Shown here piece after piece: positions 1 through 64,000 of a DNA stretch of 64,000 nucleotides. The DNA comes from an uncultured SAR116 cluster alpha proteobacterium (lineage in GTDB: Bacteria; Pseudomonadota; Alphaproteobacteria; Puniceispirillales; Puniceispirillaceae): the NCBI GenBank assembly GCA_902622515.1, contig CACNQE010000001.1:62001-126000 (forward strand), written 5' to 3'. The notes under the pieces were generated by a model. The model worked only from the letters and a program-made list of their open reading frames with translations. It was not told the DNA's origin and did no database searches. Every line of letters begins with the position of its first letter. Within the stretch, counting starts at the first letter, position 1. The position numbers were made by a program, and so were the translations under genes.

Positions 1-51
1 TTTTCTATGCAGCCTGTTTTATAATTATTGACTTCATCAAAAGGAGCAAAG

Positions 52-1212
52 ATGAAATTTTTTATTAAAATCTTACTTACACTTAGTTTATTTGAATTTG
101 GTGCAAGCGCTCATGCGAATGATCATATAAACACAGTAGCTGATTTTGCTCATATTATTGATTTTGAGTCCAATAGAGTATTAATGTCAAAAAATGCCGA
201 TAGCCCAATGAAGCCCGCTTCGATGGCTAAGATCATGACTTTATATATCGTTTTTTCAAGGATAGCGGAAGGCACTTTAACCCTTGAAGATGAATTTTTG
301 GTCAGCGAAAAAGCATGGAAAATGGGGGGGTCCAGAAGTTTTTTAGATGTTGGCACGAGGGTTAGTGTTGAAGAGTTAATAAATGGAATAGCCGTACAGT
401 CAGGCAATGATGCAGCAGTTGTAGTTGCTGAAGGTATTTCCGGTTCAGAAGAAGCATTCGCTGATGAAATGAATAGCTTTGCACGACAACTAGGTATGGG
501 TGATACAAACTTTACAAACTCAACCGGCTGGCCAGATGAAATGCTTACAACAACAGCTAGAGATTTATCGTTATTAGCAGCTGCGATAATAAGAGATTTT
601 CCAGTTGATAAATATCCTTACCTTTACCCAGTATTTGCCAAACCTCATCACACTTATAATAATATAAAACAGCCAAACCGAAACCCTTTAATTGATAGAA
701 GCCCTGGCGCAGATGGATTGAAGACTGGTTCAACAAAAGAATCAGGATATGGGTTAGTAGGTTCTGCAGAACGCAACGGTCAAAGAATTATTATAGTACT
801 CAATGGGTTAGAATCAAAAAAACAACGTTCACTAGAATCTAATAGATTGATGGATTTCATGTTCAGACAATATAAAAAATATAAATTCTTCAAATCAGGA
901 GAGACAGTAAAAATAGCTAATGTTTGGCTTGGGAAAAAACCCACTATTTCAATGGTATTAAAAGAAGATTTAGCAAGGGTATTATCAAGAAAAGAGCGAA
1001 ATAATACCAAGTTAACTATAAATTATAATACCCCAATTCAGGCACCTATTGCTGCAGGAGAAGAGGTTGGCACATTATGGTTTGAGGTAAACGGGGTGCG
1101 TGAAGAAATTCCGCTAATTTCTAAGGAAGCTGTAGATCAATTGCCGGTATTTAGTCGCATTTCTGAGGCAATAAAATACCTAATTTTTGGCGCTGCGCCG
1201 TCACTAAATTAA
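52..1212 (+). CDS. dacA: D-alanyl-D-alanine carboxypeptidase (PBP5/6 family, peptidase S11)
   Basis: This serine DD-carboxypeptidase trims the terminal D-Ala of peptidoglycan stem peptides in the periplasm. All three penicillin-binding motifs are visible: SMAK (Ser57, Lys60), SGN (Ser117) and KTG (Lys224). An N-terminal signal peptide ends near SAHA. A PBP5-type C-terminal domain follows the catalytic domain, and a hydrophobic stretch near the end could anchor the protein. The start at 52 is preferred to an in-frame TTG at 28 because AAGGAG lies directly upstream of the ATG and would be inside the longer reading. The 386-residue length is normal for the family. The first 24 bases of the window read in frame to a stop and could be the tail of an upstream gene. 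The family call is secure; the dacA/C/D paralogue name is a convention. Confidence 0.93.
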   Translation: MKFFIKILLTLSLFEFGASAHANDHINTVADFAHIIDFESNRVLMSKNADSPMKPASMAKIMTLYIVFSRIAEGTLTLEDEFLVSEKAWKMGGSRSFLDVGTRVSVEELINGIAVQSGNDAAVVVAEGISGSEEAFADEMNSFARQLGMGDTNFTNSTGWPDEMLTTTARDLSLLAAAIIRDFPVDKYPYLYPVFAKPHHTYNNIKQPNRNPLIDRSPGADGLKTGSTKESGYGLVGSAERNGQRIIIVLNGLESKKQRSLESNRLMDFMFRQYKKYKFFKSGETVKIANVWLGKKPTISMVLKEDLARVLSRKERNNTKLTINYNTPIQAPIAAGEEVGTLWFEVNGVREEIPLISKEAVDQLPVFSRISEAIKYLIFGAAPSLN

Positions 1213-1245
1213 TTTGCTAAAATCCGTGCTCTGGAAAAAAAGATA

Positions 1246-1911
1246 ATGGTAAAGAAAACGAATAAAAATAAAGGAATTTTTATTACTTTTGAAGGTGGTG
1301 AGGGTAGCGGAAAATCAACTCAGATACAAAGACTAAAAAAAAATATATTAGGCTTTATTTCAGATGTTGAAATAGTAATTTCTAGGGAACCAGGTGGTAC
1401 TGAAGTTGCGGAACAAATAAGAGAGATATTAGTTAACGGAGCGGCAGATAAATTATCTGTGAGAACAGAAACTTTGCTAATGATCGCGGCAAGAGCTGAA
1501 CATATTGAGCGTGTCATTTTACCAGCAATTAAACGTGGGGCAATCGTATTGTGCGACAGGTTTAAGGATTCATCTATTGTTTACCAAGGTATTGCAAATA
1601 ATATCCCGAATGGGGAAATAGATAAAATACATGCATTTGCGTTAAAAACTTGTGAACCTGATTTAACAATATTAATAGATGTTCCTGCGGAGATAGGTAT
1701 AAAAAGAGCCTTAGATAGAAACGAGAATAATCAAAGGTTTGAAAGAAAGGGAGAGCTTTTTCATAAAAAAATTAGGGATGGTTATCTTAAGATTGCTTCT
1801 TCACAACCAGACCGTATCAAAATCATAGATGGCTCTCAAACAATCGAAAAAATTTCTGCTGAAATTTTTCAACTTGTTTCTCCAATCCTCCAAAGTAGTT
1901 TGAGTAAATGA
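1246..1911 (+). CDS. tmk: Thymidylate kinase
   Basis: Tmk phosphorylates dTMP to dTDP in the cytoplasm, an essential step of dTTP synthesis. The P-loop GGEGSGKST lies near residues 17-25. The nucleotide-site motif REPGGT, the DRF motif of the dTMP pocket (CDRFKDSS) and an Arg-rich LID segment near RFERKG follow in the expected order. The 221-residue length is slightly longer than the usual 205-215 because of a short Lys/Asn-rich N-terminus. Its stop overlaps the holB start in an ATGA junction, so the two are almost certainly translationally coupled. No strong Shine-Dalgarno precedes the ATG. Confidence 0.95.
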   Translation: MVKKTNKNKGIFITFEGGEGSGKSTQIQRLKKNILGFISDVEIVISREPGGTEVAEQIREILVNGAADKLSVRTETLLMIAARAEHIERVILPAIKRGAIVLCDRFKDSSIVYQGIANNIPNGEIDKIHAFALKTCEPDLTILIDVPAEIGIKRALDRNENNQRFERKGELFHKKIRDGYLKIASSQPDRIKIIDGSQTIEKISAEIFQLVSPILQSSLSK

Positions 1912-3008
1912 TATTAAAAAATAAAGAGTCAATTAAAAATCGACTTTATGGCCATAAAGACTTTTTAAATAAATTTTGTATTGCAAAGCAAAATGGTGAG
2001 CTTCACCATGCTTATTTAATTTCTGGAAATATTGGAATAGGAAAATCCTTTCTGTCGAGGCAACTGGCAGTCTATTTACTTGATGATAATAATAAAAAAA
2101 ATTTATTAGAAAATTCCTCTATATCAAATGAAGTCGAGTATGTCCTGAGTTTGGATCATGAAAACTCTGTTTGGAGACAAGTATTTTATCACTCACACCC
2201 GGATATGACCTATCTTTCTGCTATTAAGTCTGATCAAAATAAATCTGGTCTTATTAAAATTGAGGATATTAAATCAATTGCAAATATAACTAATCATCAG
2301 TCAGGAAAAGGCGGGTGGAGAGTCATTATAATTGACAGCATCGATAAAACCAACCGCAATGGAGGTAACGCTATTCTAAAGATTTTGGAGGACCCTCCTT
2401 ATAAAACTATTTTTTTTCTGATTGCCCATAATACTTATAGTGTTTTACCTACAATTCGATCAAGATGTCAGCAGATTAAATTAAATCCTTTGTCAATTGA
2501 AGATACCTGCTTAATTCTGAAGGAGCAAAGAAAAGATATAGAAGATGAGCAGATAAAAAATCTAGCCTTACTTTGCGAGGGTTCGCCCGGAATGGCTCTG
2601 TTAATTTATGAATCAGGCATAGACAAATATATGGACGAATTAGATGAACTAATTAAAAAAAAATCAGAACTTGATGAACTTTTGAAGCTCGCTTTCAATT
2701 GGGGAAATAATATCTCTAAAAACTCCAAACTATCTCTAGCAACTCAATTTATTTTTGATAAATTATTCTCAGAATCCGCTCTTCGAGCACTTAATATCAA
2801 AAATAACTTTTCTTCTGACCAACTGTTTTATTTTTCTATTTCAAAATTAGCAGACATGCTAGCGGAAACATTCACATCTAATGAACTAGCAAATATACAT
2901 ATGGGTTGGCAAAAAGAATTTCAATTTAATCAAGCCAATTATCTTGATATGGGTATTTTTATGCAACAAACATTTTACAAATTATATAGCCAAATGCACA
3001 TTAGATAG
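1908..3008 (+). CDS. holB: DNA polymerase III delta-prime subunit
   Basis: This is the clamp-loader subunit that works with DnaX and HolA to load the sliding clamp. The N-terminal AAA+ domain has a P-loop-like segment GNIGIGKS near residues 40-47. ILEDPP and the sensor/arginine-finger region TIRSRCQ follow in the positions typical of HolB and DnaX. The C-terminal third is divergent and Lys/Asn-rich. The gene overlaps tmk by four bases, an arrangement common in Alphaproteobacteria and supporting HolB over DnaX. At 366 residues the length fits HolB. Confidence 0.9.
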   Translation: MILKNKESIKNRLYGHKDFLNKFCIAKQNGELHHAYLISGNIGIGKSFLSRQLAVYLLDDNNKKNLLENSSISNEVEYVLSLDHENSVWRQVFYHSHPDMTYLSAIKSDQNKSGLIKIEDIKSIANITNHQSGKGGWRVIIIDSIDKTNRNGGNAILKILEDPPYKTIFFLIAHNTYSVLPTIRSRCQQIKLNPLSIEDTCLILKEQRKDIEDEQIKNLALLCEGSPGMALLIYESGIDKYMDELDELIKKKSELDELLKLAFNWGNNISKNSKLSLATQFIFDKLFSESALRALNIKNNFSSDQLFYFSISKLADMLAETFTSNELANIHMGWQKEFQFNQANYLDMGIFMQQTFYKLYSQMHIR

Positions 3009-3065
3009 GCTATGTAAAATCGGAATAGCTAACATAAGTTTAGCTGCATGTGAAAAGGTATTTAT

Positions 3066-4598
3066 ATGCGTAAAAAGTTTTATATAACTACGCCAATATA
3101 TTACGTTAATGATAATCCTCATATTGGTCACGCTTACACAACATTGGCATGTGATGTGTTGGCTCGCTTTAAACGATTAGACGATCATGATGTTATGTTT
3201 CTTACAGGAACAGATGAACATGGTCAGAAAGTACAAATGGCTGCAGAGAAAGCTGGAATATCTCCAAAAGATTTTACTAATAAAGTCTCTAAAAAATTTG
3301 AATCCTTGGCGAGAAAAATGGGATTCTCGAATGATTGTTTTATCAGAACAACAGAAGCCAGGCATTATGAATCGTGTCAAAAAATATGGCAAAGACTCAT
3401 GGATAGAGGAAATATAACTTTATCATCATACTCTGGTTGGTACTCAGTAAGAGATGAAGCCTTTTTTGCTGAAAATGAATTAGTTAATGGTGTTGCACCT
3501 ACAGGAGCACCCGTTGAGTGGGTAGAAGAACCGTCATATTTCTTTAATCTTTCAAAATGGCAGCAACCTTTGCTTGATTTTTATGAGACACACCCCGATT
3601 TTGTAGCACCTAAAAGTAGATTCAATGAAATCAAGAGATTTGTTGAAGGTGGGTTAAATGATTTATCAATTTCTAGGACCACGTTTGATTGGGGTGTACC
3701 TGTCCCAAATGATCAGGAACATGTAATGTATGTCTGGTTGGATGCTTTAACAAACTATATCACTGCAACCAACTGGAGTGATATGGAAGAAAATCAATTC
3801 GATAAATGGTGGCCTGCTGATTTACACATGGTAGGAAAAGATATTTTAAGATTTCATGCAGTATATTGGCCTGCATTTTTAATGGCGGCCGAATTACCCA
3901 TGCCTAAACGTGTATTTGCCCATGGATGGTGGACAAACGAAGGGCAAAAAATATCAAAATCTTTAGGAAATGTAATAAATCCAATTGCATTGATTGAGGA
4001 ATACGGTCTGGATCAAATTAGATATTTTATGATGCGTGAAGTACCATTTGGAAGAGATGGTGATTTTTCAAAAGCAGCATTAATTAATCGAATTAATAGT
4101 GATCTCGCAAATGATCTTGGTAATCTTTCCCAGCGTGTTTTATCTCTAATTTACAAAAATTTAGACGGCAAAATTCCATCAATACCGGAAGAACTACAAA
4201 AAGAAGATTACGTTTTACTTAATAAGCTGAAAGAATTTCCAAATAAGGTGCGTACTCTTATAAACGAACAATCATTTCATGAAGCACTTAGAATAATCTG
4301 GGATGTCATAGCCGAATCCAACAGATATATTGATAAGCAAGCACCATGGTCATTGAAAAAAACTGATTTAAAAAGAATGTCAGAGGTCTTAGGTGTTTTG
4401 GTTGAAGTTATAAGATGTGTTTGCTTGCTAACGCAGCCTTTTATGCCAGATGCAAGTGAAAAACTATTAGATCAAATTAAGGTGTCCCCAGAAGAAAGGC
4501 TTTTTAGCTCACTAAAAGATATTAATTCTTTATCGGGCCGAATAATAGAAAAACCGGAAGGTGTTTTTCCCCGCTATCTAAAATTAAAGGACGCGTAA
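3066..4598 (+). CDS. metG: Methionyl-tRNA synthetase
   Basis: This class I aminoacyl-tRNA synthetase charges tRNA-Met. The HIGH motif appears as HIGH at residues 19-22 and the KMSKS loop as KISKS at about residues 295-299. A WxxxxGxK-rich Rossmann core and the anticodon-binding helical domain follow. At 510 residues the protein ends after the anticodon-binding domain and lacks the C-terminal tRNA-binding (OB-fold) extension of the long form, which is normal for many Alphaproteobacteria. The stop is immediately followed by the tatD start, so the two are co-transcribed. Confidence 0.96.
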   Translation: MRKKFYITTPIYYVNDNPHIGHAYTTLACDVLARFKRLDDHDVMFLTGTDEHGQKVQMAAEKAGISPKDFTNKVSKKFESLARKMGFSNDCFIRTTEARHYESCQKIWQRLMDRGNITLSSYSGWYSVRDEAFFAENELVNGVAPTGAPVEWVEEPSYFFNLSKWQQPLLDFYETHPDFVAPKSRFNEIKRFVEGGLNDLSISRTTFDWGVPVPNDQEHVMYVWLDALTNYITATNWSDMEENQFDKWWPADLHMVGKDILRFHAVYWPAFLMAAELPMPKRVFAHGWWTNEGQKISKSLGNVINPIALIEEYGLDQIRYFMMREVPFGRDGDFSKAALINRINSDLANDLGNLSQRVLSLIYKNLDGKIPSIPEELQKEDYVLLNKLKEFPNKVRTLINEQSFHEALRIIWDVIAESNRYIDKQAPWSLKKTDLKRMSEVLGVLVEVIRCVCLLTQPFMPDASEKLLDQIKVSPEERLFSSLKDINSLSGRIIEKPEGVFPRYLKLKDA

Positions 4599-5399
4599 AT
4601 GCAATCAAACTTACCTATTATTGATTCACATGCGCATCTTGATTATCCAGAAATAATTGAACAATTGGATGATGTTATCAAGAGAGCGAACGTAGCGGGT
4701 GTGAAAAAAATAATTTCTATCGGAGTTAAATTAAGTAAATCAAAAAATGTACAAGCGATATCTGAAAAGTATGAGGATGTATTCTTTTCAGCTGGAATAC
4801 ATCCTCATGAAGCATCTTCTGAATCAGACGCTTGTAATTTAGGAGCAATAATTCAAGCAGCATCTCACCCTAAATGCGTGGCAATAGGAGAAGCAGGACT
4901 CGATTATTTTTATGACCATTCCCCCCAAGAAGCACAGCAAGATAGTTTCAGGGTGCAAATACAGGCCGCAAGAGAATTAGATTTGCCCATAATCATTCAT
5001 TCTCGTAATGCGGATAATGATATGGTATCGATAATTGAAGAAGAATATCATAAAACCCCTTTCAAGGGTGTTTTGCATTGCTTTAGTTCTGGAAAGGACC
5101 TAGCAAAAAGAGCAATAAATATAGGATTTTATATTAGCTTTTCAGGTATTTTAACGTTTCCTAAATCTACAGAATTACGAGAAATTGCGTCTGAATTGCC
5201 AAGTGACCGTGTTCTAGTTGAGACTGATGCACCATTTTTGGCGCCGGTGCCTTTTAGGGGTAAAGCTAATGAACCAGCCTACACTGTATATACGCTTAAA
5301 ACTCTGAGTGAAGCGTTAGGAAAACCTTTTGATGAGATGGCTAAACAAACTTTTCAAAATACCTTAAAGTTATTCTCCAAAATAGGAGAATATAAATGA
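4599..5399 (+). CDS. tatD: TatD family metal-dependent hydrolase (DNase)
   Basis: TatD-family enzymes are TIM-barrel metal-dependent phosphodiesterases, with 3'-exonuclease activity reported for the E. coli protein. Visible metal-site elements are HAHLD (His11, His13), GEAGLDY, IIHSRNA, LHCFSSG and VETDAPFLAP, in family order. The length of 266 residues is typical. The ATG abuts the metG stop, and the tatD stop overlaps the next start in an ATGA junction. The metG-tatD-metallohydrolase order is a common alphaproteobacterial arrangement. Confidence 0.93.
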   Translation: MQSNLPIIDSHAHLDYPEIIEQLDDVIKRANVAGVKKIISIGVKLSKSKNVQAISEKYEDVFFSAGIHPHEASSESDACNLGAIIQAASHPKCVAIGEAGLDYFYDHSPQEAQQDSFRVQIQAARELDLPIIIHSRNADNDMVSIIEEEYHKTPFKGVLHCFSSGKDLAKRAINIGFYISFSGILTFPKSTELREIASELPSDRVLVETDAPFLAPVPFRGKANEPAYTVYTLKTLSEALGKPFDEMAKQTFQNTLKLFSKIGEYK

Positions 5400-6172
5400 A
5401 AATCACGATGTTAGGCTGTGGCACTTCTGTCGGCATTCCTGCGTTAGGTCGGGCAGGGTGGGGTACTTGTGACCCAGAAAATCCTAAAAATAGAAGACAA
5501 CGTTGTGCAATTCTCATTCAAACAAAAAGTACGACTATATTGATTGATGCGGGTCCTGATATTAGAAACCAATTATTACCCATGAACATCAGTAAGTTAG
5601 ATGCCGTTCTTATTACTCATACCCATTCTGACCATGTTGCGGGCATGGATGACTTACGAGTATTTTATTGGCCTGATCAAAACAAAATTAAACTATTTGG
5701 TTCTAAAGAACATGGGAACGATGTTCTTTCCAGATTCCCCTATTTATTTCAGAAAAACTCATCCTCACCTAGCTATTTTATTCCTCCTTTTGAATGGAAT
5801 TCTATCGAATCAGATGAGCTCTTTAAGATTGGTGATATATCTATAAGAACACAATTTCAAAAACATGGAAACGGATTTTCCCTCGGCTTTGTTTTTAATG
5901 AAAAGTTTGCATATTCTACCGATGTAAGCGAATTAGATGATAATTACTTAAATTCCATATCTAATATTCCTATTTGGATTGTAGAAACTCTCAGAAAAAC
6001 GCCACATTCTGCCCATGCCCACTTTGACCTAACTTTTTCCTGGATTGAAAAAGTAAAACCGGCAAAATGTTATCTTACACATCTTGGACTTGAGTCTGAT
6101 TATGAGAGCTTATTAAATATTTGTCCTCCAAATGTAGAACCAGGTTATGATGGTTTAGTGTTGGAAATATAA
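5396..6172 (+). CDS. MBL-fold metallo-hydrolase (PhnP-like)
   Basis: A cytoplasmic metallo-beta-lactamase-fold hydrolase. The metal-binding motif THTHSDHVAGMDD is clear near residues 75-87, and further ligands are plausible at STDVSEL and THLGL. It begins MLGCGTSVG, characteristic of the PhnP/RNase Z-like branch, whose best-known member cleaves cyclic phosphates. In this position after tatD it is widely conserved, but its substrate in Alphaproteobacteria is not established to my knowledge. It is the last gene of the leading run, translationally coupled to tatD by ATGA. Confidence 0.88.
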   Translation: MKITMLGCGTSVGIPALGRAGWGTCDPENPKNRRQRCAILIQTKSTTILIDAGPDIRNQLLPMNISKLDAVLITHTHSDHVAGMDDLRVFYWPDQNKIKLFGSKEHGNDVLSRFPYLFQKNSSSPSYFIPPFEWNSIESDELFKIGDISIRTQFQKHGNGFSLGFVFNEKFAYSTDVSELDDNYLNSISNIPIWIVETLRKTPHSAHAHFDLTFSWIEKVKPAKCYLTHLGLESDYESLLNICPPNVEPGYDGLVLEI

Positions 6173-6191
6173 ATATTAATTGTATAAATTA

Positions 6192-6207
6192 CATAATATA
6201 TATTATG
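6192..6207. other. 16-bp AT palindrome in a convergent spacer
   Basis: The sequence CATAATATATATTATG is a perfect inverted repeat between the convergent metallohydrolase and flavin reductase genes. It lacks a GC-rich stem and a following T-run, so terminator activity is doubtful. In such AT-rich DNA it may be chance. Confidence 0.2.
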
Positions 6208-6266
6208 CGACAAAATTATATTATTTAAAAAAAGACATTCCTTAATGTAAAATGATCTATGGGCGA

Positions 6267-6884
6267 TTACTCCGGCCTGGGCATTGAAAATAATTCTGTA
6301 ATTTTTGCATAGTCAGAGTATCCAAGTCTTGAAATTGGCTTGTAAATAGTGACATCGATTTTACCATCTTTAATAATACTTTCGTCGAGGTTTATTCCAT
6401 TAACAAAACCAAGTATCATAGATGTTGATAAGTTATCTGACCGTGGTGGAAGTTCCACTATTTGCCACAGAATACATTCTAATGAAGCAGGAGCAAATTT
6501 TACATGTGGCACTTTAACAGTTCGTGATGGAGCTAAATCTATGTCAGCCATCTCAAATTCGCTAACACCTTTAGGGTAATTTTTTGACGAAATATTCATT
6601 TTATCGCGTAAAGCATAACTGACAATATTTACAACGAATTCACCCGTCTCTTTTATATTAGTGAGGGAATCTTTATCATTTGATTTCTCTTTTTTTGGGG
6701 CGCTGCAGAACATTACCATTGGAGGTTGCTCCGAAACCGCATTAAAAAAACTATATGGAGCGATATTTAAGGTTCCATCACTGCAACATGTAGAAATCCA
6801 TCCAATTGGTCGTGGCGAAACAATGGCTTTGAAAGGATTGTGTGATAATCCTTCCTCTTTATGTTTATTTGGATAGATAAACAT
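6267..6884 (-). CDS. Flavin reductase-like domain protein (FMN-binding split barrel)
   Basis: The protein matches the flavin reductase-like split-barrel family. The N-terminal segment SPRPIGWISTCC, then the APYSFFNAVS block, VNIVSYAL and the PASLEC block are all typical FMN-binding signatures. At 205 residues it is a single-domain protein. Family members either supply reduced flavin to a monooxygenase or are flavoproteins of unknown role. It stands alone, transcribed on the minus strand against its upstream neighbour. It could serve the oxygenases of the nearby catabolic island, but nothing in its promoter links it to them. Confidence 0.82.
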   Translation of the reverse strand: MFIYPNKHKEEGLSHNPFKAIVSPRPIGWISTCCSDGTLNIAPYSFFNAVSEQPPMVMFCSAPKKEKSNDKDSLTNIKETGEFVVNIVSYALRDKMNISSKNYPKGVSEFEMADIDLAPSRTVKVPHVKFAPASLECILWQIVELPPRSDNLSTSMILGFVNGINLDESIIKDGKIDVTIYKPISRLGYSDYAKITELFSMPRPE

Positions 6885-7257
6885 TAAAAATCAAACCTAA
6901 ATAATTCGCTATTATATACTATGTTTATTTTATTTAGAATAAATTACAATATTTTAATAAAAAATGATTTTAGAATATTTCTTTCCCTACCCTTTTTTTT
7001 ATCTATTTATGCTATTATCGTTTTATCCTAATCTTATCTGATTATTTTAAAATTATTTATCCAAATTTAACTTCAGAGGTTTGTCTAGCATTTGAACCAT
7101 TTTTGCCTATCTACTTGATATGAAATATGACATAACTGAATTTAATAATGATCAAATAAATTTGATAAATTTTCTTTCCCAAATTTTTAAAAATATTATG
7201 AGATTTATTAGGTTTCTATAAGATTTTACATATGTATGGTTTTAAGTGGTTTTATAA
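6885..7257. other. Gene-free AT-rich spacer
   Basis: This 373-base gap separates two divergently read genes. I see only very AT-rich DNA, with no GC-rich hairpin and no RNA gene. A 33-codon reading from 7120 to 7221 on the plus strand is the longest ORF I noticed; it is low-complexity and has no ribosome binding site, so I do not call it. Confidence 0.6.
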
Positions 7258-8178
7258 TTGTCAAATATAATACAAATATTTCTTAATTCTGTTATACCGG
7301 TCGCACTCATATTTTTAATTGGTTATTTGTCTGGTAAAAATAAAAAAATTTCCAAAAATGAAGTCACCGGTCTATTTAAATTTATTGCCCAAATCAGCGC
7401 TCCAGCCATAATTATAAATATATTGATAACAACCGATATTTCAAACTTAAATACCAATTTACTGATTTATTACATAATTAGCGAAATTTTAGTTTATTTT
7501 TTTACATTTCTTTTTTTTAAAACTTTTCTTAATTTGTCCTACAGTAACTCTCTTTTGTTCGGTTTAGCAGCTTCTTTTGGTAATCATGTTCTTTTTGTGT
7601 ATCCGATAGCACTATTTGCATTTCCTACAGATATGATTACTCCAGTAAAAGGTATCATAACTGTGGATATTTTCATTTTTACTTTCTCATTAATTTTACT
7701 AGACCTTTTGACGAAACCAGAAATGAATAAACTAAATGCAGTAGCGAACCAAATTCAAAATCCAATTTTTATAGGACTCATTCTTGGATTAATCTTCAGA
7801 ATATCATCGCTAGGAGAACATCTAATAATAGTTCGTAGTTCTGAATTCATATCATACGCAGCTGCGCCCTGTGGCCTATTTGCCTCTGGGGTTTTATTAG
7901 CTCAGACCACAATCAAAGGAAATATAAAACTGGCAACAATTTTAACGTTTTTTAAAATGATACTTCACCCTCTTCTCGGTTGGTTACTGATTATTATTCT
8001 AGGAAAATATTCAATTCAGGAAGCACAAACAACTTTGATGGTTACAGTTGCTCCTATCGGAATTATGGCCGTAACATTTGCAAGCCATTATAAAATGAAT
8101 GCCGAGGCTGTTGCACAGTCAGTTCTTTTAAGCTTCTTATTATCTGTATTGTTTATTCCAGTTTTAAGTTCACTGTGA
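7258..8178 (+). CDS. AEC family transporter (auxin efflux carrier-like permease)
   Basis: An integral membrane protein of about ten hydrophobic segments matching the AEC/malonate-transporter-like family. The N-terminal half begins VIPVALIFLIGYLSG and the second half has a VAPIGIMA segment, as in bacterial AEC proteins of about 300-320 residues. The proposed start is a TTG with no good Shine-Dalgarno. It is kept because the first membrane helix begins right after it and no in-frame ATG precedes that helix. Substrate unknown; relatives move small carboxylates. Confidence 0.82.
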   Translation: MSNIIQIFLNSVIPVALIFLIGYLSGKNKKISKNEVTGLFKFIAQISAPAIIINILITTDISNLNTNLLIYYIISEILVYFFTFLFFKTFLNLSYSNSLLFGLAASFGNHVLFVYPIALFAFPTDMITPVKGIITVDIFIFTFSLILLDLLTKPEMNKLNAVANQIQNPIFIGLILGLIFRISSLGEHLIIVRSSEFISYAAAPCGLFASGVLLAQTTIKGNIKLATILTFFKMILHPLLGWLLIIILGKYSIQEAQTTLMVTVAPIGIMAVTFASHYKMNAEAVAQSVLLSFLLSVLFIPVLSSL

Positions 8179-8195
8179 TTAATATTATATGTAAC

Positions 8196-8591
8196 TTAAT
8201 AATTATAAAACTTTTCACATGTAAATATTTCACTTTGAATAGAGGGGGTTCTGCCATAATTTACAATAGCTGAATGAAATAATTGGCCATTAGAAAAAAG
8301 AAATATATCTTGCCTTTCATAACTTTCAGCAAAGGCTTTAAAGGCAAAATGACCTTTCGAATCCTCAAAATGTGATATGTCATAGTTTTTGTGGTAAAAC
8401 ACTCCTGTACCGGTGATTGTATCATTTGTTAAAACAAACTGTAATTTTCGCCCTGGAAATGCTGGCGTCATAAGTCCAGAATCTGCAACTGTAACTCTCT
8501 CAAGTTCCTTACACTTAAACTCAAATTCTGCAAGTACATCTCTATTAAAAGCTAAAATAAACAAAAATAAAATAGCAGTATTCTTGAGCAT
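8196..8591 (-). CDS. Small secreted protein of unknown function
   Basis: I do not recognise the family. The protein has a clear signal peptide (Lys-Asn start, hydrophobic FLFILAF core, probable cleavage after VLA). The mature part is about 110 residues with two cysteines near its ends (FKCKEL and FTCEKF), which could form one disulfide and enclose a beta-rich region. The start at 8591 is chosen over an ATG at 8603 because GGAG stands eight bases before it and lies inside the longer reading. It converges with the AEC permease gene. A periplasmic or secreted role is inferred from the leader only. Confidence 0.7.
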   Translation of the reverse strand: MLKNTAILFLFILAFNRDVLAEFEFKCKELERVTVADSGLMTPAFPGRKLQFVLTNDTITGTGVFYHKNYDISHFEDSKGHFAFKAFAESYERQDIFLFSNGQLFHSAIVNYGRTPSIQSEIFTCEKFYNY

Positions 8592-8880
8592 ATATTTCTC
8601 CATTCAGAGCAAAAAAAATTTTGTCTTATTTTTAAATAGATTTTGGACACAAGTTTATATTCTTTTTTTGATTTAGTCGCAGTTCATGACGAGACTAATT
8701 CTAAAACATAAAATCATCCAATAAATTAAAAAATATTTCTATCAAAGAATGAACATTCTTTATTATTACATACCCTGATATTCATGGCTTTTTTGTCTAA
8801 AAAAAAACTTACGTTTTGTGGTGGCAAACCCAGTCCTTAAAAATTACAAAATCATTCCAAATTATTAGTTTTAAGTGATA

Positions 8881-9810
8881 TTAGGTACTTTTTTTATTTT
8901 TTGATATAATCAAACCAGCAATTATGATTAGAAAAATGCCAATCCATTTTAATAATTCAAGCGTTTGAGACCATAGAAACCAGCCCCAGAAAGCAGCGAA
9001 AATTAAGAAAAAATATTCGTAAATAGACAAAAAACTTGCCTCGATTTTTTGATAAGCAAATATGATTAGTGAGATAGCGGTAACGTTTAGTATTGCTTGT
9101 ATCAATAACCAATATAGAAAATTAAAATCAACGGGTTTCCAACCAACAAAAAAATATTTTGCGGTCTCCGTATAAGTGGTTTCAGGACTAATCAGGTGAA
9201 AGGCTGTAGTCATGATAAATCCAATAAAACCAAAAGAAAAATAGTAACATGTTGTTAGGCAAAGAGTACTTTCATTTGAACACCAATTTTTTGTTGTTAC
9301 AACAGCAAGACCGTAGAAAAAACCAGCAAGTACTGGGAAAAGTAGTAAAAAATTAAGCTGTTTGAAATCAGGTTGAAGAAGCAGCCCTACTCCTAATGTA
9401 CCTAAAATAACAGCTATCAATTTTAAGAGGCTGAATTTTTCAGAGAAAAAAAACCATGAAATCATTAAAACAAAAATAGGAGCCGTGAATAATCCAGCCC
9501 CTGCTTCAGCGACAGAAAGAAAAGACAAGCCAGCAAAATGACAAAATATAGCAAGAGTATTAAAAACAGATCTCAGAAATACTCTTTTAAACTCTTTTGG
9601 GATCAGGTTAATATTAGCCATTTTCGCAGTAAGAAGCAGAAGTCCCACTATCATGGTGCTTCTAATACAGTGGTACTGCCAAATACCTACCTCTCCGTCT
9701 ACAAAAAAATAAAGGTTATCGGAAAGACTCAACAAAAATACGCCGAATATAACGCATAAAATTAGTTTGCTTTTCAAACTGATTAAATTTATTCTAGATA
9801 ATTTAAACAA
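8881..9810 (-). CDS. EamA/DMT family transporter
   Basis: A drug/metabolite-transporter superfamily membrane protein of about ten predicted helices in two EamA repeats. Each repeat ends in a typical block (AGAGLFTAPIFV and SIYEYFFLIFAAFWGW). The 309-residue length is standard. It reads in the same direction as a second EamA gene just upstream, 55 bases away, so the two may form an operon of paralogues. Family members usually export amino acids or metabolites; the substrate here is unknown. An acidic/aromatic insert around YTETAKYFF between helices is unusually long. Confidence 0.86.
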   Translation of the reverse strand: MFKLSRINLISLKSKLILCVIFGVFLLSLSDNLYFFVDGEVGIWQYHCIRSTMIVGLLLLTAKMANINLIPKEFKRVFLRSVFNTLAIFCHFAGLSFLSVAEAGAGLFTAPIFVLMISWFFFSEKFSLLKLIAVILGTLGVGLLLQPDFKQLNFLLLFPVLAGFFYGLAVVTTKNWCSNESTLCLTTCYYFSFGFIGFIMTTAFHLISPETTYTETAKYFFVGWKPVDFNFLYWLLIQAILNVTAISLIIFAYQKIEASFLSIYEYFFLIFAAFWGWFLWSQTLELLKWIGIFLIIIAGLIISKNKKST

Positions 9811-9865
9811 TAGTTATAGCTTTCTTTATTGAAGTTAGGGTCAGCAAAAAATAAAAATGAATATT

Positions 9866-10795
9866 TTATAAGCCTTTATTTTTTATTCGCAATATTTTGC
9901 TTTCATTAATTTGAGCGAGAAATATTGCCAAAAAAACGAGTACAGTGCCTAAAAAAAATTCTTTTCGCAAACTCTCATTCAGCACAAAAAAAGCAAGCAA
10001 CGCAGCTGATAAAGGATTGAAGGCAAGGCAAATTGATACATGTATTGGTTTGATTAGTTCCAGAGCTTTCATCCAACATAACATCATAAGAACTCCGCCC
10101 GGTAAAACTAAAAATGCAATTGTTAACCATCCGACTAAATCAAAATTGACTAAGTTGGTCAATGGTTCGCCAAAAAATAGCATCATTATAAACATAGAAA
10201 ATACACCAGATGTCATTGTAATTGATAATATCAGGATGTTTCCATATTTTGATATGTATCCTCCAGCGAAAACAGTAAAAAATGACGCAAAGATAGCCCC
10301 TCCCACCACAAAAAGATTTCCAATAAAATTTGAGAAGAATGATTGTCCCCAGTAATTCCCAGAGATTGCAATATAAATTCCTGAACAGGCTAGTAAAACC
10401 GATAATTGTTTTAGTCGGTTGAAGGTATCTATTCCGAAAAGCGAAGACATGAATGCAGTCCATATGGGCATAGTTGCAAAAAGTAAACTAGCATCGCTGG
10501 CTTGCGTTAAAATTAATCCAATAGCAACACAAATTGGAAATCCGCCAAAATATACTACACCCAATAACGAAATTTTCAAAAAATCGTGCGCTTGATATTC
10601 GGTACTAAAAATTTTTGGGCGAAAAATTAATAACAATATCACTAATATTGATAAATACCGCAAGAAACATAAAGTAAAAGCATCTGTTTGTGGCAAAATT
10701 AAACGTGTAAATACAAATGTACTGCCTCCCAGAGTCGCCGAAATACAGGCATAAAATGTACCTATCAAAATATTATTCAATTTAAAAATATACAT
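9866..10795 (-). CDS. EamA/DMT family transporter
   Basis: A second DMT-superfamily protein of 309 residues with two EamA repeats. It starts GTFYACISATLGGSTFVFTR, close to the RhaT/YdcZ-like N-terminal helix pattern, and has the LAFNPLSAALLAFFVLNE block of the second repeat. It differs clearly from the downstream neighbour, so this is not a recent duplication. Its start lies about 100 bases from the palindrome upstream of the divergent GntR gene, so co-regulation is possible but not shown. Substrate unknown. Confidence 0.86.
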   Translation of the reverse strand: MYIFKLNNILIGTFYACISATLGGSTFVFTRLILPQTDAFTLCFLRYLSILVILLLIFRPKIFSTEYQAHDFLKISLLGVVYFGGFPICVAIGLILTQASDASLLFATMPIWTAFMSSLFGIDTFNRLKQLSVLLACSGIYIAISGNYWGQSFFSNFIGNLFVVGGAIFASFFTVFAGGYISKYGNILILSITMTSGVFSMFIMMLFFGEPLTNLVNFDLVGWLTIAFLVLPGGVLMMLCWMKALELIKPIHVSICLAFNPLSAALLAFFVLNESLRKEFFLGTVLVFLAIFLAQINESKILRIKNKGL

Positions 10796-10890
10796 TTTTT
10801 AGACTATTCTAATAAAATCGATTTTGTATAAGTTATATTGCAACATTTATTGCAGGCAAAGGATATTTAGTGGCAGAATATTGAGCTTAC

Positions 10891-10906
10891 ATACAATATA
10901 TTGTAT
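10891..10906. promoter_or_regulatory. Perfect 16-bp palindrome upstream of the GntR gene; candidate operator
   Basis: ATACAATATATTGTAT is a perfect inverted repeat about 105 bases before the GntR start, in the divergent spacer with an EamA gene. It shares the TACAATAT core with sites at 14014, 19075 and 27184, but its half-sites are in the opposite relative order. Autoregulation by the GntR protein is an inference. Confidence 0.4.
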
Positions 10907-11010
10907 TTTTTTTGTACAAATAAAAAAAATAATTAGTTTTTTTATTTTTTTTCTGATAAAACATGATCGATTTTTAACTTTTTTCTTTTGCAAATTTTGA
11001 TGGTTTTCTG

Positions 11011-11649
11011 ATGACTTTAACTAATAATATAACTCATTCTCATGATAATAAATTTATTTTGAAAGAATCGATTGAAGAGAAATTATATCAAATTATTCGT
11101 TCCGAGATTCGTAAAGGAGATTTGAAGCAAGGAACAATTTTAGTTCAAGGAACCTTGGCTGATAAATACGGGGTAAGCAGAATACCAGTAAGAAGCGCTC
11201 TTCAGTTATTAGAAAAAGATGGATTAATTCATAAAATCAACAATAAAGGTTCTTTTGTTGTCACTGAATATAATCGTGATGAAATATCAGAAATGATAGA
11301 GTTGAGTAATTTAATAGAACTGAAGATAGTATCCAACTCATTCACTAAATTCACAGATTTTGGAATAAAGCAATTAACTGCTCTTAACCAAAAAATTAAA
11401 AATTGTTCTATGGAAAATTATAGAGATCTTAACCACGAATTTCATTTAGTCCTATTTTCATATTCAGATAAAGGACTATTCAGAAAATTTGCCGTTGATT
11501 TAAGAGAGACAAGGCCAATGTATATGTCGATCAAATCTTATGCAGATATCAGAAAAGCATATGAAGAGCACCAAGAAATGATAGAAGCAATTAAAAAAGG
11601 TAAACGTGAAATTTTTATCGCACTTTATGAAAAGCATATTCACTGGTAA
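11011..11649 (+). CDS. GntR family transcriptional regulator (FCD subfamily)
   Basis: A DNA-binding regulator of the FadR/FCD branch. Residues about 20-87 form the winged helix-turn-helix (ADKYGVSRIPVRSAL recognition region, then the KGSFVV wing). The C-terminal all-helical FCD ligand domain contains NHEFH, EHQEMIEAI and a final HIHW, matching the His-rich metal site of the subfamily. The protein stops two residues after the last conserved His, so it is slightly short. FCD regulators commonly sense small carboxylates and repress neighbouring catabolic genes. Position at the edge of the island and shared palindromes make it the likely regulator of that island. Confidence 0.88.
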   Translation: MTLTNNITHSHDNKFILKESIEEKLYQIIRSEIRKGDLKQGTILVQGTLADKYGVSRIPVRSALQLLEKDGLIHKINNKGSFVVTEYNRDEISEMIELSNLIELKIVSNSFTKFTDFGIKQLTALNQKIKNCSMENYRDLNHEFHLVLFSYSDKGLFRKFAVDLRETRPMYMSIKSYADIRKAYEEHQEMIEAIKKGKREIFIALYEKHIHW

Positions 11650-11843
11650 AGAACAGCAACAAGTTATCATTTATATAATTTGAAATTTATTATTATAACT
11701 TGCAAAAAAATATGTTTAGCTTTTAAAGTTGGCCTTACGTTGTGTTTGCGTATTGTATTAATCCACGTCCGTGGTAAGATTTTAATTCAGAAAAAAATGA
11801 CCAGAAGAGGAAGATATCATCTGACATGATATGTTATTTGTAA

Positions 11844-13058
11844 ATGATAACCACCAACAATAATATGCTGCTTTTTGAAGAAACATCCTTAGCTAATTTA
11901 ACTATTAAAAATAAGATTTTTAGAGCGGCTACTTCAGAAACAGCTGCGAATGAAAACGGAGATATTACGGAGAACCTGATTGATTTCTACAGGAAACTGG
12001 CAAAAGGCGGTACAGGGCTTATTTTCACCGGGCATATGTATGTTGAAAAAGAAGGTCAATACGCCCCCTATCAAGTCGGCCTTACAGAGCATAACAATTT
12101 AAATAGACTAAGAGATTTAGTATCAGCAGTACATGAATTTAATGTGCCAATTATCGCAGAATTATCTCATTGTGGCAGTCAAACAATGATGAGCGATGTT
12201 AATACAAAAGCCCCATCTGTGTTGCCAAATCTTATATACGGCAATCAACCTTTTGAATTGTCCGAAAAAGAGATAGCTCAACTTATAAATAAATTTAAAA
12301 AATCAGCCTCAATAGCTATGCTTGCAGGTTTTGATGGCATTCATATTCATGGTGGGAACGGGTATTTAATTTCTCAATTTAGCTCTCCAATTACTAATAG
12401 AAGAAAGGATAGATGGGGCGGAACAAGCGATAACAGGAACCGTTTTTTTTTAGAGATTTATAAAGCAATTAGAAAAGAGATTGGTCCAAATAAATTTATT
12501 TCAGCAAGAGTTGGCATCAAGGATGTTCAACCAAATGGACTATCAAAAAATGAAGGAGTAGATAGGGTTAAAATATTGCAAAATCTGGGCATAAATGCGG
12601 TTGAGCCAACCTTCAATCTAATGAACACCTATAGAGATAACATTAAGCCATTCGCTGGCAATAGTCGATTGAAATCCTTTTTAAGCGGAACTTTCATATT
12701 TGATAAGCTTAAAATTCAGAACCACCAAGAAGGTTATTATTTAACTCTATGCGATGAACTTCGCCTTAACGGAGTCACAATTCCAAAAATATTGGTTGGT
12801 GGTGTAAGGACTTTGACTTTTATGGAACAAGTATTGCTAGAAAAGCGAGCTGATTTTTTTGCTTTATCTAGACCATTTATAAGAGAGCCAAATCTTGTTG
12901 AAAAAATTAAATTACAAAAAACTAATCAAGTAGCTTGTGTCTCCTGCAACATGTGCTTTAAACATGAAGGATATCATCAAACTCAATGTTGGAGAACAAA
13001 TATATCAAGTATAATCAGACATTTACTATTTAGTTTAAGACATAGTTTGAACAATTAA
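11844..13058 (+). CDS. NADH:flavin oxidoreductase, old yellow enzyme family
   Basis: A TIM-barrel FMN oxidoreductase. The N-terminal KNKIFRAATSE block, the flavin/substrate motif HIHGGNGYLISQF near residues 166-178, the following RRKDRWGG, and VGGVRT near residue 320 identify the OYE/2,4-dienoyl-CoA reductase-like barrel. It has a C-terminal Cys cluster (CVSCNMC, then a further Cys) that could hold an iron-sulfur centre as in dienoyl-CoA reductase. The NAD(P)-binding C-terminal domains of that enzyme are absent, so electrons must come directly from NAD(P)H or a partner. Role in the island: reduction of an activated C=C bond is plausible. Confidence 0.85.
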   Translation: MITTNNNMLLFEETSLANLTIKNKIFRAATSETAANENGDITENLIDFYRKLAKGGTGLIFTGHMYVEKEGQYAPYQVGLTEHNNLNRLRDLVSAVHEFNVPIIAELSHCGSQTMMSDVNTKAPSVLPNLIYGNQPFELSEKEIAQLINKFKKSASIAMLAGFDGIHIHGGNGYLISQFSSPITNRRKDRWGGTSDNRNRFFLEIYKAIRKEIGPNKFISARVGIKDVQPNGLSKNEGVDRVKILQNLGINAVEPTFNLMNTYRDNIKPFAGNSRLKSFLSGTFIFDKLKIQNHQEGYYLTLCDELRLNGVTIPKILVGGVRTLTFMEQVLLEKRADFFALSRPFIREPNLVEKIKLQKTNQVACVSCNMCFKHEGYHQTQCWRTNISSIIRHLLFSLRHSLNN

Positions 13059-13075
13059 AATAGTAACTTAAACAA

Positions 13076-13966
13076 ATGGGTCGATTCAAACATTCTACAA
13101 ACGTTGGCTTTACATTAGCTGCTGCAGGCGCAATCATTCTTAGTTTAGAAGTCATTTTTCTTCGTTCTTTGAGTGATATAAATGGTTTTCAAATTATGTT
13201 ATATCGCTCTGTTTCAGTTTCTTTTGTATTCTTAAGCTTCATTCTTTTATTTACTAACCAAAAAACAAATGTGAATTCCCTTAAGTTTAATTTTAAGGAA
13301 ATTCTTTCTGGATTTTTTTTATCTATGTCTTTTTTTTGTTATGTATTTTCTATTTTAAATTCAAGTGTGGCATCCAGCCTATTGATTTTATCCATATCTC
13401 CGGTTGTCTCAGCTATATTAAGTAAGATATTCTTAAATGAAAATTTACCAAAATCCTTATTCGTGATTCTTGTTTCATTGGTAATTGGTTTATTTATTAT
13501 TTTTGAAAATTCGGTGAATGACAGCCAGCTTTTAGGAAACTCGATTGCATTTTTTGGAGCATTTTTTTTTGCTGCATCTGTAGTTACTTCGAGGGCCATT
13601 GGCTCAAATAGTATAGCTTTTGGTGGCTTTTTAGCGGGTGTTTTTGCATTTTGTTCAGCATTGTTGTGCTTGTTTGTTTTGGATTTATCAATTTTTATTC
13701 ATTTAAAAGATATCGCTCTTATTTGTATAATGGGAATTTTCACTACAGGATTAGGAATGCTTCTATTACTTTTAAGTACGAAATACCTTGAGGGTCCATA
13801 TGTAAGTCTCATAGCGCTATTAGAAGTAGTCCTAGCACCAGTTTGGACATTGCTATTTTTTTCAGAAGTTATAGTAATACAAGAAGTTTTTGGAGGTATT
13901 TTAATTTTAACATCAATTTGTATATTTCTAATGAATACCAAACTAAATTTTAAAAATTTGAATTAA
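13076..13966 (+). CDS. EamA/DMT family transporter
   Basis: A third DMT-superfamily protein in 6 kb, 296 residues, about ten membrane helices in two EamA repeats. The second repeat carries the LEGPYVSLIALLEVVLAPVW block. It follows the OYE gene by 17 bases on the same strand, so it is probably in that operon. In a catabolic context it could export an intermediate or import a substrate; the sequence does not tell. Confidence 0.86.
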   Translation: MGRFKHSTNVGFTLAAAGAIILSLEVIFLRSLSDINGFQIMLYRSVSVSFVFLSFILLFTNQKTNVNSLKFNFKEILSGFFLSMSFFCYVFSILNSSVASSLLILSISPVVSAILSKIFLNENLPKSLFVILVSLVIGLFIIFENSVNDSQLLGNSIAFFGAFFFAASVVTSRAIGSNSIAFGGFLAGVFAFCSALLCLFVLDLSIFIHLKDIALICIMGIFTTGLGMLLLLLSTKYLEGPYVSLIALLEVVLAPVWTLLFFSEVIVIQEVFGGILILTSICIFLMNTKLNFKNLN

Positions 13967-13978
13967 ATAATAAGTTAT

Positions 13979-14007
13979 TTGACAAATCTAAATTTGAGTA
14001 TTTTAAT
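13979..14007 (+). promoter_or_regulatory. Candidate sigma-70 promoter of the RidA gene
   Basis: TTGACA at 13979-13984, a 17-base spacer, and TTTAAT at 14002-14007 form a near-consensus promoter. The predicted start of transcription near 14014 falls at the edge of the palindrome described next, the usual place for a repressor site. Confidence 0.5.
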
Positions 14008-14013
14008 AATTAT

Positions 14014-14027
14014 ACTGTATACAATAT
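14014..14027. promoter_or_regulatory. Candidate GntR operator before the RidA gene
   Basis: ACTGTATACAATAT contains the palindromic core TGTATACA (14016-14023). GTATACAATAT is shared exactly with the site at 27187. It lies between the proposed promoter and the ATG at 14047. GntR-FCD sites commonly have a central GTATAC-like symmetry. Binding itself is inferred. Confidence 0.5.
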
Positions 14028-14046
14028 TCAAAACGAAGGCTAGATC

Positions 14047-15330
14047 ATGAAAATTGAACGTTCTGAAATATCTGATTTTTTACCTGCACCAAAAATTACC
14101 AAAGTTGGTGATTACCTTTACACATCTACGATTTACCCAATGAACTCAGATGAGGGTGTTATATTGTCTAATCCCAAAATGGGGCAAATGGGTTCTTCTG
14201 ATATCGAATTACAAACAGAATTGTGCTTTGATATATTAAATGAATATCTTGGTAAATTTGGTAGTGATTTTAATAAACTTATAAAAGTGGAAGTATGTCT
14301 AGCTAGTGAAGAGGATTTTTTTGAATTTAAAAGTGTATGGAAAGCTAGACTTGGTGATAAACTTCCCGCAAGAACTACATTAGTCGTTGGAGATAATTTT
14401 CCAATGCCTGGTTGTAAAATCAGTATTGATGCAATAGCGCTTGATGGTTCGTCAAACTTAAATTTAGAATATTTAAACGATCCAGAAAGTGATGCAAATA
14501 TGGCGGCAGAATGTGCTCCCCATGCGGTCCGAGCCGGTGATTTTGTGTTCTGCTCAGCTTTCACTGCGTCTGATTTTGTTAACGGTATCGCTGTTGGCAA
14601 ACCGCCTGGTTTTCCAAATTATGGAAATAATGCCCAAATGCAGATGGAATACATATGTCAAAGACTGAATAGGGTTTTAGCCCAGGTTGGTACTTCACTT
14701 GAAAACTGCGTTGATAGCCAATTATATGAAACTGATTTACTTAATTTTCACGCTGTTGACGGAGTAACTGCGTCTTACATGGGTGTATGCCCACCTAGGA
14801 GTTCAATGGGTGTTAACAGCTTAGTTGTGCCTGGCGCACTTTGCGCTCCTAATCTCACTGTATTAATACCCAACGAAAAATTAAACAAAGAACAATCGTT
14901 TGATGGCTTAAGATGGCATCCAGTATCAGTACGGGGAGTAAATTTTTCTCCAACCATGGTTGTCGGCGATTGGAGGTTTTTTGCTGGCCAAATACCTACA
15001 AATGATTTTAAATCATACGAGGGTGTGTCAGACGGTATGAAATTAACGTTGTCCGAAATCGAGCAACAAACTAACTTCACCATGGAATTACTAACTGAGC
15101 AGTTAGAAGCAAATAATACAGACTGGGAAAATTGCTTTCAGGTCAGAATGTATTTAATAGAGCCCAGACGTGATTTTAGGATTTTCAAAAGAGCATGGAA
15201 AAAACTATTTCCTGACGCGAGTAAAGCACCAGCTCTTGTCTATATACCCTCTGTACAAGAAAATGGTAAAACCGGAATTATGTTTGATGGCCCGTTAATT
15301 GAAATAGACCCAACTTGCATTGCTAAGTAA
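14047..15330 (+). CDS. Three-domain RidA (YjgF/Rid) family protein
   Basis: The 427-residue protein reads as three tandem Rid-fold domains, at about residues 1-137, 138-285 and 286-427. Classic Rid proteins are single domains of about 130 residues that hydrolyse reactive imines/enamines, with an essential Arg near the trimer-interface active site. That Arg is present in domain 1 (PART, Arg109) and domain 2 (PPRS, Arg251). The matching segment of domain 3 reads SKAPALVYI, so the Arg is lost. Aminomuconate deaminases belong to this superfamily, which fits a role in ring catabolism. The gene stands alone with its own promoter and palindrome. Function beyond the superfamily is unknown. Confidence 0.8.
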   Translation: MKIERSEISDFLPAPKITKVGDYLYTSTIYPMNSDEGVILSNPKMGQMGSSDIELQTELCFDILNEYLGKFGSDFNKLIKVEVCLASEEDFFEFKSVWKARLGDKLPARTTLVVGDNFPMPGCKISIDAIALDGSSNLNLEYLNDPESDANMAAECAPHAVRAGDFVFCSAFTASDFVNGIAVGKPPGFPNYGNNAQMQMEYICQRLNRVLAQVGTSLENCVDSQLYETDLLNFHAVDGVTASYMGVCPPRSSMGVNSLVVPGALCAPNLTVLIPNEKLNKEQSFDGLRWHPVSVRGVNFSPTMVVGDWRFFAGQIPTNDFKSYEGVSDGMKLTLSEIEQQTNFTMELLTEQLEANNTDWENCFQVRMYLIEPRRDFRIFKRAWKKLFPDASKAPALVYIPSVQENGKTGIMFDGPLIEIDPTCIAK

Positions 15331-15379
15331 CTTACTCGGTTTTAATATTATTTACTGAATAGTATTGAGGTATTTATTG

Positions 15380-15401
15380 TTAAGCTTTAATTATAGCTTA
15401 A
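15380..15401. terminator. Weak hairpin between convergent genes
   Basis: TTAAGCT at 15380-15386 pairs with AGCTTAA at 15395-15401 across an eight-base loop, followed on the plus strand by a T-run at 15415-15420. It sits between the convergent RidA and Rieske genes. The stem is short and AT-rich, so this is a weak call. Confidence 0.3.
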
Positions 15402-15425
15402 ATTAATAAAAGTGTTTTTTATTGA

Positions 15426-16451
15426 TCAGCAGTTAGTTACGAATAATTTGTCTGCATCAACAGGCCCGTCAATTAGTTTTTCTGCTTTATCGGTAAATAA
15501 CTTCCTATAATGTATAGATGCCGCATCTGGAACTGCAACATTAACTTCTGCTCGAATTTGTAGCGGAATATTCTCAGGTTTTTGTTCCTCTACGATCTCC
15601 CTATCCTGTTCCATAATCTCATCAAACCCGCCGGTGAAGTTCGTATCAGGTTCTTCTATTTTATAATTTCTCGCCATAAACACGAAAATTTTTGATAAAT
15701 TTGCATCAATAGGTGAAGCAATAAAAGTTAAGATTGTTGTATCTCCTTCCTTACTGTCACCTCTCTCAGACCATGTTTTATGCTCGTTACTAGTGTTGAT
15801 TACCTGCTTGCTATCATGGACGGTAAATGGAAAATCTATTCTGTATTTTCGTAATAATTTTGAGTCGTAGTATTCATAATTTATTTGATCACCATTTGTT
15901 TTTACATCATGTTCTTTTATTAATGGACCGTCTGCTAATTCGGTAAAACCTTTATGTACAAAGTTAAAATGAGAGAAGTCAATAGCATTCTCAGCTATCC
16001 TGCCAGCACTTGACTCCCACACATATGAATTAACCAAAAACACCTTATATTTTGGATCATTCCAGGCATCTGAAGGCCATGTTGGAAATGCCTCCGGTTT
16101 TTCACTTAGATTTACCCAGATAAGACCAAATGAAATTTTTGCCTTATATTTGTGAATACACCATGTAGGCGGTATTTTTTTTGAGGCGTCCATGGACGGA
16201 ATAGAGATACAATTTCCTTCTCTATCAAATTTCCAGCCATGATATGGGCACTGAATGGATCCACTATCGTCTATTACTCCACCTGATAATTTAGCGCCTC
16301 TATGTATACATAAGTCTTTAAAAACAACCGGTTCGTTCATATGCATATATATAACTAAACGTTCACCTAAAAGCGTAATTGGCAACGGGACATTAGAAAT
16401 TTTGGATGCCTCCTCTACTGGGTGCCAGTAATTGACTAATATATCTCTCAT
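15426..16451 (-). CDS. Rieske non-heme iron oxygenase, alpha-type subunit
   Basis: An aromatic-ring-hydroxylating or O/N-demethylating oxygenase. The Rieske [2Fe-2S] site is intact: CIHRGA then CPYHGW (Cys-X-His, 17 residues, Cys-X2-His). The mononuclear iron site is seen as NAIDFSHFNFVH, with Asp and two His. The 341-residue length and the PASIH-like tail resemble the vanillate demethylase/PobA group rather than two-subunit dioxygenases. It needs a reductase that is not encoded beside it. It begins two bases after livG and so ends the livH-livM-livG operon. That links it directly to the imported compound. Substrate unknown. Confidence 0.88.
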   Translation of the reverse strand: MRDILVNYWHPVEEASKISNVPLPITLLGERLVIYMHMNEPVVFKDLCIHRGAKLSGGVIDDSGSIQCPYHGWKFDREGNCISIPSMDASKKIPPTWCIHKYKAKISFGLIWVNLSEKPEAFPTWPSDAWNDPKYKVFLVNSYVWESSAGRIAENAIDFSHFNFVHKGFTELADGPLIKEHDVKTNGDQINYEYYDSKLLRKYRIDFPFTVHDSKQVINTSNEHKTWSERGDSKEGDTTILTFIASPIDANLSKIFVFMARNYKIEEPDTNFTGGFDEIMEQDREIVEEQKPENIPLQIRAEVNVAVPDAASIHYRKLFTDKAEKLIDGPVDADKLFVTNC

Positions 16452-16453
16452 AA

Positions 16454-17191
16454 TTACTTACCTATATAAGTCTCAATAACTAATTCATTGTTTATAATTT
16501 CTTCTGGATTACCCTGTGCTATTAATTTTCCATCATTCATTACGTAAATAAAATCTGATATATCACATATGAAACGCAGATTGTGATCTACAATTAAAAA
16601 AGTAATCCCTTCTCCGTTCAGTTCTTTGATTATTTCCATAAGCTGTTCTAATAAAGCCGGGTTTACTCCAGCTGCTGGCTCATCTAATAACATTATTTGC
16701 GGATTTCCCATAATTGCGCGAGCAAACTCAAGAATCTTTAGCTCTGGTGCACTTAAATCAATAACCCACTGATTTTTCTTTTCAAAAAGACCAAATTTTT
16801 TTAGTAACTCTTCTGCCTTATCAATCTGCTCCTTGTTCTCTTCACTCTTATTCAAGAAGTTTTTATAAAAATCGAAATTATTGTTATCTGAAAAGACCAG
16901 AAGATTTTCTAGAACTGTTAATCTGGGGAACCCAGTAGCGGTTTGAAATGTTCTAATCATTCCTAACTTAGCAATTTTTGAAGGAAGAAGGTTAGAAATT
17001 TCCTGACCTTCAAAGTTCACGCTGCCACGATCTAATTTGTCAAACCCACTAATAACATTAAATAGTGTAGTCTTACCTGCTCCGTTAGTACCAATTAGCC
17101 CAATAATTTTTCCTTCTCCCACCTCTAAAGACACATTTTCAACTGCCTTTACACCGCCATAAAATTTATCAACATTTGTCACCGTGAGCAT
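16454..17191 (-). CDS. livG: Branched-chain-type ABC transporter ATP-binding protein (LivG-like)
   Basis: This cytoplasmic ATPase is one of two energising a LivHM-type importer. Walker A is GTNGAGKTT near residues 35-43. The ABC signature is degenerate, with LSAPELKILEFARA where LSGGQ is expected. Walker B is IMLLDEPAAG, followed by the VDH switch histidine. The LivG group is indicated by the C-terminal block with IAQGNPEEI. The gene sits between livM and the Rieske oxygenase gene. Its partner ATPase LivF is encoded in the divergent unit at 20507. Confidence 0.9.
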   Translation of the reverse strand: MLTVTNVDKFYGGVKAVENVSLEVGEGKIIGLIGTNGAGKTTLFNVISGFDKLDRGSVNFEGQEISNLLPSKIAKLGMIRTFQTATGFPRLTVLENLLVFSDNNNFDFYKNFLNKSEENKEQIDKAEELLKKFGLFEKKNQWVIDLSAPELKILEFARAIMGNPQIMLLDEPAAGVNPALLEQLMEIIKELNGEGITFLIVDHNLRFICDISDFIYVMNDGKLIAQGNPEEIINNELVIETYIGK

Positions 17192-17222
17192 CTTAAAACT
17201 TTCTGTTATATCTATGTTTTAA

Positions 17223-18155
17223 TTACCTAATTATTGTAGGTTTTTCTCTAAGCAGTCCGTTGGGTAAATATCTTAATATTAGTATTAACGCCAAACCAAC
17301 TAACGCGATCCTTAATGAACTTACTACCAAGGCAAGCTCTGCAGATAAATTCAAAAAACTGAGGGTTTCAAGCAAGATTACAAAAAATATAGCGCCCAAG
17401 AAAGCGCCTCTATTATTTCCTATTCCCCCTATTATGAGAGCGGTCCATACAAAAAAAGTTACATTTGGAGTAAATTGTGTTGGTACAATCAACGTATTCA
17501 ACCACACATATAAAGCTCCAGACAATCCAGCAAGACAACCCGTGAACACATAGACACTGTGGTATTGTTTACCCGGTTCAATTCTTGCTGTTTTAGCTAG
17601 TGCTTCGTTTTCCCTAAGAGCCTTCAAACTTAATCCATAATTTGAAAAAGAGAGTCTATTTACCATCCTATACACAATTAGAGAAATACATAGAAAGATT
17701 ACAAATAATAAAATGAGATAATTATCTGGTGTAAAAAATGATTTAAGAGGTTGTTTTATATTATATATACCAGCAACCCCGTTCGTTAGCCAATTTTCAT
17801 TTGAAAAGGTTATTCTAAGCACCTCTGAAAATGCAATCGTTGTTATTAAAAAATATTCCCGCCTTAATCTTAAGGAAGGAAGACCAATCAAATAAGCACT
17901 TACTCCACCTAGAACAATGGCTAAAGCTATTCCGTATATAGGATTTGATTCAAATCCAAACAAATAATGCTGATAGGACGCGGCCTCTGGCGCCACAATT
18001 ATTGCGTAAGAATAGGCTCCAACGCCAAAATAGGACACAATCCCAAGGTCCCACATACCTGCAACACCACACTCGATATTTAAAGCCAGACACAAGATTA
18101 CATAAACAAATGCAAGTGTCAGAATACTAATTGAGAATATTAAGAAGCCCTCCAT
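17223..18155 (-). CDS. livM: Branched-chain-type ABC transporter permease (LivM-like)
   Basis: An inner-membrane permease of the HAAT family with about eight to ten helices. Typical LivM features are LCLALNIECGVAGMWDLGIVS-like N-terminal region and the ALRENEALAKTARI cytoplasmic loop that contacts the ATPase. The VWTALIIGGIGNNRGAFLGA block follows. It begins two bases after the livH stop. Members import amino acids, amides, urea or aromatic acids; the operon partner (a Rieske oxygenase) favours a catabolic substrate over leucine. Confidence 0.9.
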   Translation of the reverse strand: MEGFLIFSISILTLAFVYVILCLALNIECGVAGMWDLGIVSYFGVGAYSYAIIVAPEAASYQHYLFGFESNPIYGIALAIVLGGVSAYLIGLPSLRLRREYFLITTIAFSEVLRITFSNENWLTNGVAGIYNIKQPLKSFFTPDNYLILLFVIFLCISLIVYRMVNRLSFSNYGLSLKALRENEALAKTARIEPGKQYHSVYVFTGCLAGLSGALYVWLNTLIVPTQFTPNVTFFVWTALIIGGIGNNRGAFLGAIFFVILLETLSFLNLSAELALVVSSLRIALVGLALILILRYLPNGLLREKPTIIR

Positions 18156-18157
18156 TA

Positions 18158-19024
18158 TTATGTCTCCCTCCCCTTACTTTGCCACAATGATTGAAGCCCT
18201 TCTGGTCTAATAACTAAGACCAGGATAATCACTCCAAACGCAATTGCGGTTCTATAATTGGACGAAACAAATAAAAGACCAAACTCCATCGCAAAACCTA
18301 AAAGCAATCCAGCTAACATTACTCCATATATACTGCCAAGCCCCCCAAGGACTGTCACTGATAATATCATTACAATCTGTTGCCAGCCCATATTAAGATG
18401 TACAGCTCCTAGAATACCAAGAAAAATACCTCCCAATCCTGCTAAAGACGATGCGATAAACCAAACTAAATCTGAGCATCTGTCGGGATTGATACCTCTT
18501 ATTTTGGCTAAATCTTGATTATCTGCTACCGCTCTAATATGTTTCCCCATGATTGTGTACTGTAAAAAGATATGAAGAAATATCACAGTGGCAAGAACAA
18601 TACCGAGGATCATGAATTCGTATGGAGTCACAAGGTAAATATCACCAACTTTCACCACCCTAGATATAGGAATATCAAAAGATAACATGCGTTTACCAGC
18701 AATAGCTCCTACTATACCATTAATCAAATATGCTAAACCAACTGATGTAAAGAGCTGTACTAATATTCCATTGGACTTTATGGGCTTAAATAAAATTCTT
18801 TGAAAAGCGAGCCCAGTTAAACCACATAAAAGCACGCTCAAAATGGCGGCGATAATAAAAGGTAATCCAATAAAGGTCAATCCGAGCGTGAAATATGCGC
18901 CAAGCATTAACATTTGACCATGGGCTACATTAATAAATCCCTCTGTTTTCAACGTCATCGAAAAACCTAGCGCGCATATTAACAAAATGCTTCCCGTTAC
19001 CAATCCGTATATAAATATATCCAT
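18158..19024 (-). CDS. livH: Branched-chain-type ABC transporter permease (LivH-like)
   Basis: The second permease subunit of the importer. It opens with the LivH pattern (YGLVTGSILLICALGFSMT, then GFINVAHGQMLMLGAY). The ATPase-contact loop AVADNQDLAKIRGI lies in the middle and GGLGSIYGVMLAGLLLG near the end. At 288 residues it has normal length. It is the first gene of the livHMG-Rieske operon; its ATG is about 53 bases from the palindrome at 19077. Confidence 0.91.
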   Translation of the reverse strand: MDIFIYGLVTGSILLICALGFSMTLKTEGFINVAHGQMLMLGAYFTLGLTFIGLPFIIAAILSVLLCGLTGLAFQRILFKPIKSNGILVQLFTSVGLAYLINGIVGAIAGKRMLSFDIPISRVVKVGDIYLVTPYEFMILGIVLATVIFLHIFLQYTIMGKHIRAVADNQDLAKIRGINPDRCSDLVWFIASSLAGLGGIFLGILGAVHLNMGWQQIVMILSVTVLGGLGSIYGVMLAGLLLGFAMEFGLLFVSSNYRTAIAFGVIILVLVIRPEGLQSLWQSKGRET

Positions 19025-19074
19025 TTGATGCTCTAATTGTTAAAATTTACAATTTTTCTTTCTTTATTCATTTG

Positions 19075-19090
19075 TTTGTATACAGTATAT
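19075..19090. promoter_or_regulatory. Candidate GntR operator between divergent livH and livJ
   Basis: The sequence TTTGTATACAGTATAT contains the palindrome TGTATACA at 19077-19084. On the minus strand it reads ATACTGTATACAAA, matching the site before the RidA gene over ACTGTATACAA. Its place in the 150-base divergent spacer could let one protein control both units. Confidence 0.5.
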
Positions 19091-19197
19091 TAAAATAGTA
19101 ATGTTTTTGTTTAGCAAGTCAAAAATAAAAATAAGAAGATAGAAAATAAACATTTTAAATTGAGTAAATTTATTAAATGGAGGGAAAATTGGAGAAA

Positions 19198-20430
19198 ATG
19201 TTAAATAAAGGAAAGAGTTTATTAAAATATTTATTAATTTCTTTCTTTGCTCTAGGCATTTCTACAGGAGTTCATGCCGATGTAAAATTTGGTTTTATGA
19301 TTGGGTACACCGGTGATTATGCAGCATGGGCACCGCCTCTCGATAATGCTGCTAAATTAGCTGTAGAGGAAATTAATAATGCAGGTGGAGTAAATGGAGA
19401 AAACGTTGCGTTAGTAATAGAGGATAATCTGTCTACTATTGAAGGCTCCGTCAAAGGAGCAAGAAAGCTTATTGATGTCCACAACGTCCCTGTAATAGTT
19501 GGTCCAGAAAGTGACCCGCTAGTAGCTATAATACAAATGGCACGAGACAATAAAGTGCCTGTTATAACCTCATCCGCAGGAACACAAGCAATAGATAAAG
19601 AGGGTGGAACTGGAAAATACATTTACAGGGTTAACGCATCAGACTCTTTTCTAGGGGTGGCATATGCTAAGGTAATGCTAGAGACACTAGGGAAAAGTAA
19701 AGTGGGGTTATTTGTAGAAAATCTCGAAGGAACAATGAGTGCTGGAGATACATTCACAAGAAACTTTTCTAGGTTTGGTGGCGAAGTGGTAAAAACAGTT
19801 ACATTAACTCCTGGCGCTAACAGCTATTATAATGAACTAGCAGAAATGGAAAAATCTGGTGTTGATACTGTTCTTATCGCTGCTGGTCAAACTACTGGCG
19901 TAACATTATTTAAACAAATGTACTCAAGAGGTTATGATTGGACAGTTTGTGTAACAACCGATCTGCAAACTGACGACTTTGTAGCGGGAGCGGGCAATGA
20001 AGCGACTCAAGGTGTTTTTGCTCTAGTCCCTGGACAAGTGGAGAGCGAAGAAAGTTGGCAGAGATTTTCTGGTCTTTATGAAGCAAAATTTGGCGAAAAA
20101 CCGGTTTCTGGGTATTATCAGGCTGAGACCTATGACGCTATCATGGTTACGGCGTTAGCTATGCAAGCTTCTGGTGGATTAACCGGTGAAGGCGTTGACG
20201 AAAATATGATCGATATTGCTACACCTGGAGGCACAATGGTACGCTCATTTGCGGATGGCGTTAAAGAATTAGCCTCAGGCAACGATATCGACTATCATGG
20301 CGCATCGGGTAATATCAACTACAACGAATTTGGTAATGCTGGGGCTCCGGCGATCAGATTGCTGAAAGTAGATAGCGGTGAATGGGTGGTTTCAGAGGTT
20401 ATAGACTCTGGTGCATTTCCACCTAGCTAA
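19198..20430 (+). CDS. Branched-chain-type ABC transporter substrate-binding protein (LivJ-like)
   Basis: A periplasmic type I binding protein that captures the substrate for the LivHMGF importer. A signal peptide with a Lys-rich start and cleavage near VHA is visible. The mature protein has GFMIGYTGDYAAWAPP, the AVEEINNAGGVNGE helix, the VGPESDPLV block and GYYQAETYDAIMV near the end, all typical. Three in-frame starts are possible (19177 ATG, 19189 TTG, 19198 ATG). GGAGGG at 19179-19184 rules against the first, and 19198 gives the most ordinary leader. Trp and acidic residues around the binding cleft differ from leucine-binding proteins, so an amino acid ligand should not be assumed. Confidence 0.88.
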   Translation: MLNKGKSLLKYLLISFFALGISTGVHADVKFGFMIGYTGDYAAWAPPLDNAAKLAVEEINNAGGVNGENVALVIEDNLSTIEGSVKGARKLIDVHNVPVIVGPESDPLVAIIQMARDNKVPVITSSAGTQAIDKEGGTGKYIYRVNASDSFLGVAYAKVMLETLGKSKVGLFVENLEGTMSAGDTFTRNFSRFGGEVVKTVTLTPGANSYYNELAEMEKSGVDTVLIAAGQTTGVTLFKQMYSRGYDWTVCVTTDLQTDDFVAGAGNEATQGVFALVPGQVESEESWQRFSGLYEAKFGEKPVSGYYQAETYDAIMVTALAMQASGGLTGEGVDENMIDIATPGGTMVRSFADGVKELASGNDIDYHGASGNINYNEFGNAGAPAIRLLKVDSGEWVVSEVIDSGAFPPS

Positions 20431-20450
20431 AAATAATTTTAAAATAATAT

Positions 20451-20480
20451 GAGTAACGCAAATTTACCATTGCGTTACTC
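20451..20480 (+). terminator. 11-bp hairpin between binding protein and LivF genes
   Basis: GAGTAACGCAA (20451-20461) pairs perfectly with TTGCGTTACTC (20470-20480) around an eight-base loop, followed by TATCTTTT. The T-run is weak. It may act as a leaky terminator or as a 3' stabiliser that keeps binding-protein mRNA in excess over the ATPase, a known arrangement in binding-protein operons. Confidence 0.6.
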
Positions 20481-20506
20481 TATCTTTTCAATACTAAACG
20501 AGGTTC

Positions 20507-21217
20507 GTGTTGTTACTTGAGACAAAAAATCTGACTGCTGGTTATGGGAACATCCCTATTATACGGAATATTGACGTCCAATTTAAAACTGGAGAGCTTA
20601 CAGCTATAATTGGTCCAAATGGTTCTGGAAAATCCACATTAACAAAATCACTAATAAATTCTATACGATATTTTAGTGGAGAAATTATTTTTGATGGCAA
20701 AAATATTACGAATATGTCTACTTTCGACATAATCGCGTCTGGAATATCTCTTGTTCCACAAGTAAGAAATATTTTTCCATCGATGACAGTCCAAGAAAAT
20801 TTAGATATTTCAACAAATGCTCAAGATAAACCGGCTAGACAAGTTGCATTTAATAAAATTTATGAGAAGTTCCCGAGGTTGAATGAAAGGATAAACGTTA
20901 GAGCGAGTAATCTATCTGGAGGAGAGAGGCAAATGCTGGCAATCGGTTGCGCTTTGATTAATTCTCCTAAATTAATAATTTTAGATGAACCGACTACTGG
21001 GCTCTCACCTCAACTTTCTAAAGAGGTGGCAGATAGTATAAAAACCATTCTAAATGACGGTACGAGCGTAGCTTGGATTGTAGAAGAAAATCCGAAAGAT
21101 GTATTAGAAATTGCTGAGTGGGTCAATGTGATGGATGGTGGAGAGATAAGATTATCTGATGATGCTAAAACAATCCTTAATTCAAAAGATTTTAAGAAAT
21201 TATTTCTTGGTATTTAA
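20507..21217 (+). CDS. livF: Branched-chain-type ABC transporter ATP-binding protein (LivF-like)
   Basis: The second ATPase of the importer. Walker A GPNGSGKST near residues 37-45, a Q-loop in LVPQVRNIFPSMTVQENL, signature LSGGERQML and Walker [14 protein letters not shown] are present. The Q-loop/VQENL pattern is characteristic of LivF. The switch His is replaced: the usual VEQN/VEH appears as WIVEENPKD, as in many LivF proteins (VEQN). The start is GTG (20507) or the next codon TTG. It follows the binding protein by 76 bases across the hairpin. Its stop overlaps the convergent molybdenum hydroxylase gene by four bases. Confidence 0.88.
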   Translation: MLLLETKNLTAGYGNIPIIRNIDVQFKTGELTAIIGPNGSGKSTLTKSLINSIRYFSGEIIFDGKNITNMSTFDIIASGISLVPQVRNIFPSMTVQENLDISTNAQDKPARQVAFNKIYEKFPRLNERINVRASNLSGGERQMLAIGCALINSPKLIILDEPTTGLSPQLSKEVADSIKTILNDGTSVAWIVEENPKDVLEIAEWVNVMDGGEIRLSDDAKTILNSKDFKKLFLGI

Positions 21218-23496
21218 ACATTTTCAAGCATTTTTTGCCTAATTTTATCCGGAGTAATTGGCAACTCATCTATAAATGTTTTCTTCGACATCAATGCATT
21301 ATCTATAGCAGATGCAACAGCCGCTCCTACTGCATTTATTCCGGCCTCTCCAGCTCCCTTAACACCTAACGGATTGCCTGTTGCCACATCGTTTTGATAA
21401 ACATAACATTCAACATTAGGAATTTCATTGCATGTGGGAATTTTATAATCAACAAACGAAGTAGATAATGGTTGCATTAGGTCATCATACTTGAATTCTT
21501 CAAAGAGTGTACCTCCTATACCCTGTGCTACCCCCCCTACTATTTGACCTTCGATAAGCATGGGATTTACGCTTTTTCCAATATCATAAAAAACACAATA
21601 TCTCTCAATATTAATATCGAGAGTCAGCTCATCTATTTTTGCAACAGCAAAATGCAATCCATGTGGATAAGTCATATGTGAATTTTCAAATGTTTTTTCT
21701 ATGGAGTTGTGTGGGTTTTCCTTATAAATCTCACATAAAATATTTTGCAAATCCACACTGGGGCCTTCAGATTCGTGTATCAATTCAATTTGACCTGTAT
21801 CTGTGTTTAATTTTATATCATTGCGATCTTGCTGAAGTTTTTTGGAGGCAACATCGATAATTATATCATAAAGCTCATTTACAGCTAAGAAAGTTGCTGA
21901 CCCTGTCATAACAGTTACTCTAGTTGCAAACGCGCCCATCCCCCTCTCAATTAAATTGGTTTTTCCATGCAAAACTGTAATGTCTTCAATGCCCACACCT
22001 AACTTTTCACAGATAATTTGGGCCATAGCAGTTTCAACACCTTGGCCAACAGAAGCAGCTCCGGTAATGAGTTCTAGCTTTCCAAATTTATTAACATGCA
22101 GTTTTACATCATCAAACGGGCCTAACCCACTTTTTTCAATAAAATACCCAAAACCAAAACCGACAAGCTCTCCATTTTTTCTTCGTGATTCAAGCTTTTT
22201 CTGAAGTTGGGAAAAATTTAGTTTTTCCAGTGCGTTATTTAATAACCTTTTGTAATCGCCTGAATCAAATATAACTTCAGTACCCAAAGTATCAATTCCA
22301 CGTTTGAATGGCATTAAATTAGAAGGAATAAAGTTTTTAAATCTTACCTCTAAAGGATTTTTATTTAAGTGATTAGCTACTGCATCTAATATCCGCTCCC
22401 TCACAAAGGTGCTTTCAAATCTACCCGGAGATCTATAAGTACCACTTGGAGTTTTGTTTGTAAGTCTTACATGACCTACACATCTATAATTTGGAATAAT
22501 ATAAGGACCCGGTAACATTGAGGCCGTTAATTCACTTACTGTTATACCGTGCGTTCTAATATATGCGCCCTGATCAGTAAAAAACTCGACATCCAAACAT
22601 TCTATAAAACCATCATTATCAAATCCAACTTTAATATAATGTCTTTGATCTCTTGAATGGTTTGTAGCGGTTAAGTTTTCCTTTCTATCTTCTAACCACT
22701 TTATTGGAACTTTGAGTTTCTGCGTCGCCAAAATGATAATAACATCCTCTGGGTAAATTTCTCCTCTAACTCCAAACCCACCACCTACATGACTTTCTAT
22801 TAATTCTAAGTTTTTTAGATCAATATCCAGCATATCACATAAAATAACTTTATTGGCATGAGGAACTTTAGCAGCGCCATGAAGAAAGATTGTATCACTT
22901 TCATTATCAAAATATGTTGATAATCCTCTTGTTTCTAAAGGCACACCACTATGTCTTCCAACATAAAATTCTAATTCTAAAAGGTTGTGGCTAGTTTTAA
23001 ATACCTTATCTACATCTCCATATTTTTTTTTAACTAAACAAGCCTCATTATTGAGATGACCAGAGAATGTTAATGGGTTTTCAGTGGCTGATATTTGAGG
23101 TTTCATTACCTCGATATTTATATCTAGTAGTTCAGCTGCGCGATCAGCTATATGGTTTTCTGTTGCAAAAATAACAGCAATTGGTTCGCCAACATACCTA
23201 ACTTTTCCATCTGCAAGAATAGGTTGTAGGTAGTTTTCTAAATCGTTTCTTCCCATCATTCTAAATTTTATTTTTGGAATTTTATCAAAATCAGCAGCGC
23301 TCCAAATATCTAGAACCCCATCTAATTTCTTTGCTAATTCCGTATCGATCAAATTTATTTTCCCGTGAGACACATCTGAACGAACCACCCGCATATAAAT
23401 CTGATTATCATGATTAATGTCAGCTACAAAAAGCCCTTTTCCCATTAATAATGGTGGGTCCTCTAATCGCTTGGCCGATGTACCTATTCCACCCAT
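21214..23496 (-). CDS. Molybdenum hydroxylase large subunit, xanthine dehydrogenase family (second copy)
   Basis: A molybdopterin-binding subunit of the xanthine dehydrogenase/CO dehydrogenase superfamily, 760 residues. It starts GGIGTSAKRLEDPPLLMGKG, typical of CoxL-like proteins. The catalytic-loop region reads GTYRSPGRF, not the AYxCSFR of true form I CO dehydrogenase. The base catalyst is present in GVKGAGEAG as Glu717. These enzymes insert water-derived oxygen into heteroaromatic C-H bonds. It is the last gene of a four-gene operon, overlapping the small subunit by 13 bases. The substrate is not predictable. Confidence 0.9.
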   Translation of the reverse strand: MGGIGTSAKRLEDPPLLMGKGLFVADINHDNQIYMRVVRSDVSHGKINLIDTELAKKLDGVLDIWSAADFDKIPKIKFRMMGRNDLENYLQPILADGKVRYVGEPIAVIFATENHIADRAAELLDINIEVMKPQISATENPLTFSGHLNNEACLVKKKYGDVDKVFKTSHNLLELEFYVGRHSGVPLETRGLSTYFDNESDTIFLHGAAKVPHANKVILCDMLDIDLKNLELIESHVGGGFGVRGEIYPEDVIIILATQKLKVPIKWLEDRKENLTATNHSRDQRHYIKVGFDNDGFIECLDVEFFTDQGAYIRTHGITVSELTASMLPGPYIIPNYRCVGHVRLTNKTPSGTYRSPGRFESTFVRERILDAVANHLNKNPLEVRFKNFIPSNLMPFKRGIDTLGTEVIFDSGDYKRLLNNALEKLNFSQLQKKLESRRKNGELVGFGFGYFIEKSGLGPFDDVKLHVNKFGKLELITGAASVGQGVETAMAQIICEKLGVGIEDITVLHGKTNLIERGMGAFATRVTVMTGSATFLAVNELYDIIIDVASKKLQQDRNDIKLNTDTGQIELIHESEGPSVDLQNILCEIYKENPHNSIEKTFENSHMTYPHGLHFAVAKIDELTLDINIERYCVFYDIGKSVNPMLIEGQIVGGVAQGIGGTLFEEFKYDDLMQPLSTSFVDYKIPTCNEIPNVECYVYQNDVATGNPLGVKGAGEAGINAVGAAVASAIDNALMSKKTFIDELPITPDKIRQKMLENV

Positions 23497-23978
23497 TTGT
23501 TTTGCTCTATAGCTACTTGTTTTACTGATTTAATTATATTTTGATATCCAGTACATCTGCATATATTTGAAGACAGAACATCTTTAACTATTTCTTCGGA
23601 TAGTTCATTATAATTTTCGAGCATCCACTTAGTTAAAATTAAAAAACCTGGTGTACAAAAACCACATTGAAGGCCGTGATTTTCCCAAAAAGAGTTCTGA
23701 ATATCATTAAGTTTGTCATTTGAAGCTAGACCCTCTACAGTCTCTATCTTTTTACCATTCGCCTGAACAGCTAAGTAAAGACAACCTCGCACTGGCAAAT
23801 TATCAACCAATATAGTACAGGCCCCACAAACACCATGTTCACATCCTAGATGTGTGCCAGTAAGCGAACATTTATCTCTAATTGCGTCAGCAAGATGAGT
23901 ACTTGGTCTAACAGAAATGTTAAATTTTTTTTCATTTACAAAAAATTCTATATCTTGCTCACTATTGCCTTTGCTCAT
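23484..23978 (-). CDS. Molybdenum hydroxylase small subunit, [2Fe-2S] protein
   Basis: The iron-sulfur electron-transfer subunit (CoxS/XdhA-N-like). The N-terminal plant-ferredoxin-type cluster is GCEHGVCGAC plus a later Cys (RGCLY). The C-terminal four-helix cluster is QCGFC with CRCTGYQ. The 164-residue length is standard. It sits between the two large-subunit genes, overlapping both (17 bases with the upstream, 13 with the downstream). A single small subunit may therefore serve both large subunits. Confidence 0.94.
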   Translation of the reverse strand: MSKGNSEQDIEFFVNEKKFNISVRPSTHLADAIRDKCSLTGTHLGCEHGVCGACTILVDNLPVRGCLYLAVQANGKKIETVEGLASNDKLNDIQNSFWENHGLQCGFCTPGFLILTKWMLENYNELSEEIVKDVLSSNICRCTGYQNIIKSVKQVAIEQNKWVE

Positions 23979-26271
23979 GTCTCCTCAACACCTCTCTAAT
24001 ATCATTTGGATGGACGGGAAAAAAATCAATCTCCTCTCCATACTGCTCTAGTGCATTATTGATTGCACTCAATATAGCGCCCGGCGCACCTATAAGTCCT
24101 CCCTCACCTAATCCTTTAGCACCAGTCTCAGAATATTCGGTAATTGTTTCTAAATGTTTTATTTGTATCTTTGGCGCCTCATGCATAGTAGGAATCTTGA
24201 AATCTGCAAAATTTGTTGTCAGAATCGTTCCGTTTTTGTCATATTTTATTTCTTCATACAGAGCGTTACCTATACCTTGGATTACTCCACCAACTATCTG
24301 CCCATCAACTATTTTTGGATTAATTAATTTTCCAGCATCCTCAATTACAAAATATTTTTCGACTGATACGTTTCCTGTAAGGGTATCTATTTTGATTTTG
24401 GCGATGTGGCATGCATTCGAAAATGTGCCAATAGGGTCGTAAGAGCTCGATACACGAAGTTCACTTCCAGCTATATCCTTAACTTCGTGATTAGAATGAT
24501 AGACTTTTCGCCCAATTGTTTTTAAAGATAGATTAGAGTTTGTTTTCTTATTTACGGCATATCCGCCTTCTAACTCCAAGTCATCTATATCACATTGTAA
24601 GTAGAAAGAGGCAATCTCTTTAATCTTAATAGAAAGTTTTTGAGCTGATATCTGACAGGCGCCTCCCGATATAACAACAGACCTACTTGCAAATGTCCCC
24701 CATCCATAGGGTGTATTGTCAGTATCACCCTGCACTATATTTATATTTTCAACGTTAATTCCGAGAGTGTCAGCTATTATCTGAGACAATGTAGTAGCTA
24801 TTCCTTGTCCGTGAGAACATATGCCAACTCTGGCAGTAATGTTACCGGAGGGATCCATGCTAAGTTCGCAATTCTCAAATCCTGGTGTTATTTGCATTCC
24901 TCTGGCTGCAAATGCGCTTGTCCCGTATCCGGTTCTTTCACCGAAAACGGAAAGGCCAATACCTGTTAATTCATTAACCCTTACTTTAGTATTGTTTTTT
25001 AAAATTTTGTTTTCCTGAAGAATAATATCTTTGGCATATAAAAGCGTTTCAGAATAAGAACCCTCGTCAATAACTAAGTTTGTTGGTGTTTTGTAGGGAA
25101 ATTTTTTTATCAAATTTATATTTCGAATCTCAATTCTATCGATTCCTAAAATTTTTGAGGCTTTATCCATAAGCCTTTCTAAAACAGCCGTTATAACTGG
25201 TCTTGAGACACCTCGGTAAGGAGCCATCATACATGTGTTGGTTAATACTCCCAATGCCTCTGATGAATAGGCAGATATATCATAGGGCCCAGTGTATTCT
25301 GCGAGTGCCATCAACGGTTCTACGCCGGCCGTTACAGGATAATTTGAGTAAGCGCCCACATTAGCTTTGATATAAGTTTTTAAAGCAAGCAGTCTTCCTG
25401 TTTTATCAAAGGAAGCTTTAACATTATGAATTTGGTCTCTACTATGCGCTGATGAAGCAAAGTTTTCTTGGCGATCTTCAATCCAATGAAAATCTCTTTT
25501 TTTATGCAGTGCTAGCCAACAGAGTAAAACATACTCCGGAAATAATGCCATCTTCTGACCAAACGCTCCGCCAACATTTAATGCTATCACTCTTAATTTA
25601 CTTTCAGATATCTTAAGACAATCACAAATCCCCGTTCTCAACATATGTGGCATCTGAGCAGAGACATATAATTCTATTCTATCTGTAGACCTATTAAATT
25701 TTACAGCACAACCCCTTGTCTCAAGGGGTGAAGCATTTTGTCTTTTTGATTTAAACTGGATCTCAACTTTACAATCGCTATTATCAAATTTGTAATCAAA
25801 ATTATCTGTCTCAAACTTTCCGTGAACAACAATATTATCTTTAATATGCTCGTGCACTATCGGGGCATCAGATTTTAAGGCATCATTAATTTCATAAACA
25901 CCTTGTTCAATTTCAAATTCAAAGAACGGAAAATCCTGTTTCAATTCATTTCTTGGGTCGGTATTATAAATAGCACCAATGGCTTGACCTACGTATTTTA
26001 TATCTTTAGATGGAAGAATAGGCTGATTAATAGGAATAAAATTAAATTTATCTAACTTACAGGATATGTGATTTATATCAGCTAATTCGTGACCGGTGAT
26101 TAACTCTACACTCTGTTTTCTGTTTATTTTTTTTATTTTGCCTTTGGCTATAGGGCTTCTAATAAACTGTACTTCTGTTGACGCGTCACACATATCCGCG
26201 ACAAATTTTGCCCGTCCTGTCAACAAAGAAGGATCTTCTTTCCGTTTCTGAGAAATCCCAATCACACCCAT
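23962..26271 (-). CDS. Molybdenum hydroxylase large subunit, xanthine dehydrogenase family (first copy)
   Basis: A second molybdopterin-binding subunit, 769 residues, clearly different from the 21214 copy. It starts GVIGISQKRKEDPSLLTGRA. The active-site loop reads APYRGVSRP, close to the AYRGAGR of form II enzymes. The catalytic Glu is kept in GAKGLGEGG (Glu723). It lies directly after the FAD subunit gene with one base between. Two complete large subunits in one operon are unusual; they could act on successive intermediates or form a mixed assembly. Maturation genes for the cofactor are not in this window. Confidence 0.9.
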   Translation of the reverse strand: MGVIGISQKRKEDPSLLTGRAKFVADMCDASTEVQFIRSPIAKGKIKKINRKQSVELITGHELADINHISCKLDKFNFIPINQPILPSKDIKYVGQAIGAIYNTDPRNELKQDFPFFEFEIEQGVYEINDALKSDAPIVHEHIKDNIVVHGKFETDNFDYKFDNSDCKVEIQFKSKRQNASPLETRGCAVKFNRSTDRIELYVSAQMPHMLRTGICDCLKISESKLRVIALNVGGAFGQKMALFPEYVLLCWLALHKKRDFHWIEDRQENFASSAHSRDQIHNVKASFDKTGRLLALKTYIKANVGAYSNYPVTAGVEPLMALAEYTGPYDISAYSSEALGVLTNTCMMAPYRGVSRPVITAVLERLMDKASKILGIDRIEIRNINLIKKFPYKTPTNLVIDEGSYSETLLYAKDIILQENKILKNNTKVRVNELTGIGLSVFGERTGYGTSAFAARGMQITPGFENCELSMDPSGNITARVGICSHGQGIATTLSQIIADTLGINVENINIVQGDTDNTPYGWGTFASRSVVISGGACQISAQKLSIKIKEIASFYLQCDIDDLELEGGYAVNKKTNSNLSLKTIGRKVYHSNHEVKDIAGSELRVSSSYDPIGTFSNACHIAKIKIDTLTGNVSVEKYFVIEDAGKLINPKIVDGQIVGGVIQGIGNALYEEIKYDKNGTILTTNFADFKIPTMHEAPKIQIKHLETITEYSETGAKGLGEGGLIGAPGAILSAINNALEQYGEEIDFFPVHPNDIREVLRRHEQRQ

Positions 26272-26272
26272 T

Positions 26273-27124
26273 TTATGAGCACGCTAGTAATGAACGATAA
26301 GTTACAGCTTTTACTATATCTCGTTTATATTCCTCAGAAGAATCTATGTCTGGTAAAATTGAGATATTTTCAGAAGCTATTATGGCAGCCTCCCAAGATG
26401 TTTCCTCCGAAAGACGTTTGCCTTTCAAAAAATTTTTAGCTTTTTCTGCAATTATCGGGGTCTCGGTAGCCGCACCAATTACAATATTTCCATCTACAAC
26501 TTTTTCACCCTTCATATCTAATTTTGATACACACATCGCAATTGCATAATCTCCAGCCCGCCTTGCATACTCGTTAAAACCTAACTTGGTATGCTTATTA
26601 ATCTCTGGAAATTTTATAGATACCAAAATCTCATCAAAACCTATATTTGTTAAATAAGGAGCAATAAAAAATTCCTTACTATCCACAATTCTCTTCTGCC
26701 TGTCCTGTCCAATCACTTCAACGGAACCATCTAACGCTAACAAACAAGAACACCATTCAGAAGCTGGATCAGAATTAGCTACTGCTCCACAAAAAGTTCC
26801 CTTAGATCTTATTGGAGTATGAGCTATGTTTTTAGAGACCTCTTTTAAAAAAGATATCAACTTTGAAGAACTTTTACTAAACTCAATCTCGCTATGCGTT
26901 ACAAGTGCGCCAATGTGAACCTCGTTTGAGGTAGCTTCGAAAATATTAAGACCGTCTATCTCTCCTATGTCTATAATAGTCTCGGGCTGTGCCAACTTCA
27001 TATTCATAGCAGCAACAAGACTTTGTCCTCCAGCTATTATTCTAGGCTCCTCGTTAGCAGCTAGGTAAGCTAGAGCTTCATCTAAACTTTTAGGTTTCAA
27101 ATAGAGAAAGTTACTTGCTTTCAA
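26273..27124 (-). CDS. Molybdenum hydroxylase medium subunit, FAD-binding
   Basis: The FAD subunit (CoxM-like) passes electrons from the iron-sulfur subunit to the final acceptor. The FAD motif AGGQSLVAAMNMKLA lies near residues 32-46. The second FAD motif, usually TIGGN, appears as TFCGAVANSDPASEW. The start is a TTG at 27124 preceded by GGAAAA; it is chosen because family members begin MK.. with exactly this spacing to the SLDEAL helix. First gene of the operon, about 62 bases from the palindrome at 27186. Confidence 0.9.
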   Translation of the reverse strand: MKASNFLYLKPKSLDEALAYLAANEEPRIIAGGQSLVAAMNMKLAQPETIIDIGEIDGLNIFEATSNEVHIGALVTHSEIEFSKSSSKLISFLKEVSKNIAHTPIRSKGTFCGAVANSDPASEWCSCLLALDGSVEVIGQDRQKRIVDSKEFFIAPYLTNIGFDEILVSIKFPEINKHTKLGFNEYARRAGDYAIAMCVSKLDMKGEKVVDGNIVIGAATETPIIAEKAKNFLKGKRLSEETSWEAAIIASENISILPDIDSSEEYKRDIVKAVTYRSLLACS

Positions 27125-27183
27125 AACATTTTCCAGGACATAAAACTCTTTGAATTCATTTGATCATAGTAATGTAATATGTT

Positions 27184-27199
27184 TCAGTATACAATATAC
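27184..27199. promoter_or_regulatory. Candidate GntR operator between divergent Mo-hydroxylase and cupin operons
   Basis: TTCAGTATACAATATA contains GTATACAATAT, identical over 11 bases to the site before the RidA gene. It lies in the 163-base divergent spacer. A lone ATTGTAT half-site occurs further along the spacer near 27250. Regulation by the island's GntR protein is inferred. Confidence 0.5.
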
Positions 27200-27287
27200 A
27201 AAATAGTACAAATATGATGTTATTTTTTATTCAAAAAACCGGTTATCTCAATTGTATTTTGCAAGGAACTTAGATTGGTAATATTAT

Positions 27288-27656
27288 ATGGAACCTATAC
27301 AAATCATAAATTCAGACGAAATCAGCCCTATAACCCAAAAAAATAAAAAGATTTCTCTCACTCCAATTCTCACACCAAAGGATGGGGCAAAGTGGAGAAC
27401 ATCACTCAAAATTCAACTGGATAAAAATCAAAAAACAAATCCATTATCTTTATCCTCTGAGTGTGTTTTTTTTGTTATGCAGGGGAAAGGTATAATTTTT
27501 GATGAAACAGCAAATAAAAAAGACAATATTTACAAAGATAAAATGGTATTTATAACGCCCGAAACTTTGTTTAGTTTCATTACTTTAGAAGATGAACTAA
27601 CCTTGCTCGGTGGCCCCTGTCCGTTTGATGAAAATATTTTAAGTATTGGTGATTAA
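27288..27656 (+). CDS. Cupin-like protein without obvious metal ligands
   Basis: A 122-residue protein with cupin-like spacing: a FFVMQGKGIIFDE strand pair and KMVFITPETLFSF corresponding to the two cupin motifs. The His and Glu metal ligands usual in these motifs are missing, so it may be a non-catalytic or regulatory partner. It is followed after one base by a second, complete cupin gene, and the pair may form a heteromer. Weak ribosome-binding site (GGTA). Family call is moderate; function unknown. Confidence 0.6.
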   Translation: MEPIQIINSDEISPITQKNKKISLTPILTPKDGAKWRTSLKIQLDKNQKTNPLSLSSECVFFVMQGKGIIFDETANKKDNIYKDKMVFITPETLFSFITLEDELTLLGGPCPFDENILSIGD

Positions 27657-27657
27657 A

Positions 27658-28050
27658 ATGGCGATAAAAATTTTTGATATTGATAATCCAGGTCTTAGAT
27701 TACCCATAATTTCAAGTGATGCCCGCTTTATAGTTTGGCTTGGAGAAGACTCGGAGACTGCAAATATGAACTATGTAGTCTTAGAACCTGGTGAAGAGAA
27801 CATCCCCCATATACATAAGGAGTCTGAAGATACAATTTTTATATTAGAAGGTAAAGGTAGTATAAAAAATCATGATACAGGAGAAGTTCACCAATTCCGT
27901 AAGAATGACCTTATTCATGTGCCTATTGGAATCAAACATGCTGTTAGAGCTGATGCTGGTGAGAAAATCATAAGTGTGGGAGGCCCTTCACCTGCTGACA
28001 GGCATCTTTTAAAAAATGTTGGGAAGTTACCTAAGAAGTATGATTTTTAA
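27658..28050 (+). CDS. Cupin domain protein
   Basis: A small cupin of 130 residues. Motif 1 reads PHIHKESEDTIFILEGKG (two His and a Glu as candidate metal ligands) and motif 2 reads HVPIGIKHAV. The ATG at 27658 is preferred to an in-frame TTG at 27646 because GGTGA stands five bases upstream and cupins begin at this point. Cupins of this size include small dioxygenases, isomerases and binding proteins. Its place between a partner cupin and a cyclase-family hydrolase suggests a step on the island's substrate. Confidence 0.83.
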   Translation: MAIKIFDIDNPGLRLPIISSDARFIVWLGEDSETANMNYVVLEPGEENIPHIHKESEDTIFILEGKGSIKNHDTGEVHQFRKNDLIHVPIGIKHAVRADAGEKIISVGGPSPADRHLLKNVGKLPKKYDF

Positions 28051-28063
28051 TAAGGAGATATAA

Positions 28064-28903
28064 ATGAAAGTATATGATTTGACACATAAAATGAACATAC
28101 ACACCCCAGGTTGGGTTGGGTATGCAGGGAATAAAATGTTTTATGCAGCTAACCTCCAAACAAAGACAATTGTAACGCAGAGAATTGATATTGCTCTTCA
28201 TTCTGGGACCCATATAGATGGAGCGATGCATGGTACTGATGGAATGGGAGACATGGCCTCTTATTCACTCGATTTTTTGATGGGACCTGGCGCAGTGGTG
28301 GACATTTCAAAGCATTGCGACGACTGGTCTGTTATTACTCCTAAAATGATAGAGGATTCACCCGTTGACGTGAAAGAAGGAGACATCCTTATTTTAAACA
28401 CCGGCTTCCATAAATATTGGGAAGGTCAAGAAAATCAAGATTTAGTTCGATATTTTTGCATGCATCCAGGGGGGAATATTGAATTATTAGAATGGATGCT
28501 TGACAAAAAAATTAAATGGTTTGGTATCGATTGTGGTTCTGGAGACCACTCGATGAATACATCTATTAGAAACATGCGTCCAGATTTGGCAAAGAAATTT
28601 GAAAAGCAAATTGGCATGTCTTGTGAAGAGTTTTTTGGCGATTTTTCATATAAACACGCTAAGTCTGGAAGAGAGATAACCGATGATATATTTCCTTTTC
28701 ATACTTACGCATTTGATAGAGGTTTAACTCACGCTGAAAATATAGGTGGTGATATTGAATTAGCCTCAAATAAAAGAGGCTTAATTGGAGCCTTTCCATG
28801 GAGATATGAAGGTCTAGAGGCGTGCCCTTGTAGGATTTTATTATTTGAAGATTATGATGGACCTCTAGATTTTATTGGAGATTTTGCGAACGCTAAAAAT
28901 TAA
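28064..28903 (+). CDS. Cyclase family protein (metal-dependent hydrolase, kynurenine formamidase-like fold)
   Basis: Member of the cyclase/KynB family of metal-dependent hydrolases. The signature HSGTHIDGAMHG near residues 46-57 gives the HxGTHxD metal site. Family members hydrolyse N-formylkynurenine, isatin, or cyclic amides. The DILILNTGFHKYW and WFGIDCGSGDHS segments fit the fold. Length 279 residues, longer than typical KynB (about 210) but normal for other branches. A good AAGGAGATAT ribosome-binding site precedes the start. In the island it is a candidate ring-opening or amide-cleaving enzyme, upstream of an amidase. Confidence 0.87.
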   Translation: MKVYDLTHKMNIHTPGWVGYAGNKMFYAANLQTKTIVTQRIDIALHSGTHIDGAMHGTDGMGDMASYSLDFLMGPGAVVDISKHCDDWSVITPKMIEDSPVDVKEGDILILNTGFHKYWEGQENQDLVRYFCMHPGGNIELLEWMLDKKIKWFGIDCGSGDHSMNTSIRNMRPDLAKKFEKQIGMSCEEFFGDFSYKHAKSGREITDDIFPFHTYAFDRGLTHAENIGGDIELASNKRGLIGAFPWRYEGLEACPCRILLFEDYDGPLDFIGDFANAKN

Positions 28904-28932
28904 AATTTTTTTCAAGAAATATTTTAAATTAA

Positions 28933-30099
28933 ATGCCAAGTAATATTTTTGTAGAATGTAATGTAAATTTTAACGAATTTCCAACGAAGTCTGGTATTTT
29001 AGATAATTACACTTTTTCTATAAAAGATTTGTTTGATCTAAAAGGTCACGTAAAGAGCAATGGTCACAAAGGTAGCTTAGCTAAATTTGAACCCTGTAAT
29101 AAAACTAGTCCTGTAATAACTTCACTTTTAAATGAAGGAGCAAAACTAATTGGAGTTACTAACTGCGATGAATTTTTTTATAGTCTTACGGGTATCGAAA
29201 GTTCGTTTCAACAGCCTAAAAATTGGATAAACGAAAAGTTAGTTCCTGGTGGTTCATCATCAGGAGCTGCATCTTCAGTGGGTTACGACTTAGTTGATTT
29301 TGCGTTAGGAAGTGACACCGGCGGCTCAATTAGAGTACCAGCCTCCTTTTGCAGCATGTTTGGGATTCGACCAACACATGGAAGAATTCCAACCAACGGT
29401 GTGACAGCTTTAGCACCTTCCCTTGATACACTTGGATGGTTAACAAAAAAACCAGAACTACTGGCAAAGGTAGGAAAAATTCTTTTGAAAAACTATTGCT
29501 CTAAAAATAATAAAATTAAAAGATTCATTGTAGTAGACGATTTATTTAAACATTGTACTAAAGAAATTTACACTGCTTCAAGAAAGTGGATTAAAAGTTT
29601 GGAAAGCTATGGTAATATACAGGTAAAATCCTTCTCTAAAATTAACTTTGAGAGTGCTATTATGGATTTTCAAATAATACAGGGCTGGGAAGCCAAAAAA
29701 GGTATTGTAAAATTTATAAAAAATAATGACCTTAAATTAAGAAAAAATATTCAAGAGAGAATAAATTTTGCCGATAGCATAACTGAAACTGACTATAAAA
29801 GATCAGCCAAAAACAGAAATATATTTAAACAAAGCATTGACTCCTTAATAGAAGATGATTGCGTGGCAATCTTTCCCACTACACCTATGCCCGCTTTAAA
29901 TAAAGGTAAAATAAATCAAGAATTGACACTATTCCGAAAAAAAATTCATAATTTTACTTGTATTGCAGGTTTAACAGGAAGGCCTCAAATTTCGTTGCCT
30001 TTTTCCTTGTCACTTCCTCTACCTTTTGGAATTTCAATTTTAGGTGGGTTGAACAGGGATGAACAAATAATATCACTAATAGAAGAAATCTATCTGTAA
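28933..30099 (+). CDS. Amidase signature family protein
   Basis: An amidase-signature hydrolase. The Ser-cisSer-Lys triad region is visible: catalytic Lys in SIKDLFDLKG, the Gly/Ser-rich GGSSSGAASSVG, and the nucleophile region GSDTGGSIRVPAS. At 388 residues it is shorter than GatA (about 480). It lacks GatA's tRNA-related context, so it is a free-standing small-amide hydrolase rather than a GatCAB subunit. It ends the cupin-cupin-cyclase-amidase operon and could release ammonia from the ring nitrogen. Specific substrate unknown. Confidence 0.88.
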   Translation: MPSNIFVECNVNFNEFPTKSGILDNYTFSIKDLFDLKGHVKSNGHKGSLAKFEPCNKTSPVITSLLNEGAKLIGVTNCDEFFYSLTGIESSFQQPKNWINEKLVPGGSSSGAASSVGYDLVDFALGSDTGGSIRVPASFCSMFGIRPTHGRIPTNGVTALAPSLDTLGWLTKKPELLAKVGKILLKNYCSKNNKIKRFIVVDDLFKHCTKEIYTASRKWIKSLESYGNIQVKSFSKINFESAIMDFQIIQGWEAKKGIVKFIKNNDLKLRKNIQERINFADSITETDYKRSAKNRNIFKQSIDSLIEDDCVAIFPTTPMPALNKGKINQELTLFRKKIHNFTCIAGLTGRPQISLPFSLSLPLPFGISILGGLNRDEQIISLIEEIYL

Positions 30100-30203
30100 T
30101 GTTAAACATCAGCTTAATAAGCTATTATCTCCATCAAATTATTTTTATTAAAAATATATTTACTTTTTAAAAATTTTTTTTAAAATAATCTCAAGTATTT
30201 AAC

Positions 30204-30280
30204 CTCTTGGGGTGCCCAACTTTCATTGGGCTGAGATATACCCATGAACCTGAACCGGATAATGCTGGCGTAGGAAAGAG
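30204..30280 (+). promoter_or_regulatory. TPP riboswitch (THI element)
   Basis: The conserved THI-box pieces occur in order: GGGGTGCC (30209-30216), CTGAGATATACCC (30231-30243), GAACCTGA (30246-30253), then CCGGATAATGCTGGCGTAGG. The closing P1 stem is CTCTT (30204-30208) with AAGAG (30276-30280). It lies 94 bases before thiB. A possible expression-platform hairpin, CTTTG with CAAAG at 30319-30335, is followed by a T-rich run. Thiamine pyrophosphate is expected to switch off the thiamine importer. Confidence 0.96.
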
Positions 30281-30373
30281 AATAACTGCAAATGTTTATA
30301 TATCCATTTCATTTAATTCTTTGTTTTGCGCAAAGTCGTATTTTTGTGTTTTTAAAAGAATGGAAATATTAAT

Positions 30374-31387
30374 ATGAATATTCTAAGACTTGCTTTTATT
30401 TTTATAACGTATTTGTCGGTTATGAGTCCGGCTATAGCAGCAAAACCAGTCCTTACAATATACACCTATGACTCATTTACATCGGACTGGGGACCTGGCC
30501 CAGCTGTTGAAACAGAATTTGAAAAGATATGTGAGTGTGACTTGCAATTTTTAGGTTTAGACAGTTCTATTGGAATTTTAGGAAGGATACAGCTTGAAGG
30601 AAAAAATACAAAGGCAGATATCGTACTCGGACTTGATACAAATCTTGTTCACATTGCGAAAGAGACAGGATATTTTGCTGAGTTGCCAAGCACAATAAAA
30701 GATATTCATGTTAAGAATAGCTCATTACCTATTGAATATTCTGATAAAATATTCATGCCATTTGATTGGGGATGGTTTGGATTTGTCTTTAATAAAAATA
30801 TTTTAAAAAATCCGCCAAAATCTTTTCAAGAATTATCGAATATGCCTAATGATATTAAAGTTGTAATTCAAGACCCAAGAACTTCAACCCCAGGTTTGGG
30901 CTTATTATTATGGGTCAAATCTGTATATGGTGATAAGGCAACTGATTACTGGAGAGAGTTACAACCAAAAATTCTCACTGTGACAAAAGGATGGTCAGAA
31001 GCTTATGCTCTCTTCTTAGATGGAGAAGCGGATATGGTGTTATCTTACACTACCTCGCCTGCTTATCATTTAATTGCAGAAGAAAATGATCATTATGATG
31101 CTACTGTTTTTGCAGAAGGAAACTATTTACAAATCGAGGTGGCGGGAATGCTGAAAAGTTCTTCTGAGCCAGAGCTAGCGGCCCAATTTTTGGAATTTAT
31201 GGCATCACCTGAATTTCAGAACATCATACCCACAACAAATTGGATGTATCCGGCTTACAATGCAGAAATACCAGAAGGGTTTGAGGCGCTTGCCAAACCG
31301 TCTAAAACTCTTCTTTTTGATTCTGAAATTGTGGCTACAAATCAAAAAAATTGGATTGATGAGTGGCTTACCGCAAGCACAAAATAA
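30374..31387 (+). CDS. thiB: Thiamine ABC transporter substrate-binding protein
   Basis: Periplasmic binding protein for thiamine and its phosphates. A signal peptide is present (hydrophobic start, cleavage near AIA). The mature protein has LTIYTYDSFTSDWGPGP and KADIVLGLDTNLV, hallmark ThiB segments, and the GWSEAYALFLDGEADMVLSY block. Length 337 residues, normal. The upstream TPP riboswitch confirms the assignment. First gene of thiBPQ; it overlaps the predicted thiP start. Confidence 0.95.
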   Translation: MNILRLAFIFITYLSVMSPAIAAKPVLTIYTYDSFTSDWGPGPAVETEFEKICECDLQFLGLDSSIGILGRIQLEGKNTKADIVLGLDTNLVHIAKETGYFAELPSTIKDIHVKNSSLPIEYSDKIFMPFDWGWFGFVFNKNILKNPPKSFQELSNMPNDIKVVIQDPRTSTPGLGLLLWVKSVYGDKATDYWRELQPKILTVTKGWSEAYALFLDGEADMVLSYTTSPAYHLIAEENDHYDATVFAEGNYLQIEVAGMLKSSSEPELAAQFLEFMASPEFQNIIPTTNWMYPAYNAEIPEGFEALAKPSKTLLFDSEIVATNQKNWIDEWLTASTK

Positions 31388-33072
31388 AGGGGACAGAAAA
31401 ACAGGGGGCAGAATTTTTTAATATTACTCAGTCCCTTGTTTTATTAAAGCACTTCAAACTTTCCAGATTATATGGTCTGTTTTTTGGATTAATATTATCA
31501 TTGCTAGGATGCGCTATTTTAGCTCAGCTGTTTAGAATGGCCAATAATGATGATTATTTTGGTATCATCTTTTCTTCCAGCACCTTTTACATAATTAAAA
31601 GTGCCGGTTGGCAAGCATTTCTTTCTACGTTTTTTTCTTTGATAGTTGGAATAATGTGTGCAAGAGCTCTCCACCGGAGAGGAAATCCATGGCTTGTTAA
31701 AATTGTTTTATCTACAAGCTTTCTGGCACTAGTTGTTCCTACTACTGTAGCTGCTCTTGGGATTGTTGCAGTTTGGGGAAGGTCTGGTTTTATGAGTTCT
31801 ATGGGACTAACTGGTATTTCACTATTTGGATTGTGGATGGTTATACTTGCGCATGTATTTTTCAACGCTCCTCTTGTTTTGAGGGTCGCTTATTCTGCTT
31901 TAAAATCCCAACCAAACTACTACTGGAAGATAGCATCCCACAACAATCTAACAGAAATTGAGATATTTAAAGTTATTGAATGGCCAACGTTTAAATCCTT
32001 ATTGGTTCCTTTGGCAAGTTTAATTTTTCTGCTATGTTTTACTTCCTTTTCAATAGTGCTGATGCTGGGAGGCGGACCCAACGTAACAACGTTCGAGGTT
32101 TCTATCTACCACGCTGTTCGTTTCTCTTTTGATATGCAATTGGCGGCATCTTTGAGTATAATCCAAATTTTAATTTGCTCAGTTCTAATTTTAGTATCAA
32201 AACCACTAAACTTTTCCCTTACCTCCCCTGCGCTAAATTCAAGAAATACAATAATTAGAAATGATATGGAGAGTTTATTCTCAAAGTTGACTGATTTTTT
32301 CTGCTTTGTAATATTTGTTATCCTTATTTTAATACCGTTAGTAGCACTTTTTTACCGCCTTGACTTGTCTTCTGGTCTAAATTTATTCGCACAAGATAGA
32401 TTCTGGAATGCCCTATACACATCTACTAAACTTGCTTTTTTTTCTTCAATTTTTAGTACGATAATCGCGATTATTTTAATTCATAGTAGATTTAGATTAA
32501 CACAATTAGGTAGTCGCTTCTCAATTCATTTTATTGATTTTTCTGTATCTTTTTATCTGCTGATGCCAGCAATTGTTTTTGCTACAGGCTGTTTTATTCT
32601 TCTTCGAAATTATATTAACTTTTTTGAACATGCATTTTGGTTGGTATTATCAGCAAATGTACTTTTTTCCTTACCTTTTATTTTACGTATATTATCTCCG
32701 GCGTTAGAAAAAACACTTTTACAGCATGAAAAGCTGTCCCTACAATTAGGTATAACAGGGTTGAGAAAATTCATTATTTTAACTTCGCCTGCCATAAATC
32801 GTGAATTACAGCTTGTGCTAGGTATAAGTTTTGCTTTTTCGTTAGGTGATCTGAGTGTAATCACTTTATTTGGCAATAAAGATTTTGAGACATTGCCTTA
32901 TTATCTCTATCAACTCTTTAGTCGATATGGGGCTAGTGAAGCGGATATGTTAGGTATATTTATTCTGGGATATATTTTTATAACTTATTTTATTTTTGGT
33001 TTAATATTAATGTCCTTCGAGAGATTCCAAAGCTTTAGTCAATTGGTGATTAACAATGCTACTAATAAATGA
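31363..33072 (+). CDS. thiP: Thiamine ABC transporter permease
   Basis: A fused-type permease of 569 residues with two membrane halves, about twelve helices in all. Two EAA-type loops that contact ThiQ are visible, near ALKSQPNYYWKIASHNN and ALEKTLLQHEKLSLQLG. The GTG start at 31363 overlaps thiB by 25 bases and lacks a good Shine-Dalgarno, so the true start may be slightly downstream. Translation must begin before LYGLFFG, where the first helix starts. Its 3' end overlaps thiQ by 17 bases. Confidence 0.93.
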   Translation: MAYRKHKIKGTEKQGAEFFNITQSLVLLKHFKLSRLYGLFFGLILSLLGCAILAQLFRMANNDDYFGIIFSSSTFYIIKSAGWQAFLSTFFSLIVGIMCARALHRRGNPWLVKIVLSTSFLALVVPTTVAALGIVAVWGRSGFMSSMGLTGISLFGLWMVILAHVFFNAPLVLRVAYSALKSQPNYYWKIASHNNLTEIEIFKVIEWPTFKSLLVPLASLIFLLCFTSFSIVLMLGGGPNVTTFEVSIYHAVRFSFDMQLAASLSIIQILICSVLILVSKPLNFSLTSPALNSRNTIIRNDMESLFSKLTDFFCFVIFVILILIPLVALFYRLDLSSGLNLFAQDRFWNALYTSTKLAFFSSIFSTIIAIILIHSRFRLTQLGSRFSIHFIDFSVSFYLLMPAIVFATGCFILLRNYINFFEHAFWLVLSANVLFSLPFILRILSPALEKTLLQHEKLSLQLGITGLRKFIILTSPAINRELQLVLGISFAFSLGDLSVITLFGNKDFETLPYYLYQLFSRYGASEADMLGIFILGYIFITYFIFGLILMSFERFQSFSQLVINNATNK

Positions 33073-33652
33073 ATTGATTTTTAAATGGCCAAATTCTATT
33101 AAAATGGAGGTAAATTTAGAAGCATCTGCAGGAAAAATAGTTTTAATTAATGGGCCATCAGGGATCGGCAAAACCACATTGTTCAATATTATTTCTGGAT
33201 TTTATGAACCAGCTTCTGGCTCAGTAACTTTTGAAGGTAAAAATTTACTAATTATACCTCCCTGGAAGAGACCTGTCTCTACTATGTTTCAAAGTGATAA
33301 CCTTTTTCCTCACTTATCTGTAAGGCAGAATCTAATGTTAGGGGTTAAAAATTTTTCAAAAGATATTGAAAATAAACTAAATTTTTTAAAACTTTTTTCC
33401 TTTATTGATAGAAACTCTAGTGAACTATCTGGGGGTGAACTCCAACGTGTTGCACTTATCAAAACTTTATTACGAGAAAAACCAATTATATTATTAGACG
33501 AACCCTTTTCTGCTTTAGATAAAGATATGGTTAAAAAAGTATGTTTTATTATTCAAGAACATACAAAAAAAATGAATACAATTACGCTTATTATATCCCA
33601 TCAAGATGCGGGCGCTCATTTAGCAATAGACCAAAAAATACGGCTCGGTTAA
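33056..33652 (+). CDS. thiQ: Thiamine ABC transporter ATP-binding protein
   Basis: ATPase of the thiamine importer. Walker A GPSGIGKTT near residues 34-42, Q-loop MFQSDNLFPHLSV, signature LSGGELQRVAL and Walker B IILLDEPFSALD are all intact, with the switch His in ISHQDAG. At 198 residues it is short, as ThiQ proteins usually are. It ends thiBPQ. Together with the riboswitch it points to thiamine scavenging. Confidence 0.94.
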   Translation: MLLINELIFKWPNSIKMEVNLEASAGKIVLINGPSGIGKTTLFNIISGFYEPASGSVTFEGKNLLIIPPWKRPVSTMFQSDNLFPHLSVRQNLMLGVKNFSKDIENKLNFLKLFSFIDRNSSELSGGELQRVALIKTLLREKPIILLDEPFSALDKDMVKKVCFIIQEHTKKMNTITLIISHQDAGAHLAIDQKIRLG

Positions 33653-33797
33653 AAGTGTAAAAAATATAATTAAATTAATTCAATTAAAGTTAACGTTTAA
33701 AAAATAAAAAAGTTGTATTCGTTATTGACTTAAAAAAATTATAAATAAGTTTAATATGGAAAGGTTTATAAATAAACAGTCACGGAGCGTATTATGG

Positions 33798-33873
33798 TGG
33801 TGAGCGGTACAGGATTCGAACCTGTGACCCAGTGATTAAAAGTCACTTGCTCTACCAGCTGAGCTAACCGCCC
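33798..33873 (-). tRNA. tRNA-Lys (UUU)
   Basis: The minus strand starts GGGCGGTTAGCTCAGC and folds as a complete tRNA: seven-pair acceptor stem (one G-U), D-arm with GCTCAGCTGGTAGAGC, anticodon loop CTTTTAA (anticodon TTT), and T-arm containing GGTTCGAATCC. The CCA end is encoded. Length 76 bases including CCA. The anticodon reads AAA/AAG lysine codons, which are frequent in this AT-rich genome. Confidence 0.97.
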
Positions 33874-33886
33874 TCACCATGGGGAC

Positions 33887-33916
33887 TTAGTAGCTCAAAA
33901 GCAATCTTCAGGTCAA
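33887..33916 (-). promoter_or_regulatory. Candidate promoter of tRNA-Lys
   Basis: On the minus strand TTGACC (33911-33916) and TACTAA (33887-33892) are spaced 18 bases apart. Transcription would start a few bases before the tRNA 5' end at 33873. Moderate match only. Confidence 0.4.
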
Positions 33917-34096
33917 GTGATTTAGGCCAAAATTTAAATACAGACTATCACATTACCTATAGACATAAAATACTCTTTTTTTATCTTACTATAAGAGTGC
34001 GCGTGAGAAAAAACTAAAAAGAATCAACAAGACTCGTGATTTTGATTGTGTATAGTCAAGTGATTGATTTTGGCTCATTTTTTAGAAAGAAAAAAT

Positions 34097-34339
34097 ATGT
34101 TTGATTGGAAAGAAATAGGCGATGCAGCTGAACTTGCCTCAGGGCAATGGGAAGAAGATGTTAAAACTATTGTAAATAATTTAGTATTTGAGCATGTACT
34201 AAAGTTTTATCATTTAGATGCTTTAGATAATTTAACAAAAACGCAGTTAAAGGAAATTAAAAAATTTGTAGATAACATCCACGAATACAAAATTATGAAA
34301 CTTGGGTTTACAACTTATTGTATCGATATGGTTAAGTAG
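34097..34339 (+). CDS. Small protein of unknown function
   Basis: An 80-residue soluble, mostly helical protein beginning MFDWKEIGDAAELASG. I do not recognise the family. The ATG at 34097 is preferred to an in-frame upstream start at 34064 because AGAAAGAAAAA precedes it and the extra eleven residues look unrelated. It has no cysteine cluster, no membrane segment and one cysteine near its end. Codon use looks coding. It stands alone between tRNA-Lys and the purine permease. It may be a plain conserved small protein or a remnant of an element next to the tRNA. Confidence 0.55.
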   Translation: MFDWKEIGDAAELASGQWEEDVKTIVNNLVFEHVLKFYHLDALDNLTKTQLKEIKKFVDNIHEYKIMKLGFTTYCIDMVK

Positions 34340-34801
34340 TTAAGAGTAACGCTAAATCCATATTAATTTGAAGATAAAGTTCTATTTCCTTATTTTTCAT
34401 CACTAGAAAAGAAGTATCTTCTTTCATTGGTTATAATCGAAGATAACCATGCAGGATGGGATTTAAATATACTAGATGGCTTGAAAAAATCACTCTAAAC
34501 GTGCAGGAAAAAATAGAGGCAATATTTTTCTAGTCAAAAACTGAAAGAATTTATTAGCTTAATAAATTAATTTTTTTTAATACCTTGTTTTGTTGAATAA
34601 TAATTGACCGAATTCAATTAACGTTATTTAGTGCGTTTTCAATAATTAATAAAAAATAGCTTTTTTGACGAATGGCTAATTTGTTGCTAGCCTTCTACAT
34701 GTAGTGCGTCTAATTAAGTTTTGATACTATATCTAACTATGGATGCTCAAATTACAGTTATGCTTTTAATTTAAAGTATATACTTAACTAGGAGAAGAAT
34801 T
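34340..34801. other. Long spacer upstream of the purine permease
   Basis: This 462-base gap holds no clear gene. A 25-codon reading (34456-34533) beginning MGFKYTRWLEK has a reasonable ribosome site but is too short to call; it may be a gene remnant. A promoter-like TTGACC lies at 34604. The foldable segment at 34667-34710 is listed separately. Confidence 0.5.
34667..34710 (+). promoter_or_regulatory. Possible structured leader (three-stem fold) before the NCS2 permease
   Basis: GACG (34667-34670) can pair with CGTC (34707-34710). It encloses two hairpins: GGCTA/TAGCC (34674-34678 with 34688-34692) and CTACATGTAG (34695-34704). The segment is about 90 bases before the permease ATG and downstream of a possible promoter. 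It does not match the purine riboswitch core that I know. The pairings are short and may be chance. Confidence 0.25.
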
Positions 34802-36112
34802 ATGTCTGATATTGATTATGCCAATCCTAATAATACGCCACCCATTGGACAAGCAATTCCCTTGGGATTACAGCATGTCTTAGCGATGTTTGCATCAAAT
34901 GTTACTCCCTCTATAATTGTCGCTGGAGCAGCAGGACTGGCCTTTGGTGGTGCAGAACAAATTTATTTAATCCAAATGGCCATGCTTTTTGCTGGAATAG
35001 CAACGTTATTTCAAACAATCGGTGCGGGTCCAATAGGTAGTCGATTACCTATTATGCAAGGTACAAGCTTCGCATTCGTTGGAGTTTTGGCTGGTGTAGC
35101 TGCTACTCAGGGCCTTAGCGTGGCTCTCACAGCCTGTATAATAGCAGGATTAATTCATTTCGCATTAGGAAGCATAATTCAAAATATTCGCTTCATGTTT
35201 CCTCCATTGGTTACTGGCCTGGTTATCTTGGCAATAGGATTATACTTAATTCCAGTTGCAATTAAATATTCAGCTGGTGGGGCTGCTGAATTTCAAATGA
35301 ATGCTGAGAGTTTTGGTTCTTTAATGCACTGGTCAGTAGCACTTACAGTAGTTGTAGTATCATTAATTTGTAAATTTATGACTAAGGGATTAATTTCTAA
35401 TGCGGCAGTTTTAATTGGATTAATTGCCGGTTACATTGTTGCTATTTTTATGGGGATGGTTAGCTTTGGCGGTGTTGCAAAATCTGCTTGGTTTCAAATT
35501 CCAGAGGTAATGCCTTATGGTTTCGAATTTAGTCTTGGCGCTGTTATTGGTGTAACCCTCGTTTCTATTGTATCTGCAATTGAAACGGTAGGTGATACTT
35601 CTGCCACAACAAAAGCTGGTGCGGGTCGAGATGCGACTGATGAGGAGATATCTGGAGCAACCTATGCGGACGGATTAGGAACTGCAGTTGCGGGTGTTTT
35701 TGGTGGACTTCCAAATACCTCATTCAGCCAAAATGTTGGAATTGTTGGTATGACAGGAATTATGTCTCGCCATGTTGTTACAATAGCAGGACTTATTATG
35801 GTAATTTGTGGTTTAATACCAAAGATTGGCGCAGTAATTTCTTCTATGCCATTACCTGTATTAGGTGGGGGAGTTATAGTTATGTTTGGAATGGTTGCTG
35901 CTGCTGGGATGAATATGCTTAGCACTGTGAAGATGTCACGTCGAAACATGATAATTATTTCAGTTTCCCTTGCTGTAGGCTTAGGTCTGAATTTAGTTCC
36001 GTCAGCAGTTCAATATCTTCCAGGAATTTGGAAAACATTAGCCACCTCAGCAGTAGCGCCTACTGCGCTTTTAGCTGTTACCTTAAACTTAATTTTACCT
36101 CAAGAGGACTAA
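34802..36112 (+). CDS. NCS2 family nucleobase permease, probably purine-type
   Basis: A nucleobase:cation symporter-2 protein of 436 residues with about fourteen hydrophobic segments. The family signature appears as QNVGIVGMTG, of the QNxGxxxxTG form seen in xanthine permeases such as XanQ; the uracil carrier UraA has ENxGxxxxTR. This suggests xanthine or urate, not uracil, but is inference. A strong AGGAGAAG ribosome site precedes the ATG. It is monocistronic, ending at a strong terminator. It could feed purines to a xanthine-dehydrogenase-family enzyme, though the island's palindrome is not seen here. Confidence 0.88.
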   Translation: MSDIDYANPNNTPPIGQAIPLGLQHVLAMFASNVTPSIIVAGAAGLAFGGAEQIYLIQMAMLFAGIATLFQTIGAGPIGSRLPIMQGTSFAFVGVLAGVAATQGLSVALTACIIAGLIHFALGSIIQNIRFMFPPLVTGLVILAIGLYLIPVAIKYSAGGAAEFQMNAESFGSLMHWSVALTVVVVSLICKFMTKGLISNAAVLIGLIAGYIVAIFMGMVSFGGVAKSAWFQIPEVMPYGFEFSLGAVIGVTLVSIVSAIETVGDTSATTKAGAGRDATDEEISGATYADGLGTAVAGVFGGLPNTSFSQNVGIVGMTGIMSRHVVTIAGLIMVICGLIPKIGAVISSMPLPVLGGGVIVMFGMVAAAGMNMLSTVKMSRRNMIIISVSLAVGLGLNLVPSAVQYLPGIWKTLATSAVAPTALLAVTLNLILPQED

Positions 36113-36120
36113 AATAATAG

Positions 36121-36157
36121 TTTAAAGCCCCAAAAAAACCTTTTTTGGGGCTTTAAA
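36121..36157. terminator. Strong bidirectional intrinsic terminator
   Basis: TTTAAAGCCCCAAAAAA (36121-36137) pairs perfectly over 17 bases with 36141-36157 around a three-base loop. The stem combines a GCCCC/GGGGC core with A/T tracts, so either strand has a U-run. It lies between the convergent permease and coaD genes. Confidence 0.92.
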
Positions 36158-36223
36158 TGGTATAAGAGTATCACCAAATTTAATTAAATAACTTTTTTAT
36201 CTCAATTTTACAATAATTTATAG

Positions 36224-36727
36224 TTATTTATTAAAAAGTAACATCAATTCTTTTTCAATAACATTCGGAACAAAAGAGCTTACATCCCCACCATAACGCG
36301 CTATCTCTTTTACTAATTTAGATGCGACAAAATGCTGTTTTTCTGATGCTGTTAAAAAAACTGTTTCTAAATTTTCGTGTAATCTTTTATTAGCACTGGC
36401 CATCTGGAATTCATACTCGAAATCTGAAACAGCCCGCAGCCCTCTTATCAACATGGATGCGTTCACGCGTTTAGCAAAGTCAGTTAATAGTCCTGTGAAT
36501 GCCTGGACTTCAACGCTCTCGGAAATAACACCCTTATCTTTCATTGTATTTATTTCGATTTCTACGAAGCGCTTTCTTTGTTCAAGGCTAAATAAAGGAT
36601 TTTTACCAGGATTTTCTGCAATACCCACTATTAGTTTTGAAGATAAAGTGGATGCACGCACCACCATATCTAAATGTCCAAATGTTAATGGATCGAATGT
36701 TCCTGGATATAATGCTATTTGAGCCAT
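36224..36727 (-). CDS. coaD: Phosphopantetheine adenylyltransferase
   Basis: CoaD transfers an adenylyl group to 4'-phosphopantetheine, the fourth step of coenzyme A synthesis. The nucleotidyltransferase motif is YPGTFDPLTFGHLD near residues 7-20 (TxGH-type), with IRGLRAVSDFEYE and the SSFVPNVI segment following. Length 167 residues is standard. It follows gyrA by 35 bases on the same strand; gyrA-coaD adjacency is common in Alphaproteobacteria. Confidence 0.96.
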   Translation of the reverse strand: MAQIALYPGTFDPLTFGHLDMVVRASTLSSKLIVGIAENPGKNPLFSLEQRKRFVEIEINTMKDKGVISESVEVQAFTGLLTDFAKRVNASMLIRGLRAVSDFEYEFQMASANKRLHENLETVFLTASEKQHFVASKLVKEIARYGGDVSSFVPNVIEKELMLLFNK

Positions 36728-36762
36728 TTCTTTATTTCCGATAATTCCTGAACTTCATCAGA

Positions 36763-39405
36763 TTAATTTTCTTCATTGTTTTTAACTAGGCCCTCAGTCA
36801 ACTCAATATCAGATTTACCAGAATTTCCATTATAATTTTCTGTTGATTCAATGTTATCAGAATTTTCGTTATCATCTTCTCTTATAATGGCAACGGAAAC
36901 AACTTTTTCATCTTCAGCTAGCTCAAATAATCTTACACCCTGTGTTTTTCTACCAGTGATACGAATGTTATCACCATCATTTCCATTGATTCTAATTCGA
37001 ATTATTTGACCAGAAATAGTGACCAGCATAATTTGGTCAGTTTCAAATACTATGAATGATGCTACTACGTTTCCATTACGGTGGCTTGTTTCAATATTAG
37101 CTACACCGAGACCACCTCGACCAGTTTCCCTGTAATCTGTTACTTTAGTTCTTTTTCCATATCCGTTTTCACAGATGGACAAAACAAATTCATTTGTTTC
37201 ATCCGCTATAACGCTCATTGATACAACTTGGTCATTTCCAAGCAATTTGATGCCTCGGACACCAGAACTATCCCTACCCTTAAAAACTCGGACTTGATTA
37301 ATTGAAAAGCGAATTGCCTTACCGTTTTTGGATGCGAGTAAAATTTGAGAATCATCATAACAGGTTGTAACGCCAATCAATTTATCATTTTCGGAGAGCT
37401 TAATCGCGATTTTTCCATTGCGCTTTATGTTTACAAAATCATTCAATTTGTTTCTTCTAATTGAACCGGATGATGTTGCAAATAATATGTTTAAATTATC
37501 CCAACTCTCTTTATCTTGTGGCATTGGCATAACAGCCTGAATAGTTTCTTCTGTCTCTATAGGCAATAAATTCACCATTGCTTTCCCAATAGATTGAGGT
37601 GAGCCAAGCGGTAACTTATAGCATTTCAGCTGATAAACCATCCCTCTTGAGGTAAAAAACAAAATTGGGGTATGAGTATTTGCAACAAACAAATTTGTAA
37701 CAAAATCTTCATCACGGGTTTTCATCCCAGCTCTGCCTTTACCCCCGCGTCGTTGAGCCCTATAGTCACTTAACACAACACGTTTGATATAGCCACGATG
37801 AGATACAGTGACCACCATATCCTCCTGCTGTATTAAATCTTCATCATCTTGTTCAGCAAGCGAATCAGAAATTAATGTTCTTCGAGGAGAGTCTAGTTTT
37901 TCTCTTACCTCAAAAAATTCTTTCAAGATTACTTCTATCAAACTATTTTTATTTGATAAAATGTCTAAAAGTTCTTTAATTTTAATTGATAATTCTTGCG
38001 TTTCCTCTGCAAGTTTACTTTGTTCCATACCAGTAAGACGTTGTAATCTTAATTCTAAAATTGCACGTGCTTGTGTTTCAGAGAGTTTATACTTTCCATC
38101 TACCACCCCATGCCCCAAATCATCAATCAATGCAATAAAGGATGCAACCTCTTCCGCTGGCCAACTCTCATCCATAAGGGCATCTCTAGCTGACTCTGCG
38201 TTTGGCGCAGAGCGTATCATTTGTATAATGCGGTCAATCGATGTAAGTGCAACAAGAAGACCAGCTAATATATGAGCTCTATCCCTCGCCTTATTTAGCA
38301 GAAAACGTGTCCTCCTTAGCACCACCTCTTCCCTAAAACCGCAAAAAGCCTTTAAGACCTCAAGTAAACTCATTTGCCCAGGCTTTCCATTATTCATGGC
38401 AAGCATATTAACAGCAAAACTTGTCTGTAATCTTGAATGACGATAAAGCTGATTCAAAACTACTTCACCAGAACCATCACGCTTGATTTCTATAACGATG
38501 CGCATTCCGTTTCTATCAGACTCATCACGAATATCTGATATACCCTCAATTGTTTTATCACGGACTAATTCGCCAATACGCTCAAGCAACAAAGCTTTAT
38601 TTACCTGATAGGGTATTTCATCAACAATTATTGCTTCCCTATCATTTCCATAAGTTATAACTGAGGCCTTGGCTCTCATGATGATAGAACCACGTCCTGT
38701 CTTAAATGCATCTACTATTCCTTTTCGGCCCATTATGAGAGCTCCTGTCGGAAAATCAGGGCCTGTTACGATTTGGAATAGCTCTTCTTCACTAAGCTCA
38801 GGGTTTTTCATAAGAGCAATACATGCGTCTATTACTTCATTTGGATTATGAGGAGGAATATTTGTTGCCATTCCTACAGCAATTCCGCCTGCCCCATTAA
38901 CCAAAATGTTCGGATATTCAGCAGGCAAAACAGATGGCTCAAGCTGTGTTTCATCATAATTAGAAACATAATTTACCGTATCAGAATCAATATCCCTCAA
39001 TAAAAATTCTGCTGGTCTGGCTAAACGAGACTCAGTATACCTCATAGCTGCAGCAGAGTCGCCATCAACCGAACCAAAATTTCCTTGTCCATCAACCAAC
39101 GGTAAGCGCATAGAAAATGGCTGAGCCATTCGAACCATAGCTTCATAGATCGAACTGTCCCCATGAGGATGAAAATTACTAATTACATCTCCAACTATTC
39201 GAGCAGATTTCCTGTGTGGTTTCGTCCAATCATATCCACCTTCGATCATAGCATAAAGTATTCGCCGATGAACTGGCTTGAGGCCATCTCTAACATCTGG
39301 GAGTGCTCTCGATACAATAACGCTCATAGCGTAATCAAGATAAGAACTCTTCATTTCATCTGTAATTGAGACGCTACTTTCGAATTGTTGGGGTGTATCT
39401 GTCAC
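36763..39405 (-). CDS. gyrA: DNA gyrase subunit A
   Basis: The breakage-rejoining subunit of gyrase. The active-site tyrosine is Tyr123 in AMRYTESRL. The quinolone-determining region reads HGDSSIYEA, with Ser84 and Glu88 at the E. coli Ser83 and Asp87 positions, so no resistance-type change is obvious. The GyrA box QRRGGKG in the C-terminal wrapping domain distinguishes it from ParC. At 880 residues it is full length with an acidic, Asn/Glu-rich tail. It lies upstream of coaD. Confidence 0.97.
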
Positions 39406-39557
39406 GCTATTTCTTAAACCTTTAATACTCTTTATTTTATGAGTAATTTATTATTAGCTTATTATACCATTAAATTGCTGAAAAACACTATATATAGTTT
39501 GAGATTTAAGGGGTATCCACAACATTTATATAAATATATTAATTTTTTCTAGTCCAG

Positions 39558-40061
39558 CTAAAACGGGATATCGTCATCTAAATCATTCATGGGGGGCAGT
39601 TGCCCACTTATTTGGGACTGTTCAATTGATGAATTAAATTGGGGAGCTTCCTGTGAGGAATGAAAGGGATCAGTTTGAGTTCCTTCATCACTTATTTGCT
39701 GCACATCACCCCTATTCCCAAGGAGAGTTAACTCTCCTTTAAATCGAGAAAGAACAACTTCTGTTGTATATTTTTCAATACCTTGTTGGTCTGTCCATTT
39801 TCGTGTTTGTAATTGTCCCTCAATATACACGTTACTGCCTTTTCTAAGATATTGCTCAGCAATTCTCGCTAGATTCTCATTAAAAATTACTACTCTATGC
39901 CATTCGGTTTTTTCTCTTTGCTCTCCTGAGTTCCGATCTTTCCAACGTTCCGAGGTAGCAATGGATAAATTTACAATCTTATTACCATCCTGAGTTGCTC
40001 TAATATCAGGATCTCTTCCTAAATTACCAAGTAAGATAACTTTATTTACACTTCCTGCCAT
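39558..40061 (-). CDS. ssb: Single-stranded DNA-binding protein
   Basis: An OB-fold protein covering single-stranded DNA in replication and repair. [18 protein letters not shown] at the N-terminus, the SERWKD segment and WHRVVIF are typical, and the C-terminal tail ends DDDIPF, the partner-binding tip. The linker is Gln/Ser-rich. The start at 40061 is chosen over 40079 because GGGAG stands seven bases before it. Length 167 residues. It is divergent from uvrA, a frequent bacterial arrangement. Confidence 0.96.
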
Positions 40062-40120
40062 AAGTAACTCCCGACGCACATGATGGATTGCAATTTTTCA
40101 AAACTGGGCTATTTAGAAAT

Positions 40121-40132
40121 TAGTTATAACTA
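40121..40132. promoter_or_regulatory. 12-bp palindrome between ssb and uvrA
   Basis: TAGTTATAACTA is a perfect palindrome in the divergent spacer. It does not resemble the alphaproteobacterial LexA box (GTTC repeats or GAAC-N7-GTTC), and I see no such box in this spacer. May be chance. Confidence 0.2.
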
Positions 40133-40233
40133 GCAAATTCAGCAAAAACATTAAATAACGTAAAATGCCCACGATTACTATTATTAACTTATCAGAATTA
40201 ATATAAATTGTAACTCAAAATTATTAGTAAGCC

Positions 40234-43098
40234 ATGACAGAAAATATTAGAAATATAAGCATAAGAGGAGCAAGAGAGCATAATCTAAAAAATGTAAATC
40301 TTGAAATCCCTCGCGATAAATTAATTGTTTTTACAGGCCTTTCCGGGTCAGGAAAATCATCTCTTGCATTTGATACAATTTATGCTGAGGGTCAACGCCG
40401 ATATGTGGAATCACTTTCCGCTTACGCAAGACAATTTCTTGAAATGATGCAAAAACCAGATGTTGATCTAATTGAAGGTTTATCTCCTGCAATTTCAATT
40501 GAACAAAAAACAACTTCACGCAATCCCCGTTCAACAGTTGGCACAGTAACAGAGATTTACGATTATATGCGTCTATTATGGGCGCGCGTGGGAATTCCCT
40601 ACTCCCCAGAAACAGGGCTACCGATACAATCACAAACAGTTTCACAAATGGTCGATATCGTGATGGATATGAAGGACGAAAGTAGACTAATGATACTATC
40701 TCCAATCATCCGAGGGAGAAAAGGAGAATATAAGAAAGAACTAGCTGGATTTCTTCAAAAAGGTTTTAGTCGTGTGAAAATAGATGGAACATTATATGAT
40801 TTGGATTCATCTCCTGCACTCGATAAAAAGAAAAAACATGATATAGAAATTGTTGTAGACAGAATTGTTCTAAAAGGAGAAACCGATTCACTCGCAACTC
40901 GCTTGGCTGATTCCATAGAAATAGCATTATCTCTGTCCGATGGATTAGTTTACGTTCAAGATGCAGAAACAAATCATAAGACAGTCTTTTCCGCAAAATT
41001 TGCTTGCCCTGTAACGGGGTTTACGATTGACGAGATTGAACCTAGGCTTTTTTCATTTAATAATCCTTTTGGTGCATGCCCTTCTTGCGATGGACTGGGA
41101 GTGAGTAGTCATTTTGACGAGCAACTTGTTATCCCAAATGCGAAGCTTAGCTTACGAGAAGGTGCTTTAGCACCTTGGGCTAATTCCAGTTCAAAATATT
41201 ATTTACAAACGCTTCAGTCTATAGCTAATCAATTTGGTTTTTCCATTGATGTTGCTTTTGAAGAATTACCAGATGTTTATATGGATATAATTTTGCATGG
41301 TAGCGGTGAAAAACCTGTTGAGATGATTTATGACGATGGAATAAGGTCTTACAAAACAATTAAACCATTTGAGGGAATTCTCCCAAATTTAGAACGTCGT
41401 TACAGAGAAACGGACTCTAATTGGGTAAGAGAGGAACTTGAAAAATACAGAAGAATTCAACCTTGTGATTCTTGTGGAGGCAAAAGATTAAAAAAGGAAT
41501 CGTTGGCCGTAAAAATATTGAATAAAGACATATCAGATATATCTGCGTTATCAATTGGAGATGCTGTAGACTGGTTTGCCCACTTAAATAATCATCTCTC
41601 GGCCAAAGATAAAGAAATAGCATCACGGATCTTAAAAGAAATCAATGAACGATTAGGTTTTTTAGATAATGTTGGATTAAATTACTTAAATTTATCAAGA
41701 AACTCCGGTACTTTATCAGGTGGAGAGTCTCAACGTATTAGACTAGCATCTCAAATTGGTAGTGGTCTAACGGGGGTATTATACGTACTTGATGAGCCAT
41801 CTATAGGATTGCATCAACGAGATAATGATAGACTTCTTGGAACTCTTACAAGACTCAGAGACCTCGGAAACACGGTCATTGTCGTAGAGCACGACGAGGA
41901 TGCAATACGCTGTGCAGACTTTGTAGTTGATATTGGCCCTGGTGCGGGTATTCATGGTGGTAATGTTATTGCTAGTGGTGTTGCTGAGAATATCATGAGC
42001 GCCAGTGAATCTATTACTGGACAGTATTTATCAGGCATCAAGAAAATAGCTGTTCCAGAAAAAAGAAGAAAAGTTAATAAAAATCGACTACTCACAATCA
42101 AAAAGGCAACTGGAAACAATTTACAATCTATATCAGTTGATATTCCTTTAGGAATTTTAGTTTGTATAAGTGGTGTATCTGGAAGCGGAAAATCTACTCT
42201 CATTCTTGAAACATTATGGAAAACCCTGGCTCGGGATTTACATAGAGCACAAGAATTACCATCTAAATGCGAAAAAATTGAGGGGGTCCATCACTTAGAT
42301 AAAGTTGTAGTTATCGATCAGTCTCCTATAGGAAGGACACCTAGGTCAAATCCTGCTACTTATACTGGTGCATTTACTCCAATTCGAGAATGGTTTGCAG
42401 GATTACCGGAAGCTAAAGTTAGGGGATATAACCCAGGAAGATTCTCATTTAATGTAAAGGGAGGAAGGTGTGAGTCATGTCAAGGCGATGGCGTTATTAA
42501 AATTGAAATGCATTTTCTACCAGATGTGTATGTAACTTGCGATGTTTGCAAGGGGCATAGATATAATAGAGAAACTTTAGAAATAAAATTCAAGAGCAAA
42601 TCTATCGCAGATATTCTCAATATGAGCGTTGAAGATGGCGTAAAGTTTTTTTCTGCTGTGCCTTCGATAAGAGAAAAGTTAGAGACGATGCTTCGTGTGG
42701 GTCTTGGATACGTAAAGATCGGGCAACAAGCCACAACACTTTCAGGAGGCGAGGCACAGCGAGTAAAGTTATCTAAAGAGTTATCCAAAAGGGCAACCGG
42801 TAAAACTGTTTATATTTTAGATGAGCCGACAACAGGATTACACTTCGAAGATATTTCAAAATTATTAGACGTTCTTCAGGAACTCGTGAAAAACGGGAAT
42901 AGCATTATTATAATTGAACATAATTTAGATGTAATTAAAACAGCAGATTGGGTTATTGATTTAGGACCAGAAGGTGGGGTTGGCGGAGGAAAAATTTTAG
43001 CCACTGGAACTCCAGAACAAATAGCAGATAATCATGCCTCATATACTGGTAAATACCTAAAACGTATGCTCTCATACCGGCATGATAAGGCAAGCTAG
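40234..43098 (+). CDS. uvrA: Excinuclease ABC subunit A
   Basis: The damage-recognition ATPase of nucleotide excision repair. It has two ABC-type ATPase halves: Walker [10 protein letters not shown] near residue 35 and GVSGSGKST near residue 650. Signature [12 protein letters not shown] and [12 protein letters not shown] follow. Zinc-binding CxxC pairs occur at CPSCDG and CDSCGGKR, and in the second half at CESCQGDG with CDVCKG. Length 954 residues is full. Its stop overlaps the trmFO GTG by one base. Confidence 0.97.
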
Positions 43099-44441
43099 TG
43101 ACAAAAATTCTACACATTATTGGCGGAGGTTTAGCTGGCTCTGAAGCTGCGTGGCAGGCTGCTAAAATTGGCATAAATGTAGTTTTACATGAAATGCGTC
43201 CAATTAAGAAAACAGAGGTTCACAAAACACAAACTCTCGCGGAACTAGTATGCTCAAACTCATTTCGTTCTGATGATCATTTAACAAATGCTGTCGGTGT
43301 TTTGCACCAAGAAATGCGAATGATGGATTCTCTTATCATGAGGATAGCTGATTTGCACAAGGTCCCTGCTGGTGGCGCGTTAGCTGTTGATAGAGATTTA
43401 TTCTCTAAAGAAGTCGAACTCGCATTAAACTCTCACCCAAAAATAACTATAAAAAGAGAAGAAGTTCTCTCATTAGATAAACCTGATTGGTCACAAATTA
43501 TCATTGCAACTGGTCCTTTAACAGCTATGCCACTTGCGGAAGAAATAAAAAAGAAAACAGGAGAAAAAGAATTAGCTTTTTTTGATGCAATTGCGCCTAT
43601 TGTGTATTTTGAAAGCGTCAATATGGACATAGCCTGGTTTCAGTCAAGATATGACAAAGGCGAAGGTAAGGACTATATTAACTGTCCAATGAATAAGTCC
43701 CAATATGAGGCATTCGTCCAGGCGCTCAATGCAGGAGAAAAAATGCTTTTTAGGGAATGGGAAAAAAATACGCCATATTTCAATGGTTGCATGCCTATAG
43801 AAATTATGGCCTCAAGGGGATTAGAGACTTTAAGATTTGGTCCTATGAAACCAGTTGGCTTAAAAAATGCCCATGACAATTCAAGTCCCTTTGCGGTCGT
43901 GCAATTGCGACAGGATAATAAGTTAGGAAGCTTATATAATATTGTTGGATTTCAAACAAAGCTTAAATATGCGGAGCAGACTCGAATATTCAGAATGGTA
44001 CCAGGGTTAGAAAACGCGGAGTTTGCTCGACTTGGCGGTTTACATCGTAATACATTTATAAATTCTCCTCACATTTTAGATAATCAACTTCGACTAAAAA
44101 CAGAGCCTAAAATTCGATTTGCTGGCCAGATAACAGGTGTTGAAGGATATGTCGAATCTGCTGCTATTGGCGGGATGGCCGGAAAAATGGCTGCTTATGA
44201 AATTATAAATAAGCAATGGATTACACCACCAGAAGATACAGCCCATGGAGCACTTTTATCACATTTGATAAGCGGCGCAATCGGAGAGAGTTTTCAGCCC
44301 ATGAATATTAATTTTGGCCTATTCCCGCCTCTTACAGTAAAAAATAAAAATTATAAAAGGATAAAAGGAAGGGAAAGAAGGGTTGCCTACGCTTCACGTT
44401 CTCTTGCAAGTATGGAAAAATTTATAAAATCTAAAAACTAA
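43098..44441 (+). CDS. trmFO: Methylenetetrahydrofolate--tRNA-(uracil-5-)-methyltransferase
   Basis: TrmFO makes ribothymidine at position 54 of tRNA using methylenetetrahydrofolate and FADH2. The FAD-binding motif [16 protein letters not shown] begins at residue 5. [22 protein letters not shown] and [15 protein letters not shown] are characteristic. At 447 residues it is standard. The start is GTG, overlapping the uvrA stop. TrmFO in place of SAM-dependent TrmA is typical of Alphaproteobacteria among the Proteobacteria. Confidence 0.96.
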
Positions 44442-44450
44442 ATGAAATAT

Positions 44451-45095
44451 TTATTTTTTAAACAACATGTTAAAAAACAATCGAAAAGGCAAAAACTTAA
44501 AATTTTTTAACTTATTTTGTTCTGTTAAAACTAGTAAATATACGCAAGATTTGATAAACCCATCCTTACTTTTAATTAAACTAATAACATTCATTTCTCT
44601 GTATATATCTCTGTTTTTTATTAATTTTTCTAACTTTTCTGGATTAAATGCTATATATGAAATTAAAGAACCAAGTAGATTAATGGATTCAAGCCTGTCT
44701 TGATTAGATAAGACGCAATAATAGTCGAAGATAGAACTCCAACAAACCTTAAGGTATTCGTCTGAGCTATCAGCAAAGGAAGCTTTTTGAAAATTCTCAA
44801 TTATAGAGAGAATCTTCTCTTTATTTAAGCGACCATCACATATGTATGAAATAATTCTATCTGAAAGAGGGCTGTTATTTTTTTGTAGTTCTGTGATGCA
44901 ATCTATCCACCATTGAACTCTAATAGCTTTTAACATTTGCTCGGAAGGTTGTGTCACAGCATTTGTAAGAATGCATGATAAACTTATCAAATCCTGCAAA
45001 AGAGCTTGATTAGAAAGTGATACAAAAGAAGTGCACAGGTAAAGAGGATAGTTTAAATTCCTCAATTCTGCTTGTTCAACTCGTAAGCCCATCAA
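44451..45095 (-). CDS. Squalene/phytoene synthase-like protein (NDUFAF6-type), short
   Basis: The start region and the RVQWWIDCI motif resemble the all-alpha squalene/phytoene-synthase-like proteins found next to secF in Alphaproteobacteria, related to mitochondrial NDUFAF6. The Asp-rich prenyl-diphosphate motifs of true synthases (DxxxD) are not visible, so it is unlikely to make phytoene. At 214 residues it is shorter than the usual 250-280, mainly in the C-terminal half. No frameshift is evident, but the end is Lys/Phe-rich. It follows the Mth938-fold gene by five bases. Role, by analogy, in respiratory complex I assembly; inference only. Confidence 0.65.
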   Translation of the reverse strand: MMGLRVEQAELRNLNYPLYLCTSFVSLSNQALLQDLISLSCILTNAVTQPSEQMLKAIRVQWWIDCITELQKNNSPLSDRIISYICDGRLNKEKILSIIENFQKASFADSSDEYLKVCWSSIFDYYCVLSNQDRLESINLLGSLISYIAFNPEKLEKLIKNRDIYREMNVISLIKSKDGFIKSCVYLLVLTEQNKLKNFKFLPFRLFFNMLFKK

Positions 45096-45100
45096 TTAAT

Positions 45101-45523
45101 TCAAGGAACAGCTATTAAACAAGCGACAACGTTTCTTCCCTCAGATAATAAAACATTCCAAGTCCTACAAGCAGATGAAGTAGACATAATATCAATCCCT
45201 ATTGTAACTTGTTTTGCATAATCCCTCAAAGGCTGGTATAAATGAGTTGGATTATCGCCGACTCCCACCAATAGCATATCTGGTTTAATATCCTTTATAT
45301 GTGGATCCAATAATTCCTTAGATATTTCTGACGAATTAGATATTGGACAATTTAATAATTTTCTTGGATATAAAATAATACTGCCAGAAACAAATTCGTC
45401 ATTTACCTGGAAACCGCCACCAAAATAACCACGTAATATTTTTAGCTTGCCATCCGACTCAAAGCTTTGAACAGAAATTAGTTTATTAATAAGAGCGTTT
45501 TGATTAGCCATCTGGATACTCAT
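45101..45523 (-). CDS. Mth938-like domain protein (NDUFAF3-type)
   Basis: A 140-residue protein of the Mth938/DUF498 fold. The segments GYFGGGFQVNDEFVSGSIILYP, here broken as GYFGGGFQVN and SGSIILYP, and LLVGVGDNP are typical. The mitochondrial homologue NDUFAF3 assists complex I assembly, and its alphaproteobacterial homologues usually sit beside secF, as here. It overlaps secF by four bases and is followed by the NDUFAF6-like gene. Biochemical role in bacteria not known to me. Confidence 0.86.
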   Translation of the reverse strand: MSIQMANQNALINKLISVQSFESDGKLKILRGYFGGGFQVNDEFVSGSIILYPRKLLNCPISNSSEISKELLDPHIKDIKPDMLLVGVGDNPTHLYQPLRDYAKQVTIGIDIMSTSSACRTWNVLLSEGRNVVACLIAVP

Positions 45524-46458
45524 TCTTCAAACTCTGGCTTCGAAACATTACCATTATCATCCTCACCTCTATTTAGGGAAACATATGTAAGCACACCAGC
45601 CGCGATAAAAATAGAAGAATAAGTGCCGATAAACACCCCCCATAGCATAGCTGCAGCAAAATCTCGTAAAACAGGGCCTCCAAAAACAATAATAGCAATC
45701 AAAGCAAGTGCAGTGGTAAGAGAGGTCATAACTGTGCGTGATAATGTTTCGTTCAATGACTTATTGATAATATCATTTTGTTTCCAGCTTTTATATCTTC
45801 TAAAGTTTTCTCTAATCCTGTCAAATACCACAACAGTATCATTAATAGAATAACCTGAAATAGTAAGAATAGCTGCAATTGTTGCAAGATTAAATTCAAA
45901 TGATGTTATTGCAAAAAATCCAATTGTAGAAATCACATCATGACTTAGCGCAAGAATAGCTGCAATCGAATACTGCCATTCGAATCTAAACCAAATATAT
46001 ATCATGATGGCAATAAGAGCAGTAATTACAGCTAAAATACCTTTTTGCGTCAGCTCTGCGCCAATTGTAGGGCCTACGAACTCTGTCCGCCTTACCGTGT
46101 ATTTATCAGAAATAAGTGAATTAACTTCCTTAATTACCTTAATTTGAGCTTGTTCATCTCCCTCTTGTTTTTGAATACGTATAAGAACTTCATCTTCTCC
46201 ACCAAATAATTGTATCGACACCTCTCCAAAGGAGTTTCCCTGAAGCCCATTTCTTAATTGCTGCACATCAGCTTTTCCGGATTTAGATTTAGCTTCAATT
46301 AGTGTACCTCCCTTAAAATCAATTCCAAGATTTAACCCTTGAAATAAAAATGAACTTATCGAAAGAACAATTAATACCGCAGAAAAAATAAATCCAAATT
46401 TAAAATAATTTAGGAAAATAAATGAAGGATTGTCTGGAATAAGTTTTAACCTAAACAT
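45520..46458 (-). CDS. secF: Protein translocase subunit SecF
   Basis: SecF works with SecD to complete protein export using the proton gradient. Six membrane segments are predicted with a periplasmic domain after the first. LNLGIDFKGGTLIEAK at the first helix end and the YSINDTVVVFDRIREN block of helix 4/5 are diagnostic. 312 residues is normal. It follows secD by 13 bases and overlaps the Mth938-fold gene. Confidence 0.97.
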   Translation of the reverse strand: MFRLKLIPDNPSFIFLNYFKFGFIFSAVLIVLSISSFLFQGLNLGIDFKGGTLIEAKSKSGKADVQQLRNGLQGNSFGEVSIQLFGGEDEVLIRIQKQEGDEQAQIKVIKEVNSLISDKYTVRRTEFVGPTIGAELTQKGILAVITALIAIMIYIWFRFEWQYSIAAILALSHDVISTIGFFAITSFEFNLATIAAILTISGYSINDTVVVFDRIRENFRRYKSWKQNDIINKSLNETLSRTVMTSLTTALALIAIIVFGGPVLRDFAAAMLWGVFIGTYSSIFIAAGVLTYVSLNRGEDDNGNVSKPEFEE

Positions 46459-46471
46459 TTAAGTTGTATCC

Positions 46472-48013
46472 TTAAATAACAAGTGTTTTGGGTTTGGTTG
46501 CATTTATCCAGAGTACAATTAACATTCTGGTAAATAGAATGGCGGTAAATAAAGAGGTTATAATCCCAATTCCCAGTGTAACTGAAAATCCACGCACAGG
46601 ACCAGAGCCAAAGACATACAATAATATAGACGCAATGAGCGTGGTCAAATTCGCATCGATAATGGTTGCGATAGCTCGAGAATACCCTGCCATAATCGCA
46701 TCCCTTATAGCTCTACCTCTTCGTAATTCTTCTCTTATTCTTTCAAAGATAAGAACGTTAGAGTCAACTGCCATTCCCATAGTCAAAACAATTCCTGCGA
46801 TACCAGGCAAGGTTAGAGTTGCTTGAAGCAATGTTAAGGCGCCAAGAATGAGCATTAAATTTACTAATAATCCAACAGATGCCATTGCGCCATAAATTCC
46901 ATAACTTAGCACGATAAATAAGATAACCAGAATTACACCCACGATAGCTGCTATTTGCCCTGCTGCGATGGAGTCTGCACCTAGTCCAGGGCCAATTGAC
47001 CTTTCCTCAAGAACAGTAAGAGGCGCTGGCAAAGCTCCCGCTCTCAGCACAAGCGCAAGGTCATTGCTTTCTTGAATGGAAAAATCACCTGTAATCTGGC
47101 CATTTGCAAATATTTGAGCTCTAATGGTCGGAGCTGAGACCACCAAACCATCTAGTATAATTGCGAAAGGGCGACCAATATTATTTCCCGTTACAGTAGC
47201 AAATTTTTTTGCGCCAATAGAATTTAGAGAAAAATTAATCGCAGGACTGTTATTTTGGTCAAACCCTGCTGAAGCAGTTTCCAACATATCACCACTGACC
47301 ATTACCCTCTTCTCAACAACAAAATATTGGCCTTCGTTTGAAGAGGATTCAAGTAACACTGATCCTGGGGGAACTCGTCCACTAGATTTAGCCTCCGCCC
47401 CTGTGACCCTCATATCAACTAATTGAAAAGTGAGTCTTGCCGTTCTTCCAAGTAACGCTTTAACGCGCTCAGGATTATCTATACCAGGCACTTGAACTAA
47501 TATTCTATCTACACCTTGTCGTTGGATAACTGGTTCCTTTGTACCATCAGGGTCTAATCGGCGACGGATTATCTCTATAGCTTGTTCGACAGTACGAGAC
47601 TGTAACTCAATAAAACCGCTCTCACTAAAATAAATTCGAGTTGCATCTCCATTTGTTTCTACAACAAAATCATTACCAAATTCTTTTAAAATATTGTCTC
47701 TTTTAGAATAATCATCATTATCGCGAATAACGAAACTTACGGCATCATTGTCAGAAGATAATGATTTGAATTTTACCTTCTCTTCTCTGAGGGAGATTCT
47801 TATACCTTCAGCAATATCACTAAGTCTTTCAGATACTACCGTATTAATATCGGTTCGAAGTAATAAATGAGACCCACCTCTCAAATCTAGACCTAAATTT
47901 ATAGATTTTCCAGGAAGAAAGGGCACTGATACTATATTAGGCAACGCAAAAAGCAGGCCAGCTAAGAACACAATTAGAATAACGAACCGTTTCCATACTT
48001 CAAAATGTAACAT
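46472..48013 (-). CDS. secD: Protein translocase subunit SecD
   Basis: Partner of SecF in the inner membrane. NLGLDLRGGSHLLLRTD follows the first helix. A large periplasmic P1 domain and IIRRRLDPDGTKEP come next. Five more helices carry the GMAVDSNVLIFERIREEL block. 513 residues, typical for Alphaproteobacteria. It is downstream of yajC by 58 bases on the same strand. Confidence 0.97.
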   Translation of the reverse strand: MLHFEVWKRFVILIVFLAGLLFALPNIVSVPFLPGKSINLGLDLRGGSHLLLRTDINTVVSERLSDIAEGIRISLREEKVKFKSLSSDNDAVSFVIRDNDDYSKRDNILKEFGNDFVVETNGDATRIYFSESGFIELQSRTVEQAIEIIRRRLDPDGTKEPVIQRQGVDRILVQVPGIDNPERVKALLGRTARLTFQLVDMRVTGAEAKSSGRVPPGSVLLESSSNEGQYFVVEKRVMVSGDMLETASAGFDQNNSPAINFSLNSIGAKKFATVTGNNIGRPFAIILDGLVVSAPTIRAQIFANGQITGDFSIQESNDLALVLRAGALPAPLTVLEERSIGPGLGADSIAAGQIAAIVGVILVILFIVLSYGIYGAMASVGLLVNLMLILGALTLLQATLTLPGIAGIVLTMGMAVDSNVLIFERIREELRRGRAIRDAIMAGYSRAIATIIDANLTTLIASILLYVFGSGPVRGFSVTLGIGIITSLFTAILFTRMLIVLWINATKPKTLVI

Positions 48014-48071
48014 ATACTACCCTCATTTAGTACAATTACTCTAACTATTAAAAAATATCTATTATGTAGAT

Positions 48072-48443
48072 TTAAGACTTCTTAGTTTTTTGCGATGACT
48101 TTTTAGCTGGTGCTTTTTGTGGCAACGTTATAGTGCTATTGTTATCGAGTAGAGTGGTTACGTTAGCACGAAGAAGATTTACATATATACCGGTTGCAAT
48201 TTCAACCTCAATAGTATCTTTTTCTGCTACTGCTTTGGAGACTATGCCTGTAATACCACTAGAAATAATTACTTTATCTCCTCTTGAGAGCTTAGAAACC
48301 ATCTCTTTATGCTGCTTTGCACGTTTCTGCTGAGGTCTTATCAGCATAAGATAAAAAACACCAAAGATGAGAACAAATGGAAGTAATTGCGATGCAATCA
48401 TTGAAGGGCCGGCGGACTGTGCAAATGCAGTACTGATGAACAT
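48072..48443 (-). CDS. yajC: Preprotein translocase accessory subunit YajC
   Basis: A small single-span membrane protein of the SecDF-YajC complex. It has the N-terminal helix LLPFVLIFGVFYLMLIRPQQ, the RPQQKRAK basic turn, and the GDKVIISSGITGIV barrel segment. 123 residues, with a Lys/Ser-rich tail. First gene of yajC-secD-secF, divergent from the ATPase at 48630. Confidence 0.95.
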   Translation of the reverse strand: MFISTAFAQSAGPSMIASQLLPFVLIFGVFYLMLIRPQQKRAKQHKEMVSKLSRGDKVIISSGITGIVSKAVAEKDTIEVEIATGIYVNLLRANVTTLLDNNSTITLPQKAPAKKSSQKTKKS

Positions 48444-48629
48444 GGATACCTCTCAAATAATTTTTTGTTATTTGTACTATTTAAAACTTAATCATAAAGA
48501 TAATTGTCGAACAATAAACAACCTTATGTCTAACGTCTACTCCGAAACAATATTTTTTCGTTTTGCAATGATAATATATATACTGATAGAGTAACATTGA
48601 ATAACAACAATTACCTCTAAGAAAATTTA

Positions 48630-49499
48630 ATGACAAATAAACTTGATTTAGAACAGATAACTTTTTTACTTAGTCGAATGGCTGAAGCACTTGAGAGAAT
48701 AGCGCCTTCATATCAATTTCCTCATAATTTAGAGAAAGCTGAGGGTTTTATCTGGGAGGCACAATTACGTAAACTTCAAACAATAGAAGAAATTGAGCGT
48801 TTACCTTTGTCGTGCTTACAAGGTATTGAACCACAAAAACGAGAACTACTTGAAAATAGTCGTGCATTTGCAAGAGGATTAAAAGCTAATAACGCCTTAT
48901 TGTGGGGGGCAAGAGGAACTGGAAAATCTTCTCTTTTAAAAGCGGTTCATGGTCAGCTTTTATCTGAGGGACTTGATTGCGCTATTGTTGAAGTACAGAG
49001 AGAGGATATACAAGATTTACCTCATATAATGCAGGTACTTAAACATAGTAACCGGAGGTTTATTCTTTTTTGCGACGATTTAGCATTTGAAGAGGCTGAC
49101 TCTAGTTATAAATCTCTAAAAGCTGTGCTTGAAGGCGGTCTTTCCGGGAGACCTGACAATATCGTATTTTATGCCACTTCGAATAGAAGACACTTGATGC
49201 CTCGTCAAATGATAGATAATGAAAGAGGCACAGCTATCAACCCATCTGAAGCAATTGAAGAAAAAATCTCTTTATCTGATAGATTTGGTTTGTGGATTGG
49301 CTTCCATTCTGTTGACCAGGATACTTATTTGTCTATGATTGAGAGTTATGTTGGTTTTTATGAACTTCCAGTCGATTTGGAACAAACTAAGAGTCAAGCA
49401 TTGACTTGGTGTATGGGACGTGGACACCGTTCTGGCAGAACAGCATATCAATTTATTATACATTTAGCAGGCACACTTGGTATTACACTCAAAAAATAA
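48630..49499 (+). CDS. DUF815 family AAA ATP-binding protein
   Basis: A cytoplasmic P-loop ATPase of the DUF815 family, 289 residues. Walker A is WGARGTGKSSL near residues 91-101; Walker B-like FILFCDDLAFE and the sensor-type YATSNRRHLMPRQM follow. An arginine finger candidate lies in the SDRFGLW region. It lies between yajC and the nlpD-like gene, where alphaproteobacterial genomes commonly have it. Molecular role not established to my knowledge. Confidence 0.9.
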   Translation: MTNKLDLEQITFLLSRMAEALERIAPSYQFPHNLEKAEGFIWEAQLRKLQTIEEIERLPLSCLQGIEPQKRELLENSRAFARGLKANNALLWGARGTGKSSLLKAVHGQLLSEGLDCAIVEVQREDIQDLPHIMQVLKHSNRRFILFCDDLAFEEADSSYKSLKAVLEGGLSGRPDNIVFYATSNRRHLMPRQMIDNERGTAINPSEAIEEKISLSDRFGLWIGFHSVDQDTYLSMIESYVGFYELPVDLEQTKSQALTWCMGRGHRSGRTAYQFIIHLAGTLGITLKK

Positions 49500-49521
49500 A
49501 TTACTGAGATATTTTATTTTT

Positions 49522-50556
49522 TTATGATTCAATTACACTAGCCGGGTCTATTGGTGTTCTATTCTGTCTAATCTCAAAATGCAAAGTTGGAGACCCAACT
49601 CTACCCGTTTGCCCTACCCTTCCAATTATCTGGCCCGATGAAAGAACATCTCCCTCGTTCACAAGCACTTCGGATAAATGAGCATAAGCAGAAATAATAC
49701 CGCCATCATGCTTAACCAGAATAAGTGTACCAAAAGATTTTAGCCCAGTACCTATATATGCAACAGTTCCAGGAGCTGTTGTTTGAATATCTGAACCAAA
49801 ACTAGCAGCAATATCTACTCCGTCATTATGAACCCCTCGTTCTGCTAGACCAAAAGGATTAATAATCTGGCCTGATAATGGCCAATTAAATGAATCACCC
49901 GCGACTAACTTGGGTGCAACGAAAAACTTTCTCTCAGTATTTTTTTCAATAATTACTTGTTCATCCTCGATAGCAGAGAGAGAATCAGGTTGAATTTCAA
50001 TAGCTAATATCTCTTTGCTAGGTGACGTCATTTCAAAAACTGAAAAATCTTTTACGTCTGGTAGTTGCAGAACCTGCCCAACTTGCAACTCGTATGGTTC
50101 TTTTATAGCATTTAACTGTGCAATTTCGTACTGATTCACAGAATATTGCTTTGATATTGAAAATAAGCTATCTCCCAAGCGGACTGTATGAGTATTTCTC
50201 GAAATAATTTTTAATACCTGCCCCTCAATAAGGTCAAAAGGAGCTTTTAAATTATTTTCTGAAATTAATTTATATGGAGTGACGTCATATCGATTTACTA
50301 TACTATATAACGTATCACCTTTTTGAACTGTAATAAAACCAGAGGGCGGCACGGGTAGTTTTTTAAACCGGTCTTGTCTATTTATAACAATTGCAGGGAC
50401 CTTTTTACCCTCACTAACGAAGGGAAGATTTATATCTCCAATAACTGGTAATTTTCTTTCTGATGTCACACTGCTACATCCAGAAAATCCGATAATTAAC
50501 GTAATTGGTATAACGATAAATAAATGCGTATTTAACACTAATTTAGACATCTGCAA
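49522..50556 (-). CDS. LysM and M23-domain lipoprotein-like murein hydrolase activator (NlpD/DipM type)
   Basis: An envelope protein of 344 residues: a hydrophobic leader ending IGFSGCSS (lipobox-like, Cys28), two LysM repeats at about residues 60-105 and 110-155, a linker, and a C-terminal M23 (LytM) domain from about 230. In the M23 domain the first ligands are kept (HNDGVD) but the HxH motif reads TLHFE, with Thr replacing the first His, as in E. coli NlpD (RLHFE). It is therefore probably a non-catalytic activator of a cell-separation amidase. It overlaps pcm by 14 bases, matching the surE-pcm-nlpD order. Confidence 0.88.
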   Translation of the reverse strand: MQMSKLVLNTHLFIVIPITLIIGFSGCSSVTSERKLPVIGDINLPFVSEGKKVPAIVINRQDRFKKLPVPPSGFITVQKGDTLYSIVNRYDVTPYKLISENNLKAPFDLIEGQVLKIISRNTHTVRLGDSLFSISKQYSVNQYEIAQLNAIKEPYELQVGQVLQLPDVKDFSVFEMTSPSKEILAIEIQPDSLSAIEDEQVIIEKNTERKFFVAPKLVAGDSFNWPLSGQIINPFGLAERGVHNDGVDIAASFGSDIQTTAPGTVAYIGTGLKSFGTLILVKHDGGIISAYAHLSEVLVNEGDVLSSGQIIGRVGQTGRVGSPTLHFEIRQNRTPIDPASVIES

Positions 50557-51181
50557 TTCCTGGTATCATGGGCACGAACCTTACGGAGATGAGTTTTTCT
50601 GTATGAATAACATCACCTTTTTTTGTAACTTTGGTCAAGAATTCTTTACCAGGAGGGCCTAAAGGCGCAATTATGATTCCATCTGGTTTTAGTTGTTTAA
50701 TTAATTCAAAAGGCACACTCTCTACCTGACAGGTAATAATTATACGATCAAACGGTGAAACCTCAGGCCATCCACTAAACCCATCCCCTAACCTAATGGT
50801 TATATTTGTTAATTTTAGTTCTAAAAAACGATTACGCGCCTCTACAAATAGGGGTCTATGACGCTCTATACTGTAAACTCGTCTTACCAATAGAGATAAT
50901 ATGGATGCCTGATAACCACTACCTGTTCCTATCTCAAGTACAATATGACGACTCTTTACATCAAGTGCTTCAGTCATTTTTGCAACTATAAATGGCTGAC
51001 TAATTGTTTGCCCACATGCGATAGGAAGAGACGCATTTTCATAAGCATGGTGCCTTAATGCTGAGGCAATAAATTTTTCTCTAGGAATAGTTTCAATAGC
51101 AGATAATATTGGAGAAGATAAGATAGCCTGAGACCTTAGTGCCATAGTAAGTCTTAATTTTTTTTCTGATAAATTAATCAT
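50543..51181 (-). CDS. pcm: Protein-L-isoaspartate O-methyltransferase
   Basis: This SAM-dependent repair enzyme methylates isoaspartyl residues in damaged proteins. The SAM-binding motif LEIGTGSGYQASIL is near residues 81-94, after the substrate-site GQTISQPF and before the IIITCQVESVP segment. 212 residues, normal. It overlaps surE by four bases and the nlpD-like gene by 14, so the trio is one operon. Confidence 0.94.
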   Translation of the reverse strand: MINLSEKKLRLTMALRSQAILSSPILSAIETIPREKFIASALRHHAYENASLPIACGQTISQPFIVAKMTEALDVKSRHIVLEIGTGSGYQASILSLLVRRVYSIERHRPLFVEARNRFLELKLTNITIRLGDGFSGWPEVSPFDRIIITCQVESVPFELIKQLKPDGIIIAPLGPPGKEFLTKVTKKGDVIHTEKLISVRFVPMIPGIADV

Positions 51182-51918
51182 AAAGTAAAATTTGGTATTT
51201 TTTTTATCAAATCCATTGCTGTAGTATCAATTAAGAGTGGTGTGAAAGTTACGTATCCATTTTCCAAATAAAACCTATCACTTTTAGGATTTGTCTCTAA
51301 ACGTTGATTGATAGGCCCGATACTGTAAAAGTTTGGATTTTTACTCGCAAAAATCTGGTCAGACATTTTGTGGCTATCCAATACCGCCGCTCGGATCCCT
51401 CTAACTTTTGAAACATCCACTGAAGGGAAATTTACATTTAATAGATGGCGTGGGGGAAGTTTAACAGACAAAGCACTATCAAGAACTTGTTTGCCGAATT
51501 TTCTAGCTACTTCAAAGTCTGTTTCTAATTTTCCATAGCGCTGGCTAAAAGCAATTGCCCTAATTCCAACAATAGACGCCTCTCTAGCAGCTCCTACTGT
51601 TCCTGAATAGCCCACGTCATCTGAAGCGTTCATTCCATGATTAATGCCAGAAAGAACAAGGTCAGGAGGATTATCTTTAAACAACAAATTTAATGCCAGC
51701 ATTACGCAATCTGCAGGATTGCCAGAACAAATATATCGATTAGCAGAAACATTTGAGAAATACAGCTCTTCTTGAAGGGATATCGCTTGACTTGTCCCTG
51801 AGCGGTTATCTCTTGGTGCAACGGTAGTGATATTGTTTGTTAGAGTCTTTGCAAGGCCTTCAAGCAATTTAAGACCATATGAATCAATACCATCATCATT
51901 TGTAATTAGAATTTTCAT
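51178..51918 (-). CDS. surE: 5'/3'-nucleotidase SurE
   Basis: SurE removes phosphate from nucleoside 5'- and 3'-monophosphates. The metal site is at the N-terminus in ILITNDDGIDSYG (Asp8, Asp9). SGINHGMNASDDVGYSGTVGAAREA carries the family core, seen here as SGTVGAAREA after NHGMN. 246 residues, standard. It is adjacent to serS upstream and pcm downstream. Confidence 0.95.
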   Translation of the reverse strand: MKILITNDDGIDSYGLKLLEGLAKTLTNNITTVAPRDNRSGTSQAISLQEELYFSNVSANRYICSGNPADCVMLALNLLFKDNPPDLVLSGINHGMNASDDVGYSGTVGAAREASIVGIRAIAFSQRYGKLETDFEVARKFGKQVLDSALSVKLPPRHLLNVNFPSVDVSKVRGIRAAVLDSHKMSDQIFASKNPNFYSIGPINQRLETNPKSDRFYLENGYVTFTPLLIDTTAMDLIKKIPNFTL

Positions 51919-52003
51919 TTCACCACATAAACATTTATTTTTCTTGAGAATAACATCAGCAATAAGAATTTTTATAGTTTCACTTAAAAATTTTCTCAGA
52001 TTA

Positions 52004-53281
52004 CTAGCTAATTTTTTCTACACCCATATAGCTATGGAGTACCTCAGGAAGAAGGATGCTACCATCCTTTTGTTGACCATTTTCCATTATAGCTATAATG
52101 CATCTACCTACTGCTAATGCAGAACCATTCAAAGTGTGAACAAATTCTGTATCATTTTCACCCGATTTTCTAAATCTAGCATTCATTCTTCTTGCTTGAA
52201 AAGGTCCACAGTTAGAACATGAAGATATTTCTCTATAACGGCCCACTCCATCATCCTGTCCAGGCAACCAAACTTCAATGTCATATGTTTTCTGTGCAGA
52301 AAATCCTGTATCACCAGAGCATAATTTTACTACACGATGAGGCAAGTTAAGTTTTTTAAGCACACTTTCTGCGACGGAAGTCATTCGTTCTAGCTCTATT
52401 TCAGAATCCTTAGGATCGGTAATTGAAACCAATTCAACCTTGGAAAATTGATGTTGGCGTATCATTCCCCTTGTATCACGCCCAGCAGAGCCTGCCTCAG
52501 ACCGGAAACATGGAGTGTAAGCCGTTAATCGCATTGGCAAAGAGTCTAAATCTAATATTTGGTTAGCTGCTAAGTTAGTAAGCGGGACTTCAGCAGTCGG
52601 AATTAGCCATCTTCCATCTGTCGTTTGGAATAAATCATCCTCAAATTTAGGGAGCTGTCCAGTCCCTGTCATCGCCTTTGAATTAACAAGGGCAGGAGGT
52701 AGGATTTCGGTATATCCAAATTCTAGAGTGTGTATATCAAGCATAAATGACGCAAGTGCTCTTTCTAATCTTGCCATATGGCCTTTTAGAATAACAAATC
52801 TTGCGCCTGACAAATTAGCAGCTGCTTCAAAATTTAGACCCTTATTTATTTCACCAAGCGCTACATGATCAAGAGGCTGAAAATCAAATGAAGGAACAAT
52901 CCCAAACTGTCTCAACAATATATTATCTTCCTCGTTCAAGCCATCAGGTACATCATCCGACAAAATATTTGGCATTGAAAATAATAAAGAATTAATTTGC
53001 TCAGCCAAATTTGATTCTTCATGCTCTAATTCTGGAATTTCTAATTTAATTGATGCAACTTCGGACATTAAATCGTCCGCATCAACACCCGCAGCCTTCA
53101 TACCACCTATTTTTTTTGATACTTCATTTCTTCGTGCTTGAAGCGACTGTAACTCGGTTTGTATTTTACGCCTTTTTTCATCGAGAGATAAGAGTTCCAA
53201 CGAGGGACTATTAAGCCCTCTTCTCTGCATAAACTTATCAAATTCCATTGGATTATCGCGAATAAATCTTATATCGTGCAT
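52004..53281 (-). CDS. serS: Seryl-tRNA synthetase
   Basis: A class II aminoacyl-tRNA synthetase charging serine (and the precursor of selenocysteine). The N-terminal coiled-coil arm spans about residues 30-100. Motif 2 is RDTRGMIRQHQFSKVEL and motif 3 is SALAVGRCIIAIMEN. 425 residues, full length. It lies between tatC and surE in the conserved alphaproteobacterial order. Confidence 0.97.
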   Translation of the reverse strand: MHDIRFIRDNPMEFDKFMQRRGLNSPSLELLSLDEKRRKIQTELQSLQARRNEVSKKIGGMKAAGVDADDLMSEVASIKLEIPELEHEESNLAEQINSLLFSMPNILSDDVPDGLNEEDNILLRQFGIVPSFDFQPLDHVALGEINKGLNFEAAANLSGARFVILKGHMARLERALASFMLDIHTLEFGYTEILPPALVNSKAMTGTGQLPKFEDDLFQTTDGRWLIPTAEVPLTNLAANQILDLDSLPMRLTAYTPCFRSEAGSAGRDTRGMIRQHQFSKVELVSITDPKDSEIELERMTSVAESVLKKLNLPHRVVKLCSGDTGFSAQKTYDIEVWLPGQDDGVGRYREISSCSNCGPFQARRMNARFRKSGENDTEFVHTLNGSALAVGRCIIAIMENGQQKDGSILLPEVLHSYMGVEKIS

Positions 53282-53314
53282 AAGGCTCTTCTCCTTAGCG
53301 TATGCTAAAGTAAA

Positions 53315-54130
53315 TCAATCGTTTGTATTTTCAAAATCTTTATTCTTATTAAAAAAACGAGATCCTATAATCGAAATTTCATAAAGTAAAATCACTGGTA
53401 TCGCCAACATCACCTGAGAAATTACATCTGGTGGAGTAAGTATTGCTGCAGCAATAAAAGCTATCAATATTGCATATTTTCGATTTCGAGCTAAACCAGA
53501 TGGTGTAACGATACCTGCTTTAGTAAGTAATAATAAAATCACTGGTAATTCGAATGATACTCCAAAAGCAAACATTAACCTCATCACAAGGCTTAAATAT
53601 TCGCTTATTCTCGGCTCAACTTCAATTGGCAGAGTCCCCTCTCCTCCTACCATTTCGAAAGACAAGAAAAAATCCCAGGCAAGGGGAATTACAAGATAAT
53701 AAACCATAGCTGCACCCATAGCAAATAAGATGGGTGTCGCAATGAGAAAGGGCATAAAAGCTGAACGCTCATTTTTATAAAGACCAGGTGCTACAAATCT
53801 CCAAACCTGAAGTAATATTAAGGGAAAAGTAATAGAAATTGATATAAAAAACGCAACTTTGACTTGTGTAAAAAATCCCTCATGTAATCCAGTAAAAATC
53901 ATCCGGCCACCGCGTTCTGAAAGTATTTCAGCTAGGGGTGCTTGTAGCCAAAAATAGACATAATCTGCAGCGTTAAAAGAACCACCCCCAAAAGGTCTGA
54001 TAAAGCATAAGAAAAATAAAATAAGAAAAGCTAAGAAAATGATCCCAATACGATTACGTAATTCGGTTAGGTGTTCCATAAGAGACATAGAACCTAGCTC
54101 TTCGGCTTTTTTTTGTTCTTTCTCTGACAT
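53315..54130 (-). CDS. tatC: Twin-arginine translocase subunit TatC
   Basis: The receptor subunit of the Tat folded-protein exporter, with six membrane segments. It carries MEHLTELRNRI at the N-terminus, which contains the Glu for signal-peptide binding, and the FAFGVSFELPVIL block. 271 residues. The ATG overlaps the tatB stop by one base (TAATG). Confidence 0.97.
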   Translation of the reverse strand: MSEKEQKKAEELGSMSLMEHLTELRNRIGIIFLAFLILFFLCFIRPFGGGSFNAADYVYFWLQAPLAEILSERGGRMIFTGLHEGFFTQVKVAFFISISITFPLILLQVWRFVAPGLYKNERSAFMPFLIATPILFAMGAAMVYYLVIPLAWDFFLSFEMVGGEGTLPIEVEPRISEYLSLVMRLMFAFGVSFELPVILLLLTKAGIVTPSGLARNRKYAILIAFIAAAILTPPDVISQVMLAIPVILLYEISIIGSRFFNKNKDFENTND

Positions 54131-54480
54131 TATCCATCCCTGAGGGAAGTGGTATCCTTAGAATCAACATATACTTGCTTTAAGTCGCTTTCTAATTCTT
54201 TACCCACCGATTTTACATCTTTAGAAATTGAGTCATCTAGCAACTCAGAAATTTCTTCAAAATCTCCAGACTTAGCATCTTGAAACACTTTCTTTACATC
54301 CTTTAATTCATCATCATTCGACATTTCCCTGAGGCTCTTCGTGAATTCAGATGACATACTTCTAGCTTGCGAGGAAAACTTTGTAAAAGCACGCAAAACT
54401 CTTGGTAAGTCTTTTGGTCCTACTACCAAGACTAGCACAAATGCTATTAACATAAATTCTTGCCAACCAAAATCAAACAT
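54130..54480 (-). CDS. tatB: Twin-arginine translocase subunit TatB
   Basis: One N-terminal helix (FDFGWQEFMLIAFVLVLVV, with the conserved GPKDLP hinge) and an amphipathic helix followed by an acidic tail identify TatB. 116 residues. It sits between tatA and tatC with stop-start overlap to tatC. Confidence 0.93.
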   Translation of the reverse strand: MFDFGWQEFMLIAFVLVLVVGPKDLPRVLRAFTKFSSQARSMSSEFTKSLREMSNDDELKDVKKVFQDAKSGDFEEISELLDDSISKDVKSVGKELESDLKQVYVDSKDTTSLRDG

Positions 54481-54534
54481 AAATAAACCTAAATATAAAA
54501 GTTAGAACGATGTTAAACGGGTACTGAAAATTAC

Positions 54535-54867
54535 TTATTTCTTTTTTGCTTGTTTCTTAGATGACTTCTTTTTTACTGTTTTCTTTTTTGAAGCTTTTTT
54601 AGAAGTTTTTTTCTTAGAACTCTTTTTGACAGAAGTGGCCTTGGGACGAACAATTGTTTGTTCAGAAATATCGTTATCTTCGATATAAACAGCGTCTTGA
54701 GCTAAACTTTCATCACCTTTGGTATTTTCATCTTTCATACCTTTTTTAAAGTTCTTAAGACCCTTTCCAAAATCACCCATTATTCCTGAAATTTTTCCTG
54801 GTCTTGCAAACAATATTAATACAACTGCAAGTACCACTAACCATTGCCAGAGACTAAAAGCGCCCAT
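54535..54867 (-). CDS. tatA: Twin-arginine translocase subunit TatA with lysine-rich tail
   Basis: The pore-forming Tat subunit. The N-terminal helix begins [20 protein letters not shown], followed by the RPGKI hinge and the [13 protein letters not shown] amphipathic helix. The 110-residue length exceeds the usual 60-90 because of a C-terminal extension of about 32 residues that is almost entirely Lys with Ser, Thr and Ala. Such a tail resembles histone H1-like or nucleic-acid-binding tails. It lies upstream of tatB by 54 bases. Confidence 0.94.
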
Positions 54868-55088
54868 TTTAAATACTCCCTTTTATTTTAACTTACCTTA
54901 ATTATTAACGATCACTAAAACTTATTATATTAAAATATTTCATGTAAAAGAACTGGGAACTTGATACACCTGATTGTTATATCGTCATCAATAAATAATT
55001 TACAGAACTTTATTATCAAAATCTAAACATCAAAACCGTATATTTAAGATATCTATTTTAAAAGTCACTAAATAACCTGCCATAAAGT

Positions 55089-56120
55089 TTATTCTGGAAA
55101 AATAAATACCTGTTCAGGATCTATCTCTACAAAAACGTTTTCTCCTATTTCAAACCAGCTTAAACCTGGTATTCTTGCATGTAAATGTAACTCAGCGCTT
55201 CCAGCAGAAACTGATAAGTGAACAAGTGAATTTTTTCCTAGAAGATGTGTCTCAACCACTGATGCAATCGCACCTTGAGATTTTAGGGATAAATTGAGTG
55301 CCTCATGCCTAACAACTATCTGAACTCTTGTGCCTTCAGCAAAATTATCCGTCTCATAAGTTCCAAACACCGTCTCTATTTTTTTATCTTTTACAGTACC
55401 AGGAATATGATTAACTTCGCCAAAAAATTCTGCAACAAACCTATTCTTAGGTCTGCAATATAAATCTATTGGTCTACCTTGTTGAATTTCCTTACCCCCA
55501 TTTAAAACTATAATTTTATCTGACATGAACATGGCTTCTTCTGCGTCGTGAGTTACCATTAAAGCTGATGTTTCAGTGTTCCTCAATATATGAAGCATTT
55601 GGTCACGCACTCGCTCACGCAACCTACTATCAAGTCCGCTAAAGGGTTCATCCAGCAATATGATAGGTGGATTTGGCGCTAATGCTCTTGCTAACGCAAC
55701 ACGTTGCTGCTGGCCGCCAGATAACTCATGTGGATATTTATCACATAACTCTTCGATATCCAATTCCCTCATTAAACCGGTAATAGTTTTTACACTTCCT
55801 GAAGTTTTATCATTTAGACCAAACAAGATATTCTGTTTAACAGTTAAATGAGGAAACAAAGCATATGATTGAAAGACCAATCCTACACCCCTCTCTTCTG
55901 GGGGAAGGACAAAACCAGGTGATGAAATAATTTTCTCATTCAGTTTAATGAATCCAGCATCCGGGGTTTCTAATCCAGCAGCTAATCTTAGGAGTGTTGT
56001 TTTACCGCACCCCGAGGGACCGAGCAAGGAGACTACTTCATTGTGTTGAACATTAAACGATACATCAGAAATAATTTTCTCTGTTTCGTAGCTGTGTGAA
56101 ATATTATCAAAAGAAATCAT
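55089..56120 (-). CDS. ABC transporter ATP-binding protein, FbpC/PotA-like, orphan
   Basis: An importer ATPase with a C-terminal TOBE-like domain. Walker A GPSGCGKTT near residues 34-42, signature LSGGQQQRVALARAL, Walker B IILLDEPFSGLD and the switch His VTHDAEEAM are intact. VFQSYALFPHLTV and the later HIPGTV block favour the ferric iron (FbpC) or spermidine/sulfate group. 343 residues. No binding protein or permease gene is nearby, so the partners must lie elsewhere. It stands between scpB and tatA, interrupting an otherwise conserved order. Confidence 0.9.
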   Translation of the reverse strand: MISFDNISHSYETEKIISDVSFNVQHNEVVSLLGPSGCGKTTLLRLAAGLETPDAGFIKLNEKIISSPGFVLPPEERGVGLVFQSYALFPHLTVKQNILFGLNDKTSGSVKTITGLMRELDIEELCDKYPHELSGGQQQRVALARALAPNPPIILLDEPFSGLDSRLRERVRDQMLHILRNTETSALMVTHDAEEAMFMSDKIIVLNGGKEIQQGRPIDLYCRPKNRFVAEFFGEVNHIPGTVKDKKIETVFGTYETDNFAEGTRVQIVVRHEALNLSLKSQGAIASVVETHLLGKNSLVHLSVSAGSAELHLHARIPGLSWFEIGENVFVEIDPEQVFIFPE

Positions 56121-56141
56121 ATCAGAATTTGTCTATCCGCT

Positions 56142-56855
56142 TCATATATTTTCTGTCTCATGACTTTTCTCCAATTCATCATAGTCATCTGATAAAGTTT
56201 CTAATTCAAAATTCTCTTCATCTTCGTTATAAAAACTTTCTTCATGTTCTTCGGATAAAGCTACTTCAGTCCCTCCTGAAGGGTATAATTGACCTTCCAG
56301 TTCTCCAATCGATTGTCCTTTCCGCAGTAAACCAGCTGACTTAAGCTCTTCAATACCAGGCAAATCATCTAGATCTGAGAGCCCGAAATAATCTAGAAAA
56401 TTGATTGTAGTGCCCCAAGTAAGAGGTCTGCCAGGAGTACGTCGTCTACCACGAGGTTTAATCCAACCAAGCTCTAGCAAAATATCTATTGTACCTCTAG
56501 AAAGACTAATACCCCTTATTTCTTCTATTTCTGAACGAGTTATTGGCTGATGATAGGCAATTATAGAGAGTACTTCCATTGCTACACGTGAGAGAGGTCT
56601 TTCAACAGCCCGTTCCAAGTTTAGTCTCGCAGCAATATCTGGATGAGTTCTAAACGCAAAATGATCTGAAGAAATCTTTTGCAGCTGCACACCGCTATCG
56701 CTTGAATACCTTTTTTCAATTATTTCAATTATATCGTTTAATTCAAATTCCTCTAAATAAGGCGATAACTCCTTTGAAGAAACGGGTTTTGTAGATGCAA
56801 ATATTACGGCCTCTATAACTCTTGCAATATTTTTTTTGTTATAATTTTCAATCAT
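56142..56855 (-). CDS. scpB: Segregation and condensation protein B
   Basis: A kite-type winged-helix subunit of the SMC-ScpAB condensin. It starts IARVIEAVIFASTKPVS; LSIIAYHQPITRSEIEEIRG and the RRRTPGRPLTWGTT segment are diagnostic. The 237 residues include a long acidic C-terminal tail rich in Glu and Asp. It overlaps scpA by eight bases. Confidence 0.95.
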   Translation of the reverse strand: MIENYNKKNIARVIEAVIFASTKPVSSKELSPYLEEFELNDIIEIIEKRYSSDSGVQLQKISSDHFAFRTHPDIAARLNLERAVERPLSRVAMEVLSIIAYHQPITRSEIEEIRGISLSRGTIDILLELGWIKPRGRRRTPGRPLTWGTTINFLDYFGLSDLDDLPGIEELKSAGLLRKGQSIGELEGQLYPSGGTEVALSEEHEESFYNEDEENFELETLSDDYDELEKSHETENI

Positions 56856-57630
56856 TTATTTCTCTTTTTGTACGTAAAAAAATAGGTGAAAATTTTGAAT
56901 CTTGTTTTATGGATACTGAACCTTCTTTTACTAATTCAAGCACAGCCCCAAAATGGGAAGCAACTGCGGAATTATAATGTGGTTCTTTCCTGCTGTTACG
57001 GGGCAAAAACTTTAATAGGTCTAGCCATTCTGGGATAGATGGAATTAATTTGCGTAGACGTTCTACAGCTTCTTGTACAGTGTATAACTTAGTTACTTTA
57101 AAGGTTAACGTATTATTATTTTCAGCTGAACGAATATCTCCGTATACTTTAAGTAAATCATAAAGATTTGCGGTGAATGTAATTTTATCTGAAATTTGGT
57201 AGTCATCCGGCATTCCACGAATAAGCCTGGACTTATGAAGTTTGGGCAATTGCATAAGACTCTTTGATGCTGATTGCATAGCCTCTAGACGTTGCAGCTG
57301 TAACTTCAATGCGTCCGTCATATCGATTAAATTGTCTACATTTTCTTGATTAGAGTCAGGTATTATCAGTCTTGATTTAAGAAAAGTAAGCCATGCAGCC
57401 ATTACTAAGTAATCAGCTGCAATTTCTAAGTTTAACTTTTGAGCTTTTTCTATGAATATTAAATACTGTTCTGCCAGAGGCAAGACCGCTATTCGTGATA
57501 AATCAACTTTTTGCTCTCTTGCCAAAGATAACAGCATATCTATTGGGCCTTCGTACCCATCTAAATTCAGCAAAAATGGTAATTGCAATTGTTCAGATTG
57601 GCTTGAATCACTCAACGACTTTTCTGGCAT
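56848..57630 (-). CDS. scpA: Segregation and condensation protein A
   Basis: The kleisin subunit linking SMC heads. NLDGYEGPIDMLLSLAREQKVDLSRI, seen here as YEGPIDMLLSLAREQKVDL, and YLVMAAWLTFLKSRLI are diagnostic. The start at 57630 is preferred to 57666 because AGAG precedes it and the longer reading overlaps the SPOR gene in a non-conserved stretch. 260 residues. Overlaps scpB at its 3' end. Confidence 0.94.
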   Translation of the reverse strand: MPEKSLSDSSQSEQLQLPFLLNLDGYEGPIDMLLSLAREQKVDLSRIAVLPLAEQYLIFIEKAQKLNLEIAADYLVMAAWLTFLKSRLIIPDSNQENVDNLIDMTDALKLQLQRLEAMQSASKSLMQLPKLHKSRLIRGMPDDYQISDKITFTANLYDLLKVYGDIRSAENNNTLTFKVTKLYTVQEAVERLRKLIPSIPEWLDLLKFLPRNSRKEPHYNSAVASHFGAVLELVKEGSVSIKQDSKFSPIFLRTKREIND

Positions 57631-57632
57631 TA

Positions 57633-58505
57633 TCAACTCTCTTTCCTGATTTTTCTTACAATACAATCTTGCCCCGCAGATTTTAAAAGATTACAAGTTG
57701 ATACAGCACGATTTTGTAAAAGGGGTTCTGTAATAACACGCCAATAAATCCCCGATGAACCTGTATCAATCTTTGTTACCTCCAGCATAATTCCATTTAA
57801 CCTATTTTTATGCTTTTCCATTAAAATAGCGGCTTGCTGTTTTGCCTTCTCACGTTTAGCAAACGCAGCTAGTTGTACTTTATATGTTTTATTACTTGAG
57901 TTGATTTTTGGCGGGACTGGTTTATTTATCGGTTTTACAATTAAAGATTGTTTATTTTTATTATTTGTTATTTTTTCTTTTGCGTCATCATTCGAAGTGT
58001 TTCGTAACTCAATACTTGCATTATCTTGGTCAATTATATCGGTAAGTTTAATCTCTTTTTTTTCACTATCTGACGGATTTATTTTATTTTCCAATGAATC
58101 TTTGGAAATTGCTTTACTGTTTTCTGCATGTTTAACTGAACTTTTTTGTTGAATGAATAATTCTTCTTCATCACTTTTTTCTTCTACTAAAGCAACTGGC
58201 GGCAATTCTGGCGCAGCATCGGGCAGAAGTAATTTTTCGGTTCTATTGTCTGTTTCGGTAAGTCCCTCCAATATTCTAAGAACCTGAGATTCTTGATAAG
58301 GGATAACTTTACCACCGGGGTCCTCAGGCTTAATTTTAAAGACGGTGTTATTTGGTTTTAGCACAGGTAACTCTGAAATTGATTCTGATTTTTGCATAGA
58401 GTACCAGAAACCAAAACTTGCTACAGCGACAGCCGATAAAATAAAGCTTATCAAAAGGAAATTTCTCAAGAATGAGCTTGACTTTTCAGTCTCTCTTCCA
58501 GTCAT
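57633..58505 (-). CDS. SPOR domain protein
   Basis: A bitopic membrane protein: short cytoplasmic start, one helix near residues 12-32, a disordered Lys/Asn/Ser-rich linker, and a C-terminal SPOR domain from about residue 205 (TYKVQLAAFAKREKAKQQA). SPOR domains bind denuded peptidoglycan at the division site. It follows argS by four bases and is just ahead of scpA. nagZ, which often lies between the SPOR gene and scpA in Alphaproteobacteria, is absent here. Confidence 0.87.
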   Translation of the reverse strand: MTGRETEKSSSFLRNFLLISFILSAVAVASFGFWYSMQKSESISELPVLKPNNTVFKIKPEDPGGKVIPYQESQVLRILEGLTETDNRTEKLLLPDAAPELPPVALVEEKSDEEELFIQQKSSVKHAENSKAISKDSLENKINPSDSEKKEIKLTDIIDQDNASIELRNTSNDDAKEKITNNKNKQSLIVKPINKPVPPKINSSNKTYKVQLAAFAKREKAKQQAAILMEKHKNRLNGIMLEVTKIDTGSSGIYWRVITEPLLQNRAVSTCNLLKSAGQDCIVRKIRKES

Positions 58506-58509
58506 TATT

Positions 58510-60231
58510 CTACATTTCCTCCAGAGCTTTAATAGAAAGCAAACTTAATCCAATTTTTGTGACAGATGCCGTTGCCTCAACCAAATGCATTCTAGATAAT
58601 GTTAATTCATCATCCATTTCATGAATAAATTTTAATTCTGGATTATCTCTACCTGCATTCCACAGAGAGTGAAACGTTCCTGCTAGGTCCATTAAATAAA
58701 ACGCAATTCGGTGAGGCTCATACTGTTTGACTGCTGCTTCGATATACTTTGGCCATGAAGCAAGATGCTTTATCAACCGAATTTCATGGATATTAGTAAG
58801 TAATGAAAGGTTAGCTTTACCTAATGGTTTTTTGTTTTGTCGTAGAACTGACCTTGCACGCGCATGAGCATACTGAATATAAAATACAGGGTTTTCTCTA
58901 CTTTTTTCCGATACTTTTGCGTAGTCGAATTCAAGAGGTTGATCGTTTTTTCTTGTTAACATCATAAACCGAATTACATCAGATCCTACGGCATCAATAA
59001 CGTCACTCAATGTTACAAATGTGCCTGCTCTTTTTGACATTTTTACAGGCTTGCCCTTATCGAGCAAAGTAACTAGACCACATTGCTTAACCTCAAGCAT
59101 TTTATCTTTTCCTGACATTGCCTGAACAGCGGCTGTCATCCTCTTAACGTAACCACTATGGTCTGCACCTAACACGTCTATCAGCTTCCCACCTGTTCTT
59201 CGCAACTTATCATAATGATAAGCTACATCCGATGCAAAATAAGTCCAACTATTATCTGATTTTTGAAGCGGTCTGTCCATGTCATCTCCAAAATCTTTTG
59301 AACGAAACAATAATTGCTCTCTAGGTTCCCAATCTCTATCCAAATGTCCCTTTGGCTGTTCTGGTATCCCATGATAAATCAGACCATCTTCTTGTAATTT
59401 TTTTATGGCAGAAGACACTTTACCGCTAGTAACTAGCTCTTGTTCAGATGAATAAACATCCATATTTACCCCGAGCCTTGCAAGGTCTTTTTTGATAGAA
59501 TCCATCATAATATCAACAACAATTGGCCCAATTTCTTCAATAACCTCATCTTCAGAAAAATTTTTTAATTTATTTTTAAATTTTGAGGCTAAATACTCTC
59601 CTACTTCAATCAAATAATCACCCGGGTATAACCCCTCTGGAATATTGGGAATTGTTTCTCCTAATGACTCGCAATAACGAAGAAACGCAGATTTTGATAG
59701 TGTATCAATTTGTGAACCTGCATCATTGATATAATATTCTCGAGTTACATTGTAGCCGCTAAAATTCATTAAATTAGCTAAAACATCTCCTAAAATTGCT
59801 CCGCGCGCGTGAGCTGCGTGTAAAGGTCCAGTTGGATTAGCTGATACAAACTCAATATTAATATTCTGTTTAACACCAAGATTATTTTTTCCATACTCAA
59901 TTCCTTTATCTAAAATATCAGCTATTTCTTTACCCCATCTTGATTGATCAAGATATATATTAATAAAGCCAGGTCCTGCAATCTTTGCAAAGATAACAGA
60001 CTCTTCTTTTTCTATTTCAGTTACAAATAACTCGGCAATTTCCTTAGGATTTTTAAGCAATGGTTTGGCCAACACAAGGGCGATATTGGATGCTAAATCA
60101 CCATGTGCCTCGTCACGAGGCAATTCAATAACACATTTTGATAAATCTAAATCATTCGGGTAATTATTCTGTTTGGAAATTATTTTATAACATGCCTTAA
60201 TTTTATCCTCGAATTCTCTGAAAATATTCAT
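58510..60231 (-). CDS. argS: Arginyl-tRNA synthetase
   Basis: A class I synthetase charging tRNA-Arg. The N-terminal Add1 domain precedes the HIGH-like motif FVSANPTGPLHAAHARGA near residues 131-148. The KMSKS loop is replaced by KMSKRAGTFVTL, usual in ArgS, and the C-terminal DALR anticodon-binding domain follows (YIQYAHARA). 573 residues, full length. It overlaps dgt by four bases. Confidence 0.97.
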   Translation of the reverse strand: MNIFREFEDKIKACYKIISKQNNYPNDLDLSKCVIELPRDEAHGDLASNIALVLAKPLLKNPKEIAELFVTEIEKEESVIFAKIAGPGFINIYLDQSRWGKEIADILDKGIEYGKNNLGVKQNINIEFVSANPTGPLHAAHARGAILGDVLANLMNFSGYNVTREYYINDAGSQIDTLSKSAFLRYCESLGETIPNIPEGLYPGDYLIEVGEYLASKFKNKLKNFSEDEVIEEIGPIVVDIMMDSIKKDLARLGVNMDVYSSEQELVTSGKVSSAIKKLQEDGLIYHGIPEQPKGHLDRDWEPREQLLFRSKDFGDDMDRPLQKSDNSWTYFASDVAYHYDKLRRTGGKLIDVLGADHSGYVKRMTAAVQAMSGKDKMLEVKQCGLVTLLDKGKPVKMSKRAGTFVTLSDVIDAVGSDVIRFMMLTRKNDQPLEFDYAKVSEKSRENPVFYIQYAHARARSVLRQNKKPLGKANLSLLTNIHEIRLIKHLASWPKYIEAAVKQYEPHRIAFYLMDLAGTFHSLWNAGRDNPELKFIHEMDDELTLSRMHLVEATASVTKIGLSLLSIKALEEM

Positions 60232-61433
60232 ATTTTTTCCTTGTTCGTAGACAAATTAAATAATCTGTCATGTTCTAGACTTGCTTCCCTATCTGTTAAC
60301 GATGCAATGTAGTCGGCTATGACCCTTGCATTATGATATTCCGTTTTATCCGAGTCGGATTGAGAATAAATTTTGTTTTGCCAATAACTGGGGAGTAAAA
60401 ACGGACGTTCAAAAAATTCGTTAAATAATTCTTTCAGTAATTTTCTTGCTTTATTAGTCATTCTATTCACGCGATAATGCTTATACATGTTAGTGAATAA
60501 AAATGAACGAACCTCCGAAAGGTCTTTTTTCATAGATTGAGAGTGAGAGATAAGGGCATAACCAGCATTGCGAATATCATCAGGTGATTGAGGAGTAGCT
60601 ACATTTAGTAAATCCAATGAATTATTTATCAAGTCATTTACAAAAATTGATATTAGTCTCCGTGTTAATTCATTTACAAGCCTATCAGTGGGTAAGTCAG
60701 GATATTCAGCATGAATCTTTTGCAAAATATCTGAAATAATAGGAAGCTCAGAAAGATGCTTAATGGAGAACAATTCAGCTCGTAATCCATCATCAATATC
60801 ATGTGACAAATAAGCAATATCATCCGATAAGTTTGCTATTTGGGCTTCACCAGAAGCATAACTTTCGAGTCTGAAATCATACAATTTATTGAGTTTTTTT
60901 AGCGTTGGCCTTTGGTTTTTGTGGGATACAGGACCATTATGCTTTGCAACTCCCTCTAATGTTTCCCATGTTAAATTTAACCCATCAAAATTCGCGTATC
61001 TGTTTTCCAAATAGCACAAAATCCGAAGAGTTTGCTCATTATGATCAAATCCGCCTAAATTGTGCATAACTTCCTGCAAAGCATTCTCGCCAGCATGGCC
61101 AAACGGAGTATGTCCTAAATCATGTGCAAGTGAAATAGCTTCAGATAAATCTTCATTAAACCTTAGAGAGCGTGCTATAGTTCTTGCAATCTGAGCAACT
61201 TCTATTGAGTGAGTTAATCTCGTTCTAAAATAATCACCTTCATGATACACAAAAACTTGTGTTTTATATTGTAGCCGTCTGAAGGCTGATGCATGAACAA
61301 TTCTATCTCTATCGCGTTGGAAATCGGTCCTTTGATGGCTAATTTGTTTTTCAGAAGAACCTTCAACGAACAAGCGGTCCATCTGCATTTTTCTGCAAGC
61401 ATATGGCGCATAATTGATAATTACGTTGTGCAT
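60228..61433 (-). CDS. dgt: Deoxyguanosinetriphosphate triphosphohydrolase-like protein
   Basis: An HD-domain dNTPase that may control dNTP pools. The HD metal motif is RLTHSIEVAQ and LAHDLGHTPFGHAGE, with Asp in LSDDIAYLSHDIDD. DFQRDRDRIVHASAFRRLQ is the family's N-terminal signature. 401 residues fits the dgt-like branch of Alphaproteobacteria. First gene of the dgt-argS-SPOR unit, divergent from erpA. Confidence 0.94.
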   Translation of the reverse strand: MHNVIINYAPYACRKMQMDRLFVEGSSEKQISHQRTDFQRDRDRIVHASAFRRLQYKTQVFVYHEGDYFRTRLTHSIEVAQIARTIARSLRFNEDLSEAISLAHDLGHTPFGHAGENALQEVMHNLGGFDHNEQTLRILCYLENRYANFDGLNLTWETLEGVAKHNGPVSHKNQRPTLKKLNKLYDFRLESYASGEAQIANLSDDIAYLSHDIDDGLRAELFSIKHLSELPIISDILQKIHAEYPDLPTDRLVNELTRRLISIFVNDLINNSLDLLNVATPQSPDDIRNAGYALISHSQSMKKDLSEVRSFLFTNMYKHYRVNRMTNKARKLLKELFNEFFERPFLLPSYWQNKIYSQSDSDKTEYHNARVIADYIASLTDREASLEHDRLFNLSTNKEKI

Positions 61434-61585
61434 AACTCTTTTTTAAAACCGTAGATTAAGGGGTTTATGCCTATTTAAGCACGTTATACGATGCGATGCG
61501 TCGTAGAGCAAGTAACTAGAACCTTGATTTAAAAATTTTAAACATTCATATTAAGGGTGTTTAACAAATTGAATGGACGCTTTTT

Positions 61586-61912
61586 ATGACCCTTAATTTA
61601 AATTTGACTAAATCAGCTGCAAAACAAATTAAGAAATTAGGTAATTTTGAAAAAGCGCCATACTTCAGAGTTAGCGTGGACGGTGGCGGTTGCTCCGGTT
61701 TTCAATATAAATTTGATTTTGACAACAAAAAACGAAGCAATGATATCGAAATAAGTACATACGGAGTAAAAATTTTAGTTGATGATATATCGCAGGGGTT
61801 TCTGCATGATGCAGAGTTAGACTATGTCGAAGAATTATTAGGCTCGTTTTTTAAGGTCAACAATCCAAATGCTACAGCTTCATGTGGATGCGGAACATCA
61901 TTCTCAATATAA
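61586..61912 (+). CDS. erpA: Iron-sulfur cluster insertion protein
   Basis: An A-type carrier that hands [Fe-S] clusters to target enzymes. The three cysteine ligands are visible: Cys36 in GGGCSGFQ, and Cys100 and Cys102 in SCGCGTSF. 108 residues is standard for ErpA. It is divergent from dgt and followed by xth after 43 bases; erpA-xth next to dgt is a recurring alphaproteobacterial arrangement. IscA-type paralogues are hard to exclude, but the context favours ErpA. Confidence 0.92.
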   Translation: MTLNLNLTKSAAKQIKKLGNFEKAPYFRVSVDGGGCSGFQYKFDFDNKKRSNDIEISTYGVKILVDDISQGFLHDAELDYVEELLGSFFKVNNPNATASCGCGTSFSI

Positions 61913-61955
61913 CTTTAACCGGTCCAATTAACTTCTTAACGGCGGTTCAAACATA

Positions 61956-62726
61956 ATGAAAATTGCTAGCTGGAACGTAAATTCGATCAAAGCCAGATTA
62001 GAGTATGTGTTAAATTATTGTCAAAACTCATCAATGGATGTTCTTTTAATACAGGAGAGCAAGACATTGGACGAAAATTTCCCAAAAAATTCATTTGAAG
62101 ACATTGGATGGCAAGTTGTTACGCACGGCCAGAAAACCTATAACGGCGTTGCCATTGCTTCAAAAAAAGATATTGAGGTAACTCAAATTGGCCTTCCTGG
62201 TGATGATGCAGATGAGCAAGCAAGGTATATAGAAGCTCAAATTGAGGGGATAACACTAGCAAGCATTTACTTACCAAATGGTAATCCATTTCCTGGCCCA
62301 AAATTTGAATATAAATTAGCATGGATGGACCGTCTCTATGATAGAGCCAAAAACTTATTTCACAAAGAAATTCCTGTTGTTTTAGGAGGAGATTTCAATG
62401 TAATCCCGCAACCTATTGATTGTTATGAACCTTCATTATGGGAGGACGATGCTTTATACAGGAGAGAGTCCCGAACAAAATTTTATGCAATTTGCAACCT
62501 AGGTTATTTAGATGCTCTTAGACAAATAAATCCTAAAGGAGCTCATTACACATTTTGGGACTATCAGCGCGGTGCATGGCAAAAAGATAACGGTATTAGA
62601 ATTGACCATTTTTTGCTTTCACCTGAAGCCGCTAACAATCTCATTGACTGTCAAGTTGATAGAAATCCTAGAAGCTTAGTGAAACCATCTGACCATACTC
62701 CGATTTGGTGTGATTTATCGTTATAA
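61956..62726 (+). CDS. xth: Exodeoxyribonuclease III
   Basis: An endonuclease/exonuclease/phosphatase-fold AP endonuclease for base-excision repair. ASWNVNSIKARL at the N-terminus, QESKTLDENFP (catalytic Glu), GGDFNV and SDHTPIWCDL (catalytic His) all appear. 256 residues, standard. Probably co-transcribed with erpA. Confidence 0.96.
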   Translation: MKIASWNVNSIKARLEYVLNYCQNSSMDVLLIQESKTLDENFPKNSFEDIGWQVVTHGQKTYNGVAIASKKDIEVTQIGLPGDDADEQARYIEAQIEGITLASIYLPNGNPFPGPKFEYKLAWMDRLYDRAKNLFHKEIPVVLGGDFNVIPQPIDCYEPSLWEDDALYRRESRTKFYAICNLGYLDALRQINPKGAHYTFWDYQRGAWQKDNGIRIDHFLLSPEAANNLIDCQVDRNPRSLVKPSDHTPIWCDLSL

Positions 62727-62778
62727 ATAAGTAAATAAACTAGTCCTATTTTATTTAAGATTTGATATGTCTATAACA

Positions 62779-62798
62779 ATCTTCTTTTAAAAGAAGAT
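62779..62798. terminator. 20-bp palindrome in convergent spacer
   Basis: ATCTTCTTTTAAAAGAAGAT is a perfect inverted repeat between the convergent xth and ilvD genes. As a hairpin the stem is AT-rich (ATCTTC with GAAGAT) and a TTTTTATTTTATT run follows on the plus strand. A weak terminator is plausible. Confidence 0.35.
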
Positions 62799-62945
62799 AA
62801 CATATTTTTATTTTATTAAACTAATGTAACAATTTTATAATTTAGCTTATATATCATGAGAAATTACTTATTTATAAAAATTATCAATATTTTTAAACAA
62901 ATAACCAAAATTGTTAATTAAACTTTATTTATTAAATTAATGATT

Positions 62946-64000
62946 TTATGAATTCGTAAATTTATTAACAGGCTTAAAATTTGAAAACTCTACTTGTCTT
63001 GGGTCACAAACAAATAAGTCACCATTCGGATGCATTCCTGCACCATATATAGCGGACACTGCTGACTTTCGCATTCTATTCAAAAGCCTTGTATCTGCTT
63101 GGCCTGCAAAAGGATGAATGCCTGCGTTAGGGTCTGTCTCACTTTTCCATTTTTCAAATCTTTCTTGGTACGTTTCGGTATTTTGAAGCTGCTTGCAGTT
63201 AATTTCGTTAACATTCAGGTTTACCTCTATCTCATCACCATTTTCAATTAGCGCGATTGGCCCACCAATTGCTGCCTCCGGACCAACATGACCAATTACA
63301 AGACCAACTGAACCGCCTGAAAACCGTCCGTCTGTCATCAAACCGACCACAATATTCTTATCTCGACAAATGGCTGTTATTCTTGAAGTTGAGTCGAGCA
63401 TCTCTGGCATTCCAGGGCCACCAACTGGACCCTCATACCTTACTACAATCATATCATTATTTTGTAATTTATCTGGCGTTGAGTCTAAAAATTTAAGGAG
63501 ATCGTTTTCTCCATTAAAAACTCTGGCAAACCCTTTAAATAAATTATTTTCAAGACCGCCTTCTACACCTGCCAATTTCAATACAGCACTACACTCTGGA
63601 GATAAATTTCCACCAAGCAGACGAAGACCACCAGTCTGTTTAAATGGATTTTTGACAGAATATATAACATCTCCGTCAGGTGAATTAGGCGACAAACTTT
63701 CTACTTGCTCAGCCAATGTCATACCAGTACAAGTTATAACATCACCTTTTAAAAGTCCTGCATCTAACAAGTCTTTTACAAAAACTTGAATTCCCCCTTT
63801 ATCATCAATATCCACCATTGAATATTTACCAAAAGGCCGCGCATTTACAATTACAGGGACAACATTTTGAGATAAATGATTAAACTCGTCTGCGCTTATG
63901 ATATCTGAATAAAAATCTTTATAGCCTGCAGCTCGGGCTATTTCAGGAGCATGCAACATTACATTTGTAGATCCACCCACAGACATAGCAACTATGATGG
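62946..64000 (-). CDS. ilvD: Dihydroxy-acid dehydratase, 3' part
   Basis: The C-terminal 350 or so residues of an IlvD/Edd-family dehydratase; the 5' end lies beyond the window. The visible part begins at the GGSTN block (MSVGGSTNVMLHA), then has CTGMTLAEQ (cluster Cys), VVRYEGPVGGPGMPEM and the TDGRFSGGSVGLVIGHVGPEA block. EGPVGGPGMPEM favours IlvD over the sugar-acid dehydratases, whose matching segment differs. IlvD works in valine, leucine and isoleucine synthesis. The visible codons are intact to the window edge. Confidence 0.9.
   Translation of the reverse strand, partial: IIVAMSVGGSTNVMLHAPEIARAAGYKDFYSDIISADEFNHLSQNVVPVIVNARPFGKYSMVDIDDKGGIQVFVKDLLDAGLLKGDVITCTGMTLAEQVESLSPNSPDGDVIYSVKNPFKQTGGLRLLGGNLSPECSAVLKLAGVEGGLENNLFKGFARVFNGENDLLKFLDSTPDKLQNNDMIVVRYEGPVGGPGMPEMLDSTSRITAICRDKNIVVGLMTDGRFSGGSVGLVIGHVGPEAAIGGPIALIENGDEIEVNLNVNEINCKQLQNTETYQERFEKWKSETDPNAGIHPFAGQADTRLLNRMRKSAVSAIYGAGMHPNGDLFVCDPRQVEFSNFKPVNKFTNS

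Follow-up and report, generated by a model that had tools for sequence, protein, structure and literature searches.

A SAR116 gene cassette with a two-headed molybdenum hydroxylase, a candidate pathway for a nitrogen-containing ring compound

Which compound, and by which steps, would be processed by a block of genes that sets a complete importer beside two molybdenum (Mo) hydroxylase catalytic subunits, a Rieske oxygenase and several hydrolases? Such a block lies in a 64,000-nt stretch of DNA (the window; positions 62,001-126,000, forward strand, of contig CACNQE010000001.1) from the 95% complete genome GCA_902622515.1 of a SAR116 alpha proteobacterium (Puniceispirillaceae). An earlier note on this DNA had placed in a 19-kb run (11011-30099) a Liv importer, a two-headed Mo operon, a Rieske oxygenase, a triple RidA protein, an OYE, two cupins, a cyclase and an amidase, and all of these parts are present. 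However, the block begins further left, at ~8,510, and takes in two more EamA/DMT transporter genes (8881-10795), both on the minus strand: one at 8881-9810 (72-74% identity in congeners G101 and G104) and one at 9866-10795 (53-65% in congeners). A third (13076-13966, plus strand; 51-64% in congeners) had been left off the list although it lies within the run; all three match PF00892. A GntR/FCD regulator (PF00392, PF07729) is encoded at 11011-11649 on the plus strand.

Comparison with congeners shows that the block behaves as a unit. In congener G102, the match to the window stops at 8507 and restarts at 30201, with ~300 bases between, leaving an empty site that is occupied in G104. This defines a present/absent cassette with approximate edges at 8510 and 30200 (~21.7 kb). 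Gene order is kept in two congeners, and the cyclase and the triple RidA protein co-occur in the identical 3 of 136 genomes of the order (the window's genome counted). Within SAR116, the cassette is therefore gained or lost as one unit. The earlier note would have been contradicted by parts scattered among relatives; instead, we found the cassette unitary in SAR116 and its core together in other orders. None of 20 control stretches of 20 kb, drawn from six hand-picked genomes, contained any of 19 cluster genes at thresholds that were fixed after the matches were known. Two neighbors were set aside. The downstream ABC transporter, which we take to be Thi and in which Pfam recognizes only generic binding-protein and permease domains, is also present in G102 and G100, both of which lack the island; it is thus not a cassette member, and a link to thiamine was dropped. 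A Xan_ur_permease gene (34802) likewise lies outside, its start and upstream stretch being 82% conserved in G102.

The Liv importer set is complete (16454-21217). LivG (16454-17191; PF00005; 78-94% identity in congeners, 53-54% in five extended loci), LivM (17223-18155) and LivH (18158-19024), both PF02653, are encoded on the minus strand; the substrate-binding protein LivK (19177-20430; PF13458; 91-96% in congeners) and the ATPase LivF (20507-21217; PF00005) are on the plus strand. LivM, LivH and LivF were assigned with the same congener and extended-locus comparison.

The adjoining Mo operon (21214-27124, minus strand) encodes two large subunits with a single small and a single FAD subunit. 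MoL1 (23962-26271) has quinoline 2-oxidoreductase as its closest solved structure (400 bits; next 337) and, among the proteins of nicotine plasmid pAO1, prefers NdhC (427 bits) to KdhC (283 bits). For MoL2 (21214-23496), the corresponding matches are 6-hydroxypseudooxynicotine dehydrogenase (528 bits, against 334 for the runner-up) and KdhC (486 bits, against 365 for NdhC). The identity of the large subunits to pAO1 proteins is only 28-36%; the iron-sulfur subunit MoS (23484-23978) is 48-49% identical to NdhB and KdhB, and the FAD subunit MoM (26273-27124) is 34% and 32% identical to NdhA and KdhA. In a tree, the 21 MoL1 rows group in a single clade, as do the 27 MoL2 rows; the sister group of KdhC consists of the MoL2 clade and one plasmid row (support 98), and the placement of NdhC beside MoL1 is not resolved owing to long branches. 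The two heads thus parallel the enzymes that hydroxylate the ring first and second when nicotine is broken down, and they may share MoS and MoM.

The highest NCBIfam scores of the operon went to CO dehydrogenase and glyceraldehyde dehydrogenase models, as would be expected if it encoded an aerobic CO dehydrogenase (form II) or an aldehyde dehydrogenase with accessory genes. We regard this as very improbable: all scores fall far below the curated cut-offs (334 and 372 versus 991 bits for the CO dehydrogenase model), KdhC stands beside the MoL2 clade, and the loops PYRGVSR in MoL1 and TYRSPGR in MoL2 differ from what we take to be the form I CO dehydrogenase motif. More generally, of the 13 island proteins compared with NCBIfam, none reached a curated cut-off among the matches listed (the Liv permeases and ATPases and the DMT genes were scanned with Pfam only), which agrees with the earlier view that no classic nicotinate, uric acid or phenylacetate gene set fits.

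Divergent from the Mo operon, on the plus strand, are two cupin genes, a cyclase gene and an amidase gene. Both cupins named previously are there, but cup1 (27288-27656) is a degenerate one for which neither Pfam nor NCBIfam gives a match at E 0.001. Only alignments revealed it as a cupin: it pairs with the N-terminal half of a fused bicupin and with split cupins of other taxa, where its counterparts are cupin genes or halves adjoining cup2. The metal-binding cupin cup2 (27646-28050; PF07883) keeps the HxH..E..H motif in 14 of 15 aligned rows, Pantoea having Asp for Glu. The putative ring opener is a PF04199 cyclase-family hydrolase (28064-28903; 95-97% identity in congeners). Its predicted fold resembles metal-dependent hydrolases, including isatin hydrolase and kynurenine formamidase; the model is weak near the active site (mean pLDDT 69.5; below 50 at residues 10-48 and 53-65), so its use is limited to the fold match. 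An amidase-signature amidase (28933-30099; PF01425; 62-76% in congeners) completes the block.

The pAO1 system of nicotine breakdown likewise combines Mo heads of the NdhC and KdhC types with a PF04199 cyclase and an amide hydrolase; near kdhC lie genes for a cyclase-family protein, an SRPBCC protein and a carbon-nitrogen hydrolase. The pAO1 cyclase ('PKC') belongs to the PF04199 family and is proposed to hydrolyze the N1-C6 bond of 2,3,6-trihydroxypyridine, according to its description in PMC6214936. The island cyclase matches it at 25% over 137 residues (E 6e-4, with no blastp match at 1e-4), so the two have little in common beyond the Pfam family. Unlike pAO1, the island joins the two heads in the same operon, where they have only one MoS and one MoM, and carries a Rieske protein, an OYE, cup1/cup2, a triple RidA and a Liv importer instead. 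No match in the island was found to DhpH (tblastn), omega-amidase, the pAO1 SRPBCC protein or the pAO1 cupin at E 1e-3, or to DHPON hydrolase. A DhpH-type FAD hydroxylase (a 30% relative) appears in a Pantoea cluster only, SRPBCC and nitrilase genes are present in relatives of the island, and in place of the nitrilase-type omega-amidase the island has its amidase-signature enzyme.

Other known systems resemble the island in part. The 2-hydroxypyridine pathway of Rhodococcus rhodochrous PY11 (HpoH, HpoI), as described in PMC6214936, has the same logic of a ring opener plus an amidase. The fungal hxn pathway of Aspergillus nidulans, in the account of PMC9304392, includes a Mo hydroxylase, an OYE-type alkene reductase with a His/Asn site, and C-N ring opening followed by an amidase. 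In contrast to the island's PF04199 candidate, the imidase HxnM is PgdA/PuuE-related according to its authors (PMC9304392), and we dropped the assignment of the cyclase to the known cyclic imide hydrolase family. The monooxygenases HxnX and HxnV are without counterpart among the island's annotated genes. The ndrB1B2B3B4 genes of Sphingomonas melonis TY, compared by their description in PMC5239795, are also a four-gene Mo set; the ndrB3 and ndrB4 products resemble nicotine hydroxylase large subunit, and the set is required for nicotine use, although heterologous expression gave no activity (PMC5239795). Text searches of the open-licence literature, one of them covering the best 20 of 515 hits, returned no description of the cluster.

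The remaining enzymes are encoded between the regulator and LivG. The OYE-type flavoenzyme (11844-13058, plus strand; PF00724) has an HGGNGYL site and a C-x2-C-x2-C-x10-C motif, presumably of the iron-sulfur type, both kept in 7/7 aligned rows. The triple RidA protein (14047-15330, plus strand) is a single chain with three PF01042 (L-PSP) stretches. Its predicted fold matches chorismatase and RutC, and a cyclic amide hydrolase more weakly; the alignments with chorismatase and cyclic amide hydrolases span 390-417 columns at ~10% identity (TM-score at most 0.48; 0.36 for the cyclic amide hydrolase). Like it, chorismatase and the cyclic amide hydrolases are single chains, and they are matched over all three domains of the model; unlike them, the island protein shows three RidA domains to Pfam. 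In a search for the catalytic Arg of RidA enamine/imine deaminases, R251 in domain 2 was the sole Arg invariant in six triple RidA rows, one of which is truncated before domain 3 ends. Used as a marker, the triple RidA recovered SAR116 genomes only, with 3/136 genomes of the order and 1/385 of a class sample.

The Rieske oxygenase (15426-16451, minus strand; PF00355 and PF19112) has NdmA, NdmB, SxtDIOX and SxtT as its best solved relatives. Its closeness to methylxanthine N-demethylases and Sxt enzymes makes an N-methylated substrate plausible, as judged from sequence. In contrast to the Ndm system, no dedicated VanB/NdmD-type reductase was found in this genome (by a search without positive control), nor was any PF00970 domain, which occurs in 8 of 14 control genomes; the Rieske protein is thus without a known electron donor.

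The NdmA/NdmB match could also reflect a methylated purine, pyrimidine or hydantoin-like substrate (methylxanthine, methylguanine or creatinine-derived). The heads would then hydroxylate purine or imidazole carbons, the Rieske enzyme would N-demethylate, and the cyclase and amidase (with an isochorismatase in relatives) would hydrolyze cyclic ureides. Related clusters elsewhere carry isochorismatase, BMP-transporter, HpxZ/AtzH-like and DUF1116 genes, which would fit a pathway for purines, pyrimidines or hydantoins just as well. Their BMP binding protein has atrazine-binding protein and tmpC, about level, as best solved matches; the isochorismatase has weak matches that include N-carbamoylsarcosine amidohydrolase, RutB and biuret hydrolase; the Pantoea cluster encodes an HpxZ-like protein scoring just below the cut-off, and the Rhodococcus ruber cluster encodes DUF1116, formate dehydrogenase and malate synthase. 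Nevertheless, we consider such a substrate doubtful. Among solved structures, both heads are most similar to enzymes acting on quinoline or 6-hydroxypseudooxynicotine, and no xanthine dehydrogenase reached E 1e-60 for either of them; matches to xanthine dehydrogenase models are far under curated cut-offs; moreover, neither an isochorismatase nor a BMP binding protein is encoded within the window's island.

How tightly the parts belong together was judged from their recurrence in other taxa. The core, MoL2-MoS-MoL1-MoM divergent from cup1-cup2 and often followed by the cyclase, recurs across other Alphaproteobacteria, and some of these loci add the same Liv importer, Rieske and OYE genes; an Acidimicrobiia genome has part of the core in common. 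Isolates with related loci include Bauldia litoralis, Methylobacterium, Chelatococcus and Bradyrhizobium. Even sampling of the class gave 385 genomes, of which 5 (the window's counted) have MoL1. A search for the same neighborhood, as the earlier note had proposed, thus recovered the core in other families, but the outer genes are more loosely associated than the core. Among 78 cyclase loci, a Rieske gene was found in 7, LivK in 6, OYE in 3 and a nitrilase in 14; 58 loci, often short ones, carried at most 2 of the 12 scored partner genes, a count in which the nitrilase, CMD, reductase and SRPBCC queries each also match their own source locus. The cyclase is therefore also used elsewhere. Three Bradyrhizobium loci with cyclases at 72-73% had no Mo operon or cupins in the DNA examined.

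This looseness bears on whether the block is instead a cassette that detoxifies or salvages several electrophilic or aromatic compounds with no relation to one another, its enzymes working independently under a common regulator and importer. Genes for OYE, RidA, DMT transporters and amidases often serve general detoxification, and many core relatives lack OYE, Rieske and RidA genes. We think this explanation unlikely, given that the four-gene Mo operon keeps its order in all five MoL1-positive genomes of the class sample, with divergent cupins adjoining in four, that MoL1, MoL2, cup2 and cyclase distances are correlated (r=0.97 for MoL1-MoL2), and that 5 of 11 extended loci keep the whole Liv importer (LivK at 50-54% identity) with the core.

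Comparison gives good support to a putative pathway for a nitrogen-ring compound: both Mo heads and the Rieske protein have enzymes of N-heterocycle metabolism as their closest solved relatives. That much of the earlier proposal stands. Our preferred reading, to which we give a probability of about 0.5, is that the island serves to take up a heteroaromatic nitrogen ring and to break it down by hydrolysis; the ring would most likely be of the pyridine (azine) type and possibly N-methylated; N-methylated pyridines, suggested previously, are possible substrates. The order of reactions and the roles of the OYE, the cupins and RidA are what we infer from the parts. Once the Liv ABC importer has brought the compound in, MoS and MoM, as a single electron-transfer pair, would feed two catalytic heads, MoL1 placing oxygen on the first carbon flanking the ring nitrogen and MoL2 on the second, to give a 2,6-dioxo azine (a cyclic imide tautomer). 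The Rieske oxygenase might remove an N-methyl group or hydroxylate a ring carbon, the cyclase would hydrolyze a ring C-N bond, and the amidase would release the remaining nitrogen as ammonia. The OYE and the triple RidA may reduce and deaminate unsaturated intermediates, bringing carbon and nitrogen into central metabolism. A bolder and rather speculative extension is a widespread route in which two interchangeable heads on shared electron-transfer subunits perform consecutive hydroxylations of an N-methylated azine (e.g., a trigonelline-type pyridinium). Rieske N-demethylation and hydrolytic C-N ring opening would come next, a single-chain RidA pseudo-trimer would have evolved a ring-intermediate chemistry of its own, and the cassette would pass between bacteria of the sea and those associated with plants or soil.

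Phytoplankton contain trigonelline, homarine and other nitrogen heterocycles as abundant metabolites, and to our knowledge their breakdown by marine oligotrophs is poorly worked out. With a defined gene set and relatives among isolates, the substrate should be findable by ordinary genetics, and the two-headed Mo hydroxylase and the single-chain triple RidA would offer useful enzymology.

All parts listed in the earlier note (a Liv-type importer, a two-headed molybdenum hydroxylase operon, a Rieske oxygenase, a triple RidA protein, an OYE, two cupins, a cyclase-type hydrolase and an amidase) were recovered in the window by gene calls and family scans. The run first reported, with its right end at the amidase stop (30099), is real but belongs to a larger unit. 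Congener G102 aligns with the window over 1-6226 (92%) and over 6309-8507 (69-72%); the alignment breaks off at 8507 and picks up at 30201 (86%), with about 300 bases in between. In a short contig of G100, the transporter gene that follows the island is present and the island is absent; in G104 the island occupies the same site as in the window. Three of 136 genomes of the order, the window's among them, have the cyclase, and these same three have the triple RidA; the block is collinear in congeners G101 and G104. Because of the empty site in G102, the shared occupancy and the collinearity, we delimit a cassette of ~21.7 kb (approximately 8,510-30,200) that contains two further DMT transporters. 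Congener identity is high for cyclase (28064-28903; 95-97%), LivH (91-98%), LivK (91-96%) and cup2 (89-92%), and far lower for GntR (58-66%), OYE (60-70%) and amidase (28933-30099, plus strand; 62-76%).

The earlier note had called for a search for the same neighbourhood in other genomes. In a less biased test on 385 genomes sampled evenly across the class (counts include the window's genome), the catalytic subunit MoL1 was detected in five (E up to 1e-180, with no more than two candidates scored in each genome) and the cyclase in three (E up to 1e-90), all within those five. The four-gene operon was kept in 5/5: the order MoM (FAD subunit)-MoL1-MoS (iron-sulphur subunit)-MoL2 (second catalytic subunit) was unchanged in all four genomes besides the window's, three of which also carry the cupins cup1-cup2 divergent from MoM, as in the window. 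In G160 cup1-cup2 are followed by the cyclase; the G388 contig stops 0.7 kb past cup2; no cyclase was found in the remaining 1.06 kb of the G291 contig; and in G195 the cyclase adjoins MoM and the cupins are missing. In a quick maximum-likelihood tree of 73 rows (SH-aLRT support only), rows pre-labelled from operon place and best match formed single clades for MoL1 (n = 21, support 100) and MoL2 (n = 27, support 98-99). KdhC of the nicotine plasmid pAO1, on a long branch, was placed as sister to a group made up of the MoL2 clade and one plasmid row (support 98); placement of NdhC, a long branch attached to another long branch, is unreliable. Pairwise distances of MoL1 correlated with those of MoL2 (r = 0.97), cup2 (0.90) and cyclase (0.81), values reached in 0/1000 shuffles, although shared species history by itself raises them.

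A cyclase-alignment scan of named genomes yielded 136 relatives; the 80 best were retained, namely two SAR116 loci (L021, L022) and 78 others, examined here (42/78 at least 20 kb long). With thresholds chosen after the matches were known, 20 of these 78 loci contained at least three of 12 scored partner genes in the fetched DNA; MoL2 was present in 25, cup2 in 21 and nitrilase in 14, with Rieske (7), LivK (6) and OYE (3) rarer. At the same thresholds, none of 19 genes turned up in any of 20 control 20-kb stretches taken from six of these genomes. The set is absent from the fetched DNA of many other cyclase loci, largely from Xanthobacteraceae (cyclase 62-68%) and including three from Bradyrhizobium (72-73%), so the cyclase serves outside this gene set too. 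Eleven loci, picked because they had cluster genes, were extended: MoL1, MoL2, MoS and MoM were present in 11/11, cup2 in 10/11, Rieske in 6/11, the Liv set (judged by LivK) in 5/11 and OYE in 4/11. Bauldia litoralis has a near-full set in a single run: Mo operon, cupins, nitrilase, SRPBCC, LivHMGKF, Rieske with reductase, cyclase, carboxymuconolactone-decarboxylase-like protein, OYE, BMP-type transporter and isochorismatase; triple RidA had no match there at the threshold used.

Several plasmids carry related genes. The Rhodococcus ruber conjugative plasmid pmega_2 (L016, L020) encodes a cyclase (62% identical), a cupin (56%), two Rieske-VanB pairs, nitrilases, formate dehydrogenase, DUF1116 and malate synthase; these may form a related pathway with glyoxylate as its end product. 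A DMT-nitrilase-DMT-isochorismatase run is annotated on plasmids of Pantoea sp. At-9b (L101), near split cupins and Rieske genes, and Klebsiella pneumoniae (L102), near formaldehyde-detoxification genes. Caballeronia (L143) and Pacificitalea (L017) plasmids both have a related MoL group beside DUF1116 genes, the former with SRPBCC, HpxZ and amidase genes as well; this group perhaps represents a separate ring-ureide pathway.

MoL1 matches quinoline 2-oxidoreductase and pAO1 NdhC, and MoL2 matches 6-hydroxypseudooxynicotine dehydrogenase; the matched enzymes hydroxylate ring carbons adjacent to nitrogen. Across its 2.1 Mb the window's genome, which belongs to the marine SAR116 group, has nine Mo-hydroxylase large-subunit matches (C1, C3, C5, C10, C19), of which at least seven are long. 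NDH and KDH act on the two positions either side of the pyridine nitrogen. Their place in the pathway is given in a figure legend of PMC6214936, whose authors propose that the pAO1 cyclase hydrolyses the N1-C6 bond of 2,3,6-trihydroxypyridine. In the pAO1 record, kdhC, Dabb, cyclase-family, dhpH, SRPBCC and carbon-nitrogen hydrolase genes are consecutive. The window cyclase belongs to the same Pfam family, with a weak direct match (25% over 137 residues, E 6e-4), and its weak predicted model matches metal-dependent hydrolases including isatin hydrolase and kynurenine formamidase. The pAO1 DhpH, omega-amidase, SRPBCC and cupin had no match within the island. As described in PMC9304392, the fungal hxn pathway uses OYE, hydrolytic ring opening and an amidase, a logic similar to that proposed for the island but with a non-homologous ring opener. 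Nicotine use by Sphingomonas melonis TY depends on a four-gene Mo set, ndrB1-B4, two products of which resemble a nicotine hydroxylase large subunit (PMC5239795).

The best solved relatives of the Rieske protein are NdmA (130 bits), NdmB (123), SxtDIOX and SxtT (120), the next scoring 58. It may thus catalyse either N-demethylation or ring hydroxylation. No VanB-type reductase was found in the 95% complete genome (search without positive control), nor any PF00970 domain (controls positive in 8/14); our guess is that OYE might be the electron donor. OYE rows conserve a His/Asn pair together with four cysteines at spacings of x2, x2 and x10, which is much like the iron-sulphur motif in related flavoenzymes. 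By alignment cup2 retains the HxH..E..H ligands; by reading, cup1 does not. A single-chain model of the triple RidA (14047-15330; pLDDT 72, pTM 0.81, three-sequence alignment) matches chorismatase (TM-score up to 0.48), cyclic amide hydrolase more weakly (0.36), and individual domains of RidA and RutC. The only arginine invariant across six triple RidA rows, one a fragment, is R251, which lies in domain 2. The model suggests that this protein is possibly a further case of a chorismatase-type fold arising from RidA.

In the pathway we propose, the Liv importer would bring the substrate in, the two heads would carry out two ring hydroxylations, the Rieske protein would N-demethylate or hydroxylate, the cyclase would open the ring by C-N hydrolysis and the amidase would hydrolyse an amide; more speculatively, OYE and RidA could tidy enamine or unsaturated intermediates. 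The reaction classes of heads, cyclase and amidase are inferred from homology; step order, substrate and the roles of cupins, OYE and RidA are speculative.

Inside the G104 island lies an extra module consisting of a BMP-type ABC transporter, an isochorismatase and a second triple RidA (L013:16521-19774, L014:3287-6846). In an Acidimicrobiia genome (L067), cyclase, fused bicupin, Rieske and nitrilase genes occur, as does a G104-type module (BMP protein 59%, triple RidA 54%, isochorismatase 79% identical); the last value suggests transfer between phyla. Such genes speak for a purine or ureide ring as the substrate instead: in relatives, the BMP protein best matches, among solved structures, atrazine-binding protein and tmpC, weak matches of the isochorismatase include N-carbamoylsarcosine amidohydrolase, RutB and biuret hydrolase, and some have HpxZ-like and DUF1116 genes. 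The window's island gave no match for a BMP binding protein or isochorismatase. Of the nitrogen-ring pathway suggested earlier, both Mo heads favour an azine, and the Rieske relatives an N-methyl group, which is also favoured by the formaldehyde or formate genes lying close to related clusters of Rhodococcus ruber and Klebsiella; the purine/ureide features of relatives point otherwise. We give the two-step azine model a probability of about 0.5 and regard the purine or pyrimidine reading as less likely. Text searches of open-licence papers turned up no description of the cluster; the enzyme families are already known, and their combination and cassette behaviour appear to be new.
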